A stretch of DNA of 64,000 nt, from positions 8,010,406 to 8,074,405 of the forward strand of contig JARUPZ010000018.1 in the NCBI GenBank assembly GCA_031213475.1, given 5' to 3'. The stretch is from Nereocystis luetkeana. Its lineage: Eukaryota; Sar; Phaeophyceae; Laminariales; Laminariaceae. Shown piece after piece: positions 1 through 64,000 of this stretch; within the stretch, counting starts at the first letter, position 1; every line of letters starts with the position of its first letter. A program made the translations under genes and the position numbers. The notes under the pieces are model-generated. The model saw only the letters and a list, made by a program, of their open reading frames with translations. It made no database searches and was not told the origin of the DNA.

Positions 1-1085
1 GCTGGAAATGCACGTCGATGTCCACCACTAAATTGGGCACGCCGGAGGTATGAAGCCACCCAGTGCGGTAAGAAGGCTTGCCGCATGGGGCAGAACGTAA
101 ACATTTTGCGAACATATCTCTTCGTCGCGGGGCGTGTGGGAGTGTCATTATCGCCGGAACCGGCCGATAGCCCCAACCGGCACGTAATTGTCGTTGTGTA
201 GAGACCAAATTATCACTCCCTCCGGCTCTTCACAAGCCAGGGGTCATATAGTGACGAACAAACGATAGTACTCAACTCCACCATTTAGATCAACCAAAAC
301 TGACTAGAAGAAAGCCCGTCCTAACGAGCAGACACTTCTTCCGAGACCCTATTTGAAACCATCGGGGTCAGAGAAGAGATTTACGATAGCCGTACCTTCA
401 AAAGCAAAATATAATGAAGAATATAGAGTGCCAGAGACCGCGAGGTCCCCCGGACAAAAAAGCCCCTTTGTCCTCTACTGCCATAGAGATACAGCTGGTA
501 ACGGTAAAGCGAGATAACAAGAATTCTTCTCCACATACATATAAGCTATCCGGCGCTACATATAACCTGAGCCACCCGACGCTAAACATACGTGAGCCAA
601 CATTCGGCCACCCGCAAGCCACCGTGTTTCATTGCAAATAAAAGCAAAACAACATGCTGGGGAAACAGGCAAATCCTCTAAATATGCCATAGTTCGTATT
701 CCCTGACACGACTGCAGCCATCCATCAAGTCCGGAAAATAATAGGTCAATCATCCCTTATTCTGCAGCCGAAGGTAACCACAGATACCAGGAAACAGTTA
801 GACCAGGATAACCAGCACACCGAAGCAAGTGGCGACATCGATCGCAATCTGAAGAAAAGCGCGAACAACAAGATGGTGAGAGAGTTTAATACCTTTTTAG
901 GACTGGAAATATTAGAATCTAACTCCTGTACAGCTTGCAGTTCAGTGCCAGAAGGTTGTGGACTACGAGTACGAACAGGCTGTAAAAGTTATTTGCACTC
1001 ACAAAAAAAGCGTTGAACACGAAGCAGATGCGAGGGTTCACGACTAAAGGCATTTACATATTCACGGCATCGATCGGCACTTCTC
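1..1085. other. No gene recognised
   Basis: The stretch has ordinary base composition and only short reading frames (75 codons or fewer) without splice-bordered coding character. I see no repeat unit, RNA gene or homology I can name here. It borders the satellite array that begins near 1090. Confidence 0.4.
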
Positions 1086-1198
1086 GGAGGAAGAAGTGTG
1101 CGGCAACGGGGCTGCGCACAAAATAAACCGAGATATGCGTGGCAGGGCCGTGCGCGAAACAAGGGGGGCATGTGCGGGCACGAACTGTGTAGTAAGAG

Positions 1199-1815
1199 GT
1201 GGCGCCTACTCCAGGGGGGACAAGATTGTGCGGCAGCGGGGCTGCAAACGGAATGAGCTGCAATGTGTGCGGCGGTACCGCGCACAGAGAGCGTGGTAAG
1301 AGGTGGCACGCATTCGAGGGAGAAATATGTGTGCGGCAACGAGGCTGTACGAAAAACGAGCCGAGATACGGGACGGGAGGGGCATGTACGCGACGGGGCC
1401 GTGCACAGAGTGTGCGGTAAGAGCTGGCACACACTCCAGGGAGGGGGGGGGGGGGGGGTGCGGCAACGGGGCCGGAATACGCCGGGATGGTTGCGGCGGG
1501 GCCGTGCACATAACAGGGGGCATGTGCGCGGTGGGGCCCCATGCGGAGGGCGTGGTAGGAGGTGGCACGCAATCCAGGGAGGAAGAAGTGTGCAAACGGA
1601 ACTGCGCAGGGAACGAACCGAGATGTGTGCGGCGGGGCCGTGCACGGAACGGGGGGGCATGTGCGCGGCGGGACCGCACCCGTAGTGCGGGGTAAAAGGT
1701 GGCGCGCACTCCAGAGAGGGAGAAGGTCGCCGCGACGGGGCTGCATACGGAATGAGCTGTACTGTGCAGGGCGGGCCGCGCACGGATTGTGTGGTAAGAG
1801 GAGTGCGCACTCTAG
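1199..1815 (+). repeat. Higher-order repeat at the left of the satellite
   Basis: A marker segment of the form GGTGGC.C.C.ATTCCAG recurs near 1199, 1302, 1422, 1561, 1699 and 1797, at spacings of about 100-140 bp. Each interval contains two to four of the basic hairpin monomers. This looks like a higher-order unit built from 36-bp monomers plus one diverged monomer type that lacks the dyad. Confidence 0.6.
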
Positions 1816-2377
1816 GGGGGGGAGACGTGTGCGGCAATGGGACCACACACGGAACGAGCCGGGAGATGCGCGGCTATGCCGTAAATGAAACAAGGGGGGG
1901 TAAGTGCGTGGCGGGGGCCACGAACAGAACGAAGGGGTGGGTACGCGCCGGGTCCGCGCATGGGACGAGGGGGCAGGTGCGCCGTGGAGCAACGCATGGA
2001 ACGAGCGGGGGAAATGCACGGTGGGGTCATGCACGAAACGGGGGGGCGGCGGAATGAGGGGGAAGTCTACGGCATCGGGGCGGCACGAAAAAATGAGCCG
2101 GGAAGAGAGCGGCGGGGCCGTGCGTGAAACAGGGGGACAGGGCGCGGCGGGGCCGCGCAAGGAATGTGAGGGAAGGTGCGTGGTGGGGCCAAACACGAAA
2201 CGGGTGGGTCAACACGAGGGAGGGAAACGTGTGTGGCGACGGGAGGCTCGCACGGACCGAGCCAGGAAGGGCGCGGTGGTGTCGCGGACGCAACGGGGGG
2301 GTCAAGTGCGCGACGGGGCCGCGCACGAAACGAGGGTGGAGGTGTGCGGCAGGGGTACGCAGGGGACGAGGGGAGAG

Positions 2378-2668
2378 GTGCGAGGTGGGGCCGGAACGGG
2401 CGGAGACGTAAGCGGAGAGGCTGCACAGGGGACGAAAAGGGGGAGTGCGCGACGAGGTGCGCGACGGGGCCGCGCACGAAACGAGGGGGGGGGCAGGGCC
2501 GGGATGGTTAGGGAAGGACGGAGATGCGAGGTGGGCCGGAACGGGCGGAGACGTAAGCGGAGAGGCTGCACAGGGGACGAGAAGGGGGAGTGCGCGACGA
2601 GGTGCGCGACGGGGCCGCGCACGAAACGAGGGGGGGGGCACGGCCGGGATGGTAGGGGAAGGACGGGA
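2378..2668 (+). repeat. Recent 146-bp duplication inside the satellite
   Basis: A block of about 146 bp, four 36-bp monomers long, occurs twice head to tail with only a few differences (starts near 2378 and 2524). It is much more alike than neighbouring monomers, so it is a young amplification by unequal exchange or slippage. Confidence 0.7.
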
Positions 2669-3999
2669 CGGATTCCTATACGTAACAAGGGGGAGGGCAC
2701 AGGGCGGAGTCGGAACGGGCGGGGAAGTGCGGGGCAGGTCCGCACACGGAACGAGGGGGAGGTGCGGGGCCAGGCTGGAACGGACGGGGAAGTGTACAGT
2801 GAAGCCGCGCTCCGAACAAAGGGGGGGATGCGTGGTAGGGCTACGCGCGGAGCGAGGGGGAAATGAACGGAGCCAGGCCAGAACGGGCGAGGAAGTTCGC
2901 GGTGGGCGCACGCGCAGAATAAAGGAGGGTACGGGTAGTGGCGGGACTGCGCATAGGGCGAACGGGGAAGGGCGCAGCGGGGTCGCGCGCGAAACGAGGA
3001 GAATTCCGAGGCGGGGCCGCGCATGCGACGGATGGGGGAATGCGTGGCGGGACCTCGAACATAACGAGGCGGGGGGTACGGAGCGGGGCCGGAACGGGCG
3101 AGGAAATGCGCGGTGGGGGAGCATACGGAACGAGGGGGGAGGTGCAGAGCAAGGCCGGAATAGACGGAGCAGTGCGCGTCGAGACGGCGCACCGATTGAG
3201 AGGTGAGGGGCGCGAGGGGCGCGCGCACGGAACGAGGGGGAAAATAATGAGAGGGAAGGTTCGCGGCGGGACCGCGCATGCGGCAAACAGGGAGAGGCGC
3301 GGCGGGGTCGCACACGGAATTAGGCGGGAGGTGCGAGGCGGGGCCGAACCGGGCGGGAACATGCGCGGAGGGGTCGTGCAAGGGACAAATGGCGGAGTGC
3401 GCTGCGGGACTGCGCATAACACGAGGGGGAGGGTACACGGCAGGGCTGGCAGGGCCGGGTAAATACGCAGCGGGGTCGCGCACGGAACAAGAGGGAAGGT
3501 GCGGGCGGAAGCCGGGGGGGACTAGAAAGTGGTCGGCCGGGCCTTGTACGAAACGGGGGGGCATATGTGCGGCGGGGCCGCGCACGGGGTGGGGGAAGAG
3601 GTGCGCGGCGGTGGCGCACGATGAGGGGAGAAAAATACGCGGCAGCGCGACAGTACGCGGGATGGAGCAACAGGCGGAGTCGGAAGGGTAGAAGGAGATA
3701 CTTCGGTGGAGAGGACTCATCTGGTGGGAATGATAGACATAAATGGATGAGGACGGTTCAGCGATGCGCGGCGGGGCTGTGCACGCAACGGAGGGGCAAG
3801 AGCGCGGGACAACCGCGCACGGTACAAGGGGGGAAGTGGGTGGCGTGGGCGTACATTAAGGGTGGTGGGGGGGGGGGGTACACGGCGGGGCCGTGCATGG
3901 AACGGCGGTACATGGGCGCGGCGGAGCTGCACACGGAACGGAGGGGAAATGCGCGTCGGAACAGCGTACTGAAGAGGGGGAGGGGGGCTGAGTGTCGGG

Positions 4000-5780
4000 G
4001 CCGTGCGACGGCATCTACAGCTGAGCAAGCTACATCTGAGTGGGTAAGATGCAAGGAGGAGATGCGTGGAGGAGAAGGGATAGGAGGAAGGCCGAAGCTT
4101 GGGCTGACGAAGGGATCCATTGAGAACGTGGAGTGTGGGGACGGGCCCAAGGCAGGGCCTGGTGGAGGGAAGGAGATATGCTAGCACTGTTTTCACAATT
4201 GTGAAGCAGACCCGCAAGATTGCCGTATTTCGGACGCTCCGTCGGGGGTGGTTGGGGGGGGCTGTGCCTGGAAAAGGGGGGGGCGTATTGGAAACAAAGT
4301 TTGACAGATCGGGATTATAGAAAGGGGGGGTATTGGAACTGATGCCGATCAGGTCCCGGAGCTGGTGGGAGTGGTGACAACAGCCTATGCTGTGAGAGTG
4401 ATCAGTAAGGATCGGCCAGCGAAGGGAAGAGAGTCGGCGGGGTGAGAGGGGAAGTTACGTTGGCGATGCAGGGTGAAACAAACGAAAAAGGGGGACGAAG
4501 GAGAGGAGTGACAGGCCCAGGAGATTGGAGTGGAAGGAACGGAGAGGGGATTTGCATGCTGTTACACAATCCGGCGAGGTGCGAAGTCGACCCGGAGATT
4601 TTAGGCGCAAAGTTGGAAGAGGGGGTTGAGAAGGGGGATTGCTTGGGGCGTGACGAAGGAGTGGGAGCTTGTAGATGGGCAGAGGGAGTGAATGGTTCAC
4701 GGTTGCACGGTGAGGATTACTATGGTGGCAACCGTGGCGGGGAAGTAGGTGGTGGTGGACGTTTACCTGAGCAAGTGAGTCGGTCTGTTGCTATCGCTGC
4801 AGCACATTGATCACTTTAGGAGCAGGGCGACGAGAGAAGGAATCAAGAAGGCCCACGTAGAGGAGGGCAACCAGACGCGGGTGAGGGGACCGTTGACGGG
4901 GGAGGCGATCATAATGAGGCAGGGGCGCAACAAGGGATGGGTGGAGAGGGAGGGGGGAGGATGGGGGAGGATGGCGTGGGCCGGCTTGACTTCTCGTACC
5001 AGCTGTCGAAAAGGGCATTTGGAATTATTCGCCGCGGAGGGAGAGACCGTGCACAAGATTACTACGGCAGGGGCGTCGGCAGAGCCTGGTGTGCAGCTGA
5101 TGCTGGAATGGGGGAGGGTGGCGCACACGGCAGAAGAACACGTCGGGGGAAGCAAAAGGAGGAAAGGGAAGCAAGGGGACGGTCATGGCGAAGACAAGGG
5201 GTGCGCGAGGCGGAGGTGGGCTGGAGGGAATGTCGTAAACCTGTAAGTGGAGCGGTTGGAGTATTCACGAAACATTATCTCGGGCGGGGAAAACGCCCCA
5301 CTGATGGCATACAGGATCTGGGTGGGGGGGGAGGCGTGGCCGAGGTTAGCGGAGTACTGCATAACGAGTGAACTGGAGTACGTGAGGATGCAATCGAGGT
5401 GGGAGAGAAAGGGAGAAGCGGCGGAACTGATACAGGGGGAGTTTGCGCGGCACTCGGCGAGGATAGGAGAAGCAACGAAGCTGGCAGTGGTTAAAGCCCC
5501 ACCGTGGATGATACAAGGACAGGGCAGATGGGCGTCGGAGGCCTTTACGGGATAAGCAAGGTCGAATATGGAAGACCCACTGTGGGTTCCAAGGAGCTGG
5601 TGGAAGGACAGGGTAGCCGGGTGAGCAGCCGGGGCAGGGGGCGAGGTGGGGCGTGTAGAGGGGAAGGAGAGAGGCAGACTAGGGATGCGGCCTCCGAATG
5701 GGATTGGCTCTTACGGTTGCCTGTCAGAGTGCGGGGCAGGTCAGCAGAGTACATCAGCTAGAATGGGAGGCGAGGCAGGA
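4000..5780. other. Purine-rich, stop-poor non-genic tract
   Basis: The + strand stays G/A-rich beyond the satellite but no repeating unit is obvious. Overlapping open frames of 80-152 codons occur on both strands. Their peptides are Gly/Arg/Glu-rich on + and Pro/Ser-rich on -, as expected from composition alone. The region could be decayed satellite or the internal part of a larger repeat. I see no exon signal. Confidence 0.4.
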
Positions 5781-5805
5781 GGGGCGCACTCGATAGGACA
5801 GAATC

Positions 5806-5937
5806 ACTCGATCTCGTGCATGGTCGTAGTCGTGCGACCATAGATCCTCTCATCTCTACAATGCCGGGACGGAACATGACGGGTTTTCATCGACCAGGCA
5901 GACATTGCTTGCACCAAGCGCGAAGCGCCGTGAGGTG
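5806..5937 (-). repeat. Dispersed repeat, inverted copy of 20147-20275
   Basis: The reverse complement of this segment aligns over about 120 bp with 20147-20275, at roughly 80% identity by eye. Both copies adjoin strand-asymmetric GC-rich sequence: G-rich on the left of this copy, C-rich around the other. The two loci therefore look like opposite-orientation members of one larger repeat family. Confidence 0.7.
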
Positions 5938-5939
5938 CC

Positions 5940-7120
5940 CGGCGAGTCGCATGAAGGATGAGCTGCATTCTACTAAGAACCGCTTGTGAGGCGGAATTGC
6001 TTATGGATGACAGCTTCACTGAGTTAATTTAATTTCCGGTGTAGCCAGTTCCAGAGACAGCAATGTGAGTACTATGTAACTGCCTCTTGGGTGCCTTACC
6101 ACAAACATCAGGTGATACGATAATTCCCTATGTACAGAGTGCAGGTTCTTCACCTCGTACAAATGATCTCACTCGACGACCAGCTGTGACCGACCGCCAA
6201 AAAAGAAAAAAGAAACCAAGTGGTACCCTGGTTGTCTAGCTCAAGTGGTGAGCGGCATGTTTTACAGTGTCGTTACCAACCGACGCCAACTTAACCTTTA
6301 TACATATCAGGGGGGGGGGGGCAGGGGGAATGGACGAGGGAAACCCGTTACAGTTTCGCCCACCTTCCCCGTGGGCGACGCAGGATACTCCTAAACACGC
6401 AATTTCCGTGAAGATTAGACTAAACGAGAAGAATGTCGTGGCAGTCTTGAGTTTGTCGGATCGGAAAGAAAACTACGGGAAAACGGCGTGGAGGGAGGGG
6501 GGGGGAGGTGATCCCGGTATAGGTAGATACCTGGATAGGGGGTCACAGCAGCAGCACAGCCACACGTATATACTGGGCAGGCATACGCAGCAGCATCGGT
6601 ACAGCAGTAGCAACATCAGCAGCAGTGGTGGCAGGGAAGGTCGACGGTTGGAGTATAGAGGAGTAGGGATACAGCGACATCGATCGCAATCTCCCACCCA
6701 CGCACCCGCGGGAGTTCGTCTACCCCACCCCGCGTCGAGGTGGTCTTGGGCTTGGTACGGCAAAATATTTTCGTGCCGAGCAGGCGGTTCCCCGAGTAGG
6801 GTCGAGATTCTTCAAAGCTGGCAACGGGGGGCGCCAGAATGAATACTTTTGACCCTCCCGCCGTGGCGAAACAAACGAAGCCTGGTGACCCTCTGCAGGC
6901 CCAAATGGAGCCCGTGGTACCTATACCTTAACGAAAACAAAACCATTCAGATTTCGGAGGCCACACGCTTAGTGTTCAGGCGCAAAAAAACGTTTAGAAT
7001 ATTCATGGACAAAACACCGCTCGTGGCGCGAGTTTTTTACTTGGTTGTAGTATCTACCTGATTTTGGCAGCAGGTATACCTGATGTCTGTGCGATTATTG
7101 ATTTTATCCCAGTTGTTATA
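5940..7120. other. No supported gene; one orphan 191-codon frame
   Basis: An open frame at 6267-6842 encodes a low-complexity Gly/Ser/His/Arg-rich peptide without recognisable domains. Poly-G and CAG/CAGCAGCA tracts lie inside it. A possible tRNA box-A-like stretch (TCTAGCTCAAGTGGTGAGC) lies at about 6233-6251 but no box B follows at the right distance. I treat the frame as chance. Confidence 0.35.
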
Positions 7121-7125
7121 AAGAT

Positions 7126-7254
7126 TACCCTGGAGTGATATAAGGGTTATCCTGGGCTGGGTATTCGATCGAACTTTTACCCCTATAGCTCAGCAGATGA
7201 CACCTTCACATTTGACGTCGTCCAGGTCACGAGTTCGAATCCCACTTCGAACGT
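7126..7254 (+). mobile_element. tRNA-derived SINE family 2, copy 1
   Basis: A leader related to CCTGGGCTGGGTA.TCGA is followed by TAGCTCAGCAG (A-box-like) and GAGTTCGAATCCC (B-box-like), at tRNA-like spacing. The same leader plus A-box recurs at 7396, 41349 and 56098. The acceptor arm does not pair as in a functional tRNA, so I read it as a SINE head rather than a tRNA gene. Confidence 0.55.
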
Positions 7255-7395
7255 TTCTCTTACAGAAACGCTTGCGCGTGCGTACCTAAAAACTCATCCC
7301 CCTGGTTCCCCAGGTAATGAAACTAAGCGGGTAGGTCAGCGTACAGGCGTATACGGTTCTTACACCCCAAAGATTCCGCCGTTCAGAGGGGGGGA

Positions 7396-7490
7396 GAGTG
7401 TTGTAAGGGTTATCCTGGGCTGGGTAATCGACCGATCTTTCACCCCTATACTTCAGTAGGTAACACCTTCACACAGTACACTACCAGGTA
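7396..7490 (+). mobile_element. tRNA-derived SINE family 2, partial copy
   Basis: This copy shares the leader and the start of the tRNA-like part with the copy just upstream, then diverges before a B box. Two copies lie about 270 bp apart in the same orientation. Confidence 0.5.
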
Positions 7491-7512
7491 TTTCATATTC
7501 AAATATGGTATA

Positions 7513-8605
7513 CAAGGCGCTTCGCTCCGCGGGCGGCCTACGCCGCCCGCTACGCTCGTTCAGGAAGGAAAAAAGAACATCAAATTATGCGAAGTGACAG
7601 AGGTCCACGATTGAGTTTAGGTCGTAATTGCAAACCGGCGACTTGATAATGCCAAGAATCCCGCCGCCATGCTTCAGGAAAAAACAGCTCCGACGCCAGC
7701 TCGGATGCCACATACACGCTTCGCGTCGCGGATGTCGTACGCACGTACATACCCCAGGTAGGATACTGCTGTCTGTACTATTTTCTTCTTTCGATATGCT
7801 CTATGTCTGTACTTGTATGTCCGAAGAAAGCGAAAGCACAGCACGGCACAGCAGCAAAAACAATGAAAATGAAACCGAAAACTCGGAAAGGAAAAAAATC
7901 CCCGTCCCCTCTCGTGTAATAATTTTCTGCCTGATTGGAACACCTTACACCCGGTCAAAAAGAAGAAAAGAAAAAAATCGCACAGAAGAGCTTCTCTCTC
8001 AGCCTCGTACGCCGCCCGCCCCTCTCGCGGCCACCTCGTTACCGATCCGGTCCGGGTAAGGCTTTCATCACTCTCTGCCACAATCAGCCCCGTCGCCCGC
8101 CTCGCGTGAAGCCCGGTGTTCACCGTGGCCGTCGTTCGTGGTGTTCAAACTGCACATCTCCCTCTTTCAACTTCAGCGTGGTCGCAAACATAAGCACCGC
8201 TTGGATACTATCTTGCCCTCCCGAACGACCCTTATAACTCGTACATACTCTATCAACAATCATAAACGGAAGCCAGACAAAGCCCGTTTATGCATCCCTC
8301 GTGTCTCGAGGCACACGCGACGCCTAGGCACGAAAGCGGCGACCGCGCTCCTTGCAACCCCCCCTCTACCCGCCAGCACCCGCTGACACCCGCGACGGTG
8401 CCGGGTCCTCCCGCGATGCCGTGCGCGGAGTACACGCACGCACACGAAACGACAGAAGAAAAAAGGAAGAAAGGACCGAGAACACAAAGAACCGCTGGAA
8501 AGGTCCGGCAAGTAATGAAAGGAGGCGGTTTGGAAGTGGGAGCTCTGAAAGGCCAGGGATGTACCAACCAAGCACGCTCAGGGGTTGTGATCTAAGTATG
8601 TAGTT
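7513..8605 (+). repeat. 1.1-kb dispersed repeat, copy 1
   Basis: Aligns colinearly with 25648-26765 at high identity (about 85-90% by eye). It starts at the AAGGCGCTTCGCTCCGCGGG motif and ends near a shared GTATGTAGTTCTATA. This copy carries an extra 9-bp-stem GC palindrome near 7530-7552 that the other lacks. Small open frames are not conserved in length between copies, so I see no coding constraint. It could be a non-autonomous element or a processed fragment. Confidence 0.75.
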
Positions 8606-8920
8606 CTATATCTGAAGATGAAATTCAACTAATGACTTGAATTTGTGTGAATTAATGAAGTTCCACCTGTGCGACCTTACTATTATTGACATTTTCCCAC
8701 CTCCGAAGCAGACGATATAGATATAAGTACGATAATGTTGACCCTGTGCTCTCAGCGTTTCTCAGACGTATTGCTTTGAGTTGTTCGTGCTAGCACGAGA
8801 TGAGGTTCACATCACGGGACGAAACTGCCTCACCGTGATCCCCGACCCCGCCTGTGTCGGGGGCGGCGTCGGGCGTGCTTGCGCCGTGCCATGGCCACCG
8901 GCTGGCCGGGTGTGTGTGTA

Positions 8921-9310
8921 CGTCAGCTGTGAGTTGGATCAGTTGAGTGGTCGGTACTTGATTTATAACAGTCTCGTGACCGAAGAATTTGGTTCATGGC
9001 CTACCTTTGCCCCCGTCAGGCCTACGTGTGGTCCGTCAAACCCTCTTCTAAAACAATAGTTCTTACCTTGGGGATGTCCTTGACAGCTGTGGCCGCATGT
9101 GCTGTGCTCGTTTCTGACAGAAACTGATTTATAAAAACGTCAGCTGTGAGAAGTTGAGTTGAACATACTTGACGTATCACACTCTCGTGGCCAAATAGTT
9201 TGGTTGACAGCCTATCTTTGCCCCGTCAGGCCTACCTTTTGCCCGTCAAACCTTCTTCTAAATATAGTAGGTTTGAGCATTGGGATGTCGTTGACGGCTG
9301 CCCGTCACGG
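8921..9310 (+). repeat. Direct tandem duplication, period about 217 bp
   Basis: Two diverged copies begin with CGTCAGCTGTGAG at 8921 and 9138. They share the order TTGAT/ACTTGA, a TTTGCCCC..GTCAGGCCTAC segment and GTCAAACC.TCTTCTAAA. No coding role is seen. Confidence 0.65.
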
Positions 9311-9546
9311 GGCAAATGTCCCGTCAACCAACATCTATGCTCACTAGTGACGGTAAAAATATTCTGTTTTCGACAGCACCCAGATTAAACCTCTTCTCCT
9401 TTGGCCAAAACGGGAGGGACCGCATCCTCCGCGGCTTTTGACAGCTCATGGCGGCAAGAGTGTGGAGAATATTGGCTGGGGTGGCGGGTGTCTTGCTCGG
9501 CCGTTGCTTGTGCGTTGAAGGTTGGGCGTTCCAGAAACGACTTGAG

Positions 9547-9790
9547 GCGTTCTACGATAGAGGTTCACCCTAATTATTCTGAGAATCCTTACTCCAGGAG
9601 TTCCATACCTCACCCAAAAACTGGAAGTCAGCGAAAATCATGTTGTACCCCGATAAATAATCCCGTGTCCTAAGTGTACAAAAAATGTCCTTTTTCGAAA
9701 CAAGATTGGCTTTCCGATCATATCGGGTGTAGGAGCCCCGTCACTCAGAAACATTTTCTGCCGAAATGGACCACCTCTATCGTAGAACGC
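9547..9790. mobile_element. MITE with 18-bp terminal inverted repeats, copy 1
   Basis: A perfect 18-bp inverted repeat (GCGTTCTACGATAGAGGT and its complement) bounds 244 bp that has no transposase. A second copy with the same ends and related interior lies at 62305-62544. Superfamily not assigned, as no clear target duplication is visible. Confidence 0.75.
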
Positions 9791-10479
9791 GTCACTTTCG
9801 AAATTATAATTCGGGCTATTGTACTTGCGAGAGCATACCTTTTTAGGCATATGGTCGCGAAACGAGCGTCGCGAGCCTCTCGGCTGCTGTGCGCGCCGGG
9901 CGACCACACTCCGGAAGGCAAAGAGGACGGGGTCTCTAGTGTCGCCCGAAACCGGATGAGCCTACGCCGCGGCAGGAGCGGTACGGTGGTGGAGGTACAA
10001 ACGGGGTCTACGAAAACAATATTGTACACACCGTACTGGCAGACAGTGTCACATACATCGTGGAGTTTTGGTTGTGTAGTGAAGGTGTTTTGTATTATTT
10101 TGTAACTGCCAAGAAAAAAAGAAGAAGTTATGAACGAGTACATGTATGCATGTATGTGCGCGTTACGCTCACCCTGCAACATGTTTCGTTGCTGACCCTC
10201 GAGGGTATGATTATGCCTTTCCTCGTCGTGCCTACTGCTGTAAAGACGAATGGAGTAAGCACTCAGTGAGACTCGAACCAACAACTTAACTTTAGTAGGG
10301 ACGAGAATCGCCCAGTACAACGTAACTCCATCGGGGACGCCTTTTTACCTTCCCTCGTCGTGCCCCACGGTGCTTTTCTGCCTCGACCGCTGTGCCAATA
10401 GGGGCCTCGGGCGTGCGTGGTGTGCTATACTGCCGCTGTTACTGCCGCTCCTCTGCTGCTGCTGCTTCGTGCAGCTGCT

Positions 10480-11000
10480 ATGTTTATTGTATATCTTTCG
10501 AATTGCATTATCATTATCGTTTCCTGTGTCGTGGGAGAGAGAGAGGTTCCTCCCCTCGGCCAGATACCTGTATCGCAGCTTCCTGCAATACCCTGGATAT
10601 CTCGACCACTCTAATTCTACGTCTCTCTCTCCCTCCTATTATACCGGCCGGGTTCCTAACTAGTACGGCCTACAGTTGTCTCGGATAACCAAGCCTCCGA
10701 ATGGTACGGTACCATTCGACTCCTCCAATCTAACTAAAGTAAACCCTAGCGGAAGGAAAGACATTTCCTCCGTACCCCCGGCTACTCGTGCCTCCCCCCC
10801 CCCCCCTTCGAAAGAAAAAATAGGGGGGGTGGGGCGGCGGAAAATAAGGCACTAATTCCTGGCTTGGATCGACATACCAGCGATTACCTCACGTCTGCCC
10901 GTGCTCGTCACAGGACCTCGTGCTTGCTCGTGCCCGGCGTGGGGATGCTGACCTACGCTCGGTGCTTTGCTTCGAAGGACTGCGTGCGAGGCCTTCCCTT
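10480..11000 (+). repeat. Dispersed repeat, inverted relative to 56425-56965
   Basis: The reverse complement of 56425-56965 matches this segment along its length, including a GAATGGTACGGTACCATTC palindrome, a C/G homopolymer and a GATAC.TGTATCGCAGCTTCCTGCA segment. Reading frames here are shadows. Sequence 10340-10480 (TGC-rich, ending in GTGCAGCTGC) is itself repeated in degenerate form at about 11190-11340, so the whole 10.2-11.7 kb block is repeat-derived. Confidence 0.7.
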
Positions 11001-11581
11001 CCAACCAAACTTGCTCTATCCCAGTTCCCGATACGGACATGCCACATTCTCTCTACCAATAAACCCTGCTTTGTCCGTTACTTCGTTTGCGGAGGCCGTT
11101 ACCTCGTCTACGGACAAACCTACCCTTGTTCTGCTGTTGGTGCTGCTGCTGCTCACGCAGTCCGCCTCACGGAGTAGGTCGGCCTGGGATATAGTAGTAT
11201 GCCTTTCCTGCTCGTGCGCCACCGGGCTCCCCTTCTTCGACTGATGTGCCAGGGACAGCCTCGGGCGTGCATGATGTGCTACTGCGGCTGATCCTGCCCC
11301 TGTTCTGCCGCTGCTCTGGTGCTGCTGCTATGCACGTGTTACCACTGTGCTGTTCTGCTGCTGCTCTTGCTAGGTCTGCGATATGTTTCGGCTGCTGACC
11401 CCCGTGAAAATAGTTATTTTGCAAGTCACCCCCTCTCATGGATGTGCCTCCACATCTTGAAGTTGAAAGACGGATCCATCCGCTTCGGAAGCTGTACGAC
11501 CACCGTCCCGTAATTGACATTTGTTCGGCGTCTCCGGAGGTCTCGTGCCAGCGAATATTTCGTACGATACGTACCTGTACG

Positions 11582-11584
<3 letters not shown>

Positions 11585-11616
<32 letters not shown>

Positions 11617-11626
11617 GCTGCTGCTG
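11585..11626 (+). repeat. (TGC)n microsatellite
   Basis: About 13 trinucleotides with one interruption, inside a broader TGC/CTG-rich repeat block. No reading frame around it is convincing as a polyglutamine or polyleucine gene. Confidence 0.85.
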
Positions 11627-11759
11627 AGTTTGCTGCACCAACGTAATCGCAGGCGCTTCACACTTTCGATTACCTCCATCGACTGCTGTTCTACTAACTG
11701 TTTTGAGGCTATCTGCACACGAAGTACACAGTACGGACACCGAGCGCCTCGTACGTGAC

Positions 11760-12235
11760 ACTTGAAAAAAAGTGCTGCTTGCTGCTGTACGAACGAGTTA
11801 TATGTTGTCGTGCCGGATGGCGGATGGCAATGGTCGTTTTTCCTGTGTTTCCAGCGTTTTCTTTCATTTATCTCAAAGCCGGTTTTTATTATGCCGCCCT
11901 TGGCAGTGCTGTCGCACTAACAGCCTCGAGTTGCATACCGGTACGCGTTCAGCCATTACGGGCATGCGTTGAGCCACCGGCGGGCGTCGGTCTGCCGCGG
12001 CCAAGCCCCCCTTGCATTGGCAATAATATTATACTCTTTTTAGATAGTACCCGGCAAGATATTACGTCAGACAAACAAACTGGTTAGAGATCAGACGAAG
12101 AGCCCACCATGGCGAGCCGAGTTCACAACTGCGTAGGACGAGAAGTTTTTCCAGGAATGCTCCCTCGCTCTGTGTATGCTTGGACCTGCAGGTAGCGACT
12201 GACTATGAATAACCTAAAAAGGTCGCGGAGGCGGT
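11760..12235. other. No gene recognised
   Basis: Short open frames only. A 110-codon frame (11755-12087) contains hydrophobic runs but no exon borders or homologue elsewhere in the window. Confidence 0.3.
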
Positions 12236-12237
12236 GG

Positions 12238-12607
12238 GGTGATACACTACTGTAGCTCCGCGGTCTGTGGTGCCCAGCACCATAATTTTTTCATGCTGGA
12301 TTCAATTTCAGGGTTGCGACGTTTTTTCTTTTCTTGCCATTCGACGATTTTTTACCGTTCGACGATTTCTGACCGTTTACGGTTCGCGCTTCACGCTCAC
12401 GGCCTCCGGCGGCTACGTGGAGGTGGTGAGGTGGTAGTGGAGGGTGATATAGCTCCTCGGTCTATGGTGCCCAGCCCCATGATTTCGATGCTGGGTTCAG
12501 TTCTTGGATTGCGACGTTTTTAGTTTTCATCCGGCGGGTTCTTGACCGTTCGATGATTTCTACCCGTGTACGGTTCGCGCTTCGCGCTCACGGCCTCCGG
12601 CGGCTGG
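12238..12607 (+). repeat. Direct tandem duplication, period about 205 bp
   Basis: Two copies begin with GTGATA..AGCTCC at about 12239 and 12444. Both end in CTCACGGCCTCCGGCGGCT, and both include TTGCGACGTTTTT and short internal TTCGACGATTTCT repeats. Confidence 0.75.
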
Positions 12608-12609
12608 TT

Positions 12610-13364
12610 ATATTTCTGCACCTTGTGGGTGGGAACAGGATCTCCAATGGGACCTGGTCCGGGTGGGATCAGGAGAGCCAAGCGGGGGCCAGTTCGGTTT
12701 CCCCGTTTTTAATGGAGAATATTCCCAGAAACGTACGTACGTGTCTACACCATGAACTGGCCACGGCAAAATGCAAACTGGCAACTAACACCACGAACAA
12801 CTTTCATTATTTTCAATAGTAACGTGATACGAACAACGTAAGAAGTTACTGCTGTAGTAGTGATTCCGGGCATCAGCTATTAATAGTCGCCTCGCAGGAT
12901 CGCAGATTATACATTGGCTGTTGGGCGCCCGCAGTAAAGAATCATTATGTTGATTGAATAGGCTTAGATCGGCGCGAACAAGAACACAAATGGGCTAAGA
13001 AACACGGCTTAACAGTGGGACCAACTCTAAGTCCTGTACAATAGAGTTGTATGAAGGTCGGAACAAAATAAGACAGCCTGGACATTAAGTTGACGTTTCT
13101 GGACACCGCGATCCGTATTTCCCGGTCTAGCGGTAATTGCCCGACGAGTTTATTGCAGGGACGTCGAAACTAGACTCTGGAGATCGTCGCCTTCATTCAA
13201 TCCCTCGCTGCTGTTCGGTGTTCGATAGTCGTCGTGGGGGGGGCACTGATCCAAAGCCGAACGAAAAATGTGCGACTACCAAAGTTCTCGTTCTACTAAG
13301 ACGTTATCTACTTTTTTCCCTTAAACTTCGCAATAAGATATCGCTATCAGCACTGCAGCAGTAG
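12610..13364. other. No gene recognised
   Basis: Only short frames and no repeat that I can match elsewhere in the window. It leads directly into the CTA array. Confidence 0.3.
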
Positions 13365-14564
<1,200 letters not shown>

Positions 14565-15622
14565 GTTGTACCAGGTAATGTTAGTGTTTTATTATTATAA
14601 TGGATGGACGGCTGCAGGACGAAACCGACGAGGGCACGAACAAGAGAACTATCAACTGAAACCGATGAGTGTTACTCAGGTACTCGCCATCTGCGCCGCG
14701 GCTCTTACTGCTACTGTTGTGTACAGTGAAATTTGCTGAAAACGACTGCCGGAAGGCCAGAACGAATCGGGTAGGTTTGTGTGCATGGGGCCAGCGGGGG
14801 AGTTGATTTTAGTTCCCTCCCCAAAAAAACGTGTTTTTTTCTGCAGTGGGAGGGAACACGCTGGGGATTTTGTGTGGAAAATCTGGGAAAAAGGCTGTTT
14901 TCCGGATAATTTGGGTTCTCGGTGGGGAAATACGCGTCCCTGAAAACCACTGCCCGAACATGAAGCATACGTGTAATGCCTGGAAGGGGTGTGTGGCGGT
15001 GATGGGTTGCGCACGCTGCCTCCTTGGAAAACTCTTCGTCTAATCGTTCCTCGGTCATTGTTCCTGTGATCGCGAGCACCTCTACTTCACTACAACAAGC
15101 CCCGAGCCGCGCGCGCGCTGTGAACCAGCGGACAGCTATATAAAGCTGCACTTTTCGGCGCCATATGTGGTGAGAGGTACCAAGATGCCCAAGCATACCT
15201 CTCAGGCACATACAGCAGGCAGACGTTGCAGCAGAGGCAACGATACGCTTGAGTTCTTTCATTTTTGATCGCGACAGTAGCTCCAAGGGATCTAACCAGA
15301 CAGCTACTACTACCCCATTTATTTATGAGACTCTATCACGGAATACATACAGTATCGATAGGCGAAGGTACCCTCCAGCAGAGGCCCAGCCGAGGCAACA
15401 TATATAGTCGCTTGTGGTGGTGCCGCGAATATCATATTTGTTTTCCCACCATCATATTGTCGAGCTCTCTTACAGCTCTTCGTACTGCTGTTGTTGTCGC
15501 TGTTGTTGTGTTATCTTAATGGTACCGTAGTTGTCGTTTTTTTTTGCGAGTGAGTGTGATCGCTGCGCCATAATTTCGCCTTCACTCTGAGCGTTTGTTC
15601 AAATCGGTACGGTCGATCGCAG
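14565..15622. other. Region upstream of the first recognised exon of gene A
   Basis: The start codon and N-terminal exon(s) of gene A should lie here or further upstream, but I could not identify them. A GCGCC.TATGTG|GTGAG donor-like site at about 15158-15172 resembles one at 45623-45636 upstream of gene B. The frame in front of it is open for about 40 codons here but has no ATG. A minus-strand frame of 191 codons (14711-15286) has no recognisable domain. Confidence 0.3.
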
Positions 15623-15702
15623 GAGACCTGCGGAGGTCGTGCCGCAGCACAAGGGCAGGGCAGTTGCGCTCTACTCGGGCTTGATTATCGCCATCTTTGG
15701 AT
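15623..15702 (+). CDS. Gene A exon: juxtamembrane segment and TM1
   Basis: 80 nt between CGCAG and GTGAGC. It starts with one leftover base, then reads RPAEVVPQHKGRAVALYSG and LIIAIFG, ending in phase 1. Gene B has the same 80-nt exon with PAEVVPQHK conserved. The leftover T joins the next exon's AC to make Tyr. Confidence 0.8.
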
Positions 15703-18700
15703 GTGAGCCGGGAGCCATATTCATTCGCCATGCGGTCTGAATCTATCAGCGAAATCATTCATTCGTTCCCACGAGCGCATCACCTCACCTACCTGTGGCT
15801 GATGGGCGGTAACGTCCCCTCGGTAGAGTGCCCGTGCAAATTGCACAATAATTCGTACCGGTCTTGTACAACAACAGTAGTAGAGTGTACATACACACTT
15901 GTGTGCTTAACTCTCGTCTACCACAGGTTAGGTGTCAGGTACCCCTGGTGCGAAACATCAATTATTTTGCTTCCCCATACACTGCTACTTTACTGCTGTG
16001 TATACCGGTCGCCTGTTATTTGCAAGGATCTGGTACTTACTTGTACATTGTTGTATGTACATACGAAGTAGACTATTTATACTACCTTACTGTACCCCTG
16101 CTGTATTACTGCACTCATTGGCGGCACCGAGACCGTGGAAACTCGGGGAAATAGATTGCAAGCCTGCCACGGTTGGGTATAATATGTCGAGCCACGTGAA
16201 GCGTGGGATGGGCAGTCCGTTGCAGTCGCCTCCATCCAGAGACCAAACCCCTCTTACACATTGTTCTGGGATGAGAGTGAAACCTCCACCACTGCATCTG
16301 TATAGATGTACATCCTGCCAATAGGTTGATGGTAGAACGACGAGTGTTCTAATGATAGTATTTGGAGTCGTTACGGCAGGCGCACCACGTGGAGGTTGGG
16401 CTCCAGGGACTATAATAGCTCCAACATGCACGTTTTACTAGGCGAGACAGTAAAAAAACACCGATTGATACACGTACGTACACAACTACTGCTGTAATGT
16501 AATAACACGGGTATTTTTCATTTTCCTTTTAGTTTAACATATTATATAATAATTCCGGTGTCCTGCAGCATCATGTGAGCTGGTTTATTTCTGTAGGGGT
16601 TGCACGTTTTGGGTCAAAGGTTTCTGACCGACTGAGTTCCCTAAGTAAGTCCGAAGTGAGGAACCAGCAGTTGGGATGAAAACATTACTCGTATATTCGT
16701 TTTAGGACTAGCGCATAGAATTGCCGGTCAGGTGGCGCGAACAATTTTCTTTGAAGTACTGTATCGGGTGAGATATTGAGCCCCTAACGTGAGGGGCTCA
16801 GGAACTTCTGGTGCACCCCTACCGTGGGATGGCTATATATAGCCGAACGGCCCGAAGCACCTACCCGGCGCACTCCGTTTGCGATATCTACCCGATGCCA
16901 TGCATGTTGTTGGTATCCTACTGACCTCATGAACAGCGGAACAACATGCCATATACCAACGGTTGGTTGGAGATATGTCAGAGATGTGGCGTCGTCGAAT
17001 TTCATTGGTCAGACGCAGACTACAGCAGTAGGAGGCGTTCTTGACATAAAACCGCTATTTCTACCCATCGGCATCCCGAACATCCGGTGTCTATGCCAAT
17101 TCTTCATGATTATTCATGCTATCAACAGGATATCCAATTTTCCTACTTGAAAACTGCCTTCCACGTAGAATGGCAATCGAAATGATTATTATTTGTTTGT
17201 AGTAAGACACGAATTTCCTTCACAGGCAACATTTACACAGTAAAACGTACCGGTACCTGGTACCACCGTAGTCATTCGTAACAACAGCTGTTGATCAAGC
17301 AAATTAAAGTCTAAATCAGCAGAGACAGTATCGAGATATAGAAAATCCGATAAAATCGCCCCTAGATATTGTTTTCTTCTATCTTCTGGGAACGAGTCTG
17401 CCAAAAAAGCTGATCTTGATTTCGTTCAGTGGAATCGATACCATCAATACATAATTCGTATATACATTCTACAGGAGGCTAATTTTTTTTGACTGCGAGG
17501 GATGCAACTCCTGAAAACAAAAAGGAATAATTTCGATTCTCGTTTTCATCGAAAATACCTCGTACAAATATCAAATAGGAAAATCGGCTGTTCTACGGTA
17601 GAGAGATACACAGGTTACTACGTGTTTCCAAACCACAAGACTTAGTCCGGCAAAATACATCGGAAACATGTGTAGCAAGGGGACCAGACAATGCAATGCA
17701 ACGCCAGCGCACTTATCTAGAAGGACTTCCATGGTGCCCCGGTGGTTTTCCATCCGAACTGTCATAGGGATTCTATGGTGCTTCCGTGGTGTTTACGTGG
17801 GGACGTGTTGCAGCAGCGTGAGCCTTCGACCCCCCAGATACGCCGGGACCGCAATTCCCGAGACTGCCTGCCAAGTTTTACTGTAGTGAGTTCGTTGATA
17901 GATTCATACATTTTGGTAGGCTATCTCCGAGCGAGAGAATGGCCAGAATGCGTCATGTTTCCAGTATTTCAGTTGTAAGAGCAAGCAACACGGTTGACTA
18001 ACGAGGAACCAAGCGCGTGGCGAACGATATGTATGCACGAAAGGTGGGTGGGCACGTGACCGATGGAGGTATTGTTTGACAGGTGGATAGAGGGTTTGAG
18101 TTGTAACGTTCTTCTTTGGAGATGGTGTTTAGTATACACTATCAATATATAGGTTGACGACATGTTGTGGTTTCAAGACTTTCCGAATTAAGAGGAATCC
18201 TCTACGTAGAAAGCCTCCATTGTTGAGGCAGCAAGACTCTCAAAGCTCAATCCCTGCGTAAACAATGGGCCCTCCACATAGCACTGATCCGGAAAATTGC
18301 TACGTTTCAGTGCATCAAATATTAGAGCCACCGCGCTGCAACACCTGCCGGTTTGACGCACAACTATCTTCACCACAAAAAGGGCATCCCCGTCATCGCC
18401 AGGTAACAGCATGTATGCCTTCCTCCTCCAGTTTAAATCGTCGGCCCGGCGTTGCGACACACCTCTCCTGCGCGACCCACTATCGCAGGCCCGAGGCGGT
18501 GACCTCCTGCTGTTAGGTGCGCCTTTCATTCAACATATTCTCCTTTCCTTCTCGGCCTTACCTCCATGGGAGTTCCATAAGACTTCGACGATGCTTCAAT
18601 GATGATTCCATGTTTCTGAATCCATGATGCTTCCCTGGTGCTTTTATGGCGCTTCCATAGTGCTTCCATGGGACTTCCATGGTGTTTCCATCCTGGTTCC

Positions 18701-21700
18701 AGAGCGTTTCTGTGGTGCCTCCACTGTTCTAGTCAGCCCTGACCTCTATCAGGGAGAAGGGTAGTTCCCTTGTATGTCTAGGGCTTGTCGCCAGAGTGCC
18801 GCCAAGCGTACACTAAAGCGCCTGCGAGCCGGGCATACGGTTCAAGTGCAGGACCTCGAAAATATCAGGCGCCTCCTGTACTCGTGCTAAGCGATCCCCG
18901 GACGGTGTCTAACAAACGCCGACCTTAAGATACGATTGTACCCCTCCGCGTCTTCAGAGAAGGAAGACGAATTTATTCATATACCATGTGTTCGATTGCC
19001 TTAGCACCCTTGGCAACCGAGTCGTTGTAGTTGCTGGTATTTTTCCCGTGATACTGTTTGATTCGATACCTGGTACAGGCCATCCAAATGGGCGAAAATT
19101 TTGGCGGGGTTCGAACCAATTAGTCTACCAACTGTTTTACGCGGTTGTCATATATTTTGAGTATGTATATAGGTATGTGTTACCGGGACGACTGGCACGG
19201 TGGCTACGTACTGATACGGCTGGGTACAGTTCTCAGACCCTAAAAAAGACCCGTTCTCGTTAGATCCCTGAGGCCGGCTCACCTGTTGTTTGAGAATTCG
19301 AGAAGTGCCCTCGTGCAGGGAGGATCGCACCACGCACAAGGTAAATCGATGCGAGGCGGTAGTTACAAGTAGCCACAGTGGCCAATCCACGAAGTATCAG
19401 ACACGACAACGGACACGACGGGCAAGGCAGAGGGCCCAAGGGGTTGGGGGTGGATAGGACGGGTATCGCAGATTACTTGGCTTTGACTTTCTTTAGGCCA
19501 CTTGGTAGCGTTAAGTAAACCTTTTGTGTTCCCGAAACCTCGCAACTGGATCTTTACCCAAGACCGAAGGCGTTTCTACACCGGGGGTCCTCGCTGCCCC
19601 TATAAGATGCGCCCAGAGTGGCCAATAAAAGCTTACCCTCTGCCCATACAAGTAGACCCGACCCGTGACACTGATTAGAACAGTTGTCTCGCGCCTTATT
19701 ATCCTTCTCATAGCGCTGGTCACGACAGTGGCAACGCTTTGAACCATGCACCCTAGCGCCCCTCGCTGCAATAATCACCCCTGCCCGACGCATAGCCATC
19801 GTCGGCGCAAAGCGGGCACTCCGATACTAGCTCGGCGACACCGTGTGCGGATTGCTGCTCGGTCCCCGGCCGTCGGCCTGGCGTTTGTAACACCCCCCCC
19901 GACGCCTACTACTCGGCTTAGGGTGGGCTTACTTGCTGTCACGTCCGCGTTTTGTCCCCAGCACCCTCATCACTGCAACACCTCCCCCGGCCCGGCGCAT
20001 GTCAACGTCGGTTCCAAGTGGGTCGTATGACGATTCATCGATCCTCCGTGCCTCCTCAGCACCCCCATCACTACAACACCCCCCCAGCCCGGCGCATGTG
20101 AACGTCGGTCCCAAGCGGGGGACTCGCTGGGGACCTCGTGTTACGCTTCGCGCTGGGTGCAAGCAATATCTACCTGGTCAGGGAAAGCCCGACATGCTCC
20201 GTACCGGCATTGTAGGGATGCGAGGGTCTATGGTCATACGACTGCGGCCATGCATGATATCGAGTACAGCTCTCCTCCCCCCCCCCCCCAACCCGACGTA
20301 TGTGAGCATCGGTACCTAGCGGGCATATACCGCTGCAGTGCGTGCGCCTTCCTCTTCCGCCCCTCGCCGTCAGCTCGATACTGCAGCGCCCCTCCTTTCC
20401 ACGGTGTTGCCCTTGGACAGTGTTGAGAAGAGCAGCATTCCTGATATTCGTACGTTCTTCGGGCTTCCTTCTCCGCCTATCGCCGTCGGCCCGATGTTGC
20501 AGCCCCCCTCGTTTTTGCGGTGCTGCCCTTGGACGGTGGTCAGAAGAGTGGCGGTCTTGATCATCGTCCGAGGTTCTGCAGCCTTCCCCCTCCGTCCATG
20601 GCCGTCGGTCCGAGGTTGCAGCGCCCCGTCCTCCCTCGGTGCTGAAGTTGAACCGTGGTGAGAAGAGCGGCGGTCCTAACCCTCGTACATTCTTCACGAC
20701 TTGCAACCGCCAGCGCCGTAACCTGCATATCACGCTCGGAGCCTGCACTCACCTGTGAAGAATATATATTTTCTTCCTGCCTTACCTGCATCTGAGGTAG
20801 GAAGCCATTGTCGACGGCTTCCGTCTACACATTGACACTACACGTTTACTCTTTTGGCAAAGCCCCAGACACCACTGTACGCTACCATCGTCCTACCACA
20901 TAACCCTACCTTTAACTGAGAATACATAGAGTTCTGCCAGTCTTTTGTGGTATGGCTATACGTGGCCACACTGCCCACACACTGTTGTGAATTCGCACTT
21001 TGATCCTCTTAAATGTCTGCGCGCTTGACCGTGTCACAACTGTTGTGATGGTTCACCGATTGATATTTAAATATACTTGCGCACTGGACTGTGTCGATAT
21101 TGCAACAGTTCACTTACCGTCGCCACACGTTTCAGGTTTTGCACTGGACTGTGTCGACGCTGCTACCCATCCCTTACCTTCGTCAAGCCTTTCTGACTGT
21201 GCCTTCAACAATCCTTTCTGCAAAGTTAGTATTCATCTGCCTTCCTAGTGCTTGTCGAGATATCTTTAGTTTAATTGTGCCGATAACATATATTTATATA
21301 TATTATGCATTCCTTCCGGCGATGACCTCAAAATGCAACAACTCACGTAGCTTCGCCTGACGTTTTCCTTTACGCACTGGACTATGGCGATGCTGCCACC
21401 ATTCACTTATCTTCGTCAGGCCTTTCTGACTGTGCCTTCAGCAAACCTCTCTAAATAAGTCAGCATCCATCTGCCTCTCTGATGTTTGTTGAGGTGTTTT
21501 TAGTCTATTTGCGCGGATATTCTATTTAGACATATTTTATGCGTTTCTTACGGCGATGATCTCAAATTCCCTGCATTGAGAGTGGATACTCCTAGTGAAT
21601 GTGGAGGAAGATTTTGTACATAGATTTACCACAAGTTGAAACAAGTTCGTGATGAACCCACTTTCTACTTCGGTCTCCTCCTATGGTAAAGAGTTCTATT

Positions 21701-24700
21701 TCGTATACTTCGCGTCCTTCAACCTACTGGCACTGCCCAAAGTTATTATCTGATTTGATTGTGAGTAAGTCGTTTTAAGGTACAGACGTTTACGACACCC
21801 CCTCAGCACGAGCATTGCCCACTGGTGCGACTGCTCCGTGCTATACCCATGGGGGTGCATTTCAGCGTCGATGCCAAGCTGGTTTTACGGTGGCTCACCG
21901 ATCCTCCGTCCCCCCTAGGTTCCCCGTCGCTATAACAATACACCATGTATATATGTGTAGTACCAACTGGCTGAAGGGCGTGTAGTACCAACAAATATCG
22001 CCTCCTTTCATCCCGCACGCAGAAACACTGGTAACATTGAAATGACCAAAATATAAGGGAGATTCAGTAGGTGCTCCGTTCCCGCGAATGGCGTTTCATG
22101 AGTAATCTTGCGCCCCCTATGTATGGTGTGAATGACCTGTAACAAGCTGCATGTGCTACAATAGGAACACGCTCAATGGGAAAAAACTACAGTTTGTGCC
22201 CAGGTAGTTGATAGGTCCCCGACTACGCCAGGCGTGGATACCCAAACTAAACCAACGCCTTACCGACCTTGTCATTTCACCCTTGCTGGCCTTTTCCCGG
22301 TGACGTTATTTTCGGGCAGACGGTGGTTACCTTGTGTACCACGCGGTGAAGGCGGCTGAAAACCCAAGCACGTCTTATGTGTTGTCGGTGAGCTTACACG
22401 CAGTAGAGAGCGCGACGCAGTTCGCACTGAACTATTACGGGGGACCATAGTTAATAGGACCAAATTTTGTTAGTAAAAATGGTTAAATATATAGGTTTTT
22501 ATGTATACCATATGTCCTGTTAACTATGGTCCCCCGTACTAGATGAAGGGGATGGGGGGTGAAACGTACCTGACATGTCTTTCGGCCTTTTCTGTCTGCA
22601 TCATGACTCTCGCAAGTTTCCGCGTGTGCCTAGTTATACTACAGTACTGTCTACGACGTATATATCATACCAGGTACGTATTAATTATGTTTATTCGTTC
22701 TGGTTTAAAGAAGCCGTCGTCAACTGTGAGTTTTCCGCACCAATCTGGAGGATCAGTCGTCCGGGTTGCACGTGTTTTGCAACAAGTACGCCGGGTATAC
22801 CACGGCGAAAACTTGCGCGCGGTGACCAACAAAATTCAATACCATCTAGGCAGAGAGATTTCCTGCATAAGCAACGGTGTGGTGTTCCTTGCGCAACTAA
22901 ATGTAGACAAAGCACCCTTCCTCCCCTGCCTTACTTCGTTTTGGTGTCCTTTGTGACGTCACAGAACAATGCGTACAAGTATCCAGACATCTACGTGTGC
23001 TTGTACGACTTTTACGGGTGTGATGGCGAGGAATTGGAGGAGGGCTGCATGCGCTCCGCACAAGGCACGGAGGGGGGAAGTTCTAGGGCCGTGTTCAATT
23101 ACGGCATGGACAACGCGCAAGAACTCAAAACTGACGCGTTCCTGACTGACGAGGTAATCCGGGCCTGTTCTTCTGTTCGAGCGGTTGGACAGCGCTGTCA
23201 TGCTCGTAGTGCGGTGGCCAATCGCAGGAATAGTGATCAGATACTTCCAGGCGGTGTGACACTGTCTTACTAGATACATGTCTTAAGACTAGCACCCGCA
23301 ACCCAATGGAAGCGCGCATGCCGAATGCCTCGGCAATATGGGGAATGCGTTATTGCCTCTGCTACAATATGCCTGAATCCGGGAGGTGCCCGTTTTTGGT
23401 CCCACGACAATGACTACCCTTGGCGCATGCCAATGCGCGGCCTCGTGTGTTCGTGTTGCTTCGGCTCTGGTTGCAGAGAGGCTGGTGCGTTACCTTCGCT
23501 ACTTCGGAGATAGTGTTTTTCGAGGGCAAGCGGGACCCCGAAGATTACATTGACCTAAACGTAAGGGAACTGACACGCATGAAGTCACGCAAACACCAGG
23601 TGTAGCCATTGAGCGGGACAATTCGCGCTTTTACGTCGGGTGCGACGTCGTTTAGCCGATATTGAGCCCCGTTTTAAGAAAGTAATGCACTGCCGGTAGC
23701 TATGTCCTATTCGAAGGCATGTATCGCCACCTCGGTGGCGCGTCGTTTGGTGACAATGCCATCGGCTTATTTATGGTGTCTGGGGTAATCCAGGTCTACC
23801 CATGGATGTATGGGAAGCATGTTGCTACTCGGACGGAAATAGGCTTCGGACTTAGAGACCTGGGGACACGACCGACTATGGCGCAGATATAATATATACA
23901 TTTTACCTGCGTGTGCTTCTGGGGGTCCACCCCTCTAGCCGTGTGTGTAGCGATGCTGGCCACTGGCTCCTGTTGAGTGCAGGGGTATAGTTGTAGGTAT
24001 TCGCTTCTTTACGCAAGCTTAAGGTAGGCAAATCACACGTTGTCCTTCTACGAGAGCGTTTACAACTTTCCTACACTAATTATCTGTTTATCGTGGCTAT
24101 GGTGCGTTGTGACTCTGTGGTCGGCTCGACGAAAGATGTTCTGGTACCCGGGTGGGGGCGCAAACCTTTCGACGACATGCATCGGCCAGGAGGGGGAGTG
24201 GGAATCTCACAGGTATACGTTTTCCGCGGTTCTCAGTCTGCAACACATACGAGCACCATCACATTTATGACCGTCGTTCACACTCTGTAGTAATACCACG
24301 ATGTATGTGTGTGTCAATCAAGGACATGGTAGGAATGGTTATAGGGTTCTGAGGGGCTTTTGTCTTCGTTTTTTCCCCCCATCTGTGGAGTCTTCTTCGA
24401 GACTACTACTCTTCACTGCACATGTGGCCTTTTGACACGTTAGCTGAACCATCTCGTGCCTTGCGTCGTGCCGCCGCCGTGACAGCGAGAGCGTATTCGT
24501 CTCCTTACGCGATGCAGATACCGGTATCTACTCGGCCGGTATTCAAGTGCCTTATTCCTGCAGAACGAGTGAGTCCGACAGTCACACCTTCAACTATATG
24601 GTGAGCACATCGGCACAATAACGCCTTGCTACTCCATATTTCTTGGTGTTTTCTATTACGGGGGACCATATTAAGTACCAGGGTAGGGCTTACGGTACAC

Positions 24701-27700
24701 ACAAAAACCTATATATTTCGCTATTTTTACCAACACTATTTGGTCCTATTTACTATGGCCCCCCGTAATAGACGTCGAGATGGTGGTGACGTGTCTATCA
24801 TGTCTGAGTTCGTTCGAGTTCGGAACCCCCCACCGAGAATCTCGGCAGCTCGACGTCTTTCACGGGGGGACTCGTCATATCGGGGTAATGCCTTGTGAGT
24901 GTTGTCTTCGACGTACGATGCGTGCATGTATACATGATGCTTGTTTCCTTCCCCAGAGCTACTGAGCCTAACCAGAGCTAACTGAAAGGCGGTCTTGGAG
25001 GTACTATTATCAACCATAACCCTTCGTACTTACCGCTGCGGCCATGGTTTATCCAGGGAGTCGGGCTAACGAAAGAGATTAAAATCAGGAGCGACAATAC
25101 GGCATCGTACAAGGCGGTGGCAACATCATCATTCCTTCAGAAGGACAAGGTGGGCACCTCTCTAGGTCACTTAATCGATACTCAATGCACAAGGGCTTTA
25201 ACCGAACCCTCTGTCTGTTGGGCACACCAAGCGAAGGGCTTCTTCAGACAATGTTTTGAAGATTGGTACGTACCACACCAGTAGTCGGTATTCATTTAGT
25301 CGCTTCTCGACATAAATTTTATATGGTACAAGAGTAAGTGCAGGAGGTGTTATGTTCTCTGTATTTTTACGAGTAGTCTCAGAGTAGACATACATGGCTT
25401 GATGCACGACAGACATCAGTTGATTGCGTCCTGCGCACTCGTAACCTCAAGCGCCCGAAGCCTCAGCTCCGTCAGCAGTTTTGAAGATACTAAGTACTTT
25501 CGACTGGACTGCAGGCTTGTGGATTGTTCAAGCATATAACCGTGAAACTTGAAAACCTATGATAAAGTGGTTGGAAGTTGGGGGGTCGCAGATACTATTC
25601 TTATACCAAAAATGAGGGTCATGCTTTGTTTAATTTTAGGGTATTACAAGGCGCTTCGCTCCGCGGGCTCGCTCAGTAAGGAAAAAAGTACACCAAATTA
25701 AGCGAAGCGAACAGAGGTCCACGATTGAATTTAGTTTTTTGAAGGATTGTAATTGCAAACCGGCGGCTTGATAATGCCAAGAGTCCCGCCGCCATGCTTC
25801 AGGAAAAAACAGCTCCGACGTCAGCTCGGACGCCACATAATACGCTTCGCGTCGCGGATGTCGTACGTACGTTCATACCCCAGGTAGGGTACTGCTGCTG
25901 TACTTATTTTCTTATTTTGATATGCTCTATGTCTGTACTCGTATGTACGAAGAAAGCAAAAGCACAGCACGGCACAGCAGCAAAAACAATGAAAATGAAA
26001 CCGAAAATCGGGAAAAAAATGAAATCCCCATCCCCTCTCGTGCAATAATGTTCTGCCTGATTGGAACACCTTACACCCGGTCGAAACAAAGAAAATAAAA
26101 AATCACACAGAAGAGCTTGCCTCGCAGCCTCGTACGCCGCCCACCCCTCTCGCGACCACCTCGCCACCCATTCGGTCCGGGAAAAGCTTTTATCACTCTC
26201 TGCCACAATCAGCCCCGTCGCCCTCCTCGCGTGAAGCTCGGTGCTCACCGTGGCCGTCGTTCGCCAGATCGATAACGTTGGTGTTCAAACTGCCCAGCTC
26301 CCTCTTTCAACTTCAGCGTGGTCGCAAAAATAAGCACCGCTTGAACATTATCTTGCCATCCTTAACGACCTTTATCACTCGTACATACTCTATCAAAAAT
26401 CACAAACGGAAGCCAGACAAAGCCCGTTCATGCATCCCTCGTGTCTCGAGGCACACGCGACGCCTAGGCACGAAAGCGGCGACCGCGCTCCTTGCAACCC
26501 CCCTTCTACCCGCCGGCATTCGCTGACACCCGCGACGGTGCCGGGTCCTCCCGCCGTGCCGTACTCGAAGTAAACGCACGCACACGAAACAAAAGACGAA
26601 GAAAGGAAGAAAGGACGTGTCAAGAGAAATGAAGAAAACCAAGAACTGCTGGAAAGGTCCGGCAAGTAATGAAAGGAGGCGGTTTGGAAGTGGGAGCTCT
26701 GAGAGGCCAGGGATGTGCCAACCGAGCACGCTCAGGGGTTGTGATTGAAGTATGTAGTTCTATAACTGATCTCGAACGCCCGGCATGAGCCTCTCTTTCG
26801 ACCACTCTGCTCTACTCCACTCTGCTTCTTTTCGCTTCTACTTTGTCTTGCGCGAATAATCTACACCCTGGGTCCGGGTCTCCAGCACATCATGGGATTT
26901 CTACGTCAATGATCATATGAGAGCCCGAAGCTTCCAGACTACACACCCACAGTGGTTCCACAGCGTCTGCCTTGAGGATATCAAGTCGATGCACCACTGC
27001 TCCATCAACTCTACGCGTGTACGCGTATACCCTGGCACACTGGCGATACATTCGTCATTTGGCGAGACCAACCGTGTTGTGCGTACATAAACATTTGACT
27101 CGGTCGACAATCATGTACGCTCTACAGAAACATTCTTGATGCAGCATGCCTCGGCGCAATGTTTCCGTCAATACGCAAGGATCGAGAGGAGAGTGGCATA
27201 CCACACTGCTCAACGACTAATAGCGGCTAGCTGGGCGATACGGCGCACGCCTATGCGTAGGACGAAACCTGTTCCAAACGAGTTGTACTATACTTACGTA
27301 TTGGCCTATTCCGAACGGTGGCAAGAAACAACAACGTGCCCTACTCAGCCCTTATCCAGACGCCTTGCTCGCGACCCTTTTCTCGGTAGAGAGACGTTCA
27401 CATCACAGGAATCGCGAGCCCCTACGCCTGGCTGTCCATGGAAATAGCCCAGGAAGAAAACTCGCTGGAGGAGATCACGGAGATTGACCCCCTCAATATC
27501 GCTGAGATGCTCGGAAACGTTGGCGGGTTTTGGGGTGAGTCGAGAGACAAGCGGAATCGAAGGTGCTCATAGCGGTGTGATTATGTTTCGTGTTGCTAGG
27601 TTTTGGCGCAACTGTTCCTTTTAGATTTCCAGTGTTGTTATCACTACAGCAACAGTCACATAACCTTTCTGTAGTGGATGCTTCAAGCAGCAACGGGTGA

Positions 27701-28377
27701 AGGGTATATAATGGGGAGTAACGAACGAGTCCGGCCTTCTTCTTCCACAACGATGATTTTACATAACGCGACAAACTCCAGATTAAATTGTTGTACTACA
27801 GAAGTCTATACTTGTAGGGTTGAATAAACACAGCAGTGCCGCTCACGGTGGCAAAGCTCTTTGATATCTTGCAGATCTCACGGAATTTGTACTGCCGCTG
27901 TCGTTCTTACACTTCCTCGCAGATCTGCTCCTCTTATTGTGGCCACTGTTCTTCGTTGCGGCAGCCCGCCAAGAGCCCCATCTTAAGGTTCGCAACCTCA
28001 GAAAATCGATAGCTAGAGGATCGGAACACGTGGTGGCCTTCTCGCAACCAATCTGCATTTCTGCTTCCTTGAGGCGCCACAATGAGCTGGCCAGACTGCC
28101 CGTGCAACCACCCACCGCGGACGCAGCCAACCAAACTTCTACGTGGGATACTACTGACGCATCGTCTCGTCAGCAGGTGTGTGTGGCTAGTTTGGCCGGG
28201 CCTCTTGTCTACTACAGGCCGCAAGGTCTTCACACTCATAGTTGGGAGGGCCACCTAAGCATTGGAAGTTTGGCTGTCTGTAGGATCGGTACCAGGGGTG
28301 ATCAAGGCTACAACACCCCTACCCAAACAGGGGAAGATAGAGGAACGATGGTTGTTAAAAGGGATGGAATGCTTTGA
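15623..28377 (+). CDS. Gene A: two-TM membrane protein of unrecognised family (5' end not found)
   Basis: Nine exons join in frame: 15623-15702, 22320-22387, 22965-23153, 23477-23560, 24136-24212, 24486-24600, 25057-25149, 27390-27534, 27923-28377 (about 435 codons). They were chosen because eight have same-length, same-phase homologues in gene B. Predicted order: short cytosolic segment, TM1 (AVALYSGLIIAIFG), ectodomain of about 200 residues with six cysteines conserved in B and an N-L-S sequon, acidic EITEIDPLNIAEM, a GN-V-GG-F-W motif, TM2 (LLLLLWPLFFVAAA), and a basic then Ser/Thr/Gln-rich tail. The protein probably sits in the plasma membrane or an endomembrane with both ends cytosolic. 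I do not recognise the family. Two TMs flanking a Cys-bearing ectodomain with glycines before TM2 recall DEG/ENaC or P2X channels, but this is only topology. At least one 5' exon ending in phase 2 is missing from the model. Introns carry MITEs, tandem repeats and the 1.1-kb repeat. Confidence 0.75.
18590..18725 (+). repeat. Degenerate 12-bp minisatellite (TTCCATGGTGCT type)
   Basis: Roughly ten imperfect units of GCTTCCATGGTG follow one another. A related, weaker run lies at about 17728-17800 (CCATGGTGCCCCGGTGG, TTCTATGGTGCTTCCGTGG). Both are inside gene A's long intron. Confidence 0.65.
19755..20125 (+). repeat. C-rich interspersed tandem units
   Basis: A segment of the type CATCACTRCAACACC, then C-tract, GGCCCGGCGCATGT and AACGTCGGT, occurs near 19972 and 20070 (period about 98 bp). 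Weaker copies lie near 19765 and 20280. The + strand is pyrimidine-rich, opposite in bias to 4.4-5.8 kb. Confidence 0.65.
20147..20275 (+). repeat. Dispersed repeat, inverted copy of 5806-5937
   Basis: See the copy at 5806-5937. The shared core includes GGTGCAAGCAAT.TCTACCTGGT, a GGCATTGTAG segment and CTATGGTC.TACGAC. Confidence 0.7.
20341..20700 (+). repeat. Three-copy tandem repeat, period about 118 bp
   Basis: Three units start near 20341, 20459 and 20576. Each carries CTTCC..CTCCG, a TCGCCGTCGG-like segment, TTGCAGC.CCCC, TGCCCTTGGAC.GTGGT and AGAAGAG.GGCGGTC. Units are about 75-80% alike. Frames through them on either strand are repeat shadows. Confidence 0.8.
21018..21567 (+). repeat. 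Tandem duplication with a short GCACTGGACTGTG subrepeat
   Basis: A unit of about 195 bp occurs at about 21138-21330 and 21374-21567. Both copies contain GCCTTTCTGACTGTGCCTTC, ATCTGCC and TTA.GGCGATGA.CTCAAA. Its leading motif GCACTGGACTGTGTCGA also occurs alone near 21078 and, diverged, near 21018. Confidence 0.75.
22320..22387 (+). CDS. Gene A exon: start of ectodomain
   Basis: 68 nt between GGGCAG and GTGAGC. Starts with two bases completing Tyr, then reads GGYLVYHAVKAAENPSTSY and VLS, ending in phase 0. Gene B's 68-nt exon has (I/V)Y.AV...ENP.TS conserved. Confidence 0.8.
22436..22538. mobile_element. Mariner-like MITE (CGGGGGACCATAG family)
   Basis: About 100 bp, bounded by TA dinucleotides and inverted repeats CGGGGGACCATAGTTAA / TTAACTATGGTCCCCCG. 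It has an AT-rich centre with the family motifs GGACCAAAT.TTG and TATAGGTTTTTATG. TA flanks plus this size fit a Tc1/mariner-derived MITE. It sits in an intron of gene A. Confidence 0.9.
22965..23153 (+). CDS. Gene A exon: cysteine-bearing ectodomain core
   Basis: 189 nt in phase 0 between GTCACAG and GTAATC. Reads NNAYKYPDIYVCLYDFYGCD and onward with three cysteines, all conserved in gene B. About 38 of 63 residues are identical to B by my count, including AYKYPD, YDFYGCD, RSAQ.TEGG and AVFN. Confidence 0.88.
23477..23560 (+). CDS. Gene A exon: ectodomain, RGWC segment
   Basis: 84 nt in phase 0 between TTGCAG and GTAAGG. Encodes RGWCVTFATSEIVFFEGK then RDPEDYIDLN. Gene B matches in RGWCV.FA.SEIV, RDPEDYI and LN. 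Confidence 0.85.
24136..24212 (+). CDS. Gene A exon: ectodomain, WYPGG segment
   Basis: 77 nt from CGAAAG to the GTATAC donor, starting in phase 0 and ending in phase 2. Encodes MFWYPGGGANLSTTCIGQEG then EWESH. It contains a sequon (N-L-S) and one conserved cysteine. The acceptor is the only shared AG giving equal length in both genes. Confidence 0.8.
24486..24600 (+). CDS. Gene A exon: ectodomain, SAGIQV segment
   Basis: 115 nt between CGTGACAG and GTGAGC. One base completes Ser, then it reads ESVFVSLRDADTGIYSAGIQ and on through YSCRTSESDSHTFNYM. SAGIQV.YSC.TS.S.SH.FNY is conserved in gene B. It is the sixth conserved cysteine position. Confidence 0.85.
24657..24767. mobile_element. Mariner-like MITE, intronic copy
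   Basis: TA-bounded CGGGGGACCATA ... TACTATGGCCCCCCG with the family's AT-rich core. It lies about 57 bp after the donor of the preceding gene A exon. Confidence 0.88.
25057..25149 (+). CDS. Gene A exon: ectodomain, GVGLTKE segment
   Basis: 93 nt in phase 0 between ATCCAG and GTGGGC. Encodes GVGLTKEIKIRSDNTASYKA then VATSSFLQKDK. Gene B has G.GLTKE, S.A.Y.AVATSS and KDK at the same positions. Confidence 0.85.
25648..26765 (+). repeat. 1.1-kb dispersed repeat, copy 2
   Basis: Colinear with 7513-8605. It lies inside the intron between the last two ectodomain-side exons of gene A, in the same orientation as the other copy. The GC palindrome of copy 1 is missing, replaced by GGCTCGCTCAG. No conserved coding frame. 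Confidence 0.75.
27390..27534 (+). CDS. Gene A exon: pre-TM2 segment with GGFW
   Basis: 145 nt between TCGGTAG and GTGAGT, starting in phase 0 and ending in phase 1. Reads RDVHITGIASPYAWLSMEIA through an acidic stretch to AEMLGNVGGFW. A nearer AG at 27408 would break phase with the upstream exon, while this acceptor keeps phase and equals the gene B exon length. IAQE.NS.EEITEI.PL.IAEM.GNVGGFW is shared with B. Confidence 0.87.
27923..28377 (+). CDS. Gene A terminal exon: TM2 and cytosolic tail
   Basis: Begins after CTTCCTCGCAG. The two leading bases complete Asp after GGFW, giving DLLLLLWPLFFVAAARQEP and then the basic LKVRNLRKS. The frame stays open for about 150 codons to a TGA at 28375. 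A possible internal donor (CAG|GTGTGT near 28173) means the tail could be shorter. No homologue of this exon was found downstream of gene B. Confidence 0.7.
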
Positions 28378-29132
28378 GTCACGTATTATCATCACGTTGT
28401 CACGTGCTCCGGCGCACAGGAAGCCTCATATCATACTTGAAAAGCTAGCTGTCATCTATTAATACCAACCAACCAAGGGACCTCACTAATACTATCGAGG
28501 TTTCGGGCTCAAACTAATATGACCTTCTCTGATTACCACTATACCAATAGTCCTACTGATGGTATATCCAACAACGAACACCAGTACTCCCATATCAAGA
28601 TCTGTTCCTCCTCAGACCCGCGGTCAGTGGCTTCAAACGTCAGACATGTACACCGTTCCACCCGTCCCACCTTCTCCTTCCTCGCGCTCAACGTACGCAG
28701 AACCCTCAACGTGGGCATGATTCTCGCTATCCTCGCGTCTCGGAGGACGTCTCATCCATACGAAACCCCAATCTCTCTCACCCTTCAAGGGTAGGGGCGG
28801 CGCGCCCGTCATAATTGGCCCCATCAAACTTCACGTCGGGGGTCATCACCAGAATCGCCACGACAATCGGGAGCCCGTAGTGAGCTGCAGGTCGCGAGGA
28901 CCGCTGCAAGCCTGAACCCCATGGCGTCACCAAGACCGTTGCCGGCAGCGCCGATGGCGAGCCTCAGCAGTAGCCAAGCAACCGGCGTTGTCACCGTGTG
29001 GGTAAAGCACGCTGAAATGTCTTCGGGCCGGTGCTGTATGGGAATGTTACGGAACATCCTGCCACATCACGCAGCTGTTCTCTCTTCTAGGAGCTTTAAC
29101 ATTGTATAATAGGAGAAGATGCAGGAAATGAA
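28378..29132. other. Downstream of gene A, no gene recognised
   Basis: Would include the 3' UTR of gene A, but no poly-A signal stands out. Frames here (up to 91 codons) lack support. Confidence 0.3.
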
Positions 29133-29208
29133 ACTGCCAACCCATTGCGTTGAAAACGGCCGCAACGACCACTGCCAACCCATTGCGTTGAAAGCGGCCG
29201 CAACGACC
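29133..29208 (+). repeat. Two-copy 38-bp tandem repeat
   Basis: The segment ACTGCCAACCCATTGCGTTG followed by AAARCGGCCGCAACGACC occurs twice in a row with a single difference. Very recent duplication. Confidence 0.92.
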
Positions 29209-31616
29209 ACACCTAACCTGAAGCAGGGTAGAAAAAATGCCTTACCAAGTCAAGGTTAGCACGAGCTGATGCAGTAGCCTGGGAGGATCCAAGCACTGCT
29301 GCATGTGGTCTATGTTGTTCATCACACAAGCTACCCGTTCATGAGCAAGGGGAGACGAGGCACGCTTCAGTAGTATATTTATGCCTGGTACACCTATTCA
29401 GGGTGGTTATTGCACAGACACATTGTTTGTGCTGCTCTCAGGCTTGCCGCTGTTGCCCACAAACGGATGGGAAGCGCTTCGCGATAGAAACAATGAACAG
29501 GACACGACGGTCATGTACAAGGATTTGATACGGAACTCACGCGCGCGGGGATAGGGGTTACCGGCGTTTGTTTTGCTACGAATGCCACGCGGGTTCAGCA
29601 ACCCATAGTGTAGACAAAATCGATGTAAGTCGAAGTGGTGCTCAGCGCACCAACAACATGCGGGCTGCACTGCTACGCCCCGATTTGATGGCATTCACCT
29701 TAATCTACCCTAAATCGCAGCAATCAGCCCAGTTTGGTGGTACTCGGCACCGTGGAGACGCCGAGGCGGTGAGGGAGAACTGTAAAACCGTCGCACATCC
29801 ATATATGCTTCACCGATATAGTTATCCGTATGACTTGCAGGTTACACATTTAGTCCCGCTTTTTCGAGAGGGGTGCTATTCCTGTGTTCTCATAAGGAAT
29901 TAATTGTCCACGGTAGCGTAACCGGCGAGCTTAAATGCTTAACCCCGATAGATCCATGGCCTGAACATCGAAACATATGTGACTCATGTGAGTACGAATC
30001 ACGAAGCGCACGAGAAACCGGACACACACTGCATGGATATTCCAAGAAGTGCGAATCGCTGTTTGGCAAAATACACCAGCACGAGGCGAGGAGTCGCCCA
30101 TCCTGGCATCTACGCAAAGACACAAGCTGGCAACCACGGGTGCTTCGCGACTGTTGTATGCGGCCAGTAGCCTTCAGAGCCGCTGATTCGTGGCAAAGTC
30201 GTCTATGGCGAGTAGACCACCACCGTAAAATATGCCACGGTGGTACAAACACGGTTGTATGCCACTGTCTATTGGCTTGTGGCACAATTAAAATGCCCCT
30301 TCGATTTCGAGTGTTTCGAAACCGCGGAAACTCTTACAATAATCGAAGGAATAACAAGGGTATTTCAGGCTTACCGCTTGTGCCGGACTCCGTTATTTGG
30401 TTTGTTCTGTTCGCGCTGTGTCAAGCGCGATCCTTGTGCACTTTCCCACTCTCATGATCATTTAATATGTCCTGGCCCGAACGTGCCAGTTTTATTATTG
30501 TTACTTTTTTTCTGAGCTGAAACTCACAATCGGACTTGCCTGCCAGCACTCCAGGTCCGTATCACTATGGCAGTCGGCCATACGCACCGTCGACAAGTTT
30601 GGAGCCTCGACATTGCGTAAGCGCTACGACAGTATATTATGGCATTCGGACATACGAGAATTTCAGAGACTGGCGTACTGATATATTTCGAAGTAGGCTC
30701 ATAATCATCAGGCTACGTCTGGACACATTTGCTGTGATAGAAGGCGAGGCTAGGCCAAGAGAGGTTACGGATAACGTGGATATGGGCGGGGGGGACACGG
30801 GGGTTGTATGTTACGTGAACGTCGTTGACACCTGGGCTGCCGGACACTCCCAGTGAGACCCTTCAACTCAACCCCGGACTGTATTTTGGATGCAGCCCAG
30901 TATATGGTAACGAACCAGGTGGCGGCGCTGCTGACGGTTGCATCATCACAACAACAGTAGCAACTAGATTACTGCAGTAGCGCTACGCCCGCCGGCGGCT
31001 TCGCGCATGCCCGTAATGATCGAGGATGGCACCGGCAAACAGAGGAGGCTAAAATCGCGACATTACTGCCAAGGGGTGCATTCAAGTAATCATTTTTCCT
31101 ATATACGGCAGCATCACTGAGGACGGGGGCCGGTGTTAACAAACGTCATTTCGGTATGCAGGATCGAAGTCGTGGTTTGTGTGTTCCTATCATCTACTTT
31201 ACTTATGTCATAGCTTCTTATTTTCTCGGCCAAAATTCAACCGTGTTAATCGTCTCATGTTACTGTTTTTTCGTGTACCGCAAAAATCACGTCTTACGTA
31301 CGAGAAAAAACACACAGCACTCCACGTTAAAATGTTGACTGTACGGGCGTACGGGGTGTATAAGTTTGATGACTTGGTAGCAAGGGAGCAGACAGCACTA
31401 AGCCGACCGTCAGCAGTAGTCTTGGCGGCAGCGCTGCTGAAATTTTGGGGTAATTTTGCGTTCGGGTTTGAGTGCCAAGCTCCGGATCGGCCCCTTTGCT
31501 TGTCATGGGTAGCCGTCGATCGCTTCTGTTTCCTGTATGTGTTCTACTGTAGTGCTACTTTAAAGGATATAATAAGCCCGGTAATTAACTGGGTACATAT
31601 ATCAGTATCATATTTG
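29209..31616. other. Unexplained 2.4-kb stretch with orphan open frames
   Basis: Open frames at 29873-30457 (194 codons, with Cys/His pairs but no pattern I can name) and 30536-30856 (106 codons) run on the + strand. A 131-codon frame lies opposite the first. No splice-bordered homologue occurs elsewhere in the window. They could be decayed transposon coding or chance. Confidence 0.3.
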
Positions 31617-31826
31617 TAGTTGTTGGGAGGCGTATCTTAGACGGAAAACCGGAGTTTTCCAGCGAGACCACCAGCCTCGCTCTAAGTCTCTCATCGTTTT
31701 CGAAAGGAATAAACTTACTCTTATTATATTTCTAAGCGAACAGCGCACGTGAATACCAACGAGAACCTGCTTAACAGGCCCACCTGGCAACGGATACAAA
31801 ATGTCCCGACCTGATATCATAACAAG
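31617..31826 (+). repeat. Truncated 5' LTR (3' part only)
   Basis: GGGAGGCGTATC..AGA.GGAAAACC ... ACACGTGA.TACCAACGAG ... TCCCGACCTGAT matches the ends of the LTRs at 39350-39553 and 42031-42233. The upstream LTR portion found in those copies is absent here. A TGGCGTCG at 31827 is placed where a tRNA primer-binding site would be. Confidence 0.75.
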
Positions 31827-31950
31827 TGGCGTCGTAATTTCGCAAGAGCCTAGGATTTTTGCTGGTAGGTGTTGTGCTCTGTCGTTCTTGGCCGTTTGCT
31901 TTCTCTGGGTGTAAGTTTTGTGCTTGCCGCTTCCACGACGCACGACGCAC

Positions 31951-34900
31951 GATGGAAACTCAAGAGGCGGAAGGTTATGATTCCTCTCGCAGTGGCAAAG
32001 ACACTGAGACCCAGGGCTCTGCGGTGGGCCACTGTCAAGGACTCGCCAATGAGGATTGATCACTTCGTACAACATATCAACAGGAGGGAAGAGAACGTCA
32101 GCTAGAGCACCCAGACTCCCTCCAAGACGACGTCCGGGAGGCGACAAGAAGACGGTCCACTGCACCTTGGCCGTCACACTCTGAGGTGTGTGTCCTGCCC
32201 CTCAACACCCTGAGCTTAGCCTCTGATCTGCGACCTTCTCACTAGGTTGAGTACGGTCTGCCCTTCAGGACCCCGATTTAGCCTCGGACGCAGGGCCTCC
32301 TTGCCCTGTAGAGCACTTTCTACCTCTCAAAACCCTTGATCCTGCAGCTCCTGCTTTGGGCCAGCAAAGTCGTCCGCCTTTCAACCGCCGGATCAAGGCT
32401 GAGCCAACCGCCACGAGATAGGCCTCCGCGATGCACTCCAAGGCCTCTGACGATGTCACACCGCTCCGCACTGCCGAGCATGACTCGGGCAGGCTGCGCT
32501 CTTCGCTACTGGGTCTACCCGGCTCTAGGCAAGAAGGTTGACCTGGCTCTGTGCAAGAAGCGGAACTCTCTGTGGAAGACGGTTAGTCTACCTAGACGTA
32601 TGCAGCTGCAGATCTGCCGGATACTATTCGGGCTCATACGATGGCCGCGAGCAAAGCCTCCGATCGCGATCATTTTCCCGCGCCTCGTTCAGAAAACAGT
32701 ACACTGCATTTCAGTATAGAGCCCATCTTTCTTGCTGCAGTAACCGCCCACGAAGATAATGTCTGGGATTCCGGCGCTGAGGAGAGTTTTAGTACTCTGT
32801 GGTAGAGAGAGCGATTAATTCAATAGGGCTTTCAGTACCGCAGCGACCGGGCTCGTGTGAAGATCAATCACACTTGCTGTTTGTACAGGCCCGGCAGGAA
32901 GAGGCCCATCTGACCGCTCTCCTTTCGGCACGTCGCTGACCCTGGTTCATACTCGCTCGCCTGGCGCTCGTGTTGCTTGCCGCTCAGCATGCCACGTGTC
33001 GACCTCTGCTGTACAAGCTTCTTCTGTTTTCTTTACTATTTTTGTCTCGACCCAGGGCTGGCCCTGCCTCCCAGTAGTGCCGATAGCGTGCCAATTACTT
33101 TTCGGAAACCCTTAGACGCCCGGCGTGGCGCAGCTACAGTAGCACGTACTCCAGTCGACGTCGCCCGGTGCGGTGCAGAAGCTGCAGCACCAGCAATATT
33201 CAACCCCCTAGCAAAGCTTGCCCGGCTTGAAAATCAGCAGCCGCAGCAGCGGCAGGGTCAGCCAGCCTACCAGCATCCTTCGGCAGGCGTGAAGTTTCAG
33301 CATCAGCCTTCGCCAGGCGTGGTGCAGCAGTAGAAGGCACGCTAGAAGCATTCGTCAGGCGCGGCGCTGCAGCGGCATCCAGCCGTGACACAACAGCCGG
33401 CCGGGGTGTTATAGCAGTCGAGGGTGGCGTCGACGGCCGTGGAGCAACAGCCGGCCGTGGAACAGTAGCAGTAGACCGTGGTGTAGCAGCCGTCGCCACC
33501 ACCACCTTCGCTCGTGCCCCGAGCTCTGCATCGGACTATTGTATGATGAAAGTAGTCGGATGTATTTCATAGGACGCTCGTGGTCCAGGCTCGTCCAGTG
33601 CTCAGCATTGACCTGCCTCGACCGCTGCCTCACCTGCTGGCCTCGCGCCCAGCACGTCGTCCCGTATATCCGGTCGACGCAACGATACAGGAAACACTTG
33701 CTTCCGTGGCGAGCGAATGGGCTCCTCCGCCGTCTGTTGCAAAGTTCATGGCGCTACGCCAGCAATTGGAGCCTGCGCCATGGGCGCTGATCCCCCCAGC
33801 CAGGGAACGGTAGCCCGCGTTTGAGCGCCACTTCCTTCAGCTACGACAATATTTAGACGATGGGAGCCTGCACTTCGAGCGCCGTTCTTCTCAGCCTTGG
33901 CTCGAGGGCCTGCGCGTCAAACGCCGCTTTCCCAAGCTACGGGCCGCGCAGCACCAAGCTTGTTGCGCCTGCACGTCGATAGGTTCAGCGAGGGTGCCCC
34001 CTTCCTTCCCCTCCAGGTCATACGGTGGCGGTCGGTTTGATGTGCGGGAAGGCCGGCACCTGAACCCCAGATCTCGGTTGAAACTCGACTCGTCGTTCCT
34101 CGCTGAAACGGTGGCCGCTCCACTCTTTTTACTATCGAGGAAAAGTCGAAACAATCAGGTACCTCGTCCCCCTTCGCTAGCAGATCTACAGGGAGGAAAC
34201 CCTCCCCGTTGAGCACTTTGTTGCCACCCATTCGAGCCCGTTTTAGAAGTCGTCTACTGGGTTTGCAGACCCTCTTTCATCTGTACGCACGCTACCCCAC
34301 GTGCGCAGCGCTCCTTCGGCTAATTGGCCAGGAAAATCCTGTCACTGCCTGATGAGCCAGTGGCGACTCCACTGCCTCCGCTCAGATCAGCCGGGCAGCA
34401 TACCTGTTGAAGTCGGAAGGATCACGGCTTTTGTCAAGTGAAACGGGCTGCCCCGCTTGGTCTAAGACAGAGAGCATCGGGCGCAGTAAGAGAACCTGCT
34501 GCCCAGTGTTTGCCCACGAACGATGGTGACGTCACCAGTATACGTGGGGCAGGACTTGTCTCGTGCATCCGCGGCCCAGTGTTCTGAGAGAAGTACTCTG
34601 CCGTCCTTCCACACCGCAACTGCGGCCACCTACGGCAGGGTATCGTCGGTCGCTGACCCTATTTTCGAGTATTCAGCGGAGCGGGTGGTACTGTTCTGGC
34701 AGCGCCCTTGCTAGTTTGTGCAGTGACCCCCCTCGTCATTTGTCGTTAGACGATGTGTCACAATCTTGCGAGGAGCAGCATATGATGACTAAACGTGCTC
34801 GCCTTTTCCAGGACCGCTTCGCAATCGAGTTGAGTATGTCCTCGTCAAACCCACGCGAGCACAAACGCATCGGTCGAGGCGTGCATTACTTTGAATGCGC

Positions 34901-35090
34901 TATCTGGGACCGCGTTGGAGAAGACGCCGTCCTTGCTGACTCTTTAGTCAAGTTCACACAGAACCTGGCCATGGAGCAGCACCGTTTGAGCACTATCACC
35001 AAATGTTTGGCTGAAGCCAGCTATTTTGACTCCGTGGGGCATCGACCTCTGGGAAGACGACGCCTAGGCCCATAAACCCTGGTGGCCCGT
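31951..35090 (+). pseudogene. Gag-like region, decayed
   Basis: A frame opening METQEAEGYDSSRSGKD near 31951 is broken after about 36 codons. Further blocks follow in different frames: an Ala/Pro/Gln-rich frame at 32977-33333, 33539-33813, and a frame at 34563-35075. Assigned to gag only from its position between the LTR and pol. No zinc knuckle was identified. Confidence 0.45.
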
Positions 35091-35779
35091 CTTTCTATCA
35101 TCAATTCAGCGCGCCAACCTCGTTCGACGGAATTCATGACCTTTTACCGCGCCGCCTGGCCCTTATGGCTTAGACCCGCGCTTGGCCAGGTCCTCCTTTT
35201 CGAGCTGTCGACCTGTTTGTCTGACGCCCGTGCTGATCACAGCCCGGAGTTTTTTTCTGTCGCACCTTGTGTCGACCCCTCGCTCGCGCTGTCAGACCAC
35301 GGCCCCAGTCTCGTTCGCGGTACAACTACGTTCGATGACGATTCTTTTAACACCACATTGAAACTCCCCGGGCATTAAAAGGTCAACATGCTGACCCACC
35401 CAGGCTGACTCTCAGTCGATGATTCGTTACCTCCGGGCGGAGGGTCACCTCCGGACAAGATTTTTCCCGTCGTTGGAGTTACATACCTCGGACCTGGCTG
35501 GTACCTCCTCAGAGTCGCCCACGCTCCGTCCATGCGCGCCCGACATAACGCTTTGCAGCGCAAAACGTCGAGTCAGTGGCCCTTCCTGATGCCCACCTGC
35601 GGTACTCCAGGTCTTGGCCGCTACGGATTATCTCCTCACAGCTGCGGCAGCCACGGCCTCGCCCTCGCCTGCCCTGCTCGAGCGCTTGAATCCGGACCAT
35701 CATGATTCGCTTCTGCGTGTCTGGGTACACCTATCGTCGTACGTGCAATTGGTTGGGTCCAGTCTATGTGAAATACCAG

Positions 35780-36000
35780 GTACGACGCCTACGACGGTGT
35801 TGGTGCTGGGCTTGACCAGGAGCAGCGGAATGGCTCGATGCGACCCATGGCGTTTATCAGCCGCGCTATCCTCGATTCCGAGACACACTGGGCTCCGCTG
35901 GACTTCCAAGCTGATTTTATGTCCTGTGTGCCAGAATCCCGCACAGACCACGACCACAGCCGGTCTGTCAGCTTCACCCCGGTCGAGGACGGTGGTGTCT
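35780..36000 (+). pseudogene. Reverse transcriptase/RNase H fragment
   Basis: One frame reads GSMRPMAFISRAILDSETHW followed by APLDFQA. This is the Ty3/gypsy RNase H entry region (R-P-.-A-F-.-S-R-.-L, then E..W..LD.E/QA). The active-site RT motif YxDD was not found in frame upstream. Stops follow within 30 codons. Confidence 0.7.
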
Positions 36001-36839
36001 TACTCATCTGAGCCTGCGGGCTTCGTACTCGTTCTTTATTGTCTCCCGGTGTCGGCTTGGGTGGGCTGGTGCCCCGCCCCGATAGCGCCGTTTTGGGTGG
36101 GCTGCCTTTCCCTTCTTCGGATTTTCGCGATTTGGCGCACACACACCTCGTATGACGATTGACGACCTCTCTGTCCGTTCGGGGAGATCTGTCGCTCGTG
36201 TGTCTACTTCCGTCGCCCCCGTCGACTGCCATTGGTCGCGGGGGAGATTTTTCAATTGGAGTCAACACCGCTTTCGCTTCGTTTTTTTCCTTGCCCACAG
36301 GGGGCTGCAAGGGCTCTGTAGAAGCCCCCGCTGCCGCGACAGCTGTTCTCCAGCAACAAGGTGAAGGTTCCGTCGGGATCATTGATCCGGCCTCGTCTAC
36401 CCCTTTGCTGCCTGGTGATCCGGCGCCTCTGACTGTCTTCCCGTATTCGGGCCGCACCTCCAGCTGAACGCGCCGACAAACAGCTGCTGCCGCTGACACG
36501 ACACTACCTGCTGTTGAGTATAGCTTCGGGTCCGGCGGGGCCCCTAGACCATATGCCCGTCGTGCTATCACTCCGCCGCGCGTCTCACATCCGCGACCGC
36601 ACCCGGTCGTCGAGATGACCCCTGCTTCGGTCGAGTCACCAGTCACGACAGAACCCATTCCGTTCGACCGCGACCGCGCCGAGCGCGTGGGAACTCCTCT
36701 TTTACGGCTTCAGCCGCCGACTGACGTACCGCCCGTCACCACGGTCGACTTGGATGCCTTCGGTGCAGCTGCCCAATTTCAGTTCGGTAATTCCGCAGTG
36801 CACTATTTGCATGCTGACTAGGCTCGAGAGCCACAGGCC

Positions 36840-37735
36840 GAAATCGCGTGCAACGTCGTCATGCGCTACATAGCTCTTGGCCGGCCGGAAGCTTTGACCC
36901 CGACTTTACGTTGTATTTCCCTTGTTACCAGCGTCTTCCCCTCTCGAACGTTCAGGGGCTAGCTGGCAAAGGACTGCATACCATCGACTATGATATCGTC
37001 CTGATAGTTAGGCAGCCGTCTCCACCCCTTGCGCCTGGCACGCAACGCATGGTGGGCCGTACGGCCTGTTGGTTGAACGACACACCATCCGCATTGATGT
37101 GCACGTGTTCATGTGCCCCTGGGTCATGCAGGCTTGCCATTCCACAGGTCCTTGCCGCGTGGGAACCGCGCGCATCCTACGTATTCTCGAACGATTCTAC
37201 TGGTGGATCAGTATGCTTATCTGCATCCGGTGATAATTACGCATCTGCTTGGCGGGTCAAGCATGGAAACCTAGACGGCAAACGGTCCGGTGGCCCGTCA
37301 TCACGATACCCTTGCCAGAAGTGCCCAGCATCACCGTCAGCGTGGACTACTTCAGCCCTCTACCTTTCATGCCTCCAGGTAATACCTAAATCTTGCTTTT
37401 CACTAATAGTTTCAGCCGCCGAGCAGACATGTTTGTAGTCACAGCACTGCTAATGTACTCATCAACCAGTATTTTTTCCTTTGGGTGATGCCCGTGTAGC
37501 ATCCTCTTGGACAACGGCCTCCAGTTTTGATTCAAGCTTTCGCACGTCGTTTATCAGCTTCTCGGCGTTCGAAACATTGCCACTAGCTCCTACTACAATA
37601 CAAAACTGGACGTGGGTGTACAATACCGGGGACACCATTCGCCAGGACGCGAAGACTGACTCGGGTACCAAGATCCTCAAGGCCAAATTCTTTCTCAACT
37701 CGAAGGCCCCCTACAAAGCCCTCACAGTTGACCGC
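36840..37735 (+). pseudogene. Integrase, frameshifted
   Basis: A zinc-binding-like block (CHSTGPCRVGTARILRILER, then FYWW) near 37130-37210 is followed by VSVDYFSPLPF, whose Asp codon at 37344 fits the first catalytic Asp of a DDE integrase. LLDNGLQF near 37510 fits the second Asp and is followed at once by a stop. Several frames must be joined to read the whole domain. Confidence 0.8.
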
Positions 37736-38500
37736 TAATCCCCCGCGGAACCCCCGGACGGATCCCCTCTCCGTCCTAAGCTCTTTTATTCGGATTTTAT
37801 TTCGATATGCCCGTCGCAGATTTTCACCGGTGCGTATAGGTTACGTGCAAGCCCTGTGCTAACCCTCACGACCGTGGTGACATACCGAGGTATTTGCTGG
37901 CGGGGTTGACGCAATACATGTCCAAACACTTCTGCAAGAAACCCCTTTCCTACCACGTCACCCAAGACAACGTTTGGACTCTTCTTCAACGACTCGAAGA
38001 GGATAGTATTACCGTTCACAAAAATCGGTTCGAGGTGAAGGTGGCGTCATCGCGGGGGTGGACGAGACGCATTAGACAGGACTCTCCCGATCGGCCTGGG
38101 ACGGGGAAATGGATCTTCAACTTTCACGCCACGAAGGTTTGCGCTACTGGGCCGGCACTCCGGACCAGCACCGCCAAACCAATCGTCGGTACCACCGGGC
38201 GTAAATTGGCGTGACACAACGAGACCTTTCTCGGAGTAACAGCGAGCGCTTCCTGGCACCCGGCTATGGGTTCGTACCGCACACTGATTGGCTTCGCCGA
38301 TACAGCAACACCGTGCTTCCCAACGGGGACCATTTTTGTTACAAGGGCGACAACGGTCTGTGGGGGCTTGGAAAAAAGCAGCGCGACTACACCGACGGAT
38401 GCTGTATATTTGGTTTGATTTCTAGATAATGACCAGGGGCTGATCGAGCTTCCTGTTTCGCCGTGCGCTACATAACGTTTCAACGGGAGCTGTACGACGT
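37736..38500 (+). pseudogene. C-terminal Pol / chromodomain-like region
   Basis: Blocks such as YHVTQDNVWTLLQRLEEDS (37970-38020), a segment with ETH and WAGTP motifs, and ERFLAPGYGFVP near 38250-38275 match what I recall of the C-terminal end of Ty3/gypsy Pol proteins in algal and protist genomes. The frame shifts at least twice. A chromodomain is suspected and not demonstrated. Confidence 0.55.
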
Positions 38501-39026
38501 TCTTGGTGGCTAAACATGCACCGGGTAGGCATGTTTGCAAGGGGGTCCAGTGAAACGTGGACGGATCTCGAGGTGCAGCCGTGGATAGCTGAATTTCTTA
38601 TTACCGTGGCACTCGTTTTGTATTTCTTGCCGTTTTCTTGGATGTCGAGGGTTATTCATATACTTTTGACGTTTCCCTTGCGTCCGAGTCGGGGTTTCCT
38701 TTTTCTTCTATGTAAAATTTAGTACTTGCTGATTTTTCTCGGCCGGGTTGGCGATAGTCTTTGCGCATTTCTTCCTACCGACCCACCCGTGCAGTGCCGG
38801 GGCTGGTCTGGGTAACCGGGCCACTCATTGGTGGCGCAGGACACGTTTTCGGAGTTTTTGGCTGGATACATGTGGTTTTCGGCGCATCCCTCGTTATTTT
38901 TTTCCTCCCTCCTGCCCATCCCCCCCCCAATCGGGAGCCGGGGGCGATCTGTATATAAGTGACTACTCATACTGGGGCACAGGACCGTATTACTTTCGGT
39001 CTTAACCTTTTGCTTCTCCGTCGACA

Positions 39027-39553
39027 CTTTTTCACCCCACACGCCGGTATGGCAATGACTTTCATGGACGCATTATTCCTGTCCCTTGCGATTAGACTTT
39101 CCTTTCTTTCTTTTTGTTGGCGTCCCTTGCGCGCTTCGTAACGTTGCCGTAGAGGTGTAGTAATGGGTTTTGAGGAGCCGCATCTTCGATTCATGATATT
39201 GTCCGCGAAATCCGGGTTTCCATGAATTTCCCATATTTATGCATATACGGCTAGCTCATCAGAGTGGGCTAGTGTTATGATACTGCTTTGAATGATGCAG
39301 AAAGACCGGCAATTACCTGAGCAAAGACAAAGGGGTCGTATTTGTAGTACTTCGGAGGCGTATCTTCGACGGAAAAAGAGGGGTTTTCCTGCGAGGCACG
39401 AGCCTTGTTCTCAGTCTCTCGTCGATGATGCTCGAAAAGAACAAATATGCTCTTTTTTGTTCTCTGAACAATCAACACACGTGCGAGTACCAACGAGTAC
39501 CTGCTCAATAGGCAAACCTGACAATTGATACAAAGTATCCCGACCTGATCTTA
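39027..39553 (+). repeat. 3' LTR (recognised part)
   Basis: Aligns with the solo LTR at 41690-42233: GGTATGGCAATG, TTCCTGTCCC, GGGTTTTGAGGAGCCGCATC, GGGTTTCCA.GAAT, a TACTGCTTTGAATGA block and the shared 3' end. The true 5' border may lie further left, between 38560 and 39000. Confidence 0.8.
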
Positions 39554-39559
39554 TTACCT

Positions 39560-41345
39560 ATGTCTGTTTTTGTTGCCCATTCATTGCGCGGTGTTTCTTG
39601 AACCCAACTTCCTTCACGACGTACGTGTTGACAATCTGAGCATTTTCTATTGTATTTTCTCAGCAAGATATAGTCATGTATGCTTGGGGCACAGCAGCAG
39701 CAGGCGCACTGCTCGTTCACGGAAACACAGCAACAGTACTCTAGCGACAAGCAATTTTCAACCACCTTACTGTTTTTTTCGTAGACGATACCCGTACGTA
39801 TGTGGGTGCCAGTCTCTCGACCCAACCGTTGCATGGGTATGGGGTTCGTGGAGAAGCTTTGAATCGTTGGCATGTTAGAACAGAGGGGACGGGTGCAGTT
39901 GGGCTATGGGGTCATGGAGGTGACGACGGGTGCAGTTGGTCGATCTGGGAAAACAAAGTCTGGAAAGGGTTGAGGTGGTAACATACGCTAGGTTTCGTGT
40001 AGATAAGATTCAACACCTCTTGATAATAAATCCAGATTCATGAACAAAACAAAGTACTTTGTGTGAGTAGAAATTGATATGAGGGAACAACAATTTTGCC
40101 AAATAAATAGTTTGGAGATGTCGGAACAACAATTTTGCAAAACAAAATGTTTATTGTAGCACGCTCCACCAGGACACGCCGCGGGAACGGCAGAGGCCGG
40201 CTGGTGGAGTCGGGAGGGGTGACACAGGTGAGGCACGTTCAGCAAACAGCGCACAGAGAGGTAGGCCATATGTCAAGTTAGGTCGTTTTCGGCTCAAGCC
40301 CTACAGTATAAAATCAATCTTCAAACATATGTGGGGGCCAACTTCACGGGTCAAACTATATACCGGTACTAAGTATATTTATATCTCAATGAGGTGCAGG
40401 TCTTTTCAAATGGATACATACTGGTATACATATATTTTAATCAGTTTAGGATCTTGAGACACACCAGGTACACACACTACAGTCAATATTATATACATCA
40501 TGCCAAGCACTACGACGCTGCCGGCCAGTATCGGATCCCAACCGCGTCACATCAAAACAGCGATTTACTCATTGCTGTTTGCCGACGACCAATGGTTTCA
40601 ACATGTCTCACACAACAACAATAACAAGCTGTGCTGTTCGATTTTGTTTGACATCCCCCCGGTGTCGACGCTCGTAGGCAAGTCCGATCCATGGCCTCAG
40701 ATCGCTTTTAACTTTCAACTAGATATACCTGATCTTGTGTTTTCTCCTTTACGCCATGGTTTTCATTTTTTTGTGGAACACCGACCTCGAGTTTATCATG
40801 TTCAACACTATTTGATACCTTTACCCGGTGCACCGCCGTTATTTCCCTTGTACACTATCATACGTCTGCATGACCCCCGAGATTTCGTCGGGCAACGAAC
40901 GCCAGGGCCTTCCTATGTAGGATTGTTAATCATTGTTGTACGAGTATGAATAGTATCGTAGGATGCGTGCAACCCACCTGTCTTTTGGCTAGCTTCTTGC
41001 CAAGTAAGTGCAGAATGATCTCGCTAAAAAAACACATTATTAACAAAAATCAGCAGGCATGGGAGAAAATTGGTCCTAGAATACTTCTATACCTATATAT
41101 ACACTATTAATATTATAGTATCAAGTATGTGATACGTAGGTACGGATCATGAATATATTATGGATTCCCTTTGCTATACTTTGGATGGTGTGATTGGAAC
41201 AAAAAATTCACCTTGTCAGATGACGAATAAACCAATAATATAATAACAGGGGGATTAGCAAAAAAAAATACTCGACTCACGGCCTTGATACATGCGGTTC
41301 TCGGATCCTGAATTTTAGCATTCACTCACACTTACTTGCCTTTAA
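39560..41345. other. No gene recognised; one orphan frame of 149 codons
   Basis: The + frame at 40500-40949 has a LLFADDQWF stretch but no other reverse transcriptase features and no splice-bordered homologue. A short direct repeat (GGGAACAACAATTTTGCCAAA / CGGAACAACAATTTTGCAAAA type) lies at 40083-40145. Otherwise nothing is seen. Confidence 0.3.
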
Positions 41346-41348
41346 GTA

Positions 41349-41430
41349 GTACCCTGGGCTGGGTAGTCGATCCATCTTTCACCCCTAGAGCTCAGTAGTA
41401 GGTAACACCTTCACACGCTGCTGTGATAGT
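41349..41430 (+). mobile_element. tRNA-derived SINE family 2, partial copy
   Basis: CCCTGGGCTGGGTAGTCGAT, then CCCCTAGAGCTCAGTAG and GTAACACCTTCACAC, match the copies at 7126 and 7396. No B box follows. Confidence 0.5.
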
Positions 41431-41689
41431 TTATCGTCGTCCACCACTTCGTTGTTCAGAGGGTCCGTTGAATACACAGATTCTGAAGAAGTTGCAATTT
41501 TACGTTGCACTTTTATGTCAATAAATAGTGTAAAGCCCTGACTGAGCTGTCTCTCCACTCGGCCAAACGGAGGGTGAACGCCTGCCGTTTTTATCGGCAG
41601 TAATAGCATGCATTACTTACTCACTGAGAAACCTTCCAACAACATATATTTCGTGCACAACGGCGACCTTTCATTAGGCCTCTGGTGTG

Positions 41690-42233
41690 GTACAGCTTCG
41701 CCCCGCCCACGTTGGGGGTGGCATGGCGATAGCTTACGTTGACGATTTGTTCCTGCCCCTTGAAGCTGGGCCTTCCTTTCCTTCTCTTTTTTGACGTACC
41801 TCGCCGGGTTCGTTGCCTTGCCGCTCAGAGATGTGGGAGTGGGTTTTGAGGAGCCGCATCTTCGACTCGTGTTCTAGCTTGTGGAGTCGGGGTTTCCACG
41901 AATCCCCCATAATTCTGCATAATATACGGCTCATGAGAGTGGGCTAGTGATATGGTACTGCTTTGAATGAGGCTGAAAGTCCGGTACTTATCTGGGTTCA
42001 GGTACTACTGCGATCGTATTAGCAGTACTTGGGAGGCGTATCCTAGATTGAAAACCAGGGGTTTTCCCAGCGAGTCACGAGCTTGGCTCCCAGCCTCCGC
42101 GTGCACGAAGGGAACAAAGCCGCTCTTCTGATATCTCTAAGCACGCAACACACGTGAGTAGTACCAACGAGTAGCGACTTAACAGGCGGACCTGTCCAGG
42201 GAAACAAAGGTCCCGACCTTTGATCTAACCAGC
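41690..42233 (+). repeat. Solo LTR of the same Ty3/gypsy family
   Basis: Matches 39027-39553 along its length, with no internal coding sequence next to it. It probably arose by recombination between LTRs of another insertion. Its last 37 bp (ACCTGTCCAGGGAAACAAAG onward) are repeated at 42356-42393. Confidence 0.8.
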
Positions 42234-42420
42234 TCTATTTGCGAGATCTCTCAACTACTTTCGTTTGTTGTGACGATAAATCCATTACTCTTCCTTTTCT
42301 TCTTTGTGTATTATTCCCTCCATGGGTGTTACAACCCTTTTAGGACTGCAGTCAGACCTGTCCAGGGAAACAAAGGTCCCGACCTTTGATCTTAACAGCT
42401 CTATTTTAATAGGCTCTTTT
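42196..42420 (+). repeat. Direct repeat of the LTR end
   Basis: ACCTGTCCAGGGAAACAAAG, GTCCCGACCTTTGATCT and AGCTCTATTT occur at 42196-42240 and again at 42356-42405. The second copy is outside the LTR, so this is a local duplication. A further small duplication (CTTCCTCTCGCCCAATCA, twice) lies at 42476-42523. Confidence 0.8.
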
Positions 42421-42795
42421 TGCTACCACCGCGTTGAGCTCTGTCTCGTCTACATCTTCAAGGTAGGTGGCAAGACTTCCTCTCGCCCAATCATTTGGGG
42501 CGCAACTTCCTCTCGCCCAATCACCAAAGAGTGCCTGCGTGCAATGGGGAATACCCTTCTGTTTAACACTACGAGCTTGTGACCACAGAGCTTGTATCTT
42601 CTCGCCATGGTTGAGGAAGCTGCTCGGACACTGCTGTGTTTGTGCTGGATGTCGACGGGTGGAAACAAAGGTTTAATGTGAAGAACACACACACAATAAA
42701 CTCGAACTACCAGGTATACGATAATAATTTTCCTGTAGTATTCTGTCTCTCTACCGTGGATAATTTAATGTAAGTATTGGAGACACACAGACAGA

Positions 42796-43141
42796 CCCGG
42801 TGGTTCAAGTGGTTAACCTCGAATTCTACTTGTTTGTGTTTGAGTTCTGGGTTCGAGCCCCAGGTGGGCCGGACATTTGACTATATTTGCAAAAATAAAA
42901 TTCAAAAAGGATTCAATTGTTGAGAGCGCCTTGCAGCGTGGGTAGGCACAATTCGATGCGAGTCGACGAGGGAAGGAAAGGCTGAAATCTTCTCGCGACA
43001 AAAATGAAGGCACGTACCGTAGCGGGAAGGGAGCGGGAAGAGCCTGCTATGTGACCCCGGATCTGAGTTACGAGGTGGAAGGAGAGAGAGAAGAAGATGT
43101 GCGAAGATAATACATGTTATTATGAGAAAAAAATAAAAAAT
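42796..43141 (+). mobile_element. tRNA-derived SINE family 1, copy 1
   Basis: The head has a D-arm-like GGTTCAAGTGGTTAACC (A box) and a T arm CTGGG-TTCGAGC-CCCAG (B box GGTTCGAGCCC). A body of about 270 bp and an A-rich end (AAAAAAATAAAAAATGG) follow. It is nearly identical to 49768-50123. Confidence 0.88.
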
Positions 43142-43411
43142 GGATTGGATGAGGCCTCCTGCGCCGGCCTGTGGTCCCGCCCATACTTCGTTACGCCTCC
43201 TTTCATATTGCCGTTCTTTGTAGTTGACCGCTGTCCGGGGCAGAATAGTCTCACCCAAACTTTTATCACCTGAGCTCAGTCAGTCCTTACCCGCAAACGC
43301 CTCAGAGTCCTTTCTGAACTCCGGCGACAACGGTAGCTCGCTAGCTTCGCGTAGCTCTGGCCACGTTTCTTCTTGCTCTCCAGCTGCCTCTTTTTTATAT
43401 TTTGCTTCTAT

Positions 43412-43574
43412 TATGGGGGACCCTATTAAACAGGACTTACATATTATATGGTATCCACAAAAACCTACCAGGTAGGTGCGTATTTACCTATTTTTACGAT
43501 TACGGGGGGCCATAGTTAACAAGACCAAATATTTTAATGTATACCATAGGTTCTGTTCACTATGGTCCCCCGTA
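43412..43574. mobile_element. Two mariner-like MITEs, one partial, side by side
   Basis: A left end TATGGGGGACCCTATTAAACA with half a core (43412-43500) abuts a TA-bounded, shorter full copy (43501-43574), CGGGGGGCCATAGTTAAC ... CACTATGGTCCCCCG. Deletion has removed part of the core. Confidence 0.8.
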
Positions 43575-43821
43575 ATAACAATATTTCGTCCTATTATTAT
43601 CCATGCCCCCCCGTGACAGGCAATCAGACCTATTCTTCAGGTCGCTCTCTGCTTCTTGTTTCCCCTCGGATGCGTGACTGTCGTGATTCATGCACGAGCA
43701 AAAATAAGATTTCCGGTTCTTTCGACTCGGCCGCATAATATCCCCGCGCACGACAAACAACAAGAGATGCAACTCGATCCCGAGGCCTGAACCCAGGTAA
43801 TTGCCGGCCTTCCAGCCTCAT

Positions 43822-43917
43822 TTAACCCCTTTAGAACGCAGTCCCGTTTTGGGGACAAAGTACTTGAAATTTGAGTGGTTTGTCCCCAAAACGGGACCGC
43901 GGTTCCAAAAGGGTTAA
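43822..43917. mobile_element. piggyBac-like 96-bp foldback MITE, copy 1
   Basis: TTAA-bounded, with ends CCC and GGG. The arms AACGCAGTCCCGTTTTGGGG and CCCCAAAACGGGACCGCGGTT are nearly perfect complements around a short ACAAAGTACTTGAAATTTGA centre. TTAA flanks and CCC termini are piggyBac hallmarks. The same element is at 54582 and 61067. Confidence 0.85.
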
Positions 43918-44678
43918 AGCATTATGCCACAACAGAGACAGGACCGAAAAAATCAAATATTTACCTGTGATACTTGTGGTGTGATACCCGTGCATGGGAA
44001 ATATGGGGCATACCTGGTATATCACGCCTACTTTGTGTCGTGGTCGAACGCTGCAACCTCCGACTCCAGCGCTGGCCTTCTTTCGCACACCGCACGGTGA
44101 GCGACCGTGTGTTCGATTCCGCGACTGTGTCCCCTAGCCTTGATTACGGATGAGGTCGACTAGAAAACAGTAGGGGAAAGGTGTGGAAGGGCTCTGTAAG
44201 CCGTGTACCCCAGTTGCATACAAGGTACCACAGCAACGCACTGCTCACCACTGTGGAGTATCGCTCCGAATCTTAGCCTTCTAGTCCCGATCGCCTGGGG
44301 AAGCTATGGGGATGGAAGCTGTAATGGTGGCATGGTTTGCACTCTCTCCGGCATTTTATCTGAGTCGAGTGAGTGCCAAGCTTCGTAGTCTCCTGTGGTC
44401 TGCGGGCTGTCTTTTCCATCTCGAACAAGGCCATTGCGTGTCGCGAGTACTGCTGTATACCGGATGTCAGTTTGCCACCCCATCAAACTTTGTTTCCAAA
44501 CATTTTCTCGCATAAACACCCTGATTCTGCGTGGTACCCTGCCGGATGCCACGCCGATCTGAGGCCCACAACGCCACCCCGGGCGTGAACTGTACACATC
44601 CAAATTCTAAAGGGGTGAGCGAGGAGCGAGTGACCGGCCACAAAACTCTACTACAAATCCCGCACTAATTAGCGTGGG
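43918..44678. other. No gene recognised
   Basis: Short overlapping frames only. No exon homologous to genes A or B, and no named repeat. Confidence 0.3.
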
Positions 44679-44978
44679 CTATGTGCAGCTGCATCCTGCA
44701 CACAAGAACGTGTGTCGCCATCAATTTCAACCGTGTTGACCCAGACCAAGCCGACCCCAGGCCTGACCCTAACCCTAACCCTAACACTAACCCTAACCCT
44801 AGCCCTAACTCTAACCCCAACCCTTTCGGGCGCTCGAGGTCGGCAGGGGCAGTCACGCGGCCCGGCCGCGTGTTTCGGTGGCGCCTTTCCAAAAATCGCC
44901 GGGCGGCCAAAAGACCCGCCTTGACCAATATGACCCGCATCCTGCACAGTGTTTTGTGCAGGATGCGGCTGCACATAG
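44679..44978. mobile_element. 300-bp inverted-repeat element carrying telomere-type repeats
   Basis: Terminal inverted repeats CTATGTGCAGCTGCATCCTG and its near-complement close the element. Inside, 44766-44824 contains about ten degenerate CCCTAA units (variants ACTAAC, CCCTAG, CCCCAA). The right end also folds on itself (CCTGCACA..TGTGCAGG). No target duplication was recognised. The short Pro/Thr/Asn-rich frames here are shadows of the repeat. Confidence 0.75.
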
Positions 44979-46363
44979 GTTGAGTCGTACTAAAATACAG
45001 CGGCGTAACAACGTTTGGGAGCAGGTTTCCAATGTTCCACTTGCACGCCGAGTGTTCCGACAACCTGCAGCACATCAGGTAATTAATGCTGTTTAATGCG
45101 TGACGCATCACGACCCACAAAGAGTATGTCGCCCATATAGATAGAAGTAACAGCGAAAGCTTGGCGTTATCCAAATAAATACCAAAACGACTGATTGATG
45201 TGGTTGCCAACTTTTGCAGTATATATATACACCCATACCTACCTGTAGGTGTAACAATTTATTGAAAAGGCGAGGCACGGGTCGGCTAGTCGGCCAGTTT
45301 CCCTACCCAACCACTATTAAAGTAGACACGATCAAACTGCTGTTGCTGTTGCTGATGCTGCTAGTGTAGTCCTGCATGCCTAAAACAGAGAAGGGGCTCG
45401 GCAACATTTTTCCAACCAGAAAAAAAGCAGTAGTGTCCGACCCCACCTCGAACGGCGTCACTCGCTCGCGAGCGCGTTTGTTTCCTGCACCTTTCTGCGC
45501 GGTCGCGAGCCCCTCTATTGCCACGCCGGCAGCCCCATTGTTCGCCGAAGGCCCCACGATCACGTCGTTCCTGGGCTTCGTAGCAAGGAGCAGGCAGCGG
45601 GCGCCCAGTGAACCGCCTTGGCGCCATGTGGTGAGTGGGGGCGAGAGAAGCGAGGGCCAGACGGCGAATGAATGAACTGTCCTGAACAAAATTACGTGGC
45701 CTGTCGTCCAGTGGTATGTACGACGAAAGTCCTATTTTAGTTTAATAGAAGCCAATCGCGGCCGCATCAAACAGAGAGAACAACTACGGTATACACGAGC
45801 AGACTACGTATTCCTCTGAAGGAAGCATGGTCGTACATTTATTTTCCTGTTGTGTGGCGTTCTAAGGTCGTTCTCCTTAACTTCCGGTGGCGTACTGTTA
45901 TTTATTGCTGTGCTCCTTGTACTTTTATTTTTGTTTGGTTGTTTTCGGCCTGCGCGCTTGCTTTCCAGCCCATCGTTTTTAAGAGTTTGTTTTTTTCACC
46001 TTCAGCGGCCTTCTGGGATATATTTACTGGAATGCAGTATTTGCCGCGGTGGGTACGGGTGTCGCCCCTTCTCCCCCGCGGTGCTTGCCCTCGTGCTTTT
46101 TATCACGCACGCACATGACATGAATGGTTCAGCATTCCCATTTATTTGCTCCATCCGATCCCCATCGAAAGTTTTATGTTGCCAGAACTCGCGCTATCGC
46201 ACAGCCGGCAGCGGCGATAGAAATTTCACAGGTAAAAAAAGCCTTGTTGTGCGAAATACTGCGTTGCTTTTAGCACCAGCCGAGATCCGAAACACGGAGC
46301 AACCACCGACAGGGTGATGGTCTATCCTTCATAATATAACACCACACCGCGCCGCGTTATTAT
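44979..46363. other. Upstream region of gene B with one candidate first exon
   Basis: An open frame from an ATG at 45376 runs 87 codons to a CATGTG|GTGAGT donor near 45636. It could be a first exon, but its phase (0) does not fit the next recognised exon directly and its peptide is not clearly shared with the region upstream of gene A. Two other frames (45850-46317) lack support. Confidence 0.3.
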
Positions 46364-46466
46364 TACGGGGGGCCCTAGTTAGCAGGACCTATGGTGTACA
46401 TAAAAGCCTATATATTTCACCATTTTTTCTAACAATATTTGGTCATGTTAACTATGCTCCCCCGTA
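46364..46466. mobile_element. Mariner-like MITE
   Basis: TA-bounded CGGGGGGCCCTAGTTAGCA ... TTAACTATGCTCCCCCG, family core present. Separated from the next copy by only about 8 bp. Confidence 0.88.
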
Positions 46467-46473
46467 TTAGTAT

Positions 46474-46576
46474 TACGGGGTACCATAGTTAATAGGACCA
46501 AATATTGTGAGTACAAACGGTTAAATATATACGTTTTTATGTGTACCACAGGTCCTATTAACTATGGCCCCCCGTA
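46474..46576. mobile_element. Mariner-like MITE, adjacent copy in opposite core orientation
   Basis: TA-bounded CGGGGTACCATAGTTAATA ... TTAACTATGGCCCCCCG. Judged by the positions of GGACCAAATATT and TATGTGTACCA, its core runs opposite to the neighbouring copy, so the pair forms a large inverted repeat. Confidence 0.85.
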
Positions 46577-46807
46577 ATAGTAGTAGCAGCATATATATAT
46601 ATATTTGTTACTGAAACGCATAACTATTTCCGTCGTTGACGTGTCGTACTTCGTACCACAGTATATCCAACATATACATGCGTAGTCTGGAATGTTTTCG
46701 TTCAGCCTTTCGGTGTGAACCTCCTCTGTTGTGCAGCAGTGTGGATGCGTAGGAAGGAGTAGGTTCACAGACTGCGCTTATTATGTCCGCCGCGATCGAT
46801 CTCACAG

Positions 46808-46887
46808 GAAACCAGCGGAGGTGGTTCCACAGCACAAGCGCCGGGCAGTCGTGCTCTTCTCGGTCCTCATTCTCGCAATTTTCGGAT
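46808..46887 (+). CDS. Gene B exon: juxtamembrane segment and TM1
   Basis: 80 nt between CTCACAG and GTGAGT. Reads KPAEVVPQHKRRAVVLFSV then LILAIFG. Same phases as the gene A exon. Confidence 0.8.
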
Positions 46888-49800
46888 GTGAGTAACGTGT
46901 CACATATGCCCATCCGCACGAACGATTATTTCACGAGCGCCTACTGGTGTGCGTATCCATATATATCTCGAACGGACACGAACACACGCTCGTTCTTGGT
47001 CTTCTATTTTCCTCGTAATACAGCCATCAGAACATCAAAATGCGCCAACAGCTCGCACGAGTGTATTTTACTCGGTATACCTGGTATTATTATCATTTCC
47101 CTTGCCATCCGACAATGTGCAGCATGATCTTCAACATTGCTCACTCATAACTTTCCCGAAAGAAGAAAACCTCGGAAACAAAAGGAAACCTATTGTTTTT
47201 TCTCGCGCCGGATACTTTGTCATCCGCTTTCCTTGCTGCAACTCGATTGGTATCGCGCCCCCGCATTGTGTATGCGCGCTGTGTATACGTTGGCGACATG
47301 TGGAGACGCTCAGGCAACGGGAATGGGATTGGCAGGTCGGCGACCGAGTGCCGTACTCGTGTCGCAGGCGAGAGGCAATGCATACCCTTCATCATTGCCG
47401 GCCGCTTATTAACTGCTACCAGGTACTCGTAGCAAATAACACCAAATACTTTCAGAAAAAAATATGGGTACGAGTATACGCATATTAATAAGATATAGTT
47501 TTTGTGTTCACCATCAGTCCTATGTACTATGGTTCCCCGCACTACTAGCCATCTATCTGTACATAGTGCGAAGAATGCTACTTTGGCCTCGAGCTTGCTG
47601 TGGCATCATATATATATATATATATGCATCATATACATACATAATTCGGTGAAATGTGTACGTGTTGTGCCCTCTGTACATCACGTTTTAGTTGTCTTTT
47701 ATAATTCGAATTGATTGGGTTCGTGTTCTTGTTTCCGTCGTGGTCGGGAGTTTCTGTTAGTTCGACACATATGTCATGCAACAACCGGCACTGACGGGTT
47801 CCCGTGCATGTGCATACCGACTCTCGTATGACTTCGTGTAACAGCCCGCGATTACCCCGAGTAATGATCCTATAAACCCCTCCTATGATGGCCTTCTCTC
47901 GTGACTCGGACGATCGAGTAACCCAATACGCATAATGGTATGGTCTTTGACCATTCAAACTGCTGACAGTACTCTACAGATTGACATAATATTTTTACGT
48001 ACTTCGCAGCAACTAACTCCTTCTCACCTTCGAAAGAAAAGGGGCGGGTTGGGGGGAGAAACGACGGGAAAAGTTTGCCCGAATAATCGTCCATCGCAAG
48101 GAACGTGTTCGCTCTTGACTACTTGCTTGCGTAGTTCACTGATCAGCTGAGTCAGGTCGTAGCACTTCCAGCTCGAGATTTGAGATGCTGTGCTTGTCGA
48201 AAAGTGAATACTTATTTCATGCGCTAAACGCCCTGTAGGTATACATCCACAGTTCAGATTTACGACCCATGCTATTTAATTTACTTCGTGAGTTATGATA
48301 TCCGATTGCTATGCTCAATCAAGCTTTTCCTTGTTCGCATTTTGGTTCGAGCAGCAGTCACTGTCCCTGACCTCCTCGGGGATGCAGAATATCTCATCAA
48401 CCATGGACTGTTTCAACCTCTGAAATCTTCACAGCAAAGTTAAGGAAAAAGGACTGTTGGTCGCTCTTTTCAGATTCCCCTCACAAACGTCGCCTTCACA
48501 GCAGTTAGTTCATACATACATTAACTGCCAGTGTGTGGTGCACCGCCGGCCTTTTGGCTTTAGTTCATGTCTACAGCAGTACCGTCGGGAAAAAAAAACG
48601 GCGCGTGCCTGGCGGGGTCGGCGTGGCGAATTAGAGCAAACTCGATGATACACCGTATTCTGCACGGACGACAGTATAGTAGACACCACACCTCCTAACC
48701 CCCCGCCCCCCCCCCTATACCACTCGCTCTCTCTCTTGTATCGGTCGGCAGGCACTGTAAACTTCGTGAGGCCTTTTTTTGCTTGCGCTCAGTTCTCTTC
48801 TTTTATTTTGTGTTGGTTTTTCTATTAATTAATAGTAAAAACAGACCCGTGCATTGTACAGAGTACCGTTTTCAATTTGAAATATTTTTTTGGCGTGATT
48901 ATGGTCGGACAAAGTGCAGCATACATACTACTGCTGTATGTAGTTCATATACTGTACGAGTAGTGTTCCTCTTGCGTTGTATTGTATCTTGCTTTGACAC
49001 GGCATCCCATACACCAACAACAGTTGGCCACGCCAGCGAACCACAACATTATACTCGTACCTATCGGTAGCAGGAAGGACAGAAAACAGCCTGTCTTTGA
49101 CGTTGCTTGTTATCGAGCAGTCTCACCCAAACCCAATATATATATGCATATACACATCTACTGGTACTATTTGTTGCACCAACGCACCAGACAGCAGCTC
49201 AGCGGCGCTATGGTGGGGTTTCTCTAGGCCCCCCTGGTCTCTAGAACGACGGTGTTTGGGCAGTTTGGTATGGTCTTGATGAGTACGACAAGTTTCCCGA
49301 CAACACCAAATCATCCAACAAAACCAATAATTCACCTCGCACACACTCAAACAGCGAGTTTTCTTTGACAATTAATTTCCGTCTACCGACGACCGCTTAT
49401 TTTAGCGTAGCACCCCCCCCCCCGCACACACACAAACCTCATCCTAACACAGCAGTAGTAGTGGCGGTGCCACATGCTGGAAGCTTGTGTAGCATTCTGT
49501 AGGACGTACGCGGTGAGTGTTGTGGCATGCGGGCTTTACCCATCTTACGCACTGATGTCAGGAGACAGGTCAAGCAAGGCAAAACGTGCGCCGTCAAGGG
49601 TGCAGGGCCGGTAGTTCCACATTGTAATCTAGTAGTTTGGTGTCGGTCATGACACGTCAAGGGGCACAGTTAGTTGTTGTCTGTCAAGGGAGGGAAGTGT
49701 GCTGTTTCCTGACATCTTTGATCGTACGTGACCTCAGACATATATGTCTATTTACGGGGGACCATAGCCGGTCGCCCCGGTGGTTCAAGTGGTTAACCTC

Positions 49801-50091
49801 GAATTCTACTTGTTTGAGTCCTGGGTTCGAGCCCCAGGAGGGTCGGACTTTGACTTTATTTGCAAAAATAAAAAAAGGGATTCAATTGTTGAGAGCGCCT
49901 TGCAGCGTGGGTAGGCACAATTCGATGCGAGTCGACGAGGGAAGAAAAGGCTGAAATCTTCTCGCGATAAAAATGAAGGCACGTACCGTAGCGGGAAGGG
50001 GGGAGAAGAGCCTGCTACGTGTCCCCGGATCTAAGTTACGAGTCGGAAGGAGAGAGAGAAGAAGATGTGCGAAGATAATGAATGGGATGAG

Positions 50092-50126
<35 letters not shown>

Positions 50127-53100
50127 GTTAACAGGACCAAATATTGGTAGTAAAAAAGGTTAATATGTAGATTTTTATGTATACCATAGGTCCTATCAAC
50201 TATGGTCCCCCGTAAATTTTAATAGATAGTGCGTGGTTGTTTTCAACCATCCTAGGCCTGGCGATTCAAGGGTTTCTCCGTTTTTTCTCGTTTTCCAAAG
50301 CTTCGATGAGGAGCCACACATGTTATAAAATTGGCATTATACCTTCGCTCTCTTCGTTTCCTCCTCTAACGACGTCCTTCATACGATACCAGGCATGCCC
50401 CATGATCCAACGGCCAACGAGCGCCATACCCGTCCGCGATGTATCCCTTCGCAGACACCCTCTCTCTATGCGCTTCCCAAACGCAGAGAGACCCCCGTAT
50501 ACAAGCTAGTTAGTGGCACTCTGTGCGAAGTTGTAAGGATCACAGTAACTAGGACCTAATATTGTTGGTAAAATAGGTAAATATGTAGGTTGTGTCTGTA
50601 CCGTAGGCCCTATATATATACTATGGTCCCCCATAATATTAATACTACTCTGTCTCAATAATGCCTAAAAACGGCAGTTTTCCGGACGTATTGGCACATC
50701 AGCACTACTAACTTACTTGAATTTCAGCGGGGATCCAAGGAGGGCAATTAACCCCTTCCAAAATCAATACTACTACTACTACAAAGCAAAACGCGGATGG
50801 AGGATCAACGAGAACGCCCGACTGGCGGCCTTAAGGGTCGAAAATGTATCTACCCCGTACCAGGGACATACTTCACCTCCTCTGAGATTTGGCTCCCCGC
50901 AAAACCCGTACTTCGCACGAACGATCGAAATATCCCTCGCAGCTAGCTAGCAAATAATATGAGTTTCGACAAAATCCTCACAGCTGCTTGCTGTCGTTTT
51001 TTTTTTAAAGGTGTTTATGTATCATAGCTATGCACACCATGGTCCAGCAGGGCGACCGAGGGCGGGAGTGATACGACGTATATTCTTAAAAAGAAAAAAA
51101 CAGCTGTGATAATAATATCGAGGATTCCGTCGAAACTCCTTTCTGCAAGCTGTGGGCGATACTTCGATCGCTCGTACTACTACGGGTTTAAATGGGCCCA
51201 TTCCATGCAGGAAACACCGTGCGTGCATGTATGAGAGAAACACTCTGAAGAATCAAAATATTCGCGTGTTATAATTATTGGTTGCTGTAAATATATATGT
51301 GGGTCGGCTCTATCTAGCACTGAATCCCCTCTCTCACCCTGCGTGAAAGAATGTATACCAGAGTCACCTCAGCGGGCATACCTCCGCCCTGTTGAAAGCG
51401 ACACGGCACCCTGTCAGTGTTCGAAGAATGAATGCTAAGACGAACAATGTACGTGTACTGTTGTCGTACTCACCCCACAGTAGTACCAGGTTGTAGTTCC
51501 GGTTTGCGCGCAGTTTGTAGATAGATACAGACTGCAGTAAGTAGTACGAGCAGTATTTTCTCCGACTATTAGCAGCAGCAGCAACAGGAGTGTGCTGGTG
51601 TACACCTTGCGAAGTACGGTAGCCGTATACCGCACCAGTATTGTTTCGCGACCGCTAATTAATGGTAGTGTATTAGTGTCATCATGTAGTATAATAATTG
51701 TGTTTGTCATCCGACCATATGCAGGCAGCACGAGCGTCAGCGAAACACATAATAAAGAGGGGGGTCCCATCCATGTAATACTATGTATGTATGCACAAAG
51801 TCTATTTCCGTTCGGTCCTTGCTTTTCTTTCTTCTTGCATACATTCTCCTTTACCTTCTACCAGGTGCTCCGTAATATCATTGGTATCATTTTGTCGAGC
51901 ATTCTGGTCTGCTTTTTTTGACAACACATTTTTTGTTTTAAATCATTGGATTCTGATTGCCGTTGGATATCTGTGGATGGTATCCTTATTAGCCTAATTA
52001 ATGAGCGCCTTCACATCGTCGGACGGCAAATAAATGGAATAACAGTATGACCTCAGCATAGATAGGTTTCCTTTATGTCCGTCGTTTTCTTCTTTCAGGA
52101 ATTTTTTCAGTGATCGACGTTGTAACTCAGGCTGCACATTGTCGGATGGCAAACACAATAATGGTAACAATAATAATAATAATAAGAAGAAGAAGAAGAA
52201 TAATAATAATAATGATAATAATAATAACAATAATAATAATAGTAGTAATAATAATAATGATAATAATACTAAGGTTCATTCTTATCGGACAGTGTTTTTT
52301 CCATAATTAATTTGTAATAAGGATAATAACAATAAATACCTGGTATAATATATTGTTTCCCTGGTTAAGACCACCGGCCCCTTTTCCTTTTCTCCTGGTC
52401 TTCGTTCCGGCCCCCGCCCGCCCCCCCCCTTCACCCTTCCTGCCTCCTTTCCGGTCGGCGGTGTTGCTTTGTCCTTGGGCAGATGCCGCCAACCTCATCT
52501 ACCAGGCTGTGGAGTCGTATGAGAACCCGAACACCTCGTTCGCGTTATCGGTAAGTTTATCGCATATATATACATTCACACCTGGTATGAAGTACAGTAG
52601 TACGAGGGATAACAGGCAAATTGCGATGCGCTCGTCTTGCGCTGCGCACGGGAATGGGTAGAAAGTTTTTTTTCCGCCACTTTTTGCCGTGGCATCACAT
52701 ATATATATGTGCACAGCAAAAACGAAAGGAATAATAATTGAATGGTGTGCGCGTGTTCGTGTGGAAATGCGCCCTCGCACCACTACTATAATATTATTAT
52801 AGTTGTGTTGTCTGGTGAGTGGGTGGCCTCTTTCGAGGCATTCCACGATAATAAGGCAAACCGATATACCTACCGAATCATACTACGTACATGACTTTTC
52901 TGGGCACACGATATTCTCTCCTTACAAAGGACCTTGTCCCTTATAGGGGGCGTCACGCTTGCTGAAAACGACTCCAGGACCCGTACGTGAAAGGGGTCAA
53001 TTACTCCTGTCCCCTGCCTGAGAAACCCCACATAAATAAATTGCGAGAAAAGCGAGGAATTGTGTGCTCCCGAACCCACACCCTCGTGACGTCATTTCGT

Positions 53101-56100
53101 CCCCCGTTCGGCATGCCGTGGGGTCGACCCTTCATAAGGGATGCTTGTGGTCCCTACCCAGAACGGTCAGGCACACTGTGTAGCCTACAATTAATTGAGC
53201 CAAATACGATCAGATACGTTGGTATACGGGGGGGCCTCCAATACAGAAAACAACATGATCCCTTAAAGTGGGCTATCTGTTGTATGTAGCACCTACCTAT
53301 GGGTGCTCAAACGTGATGAATCAAGTTGTTGTGCGTTTTCTGAACGTACGTCTAGACGACACTCTTTCGATACAAACGCGATTAAACTATTAATGCATAC
53401 CAGTACCGGTATTATACCCTGGTATACATATACACCTGGTATATATTAATGCATACCAGTATTAATGCATATCAGTACCGGTATACCCTGGTATATATAT
53501 ATAATATACCTGGTATATATTATGGCGAGAACGACACCTGTGCTTCAATCCTCGTCTACTACTGTATTCACATTGTGCTGCGGAGTCACGCTCGGGCGTG
53601 GCTACTGCCTACAGAGAAAACTGCTCGTGTAGCTTGCTCCTTCCCAACATACCAGGTACAGCATTTGGGGGAGGACGAAGCAGGAGGAGCATGGTCGTTG
53701 CTCGCATTTATTTGTCAATGATATGAACCCACTGCGTGTACGTACCAATACTATTATAGGCCACATCCCTACGTTGCAAATTGATGGTGTGTTAACGCGC
53801 TTCGCGGGAAAAAATAAACTCCCTTTATTTGCTAGGTAGATGCCGCGAAAGCACCACCAACCTAAGCGGGGGACGCAGACCATTCATTGAAGGAACGTAA
53901 CCATATAACGGTATATTGGGGGGGTTTCATACCGTTTTACGGTATACCGAGGAAATCGGTCACAACGACCCCCTTGCATCGGCGAAGCTCCTGGCCAAAA
54001 CAACCCTATACCAGCATACTTCGAAGGGTGACCCAAACCGCCAGGGCATTATTCGCCTTGATGGGACTGCACCACACATACATGGCCCACGATTTCAATG
54101 TCCCAGCAGGTGGGGAGACGTTTTTGCGCGCTGTGATCACACGGGATTTCTGCCCTACAAAGCAAGCGCATCATCGGTGTGTCTCTGCCTGCTCGTCTGC
54201 TTCTTCTCCTGTCCTCCCCTTCATCTCTTGTGTGCCTTTCTGTATGGCTTGCCCCAGAATGATGCGTACAAGTACCCAGACGTGTATGTGTGCACGTACG
54301 ACTTTTACGGGTGTGACGACGAGGGATTGCTGGAGAACTGCACGCGCTCCGCACAAAGCACAGAGGGGGGAAACACCACGGCAGTTTTCAATCCGTTCGG
54401 GGACGATAGGCAAGAGCTCGAAGTCGGCGTGCTCCATACGGGCCAGGTGATTCCCGCCCGCTCATTCTCTGTTCTCGTACCCGGCAGACAGCGGTTACTG
54501 AAGTGGCGACCGGCGAACTAACTAGCGATTTGTCAACCCTTCCCGAACCAGTTTCACCGATACATAGAATACAAGCGCTTATTAACCCCTTTAAAACCGC
54601 AGTCCCGTTTTGGGGACAAACTATTTGAAATTTGACTGGTTTGTCCCCAAAACGGGGCTGCGGTTCATAAAAGGGTTAATCCAACTCTACCGCAAGTACT
54701 GCAGTGTATCACCAGAAATGCGGGCGCCGTGCAAAACGGGTTAGGCAACGCTTCGCAGACGGCGAGCCGTACTGATCGATTCTGAATGTCTTTAAGATGG
54801 ATGGAGCACACAACGCTATCCCCGAAACCCGACGGCCTTTTTGTCCACAAGTCGTCCCCGTATCCCCCGTATCCTCGGTGTGCAACCACCTATCTATGTG
54901 CGTAGGTATGGTGTATATGAACGCGTTCTCACGTATCGCGCCACGTCTGCCCGACTCTGGTTGCAGAGAGGCTGGTGCGTTTCCTTTGCTGCTTCGGAGA
55001 TAGTTATTTCCGACGGCGAGCGAGATCCGGAAGACTACATTCTACTGAATGTGAGAAGCCGAAACACTATAAAAAAAACACTCGTAGCCCATCGACAGAG
55101 CTGGTTTGTAATAACCTAAACCTCGCGATTGTCTAAACCCACGAGCGAGCGAGGCGCCAAACACTCTTTCTTTCGGCAGGCCCGGCATTAAGTACATTTC
55201 AGACAGATGGCCACCACCGTTCTAGGAAGGGGATTCGTTTTGTCTAGCGGGCATGGTATGATATGTGAATTTGATGCGAGCCGAGAAAGCCAGAAAGGGC
55301 TGAAGTCTTCTATCATAGCGATAAAAACCCAAGGCACTAACACCGGTAGTGGGGAGGACGGAGGAGAGCCTGCTGTGCGCCCCCGGATTTGAGCTACGAC
55401 CGTTGATACGGGGGACCATAGTAAATAGGACCAAACGTTGTTAGTAAAAAATTATAAATGTATAGGTTTTTGTGCGCGCCGTTGGTCCTATTTACTATGG
55501 TCCCCCGTAATAGCAGTAGGAAAAAGATACAAAGACGGGCGAAAATAACATATGGGTCGGAAAAAACAAGAGCGACAAAAAAAACAAATGTGCGGCGCGG
55601 GTGCCCTTTCGGTGACGCTCATAAGTTTGTGTCGTCGGGCATCAGCGAGCTACAATGCCTATCATTGCCCCAAATACCCCATACCCCGTCTACCAAAACG
55701 TTTCCCATTGTAGTGCTACGAGCCAAACCGTTTTTCCTCCATTGCGGCTCTACACTGTCCCGAAAGATGTACTGGTACCCGGGCGGGAGCGCGAACGCTT
55801 CGGACACGTGCATCGACGAGGAGGGCGAGTGGGAATCTCACAGGTGAACTACATTGCGCACAACGCTGTAAGTGGATAGATAGCACATTCTTGGACGAGC
55901 CGTAGCTACAATTGCGCGCGTGGTTCTCGATTTCCTGTAGCCTATCCGCGTTGAACCTAGACAGGAGCATGGCACATACGTATACTTGGTAGCGTTTGAG
56001 TGTCTTCTTTTCAAAACTACTTCGTCGTAATATGCGTATGTTATTGCGCTCACTTTCGTGTGTATGGGACAACTCACTCTACAACTGTTACGGGGGACGT

Positions 56101-59100
56101 TAGAAGGATTACCCCGGGCTGGGTAATCGATCGGCCTTTACGCCTATAGCTCAGCGGGTAACACGTTCACGTTTGGCGTCGTTGGCAGGGTGCTCCGTGG
56201 GTAACACTCTCACAGGGGCCATAGTAAATAGGACCTACGGTACACCCAAAAACCTTTACATTTCCCTATTTTTACACACCACCCCCCGTAACAACTGTTA
56301 CTGAAATAGGTACATGCCTGACGGGTTGGCCTGGCGCCATCGGTCTGTAGAACCTTCTTCGGAAAGTTATGTCAGCCGTACGATTTTCTGCGAGCATCGC
56401 ACATTAGCCGACCGTCTCGTCCCCGCCGGCCTCGAACGCAGTCCTTGCAAGCAAGGCACCGAGCCTAGGTCAGCACCCCCACGCCGGGCACGAGCAAGCA
56501 CGAGGTCCTATGACGAGTACGGGCAGACGTGAGGTAGTCGCTGGTTTGTCGATTCAAGCCAGGAAGTTGTGCCTTCTTTTCTGCCGCCCCACCCCCCCTA
56601 TTGTTTCTTTCGAAGGGGGGGGGGGGGGGGGGGGGGGCACGAGTAGCTGGTGTTACGAAGGGGATTTGTTTTTCCCCTTCCGTTCTGGTTTTACTTGAGT
56701 TTGCTCGGAGGAGTCGAATGGTACCGTACCATTCGGAGGCTTGTTTATCCAAGACAACTGTAGGCCGTACTAGTTTTGGAACCCGGCCGGTATCATAGTA
56801 GGGAGAGAGACGTAAAATAGAGTGGTCGACATACTCAGGGTACTGCAGGAAGCTACGATAGAGGTATCTGGCCGAGGGGAGGAACCTCTCTCTCCCACGA
56901 CTCAGGAAACGATAGTGATAATGCAATTCGAAAGATATACAATAAACTGTTACTGTAATAGGTACATGCCTGACGGGTTGGCCTGGCGCCATCGGTCTGT
57001 AGAACCTTCTTCGGAAAGTTACGCCAGCCGTAAGGTTTTTACGAGCATCTTCCATTAGCCGGCCGTCTCGTCCCCGCCGTCCTACCGCCACCGCCACTAT
57101 CGCAGCGAGAGCATATTTATTCACTTCCGCGACGTGGACAGCAACATCCCGTCAGCTGGTATCCAAGTGGGCTACTCCTGCGTGACGAGTGCGTCCAACA
57201 GCCACGTCTTCAACTACGTGGTGAGCACACCACATACCATATATATATGTCCCCTGGCAAGTTCTTGGTGTCTGTGGAGTTATATGCTGGCGGTAGTATG
57301 TCGTCATCATGAACCTTTTGGTCCGTACGGGCCCCGAGGCATTCAACGGCTCGTGAGAGCCGTAGCTCGGCTCCATAAACAACGCGCTTGGTTTTTACCT
57401 CAGTACTTATATGCCATACAGCAGAGCACGCAAGAGACCACACTCACCGGGACGAATTTTCTAGGGCTTTTCGCAGGTCAGGTCAAACCTCACGGGTCGG
57501 GTCGGATCGGGTCGGGTCAGCTGACCCGGCCCGACCCGCGAAAAATTTGAGGTATGTTGACTTGACCCGACCCGACCCGCGAGATTTTGAAAGCGTTTTG
57601 ACCAGACCCGACTCGACCCGTGAGATTTGAAAATCTCTTGACCCGACCCGACCCGACCTGCCACCTTCTGATTGACCCGTGAGACACGGTTTCATGCGGG
57701 TCGGACCACCTTGACCCGCGAGACTATTTATCTTGACCCGAAGGTTCGACTCGCGGGTCTGGCCCGTGGGTCGGCGCTTCAAAAACAATTTAATGTTCCT
57801 TTTAGTGCCCCGAAGCGATATATGACCTGGCTGTAGTGGGTATGAATGGATGCGGGCATGCGTATATAAACTAGGCGGTGTTTTAATGTCGGATTATGAT
57901 ACCAAAGGAGTATTACTGAGTATAGGTGCTAGAGAAGCCTTGGGTAAGAGAGCGGGAAGTGATAAAAAAGGGATCCGCGAGTCTAATGCGCGGGTCCGAC
58001 CCGCGGGTGAGCAAAAAACAACTCGCGGGTCATGCTGGCCCGACCTGCGAGTGACCCGCTTCTCGTGGGTCATGACCTGACCCGACCCGTGCGTTTTTCA
58101 CCACCTCTTGACCCGACCCGACCCGACCCGTGATATTTGAAAAGCTCTTGACCCGACCTGACCCGACCCGCGAGATGTGAAAAAATTCTGACCCGGCCCG
58201 ACCCGACCCATGAAATTTTGAACACTTCCTGGCCCGACCCGACCCGACCCGTGATATTTTGAACATCAAGTGACCCGACCCGCGGGTCGGGTCATGACCC
58301 GCGAAAAGCCCTGAATTTTTCGATCCTGATTCTCCTAAACAAGGGGTACACTGCGGACGGAAATGTTGGCTTTCTTTGGGGTTGTCTCGTCGAGACCATT
58401 TCATAGGCGCATCGCTCGGTGTTTGCACTCTCTGGTGATGTCGATAAACCACCGTGAATTTTTTTACGAGGGGGCGTCCTCTCTTCTTGCGTGTTATGTG
58501 GTGGTGCTTATTGCATACCTGGTACTACTGCTGTACAGCAGTAGATACTGTAGTTTTTCTGTTTTTATCCCAAAGATAGAAACAACTGCATGATTTCGAT
58601 GGTCACCCTCCCTACGAGCTGCCACGGGCTACTATCCCAAACCTTTGAAACAAAACCTCCGAATGAAGTGGCCTCCAAGAAATTCAGCAAGATTGGACCC
58701 GAAATAGTGATAGTTCGACAACGAATTTCAATCAGTAGTAGGGAAAGAGAGATTGTCAGGCTCGACAATATATATATATATTCTCTGTTATTCTTCAGTG
58801 GTCACGGCTGATGTTCTGAGTAAAATCGGGACATCGGCGTCCGGCCGAAAACCCAGTAGTAGGTACAAATGCAAAAAAATGCTTTACTTGCTACCTCGCA
58901 CCCGTTCTTCTGCATTAGTTTGAGTTTCTAAGCCTGCGTCGTCGGTTTTTGTCCATACAAACACTCGCAATACTTTCTTGGCGCAATTCCATTGTGTTGA
59001 CAATCGACGCAGTTGCCCCGTGAATACGTTACTTCATACGACGCTCCTCTGTATAGCCGCTGTTGTTGTCTCCAATGCAAAATAAGCGGGTCAAGCCGAC

Positions 59101-60899
59101 TAAAACCTTCTGTAGAACGGAGCGCTACACACCGAACCACAAAGCTGCGGACTGCTCACCAATCTGTCTCGGACCTTCCCAGCAGAACATATCAGTACGT
59201 GCAGTAGAATGAAAATGAATCAATATGTAGTTTAGTGTGGGAGTGGGAGTTTAAGTTTGGACAAAATGAGCAACACAGTGCTTGCTGTGCATATGCGCCC
59301 AGAATTAATTGTACCGGACGGCAGAAACTCGAGGCCGCTACGTTTTTTGTTGTCATACGGGTACTTGGAGGACATGGCTTCCTTTCAATTCGCCCTGGTT
59401 CCATTTTGCAGAGAAGCTGGGGAATGGACTGGCGAATAAGTGAGAGGATTCGAGTTGGCCCACCCTCTAAACAAGCCATGCTTGCGCCATCCATTTCGAC
59501 CGAACGATGTTAAACGCGTGTGGTGAATTCAGGGGATCGGGCTAACGAAGGAAAATCACATCAGCAGCGCGAGCAAGGCAACGTACCAAGCTGTAGCAAC
59601 ATCGTCCGCCACGTACAAAGACAAGGTGAGCCCATCTTCGATATCGCTTGGTCGCTATTAATAGTCATGAATACTACTACGAGTACTGTAGCTATTTCCG
59701 GTGCGCGTGGTCAAACCACGGTGAAATCGGACATGGGTCGCTGTGTGTAAAACCTATTTTTTTCTGGACGTTATTATCGGAGGGCTCTTCTTCCAGAATT
59801 TCGAAACTTACTAAAATTTGTAAATCTGTATCAAGATATATATGGCGGTGTGCTGTCCCCATATGTGAAATTTAACAGACCGCAAATATCAGGGAAGTCA
59901 GAAAGAAACAAATGGAAAAACGACTTCGGAAAATCTGGACGATGAAAAATGCGCGAAAAGAAGCCTTGGAAATATTTTTTTTCAAGAAACTGAAGAAAAA
60001 ACTGTTTTCCGATAAAACATGTCCCGACAAACTAATAATTGTTGTCCGGGAGTAGAACGATTAATCACTAGTATACTGACGTTGTATCGTAGATTTATTG
60101 TGAATGCGTCATACGAGGCCCTGGGTAATGGCAAGGAGAATATACGTACCTCACCCAAAAACAATGGATGATATCAAATGAGACTTGGCCCGACGATGAC
60201 AAATCCCTCCCGTGGCGTACATTTGGAAAACCTCGAATAAGCATGATAAAACATTGCTAAGGACAAGGCACGTGCTTTGTACTCTAAGGATAAGGCACGT
60301 GCCTTGGTGGGCACCTGTACTTCCTCAGGCGAGGAGCTCCGTCATTCGGTACTTATATGTGGGGAAAATGTGCTCCCTGTGTCTTCGCGCACTTTTTTTC
60401 TATCGCAATCTCCGTGCTTTCGCTCACTATAGGTATTAATAGTTTTAGCATGTCAAACCCGACGCTATCGTTCGGCCAACACACGGTAATGATCTCGAGA
60501 GAGTTTGTGGTCGTGATCTCGATCGGTCGACTGGTGATCTCTCGTGAGGCGAAGGCTTTGAATTAAAGGGAGGGCTCTTCGAAGCACGTGTTTTCACCCG
60601 CTCCAATTGCCCCTGCTATACATGCGTATATCGGTATATATATCAAGAGTGCACCACAGCAGTGGCCCAATATCGACGCTGGCAAGGAAGAAACGCGCGT
60701 GCTCTGCCCGCGCAGTAACCAGAGGCCTCGCTCGTGACCCTCCGCTCTCCTCAGCGAAACGACAATGCCGCAGACATCGTGAGCCCCTACGCGTGGCTGT
60801 CTATGGAGATAGCCCAGGAAACAAACTCACATGAGGAGATCACGGAGATCAACCCCCTTGAGATTGCCGAGATGTTCGGAAACGTCGGCGGCTTCTGGG
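46808..60899 (+). CDS. Gene B: paralogue of gene A (both ends incomplete)
   Basis: Eight exons join in frame: 46808-46887, 52483-52550, 54258-54446, 54967-55050, 55767-55843, 57106-57220, 59533-59625, 60755-60899. All equal the gene A exons in length and phase. The frame has no stop over 851 nt. The six ectodomain cysteines are conserved, and sequons N-C-T, N-T-T and N-A-S support an extracellular location. The pre-TM2 AEMFGNVGGFW motif is present, but no exon encoding TM2 and the tail could be found between 60900 and 64000. It may lie beyond the window, be lost, or be replaced. Introns carry a nested SINE/MITE, a hAT-like element, a piggyBac-like MITE and microsatellites. Function not known; probably the same role as gene A. 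Confidence 0.75.
49753..50215. mobile_element. Mariner-like MITE interrupted by SINE 1
   Basis: The left end TACGGGGGACCATAG (49753-49767) and the remainder TAGTTAACAGGACCAAATAT ... TATGGTCCCCCGTA (50125-50215) make one MITE once the SINE is removed. This gives a clear order of insertion: MITE first, SINE later. Confidence 0.9.
49768..50123 (+). mobile_element. tRNA-derived SINE family 1, copy 2, with poly-A tail
   Basis: A box GGTTCAAGTGGTTAACC, T arm CTGGG-TTCGAGC-CCCAG, the same body as 42796-43141, and a run of about 33 A (50092-50124). ATAG occurs on both sides (49764-49767 and 50124-50127) as a short target duplication. The pure tail and high identity suggest a fairly recent insertion. 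Confidence 0.92.
50533..50635. mobile_element. Mariner-like MITE, left end decayed
   Basis: AGTAACTAGGACCTAATATTG ... CTATGGTCCCCCATA retains the core and right end. The left CGGGGG block is lost. Confidence 0.75.
52169..52269 (+). repeat. (AAT)n/(AAG)n microsatellite
   Basis: About 100 bp of AAT units with an internal AAG block and single-base variants, 215 bp upstream of a gene B exon. Confidence 0.9.
52483..52550 (+). CDS. Gene B exon: start of ectodomain
   Basis: 68 nt between GGGCAG and GTAAGT. AT completes Tyr with the T of the previous exon, then AANLIYQAVESYENPNTSFA and LS. Confidence 0.8.
53395..53520. repeat. Palindromic AT-rich repeat of TACCAGTA/TACCTGGTA motifs
   Basis: AATGCATACCAGTACCGGTA occurs twice in related form, interleaved with CCTGGTATA palindromes. 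The strand could form nested cruciforms. No gene. Confidence 0.75.
54258..54446 (+). CDS. Gene B exon: cysteine-bearing ectodomain core
   Basis: 189 nt in phase 0 between CCCCAG and GTGATT. Reads NDAYKYPDVYVCTYDFYGCD and onward. About 60% identical to gene A. Two sequons, N-C-T and N-T-T. Confidence 0.88.
54582..54679. mobile_element. piggyBac-like foldback MITE, copy 2
   Basis: TTAA-CCC ... GGG-TTAA with arms AACCGCAGTCCCGTTTTGGG and CCCCAAAACGGGGCTGCGGTT. Intronic in gene B. Confidence 0.87.
54967..55050 (+). CDS. Gene B exon: ectodomain, RGWC segment
   Basis: 84 nt between TTGCAG and GTGAGA. RGWCVSFAASEIVISDGE then RDPEDYILLN. About 15 bp upstream of the acceptor are also identical to gene A. 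Confidence 0.85.
55225..55398 (+). mobile_element. Diverged fragment of SINE family 1 body
   Basis: GATGCGAG, GGGCTGAA.TCTTCT, GCGATAAAAA, GGCAC, GAGAGCCTGCT and GGATTTGAGCTACGA correspond in order to the SINE body. The tRNA-like head and the A tail are missing. It abuts a mariner-like MITE. Confidence 0.65.
55407..55509. mobile_element. Mariner-like MITE
   Basis: TA-bounded CGGGGGACCATAGTAAATAG ... TATTTACTATGGTCCCCCG, intronic in gene B. Confidence 0.9.
55767..55843 (+). CDS. Gene B exon: ectodomain, WYPGG segment
   Basis: 77 nt from CGAAAG to the GTGAAC donor. MYWYPGGSANASDTCIDEEG then EWESH. Sequon N-A-S and the conserved Cys. Confidence 0.82.
56089..56290. mobile_element. Mariner-like MITE interrupted by SINE family 2
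   Basis: Left end TACGGGGGAC (56089-56098), then about 115 bp of the tRNA-like SINE 2 (CCCCGGGCTGGGTAATCGAT, then TATAGCTCAGCGGGTAAC), then the rest of the MITE (GGCCATAGTAAATAGGACC ... CCCCCCGTA). A second nested pair in the same gene. Confidence 0.75.
56298..57080. repeat. Repeat block flanked by 130-bp direct repeats
   Basis: AATAGGTACATGCCTGACGG and the following roughly 110 bp occur at 56298-56430 and again at 56949-57080. Between them lies the inverse of 10480-11000, including a run of 23 G (56615-56637). The arrangement resembles a small terminal-direct-repeat element or a local duplication. The right repeat ends about 25 bp before a gene B exon. Confidence 0.75.
57106..57220 (+). CDS. 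Gene B exon: ectodomain, SAGIQV segment
   Basis: 115 nt between ATCGCAG and GTGAGC. ESIFIHFRDVDSNIPSAGIQ, then VGYSC and SHVFNYV, matching gene A. Confidence 0.87.
57462..58313. mobile_element. hAT-like non-autonomous element with GACCC-type subterminal arrays
   Basis: Ends TAGGGCTTTTCGCAGGTC and GACCCGCGAAAAGCCCTG form an inverted repeat of the CAGGG type typical of hAT elements. The flanks GAATTTTC and AATTTTTC are compatible with a diverged 8-bp target duplication. About 300 bp at each end is an array of TTGACCCGACCCGACCCG units spaced by GAGATTTTGAAAA. A 200-bp unrelated centre has no transposase. It is intronic in gene B. Confidence 0.82.
58314..59532. other. Intron of gene B, remainder
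   Basis: No repeat matched. Two overlapping frames (59235-59513 and 59257-59439) have no counterpart in gene A's short intron at this position and are treated as chance. Confidence 0.35.
59533..59625 (+). CDS. Gene B exon: ectodomain, GIGLTKE segment
   Basis: 93 nt in phase 0 between ATTCAG and GTGAGC. GIGLTKENHISSASKATYQA then VATSSATYKDK, matching gene A in length and phase. Confidence 0.86.
59626..60754. other. Intron of gene B
   Basis: Only short frames. A duplicated AAGGCACGTGCCTTG-like segment occurs at about 60266-60306 (AAGGCACGTGC twice). Nothing else recognised. Confidence 0.4.
60755..60899 (+). CDS. Gene B exon: pre-TM2 segment with GGFW
   Basis: 145 nt between CTCCTCAG and GTGAGT. 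RNDNAADIVSPYAWLSMEIA through EEITEINPLEIAEMFGNV to GGFW. Ends in phase 1, so a further exon is required. Confidence 0.87.
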
Positions 60900-61066
60900 G
60901 TGAGTCCATCGAGCAGATATACCGAAGACTGTGTGTGGTAGCAGCTATTTTAGGCCTTCACTTTAATGCTGTTTCGCCTTTCCAGTCTGAGCTTGCCCTA
61001 TCTTGCTCGCGTCTACCGGTCCATGCTACGTATGACAGGGAGCCCCCTAACGTTCGTAGGGTTAGC

Positions 61067-61160
61067 TCAACCCGTTTAGAACCGCAGTCCCGTTTTTCGG
61101 GACAAAGTACTTGAAGTTTGAGTGGCTTGTCCCCAAAACGGGACTGCGGTTCTCTTTGGA
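61067..61160. mobile_element. piggyBac-like foldback MITE, copy 3, right end decayed
   Basis: TCAACCCGTTTAGAACCGCA ... CAAAACGGGACTGCGGTTCT. The left TTAA has become TCAA and the right terminus is lost. Confidence 0.8.
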
Positions 61161-61248
61161 GTTCAGAAAAGAAAATTGGTGCTAAAAGGGATGAATGCAG
61201 ATACGACCACAGAGCGGCTGGGGGATGATACCATGGTTGGTGCCCTAA

Positions 61249-61354
61249 TACGGGGGGCCATAGTAACTAGGACCTACGGTACACACAAACACCTATATAT
61301 TTCCCTATTTTTACTAACAATATTTGGTCCTATTATTGACTATGGTCCCCCGTA
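61249..61354. mobile_element. Mariner-like MITE
   Basis: TA-bounded CGGGGGGCCATAGTAACTAG ... TTGACTATGGTCCCCCG, family core present. Confidence 0.9.
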
Positions 61355-61713
61355 ATAGTTACAATGGTTGAATCCAGTGAGTCGTGCGGCACGGGCGCAA
61401 CTCGATTACCCGTACTGCTATTGGGGCACTCACGACAGCTGCTCTTCTCGTAGACAGCTGATAACACCACAAATACCTCGGGGTCCCACTAAAAAGTCGA
61501 ATCATCTGTCTGCCATACGTGACTCCGGAAACCTTATTCGTTTGACAAATATTGTGGTGACCCAAGAAGTTCCCATTACCTTTACCGCGTACATAACGAG
61601 AACAACATGAAAAACAGATGTGGTGCGTAGGGTTTGAGCACAGGAGCCCCTTCAGCAGCCATAAAACATCTTCCAATAAAAAGAGCATCTCTTGTTATGG
61701 TACGCGTCTCACC

Positions 61714-61746
<33 letters not shown>

Positions 61747-61747
61747 C

Positions 61748-61779
<32 letters not shown>

Positions 61780-61804
61780 CGTAGTAGTAGTAGTAGTAGT
61801 AGTA
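61714..61804 (+). repeat. (AGT)n microsatellite
   Basis: About 30 AGT/TAG units with two CGT interruptions. The same trinucleotide class as the 1.2-kb array at 13365. Poly-Ser, poly-Val and poly-Thr frames are artefacts. Confidence 0.93.
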
Positions 61805-62051
61805 GCAGTGGCGTACCGTCGCACACAAGAGAGGCGAAGAATATGCACATCCCCATGTGGGCCTTGCAAAGACCGTGGTTGTCGTGAACAATTTTGTAGG
61901 TGCAATCGGGCTTTTCGCGCCAAGCACAAACGCATGGTTAAATAACACTATTGTACCTCGTATTGTTGACTTTTGTGCACTTGCTGCAGAAACCGTAGGC
62001 ACTAATTGACAGGTATCGCTGTGTGTACTGCTATAACTTGAAACTCAGCAG

Positions 62052-62224
62052 CTTCACTGAAGGGTAACCAAGGGGAGCATACCGTGACCGAGGTGGGCGC
62101 AATCACTCTCTCTAATATCTGCGAGATGCATAAGCTGGGGCTAGGTGTAGGGTACATGTGTATAGCACCGTATGGGCCATTGTACGTCCCGACCCACATC
62201 GAGTTTCCTTGGAACTTGGTCGTG
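62052..62224 (+). CDS. Candidate exon of unknown gene (or a replaced 3' exon of gene B)
   Basis: 173 nt between ACTCAGCAG and a good donor GTAAGG. Two bases then an open frame through TEVGAITLSNICEMHKLGLG and PTHIEFPWNLVV. Its starting phase fits the end of the last gene B exon, but it encodes no TM2. Possibly part of a separate downstream gene. No homologue in the window. Confidence 0.4.
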
Positions 62225-62304
62225 GTAAGGGTACCTATTCTGATGCATTTTATCAACCTCTCGACGAACGCTCGCATCATCTGATGAGCGTGCCATGCAT
62301 GGAG

Positions 62305-62544
62305 GCGTTCTACGATTGAGGCTCACCCTAAATTTTCTGAGGCTCCTCACTTGAGGAGCTCCATACATCACCCGGAAACTGACGTCAGGAAACAAAAAAA
62401 AAATCTCGATGAATAGTGCCATGGCCCAAGTAAACTAAACCGTCATTTTCGAAACAAGATTGCCCTTCCGACGATTTTGGGTTGAGGGACTCCGTCATTC
62501 AGGAAACACTTTAGCGGAAAAGCTCTACCTCTATCGTAGAACGT
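62305..62544. mobile_element. MITE with GCGTTCTACGAT ends, copy 2
   Basis: Same ends and related interior as 9547-9790, about 240 bp. The TIRs here carry one or two mismatches. Confidence 0.75.
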
Positions 62545-63502
62545 GTCCATGTCCATGTATATACCTTACCGAATGTAATGTGTGCCGGACATGAATCGGG
62601 AATACTATTAATAGTCAGTCATTCATGTCGTTCCGCCCTCTATGTTTGACTTCTGGGCGCACTTTTTTTTGCTGCAGATTTACAATTTTCTTCAGGCCCT
62701 GAACAAACAGTCTACAAACAGACTGGTGTAGTGCTTGCTCCCCATGTCTACTCTATAATAATACTTCCGGGGTGCTGAACTTTCACTACACCAGTCAGGC
62801 TGCGCAGTGCCTATGCCCCTCCCCAAGGGCAATTGACTGCGTGAAACACTCTAACTCTATGGTATACAACTTCCTTACACCGACACCGTACCCGTACGAC
62901 ACTGTGGATAACCCAGACACAAAACACGGCAAGAAATGTTTCTCTGGCCGGCCACGAGACTAATGCAGTAGTACCTACGACGATTCCTGAAACACGTGTG
63001 TGTTCCACGCCCCAACGCCGGTTGACACGTCAGGAACACGTCTGAACTACCACCGTTGGTGGCGCAGGTGCTCGCACCTTTCTCGTCGTCGACAATGTTG
63101 TGCTTGATGACTCCGCGTGACTGCAAGATTCGATACCACGCAGCACATGAAAAGAGGGATCTCTTTCGAGGTGGCCGAAGCCGAATAGACCGAAGTTATT
63201 ATCTACAGGAAACCCACCGCCCCGAATAGTCCGAACCTAAGGAAGCCAGGACCGGCGACATTTTGGTTCGAATACAAACACACCATCACAGCAACAACGG
63301 TCCACCATCCACCAATACACACAAGTTGACGACAGCTACTGTTATACGGATGTTGTTGCCGGTGCGTTTTCTATGTCCTTGATCTCGTGGGGGATGTGTA
63401 GGTGGCCCTTGCTTGTTTAGGTGTCCCGTAACGATGCCTAGGAGCTGGCTCTCTCTCTCGACACCTACAGTAGACGATCTTGGTCTTGACCTCCCTCGTG
63501 AG
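62545..63502. other. No supported gene
   Basis: A Cys/Pro/Tyr-bearing frame at 62772-62963 ends in a stop and lacks clear borders. Otherwise nothing recognised. Confidence 0.3.
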
Positions 63503-63678
63503 CTCGCGGATGGATACACAAGAACCGATTTGCCACGCGTTTCGCGGAAGAGCAGAACGCCCGGTTGCTGACGTCGTTGGGCCTAGCCATGTTGTCGACG
63601 TACAATGGCACGCTGCCAAACCCAGTCTCGATTCTCCTCGCTATCAGCACGTTCGAGCAGACCACAACCTTCTTCATC
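63503..63678 (+). CDS. Candidate exon, unknown gene
   Basis: 176 nt after CTCGTGAG with a strong donor GTAAGT. The frame reads GWIHKNRFATRFAEEQNARL and continues through LPNPVSILLAISTFEQ to TTTFFI. The reverse strand is also open, so strand is not certain. No family recognised. Confidence 0.35.
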
Positions 63679-63689
63679 GTAAGTACCGC

Positions 63690-63830
63690 ACGCGTAGTAT
63701 CTGCATTTATTTCTCGAAGACATGGCCGTGAGCCTTGGTAGCCCCGACATGAAAGCATACTCGGACTTCGACATCATCCTGTACGGAGACATCGACTTAC
63801 CGTTGCCCGGTTTACTGCCCAGGTTAGGTT
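63690..63830 (+). CDS. Candidate coding segment, unknown
   Basis: An open frame with MAVSLGSPDMKAYSDFDIIL followed by YGDIDLPLPGLLP ends at a CAG|GTTAGG donor-like site at 63823. It is in a different frame from the candidate exon just upstream, and only a few bases separate them. The two cannot both be exons of one transcript with a normal intron between them. Confidence 0.25.
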
Positions 63831-64000
63831 CATTTCAACGCCGTAAGGCGCAATCCCCCCTTCTTGTGTACCAGGTTGGGGAATGCCGGAGTCGCGGTGC
63901 ACCACAATGATGCCTCGCGGCTACGATATAGACCTGTGGCGGACTCGACGTAGCACTAAGGAGTTGGATGGGGTCCATCACCGTGTCCAACGCCAAGTTC

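Follow-up and report, generated by a model that had tools for sequence, protein, structure and literature searches.

A partly tandem family of two-span membrane proteins in the kelp Nereocystis luetkeana and its possible relation to DEG/ENaC channels

What kind of membrane protein is encoded by two similar genes, A and B, that lie on the same strand of a 64,000-nucleotide stretch of Nereocystis luetkeana DNA (the window), and do the two genes stand alone? The sequence-only reading had described them as eight length-matched, phase-compatible, homologous exons at loci 31 kb apart, and comparison of the two genes bore this out. All eight exon pairs were equal in length (80, 68, 189, 84, 77, 115, 93, and 145 nt), AG preceded and GT followed every exon (16/16), and the joined frames had compatible phases and were open over 283 residues each. 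The two peptides were aligned free of gaps with 190 of 283 residues identical (67%), and the codon differences were most frequent at the third position (60, 54, and 100 at positions 1, 2, and 3, respectively). The distance from exon 1 of gene A (15623) to exon 1 of gene B (46808) was 31,185 bases. The exons of both genes are given below in window positions or, beyond the window, in positions of contig C18, on which the window and the further copies C, D, and E lie.

15623..15702, plus strand: gene A exon 1, cytosolic stub and start of TM1 (80 nt; AG/GT; homologous to B exon 1)
22320..22387, plus strand: gene A exon 2, remainder of TM1 (68 nt; A/B comparison)
22965..23153, plus strand: gene A exon 3, YPDIYVC motif and three conserved Cys (189 nt; A/B comparison, family alignment)
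23477..23560, plus strand: gene A exon 4, GWC motif (84 nt; A/B comparison, family alignment)
24136..24212, plus strand: gene A exon 5, WYPGG and a conserved Cys (77 nt; A/B comparison, family alignment)
24486..24600, plus strand: gene A exon 6, sixth conserved Cys (115 nt; A/B comparison, family alignment)
25057..25149, plus strand: gene A exon 7 (93 nt; A/B comparison)
27390..27534, plus strand: gene A exon 8, GNVGGFW ahead of TM2 (145 nt; A/B comparison)
27923..28176, plus strand: gene A exon 9, TM2 DLLLLLWPLFFVAAA and basic cytosolic stretch (254 nt; counterpart in B, C, D, and E)
28701..28814, plus strand: gene A exon 10, terminal, stop TAA (acceptor place matches in A, B, D, and E)
46808..46887, plus strand: gene B exon 1 (80 nt; A/B comparison)
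52483..52550, plus strand: gene B exon 2 (68 nt; A/B comparison)
54258..54446, plus strand: gene B exon 3 (189 nt; A/B comparison)
54967..55050, plus strand: gene B exon 4 (84 nt; A/B comparison)
55767..55843, plus strand: gene B exon 5 (77 nt; A/B comparison)
57106..57220, plus strand: gene B exon 6 (115 nt; A/B comparison)
59533..59625, plus strand: gene B exon 7 (93 nt; A/B comparison)
60755..60899, plus strand: gene B exon 8 (145 nt; A/B comparison)
C18:8076813-8077048, 2.4 kb past the window end, plus strand: gene B exon 9, TM2 (counterpart of A exon 9)
from about C18:8077478, outside the window, plus strand: gene B exon 10 (matching acceptor place)

A total of eight exons proved too low, as exons 9 and 10 were also common to the two genes and at least one earlier exon is required because exon 1 opens at an acceptor and lacks a start codon. 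Exon 9, which encodes TM2, was present in all five copies on C18 and ended at a CAG/GT donor (A, 254 nt; B, 236 nt; D, 254 nt; E, 188 nt). A second in-frame acceptor was located just upstream of exon 9 in gene A, and the relatives matched from 27923. Exon 10 was basic and Pro/Ser-rich; its acceptor lay at the equivalent place in A, B, D, and E, and the tail of gene A was weakly conserved. Comparison of the upstream stretches of the copies did not reveal the first coding exon, without which the gene A model comprised 405 residues. In the 64-kb window, no tRNA or Rfam match was found. Alignment of the two genes by blastn yielded 10 alignments, six on exons (3 to 8) and four on common short repeats. 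The reported divergence of the introns therefore stood, with shared short repeats as the only part that aligned, and the accompanying claim that the introns hold different repeats did not, since 4 of the 10 alignments came from a common repeat family.

To determine the extent of the array, we searched C18:7,900,600-8,193,799 for further copies. At least five same-strand copies were found over 170 kb (C18:7,996,639 to 8,166,802) in the order C, A, B, D, and E, and a degraded exon 9 fragment near C18:8172403 may represent a sixth. Genes A and B, previously taken for a tandem pair, are thus two of at least five copies on C18, and more genes were present on other contigs; the pair-only reading was rejected accordingly. 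The lengths of exons 1 to 8 were exact in A, B, and E, and exon 3 had other lengths in D (198 nt) and C (183 nt). Copy C, upstream of the window, was decayed: exon 8 was interrupted by a stop, and the frame of exon 9 was shifted. Together with the exon 9 fragment, this copy is what speaks for the array consisting of decaying duplicates with no present function, which we consider improbable because in A, B, D, and E the frames were still open, the splice sites preserved, and dN/dS low. A ratio near 1 had been named beforehand as evidence against the gene pair; over 316 residues, dN/dS was 0.23-0.29 (NG86) or 0.21-0.30 (YN00) in all six pairs of A, B, D, and E, copy C having been left out as decayed. 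These ratios suggest that A and B may well be kept by purifying selection.

The family was then sought in the 465-Mb genome with protein A and one member from contig C28 as queries. Six genes (F to K) were read on C28, with J at 0.72 Mb and the other five between 1.40 and 1.79 Mb. One more family place at C28 1,516-1,525 kb contained internal stops and was left out of the six. Exon borders on C28 were assigned by a script that allowed only phase-keeping AG/GT borders, so that phase is assumed in the following lengths: exon 5 was 77 nt and exon 6 was 115 nt in all six genes; exon 3 was 189 nt in F to I and 210 nt in J, with K read without exon 3; and exons 4, 7, and 8 varied (84-96, 90-93, and 127-145 nt, respectively). 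A, B, D, E, and F to K made up the ten-member alignment, from which C was left out. Weaker relatives were found on C30 (three places), C6 (ten places from 10.11 to 10.60 Mb, several of them weak, with E up to 0.8), C8, C16, and C35. Exon 8 was read in six of these (C30, two; C6, three; C8, one), and in all five with exon 9 read, the intron interrupted the codon following GGFW between its first and second bases, as in the C18 and C28 genes. Gene A was also matched on 14 small contigs; we judged assembly redundancy likelier than true amplification, because a C16 place was likewise repeated on four small contigs. Pattern scans of viral contigs and of bacterial and archaeal genomes confirmed no relatives.

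Next, we considered the architecture of the encoded proteins. The hydropathy profile of gene A exhibited only two peaks above 1.6, at residues 13-32 and 279-298, with basic flanks, and the ectodomain comprised about 225 residues. Six ectodomain cysteines were conserved in 9/9 members spanning exons 3 to 6 (K, without exon 3, was excluded). Member D carried one additional cysteine near TM1. The turn before TM2 followed the pattern G[NS][VI]GGFW, and TM2 itself contained WP in 10 of the 12 sequences of alignment set A3 (C18 and C28) and WG in the other two (C30); WG was also found in TM2 of three C6 sequences. The hydropathy peaks, the cysteines, and the alignment bore out the earlier description of two transmembrane segments and six cysteines in the order TM1, ectodomain, GNVGGFW, and TM2. 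A plausible layout for a member is a short cytosolic N-terminus, TM1, the six-Cys ectodomain, the glycine turn, TM2, and a basic cytosolic tail, in which the membrane location, the orientation, and the cytosolic position of both termini are presumed from the sequence features.

Two known channel types have two transmembrane segments around one ectodomain: the P2X receptors, which are trimeric, and the DEG/ENaC channels (PF00858), among them ASIC1, an acid-sensing channel, and ENaC, the epithelial sodium channel of animals, which are trimeric cation channels blocked by amiloride. P2X, an ATP-gated type that represents the second trimeric fold with two spans, is alike in broad topology, but the kelp family shared no sequence similarity with it beyond that of shuffles: no Pfam scan matched P2X at E up to 10, and 84 of 100 shuffles scored as high as exons 8-9 did against a P2X4 segment (of approximate sequence). 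Moreover, a survey reports no P2X from the diatoms and the other stramenopiles assessed there (PMC11085791). The P2X identity was rejected on the missing Pfam match and the shuffle result, and we regard it as very unlikely. Saf pilin, SBDS_C, BurrH, tryptophan hydroxylase, and the like were also rejected, as chance or composition matches.

For DEG/ENaC, the profile search that had been proposed for both folds returned sub-threshold matches to the Pfam family ASC (PF00858) in 2 of 10 members (best E 1.5e-4); four of the ten carry complete exons 1-2. In single-sequence scans, ASC was the best match of B (E 3.3e-4, 20.2 bits) and of E (E 0.0025, 17.4 bits), both below the Pfam gathering score of 23.6 bits, and gene A had no ASC match. 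The matches in B and E covered TM1 and the stretch after it (the first ectodomain strand), which correspond to the start of the ASC profile. Because SBDS_C, a meaningless match, reached a similar E-value (3.4e-4) in one member, these single-sequence matches alone prove little. The family consensus matched ASC at E 0.0011 in two stretches, and ASC was matched in 0/4 controls in which TM1 was kept and the remainder shuffled. Of the separate pieces of the consensus, that of exons 1-3 matched ASC at 0.025, level with Anth_synt_I_N (0.028), and the exon 8-9 and ectodomain pieces had no ASC match in Pfam. ASC was likewise matched in none of the 12 A3 members, a search of the whole genome with PF00858 at E 0.001 gave no match, profile searches of the PDB retrieved no DEG/ENaC chains up to E 10, and full-length hhalign against three DEG/ENaC chains gave no support.

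Block-wise comparison was applied to the two ends of the ectodomain. DEG/ENaC channels carry an N-terminal HG motif and, after TM1, the motif FPxxTxC, which was also visible in the chains compared. The kelp family carried YPDxxVC at this place, which resembles FPxxTxC in the pattern aromatic-Pro-x-x-x-x-Cys, and in the N-terminal block, YPDIYVC was aligned to FPAVTLC of DEG/ENaC, a result equaled by 11/200 shuffles. At the other end, ten exon 8-9 sequences could be aligned by hhalign to ASIC1, ENaC beta, and ENaC gamma together with a score of 24.1 (E 0.00096, probability 22%), equaled by none of 200 column shuffles. The match covered beta12 and the glycine turn before TM2, with GG in register with all three chains. 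Against ASIC1 alone, the alignment was gapless (0/150 shuffles, probability 34%); against ENaC beta, it had a 3-residue gap after GG (0/150, probability 5%); and against ENaC gamma, it spanned only 12 columns and was not significant (12/150, probability 1%). The values for beta plus gamma and for the reversed-target control were 7/150 and 37/150, respectively. In Smith-Waterman comparisons of exons 8-9 from A, B, E, and H, the shuffles out of 1000 numbered, in that order, 1, 0, 1, and 18 against ASIC1; 6, 178, 267, and 214 against ENaC beta; and 153, 571, 405, and 711 against ENaC gamma. Since several tests were made and the shuffles preserve composition only, we grade the relation to DEG/ENaC as likely but unproven.

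Several features differ from DEG/ENaC. The TM2 of DEG/ENaC carries a GxS selectivity filter, which was absent from all 12 A3 sequences, where WP or WG was found. The kelp ectodomain is shorter than that of ASIC1, and the thumb and finger cysteine array of ASIC1 was absent, with the six conserved cysteines (9/9) instead. A strong rival is a non-conducting receptor: the proteins could be lineage-specific two-span receptors or wall and surface sensors unrelated to DEG/ENaC, with an ectodomain that binds a ligand or a wall polymer, a TM2 that serves only as an anchor, and a convergent glycine turn. The missing filter and thumb array agree with this explanation, as does the lack of any Pfam or NCBIfam match above a curated cut-off (NCBIfam matched 0/10 members at E up to 1) and of a convincing PDB chain. 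The tandem expansion also fits, such expansion being common in surface-recognition repertoires. On the other hand, two separate stretches matched DEG/ENaC in the right order and at the right topological place, with some shuffle support. We consider an unrelated receptor a real possibility, and hold with moderate confidence that A and B belong to a large, partly tandem membrane-protein family that would constitute a distant and reduced offshoot of the DEG/ENaC fold. The term "DEG/ENaC-like" is supported, though unproven, at the level of sequence. Of the earlier guess of a ligand-gated channel-like or receptor protein, the DEG/ENaC side is partly supported by the sequences at either end of the ectodomain, the P2X side gained no such support, and channel function is putative.

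If the DEG/ENaC-like reading is correct, the proteins would have retained palm and wrist parts (the strand after TM1, beta12, and the turn before TM2) and lost the thumb and finger insertions, and the pore lining of TM2 would have been remodelled, with WP or WG in place of GxS. With GxS lost, sodium selectivity of the ENaC type is not expected. By analogy with DEG/ENaC, the proteins might assemble as trimers, and an extracellular cue could act through the ectodomain and the glycine turn on TM2, the output being either a gated conductance or a conformational signal.

To our knowledge, DEG/ENaC channels have long been regarded as animal-only. According to a 2023 study, homologues occur in the heterokont Cafeteria roenbergensis and the filasterean-related Tunicaraptor, and those of Cafeteria are placed near animal channels, in a group with cnidarian channels next to clade B; loss and lateral transfer were left undecided there as explanations (PMC10507113). 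Our comparison with the Cafeteria channels draws on this published description. A family such as the present one was not named in the titles or abstract starts of the literature matches listed, which is weak evidence of absence with subscription papers mostly outside that scope, and the matches in PMC7935092 and PMC10739892 were spurious word matches. We tentatively propose that the kelp genes could form a DEG/ENaC-derived superfamily that expanded in the alga independently of animals, stripped of thumb and fingers, with a WP or WG pore lining, and comprising tens of partly tandem genes as a channel or receptor repertoire.

A large, divergent algal family under purifying selection would bear on the question of loss versus transfer for DEG/ENaC. 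Should the family prove unrelated, it would still be an expanded membrane-protein family without a curated name in Pfam or NCBIfam; should it belong to DEG/ENaC, it would show how far this fold can be trimmed.

Copy C, a decayed member of the array on contig C18, lies upstream of the window on the same strand as genes A and B (C18:7996639-8005006, in whole-contig positions). Its exon 8 (the GNVGGFW exon) contains a stop and its exon 9 (TM2) is frame shifted; the remaining exons are well kept. A genome search with protein A recovered exon 3 of gene A (the YPDIYVC exon), with a score equal to that on C18, on 14 small contigs (C496, C613, C829, C857, C979, C1120, C1141, C1195, C1343, C1461, C1527, C1780, C1883, and C1949). 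One place on C16 likewise recurred on four small contigs, and the small contig C734 carried exons of gene C together with an exon 1 of the A type (the start of TM1), spaced nearly as on C18. Such repeats probably reflect assembly redundancy but may be real additional gene copies.

A short dispersed repeat, MITE-like in appearance, occurred in either orientation within the introns of genes A and B and next to these genes. The stretch at 7508-8600 shared 66-92% translated identity, up to 90% over 108 residues, with a stretch near C18:8140152-8141263 that lies upstream of gene E, and is likely a dispersed element. At 2001-6000, GC content was 58-69%, one strand was strongly G-rich (GC skew about 0.4), and mutually overlapping ORFs were rich in Arg/Gly; this region resembles a long tract of imperfect repeats.

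Repeats and tracts in the window
22432-22543, short dispersed repeat
24682-24779, short dispersed repeat
46362-46581, short dispersed repeat
50124-50214, short dispersed repeat
55398-55520, short dispersed repeat
61244-61356, short dispersed repeat
13304-14071, long trinucleotide tract, translating as poly-Val or poly-Thr
about 61718-61810, likewise

The terminal tails of B and of the downstream copies D and E are encoded by exon 10.

C18:8077478-8077768, exon 10 of B, last residues TV
C18:8136991-8137278, exon 10 of D, last residues TV
C18:8167314-8167607, exon 10 of E, last residues IV

These ends, from which that of gene A differs, are possibly PDZ-type C-termini.
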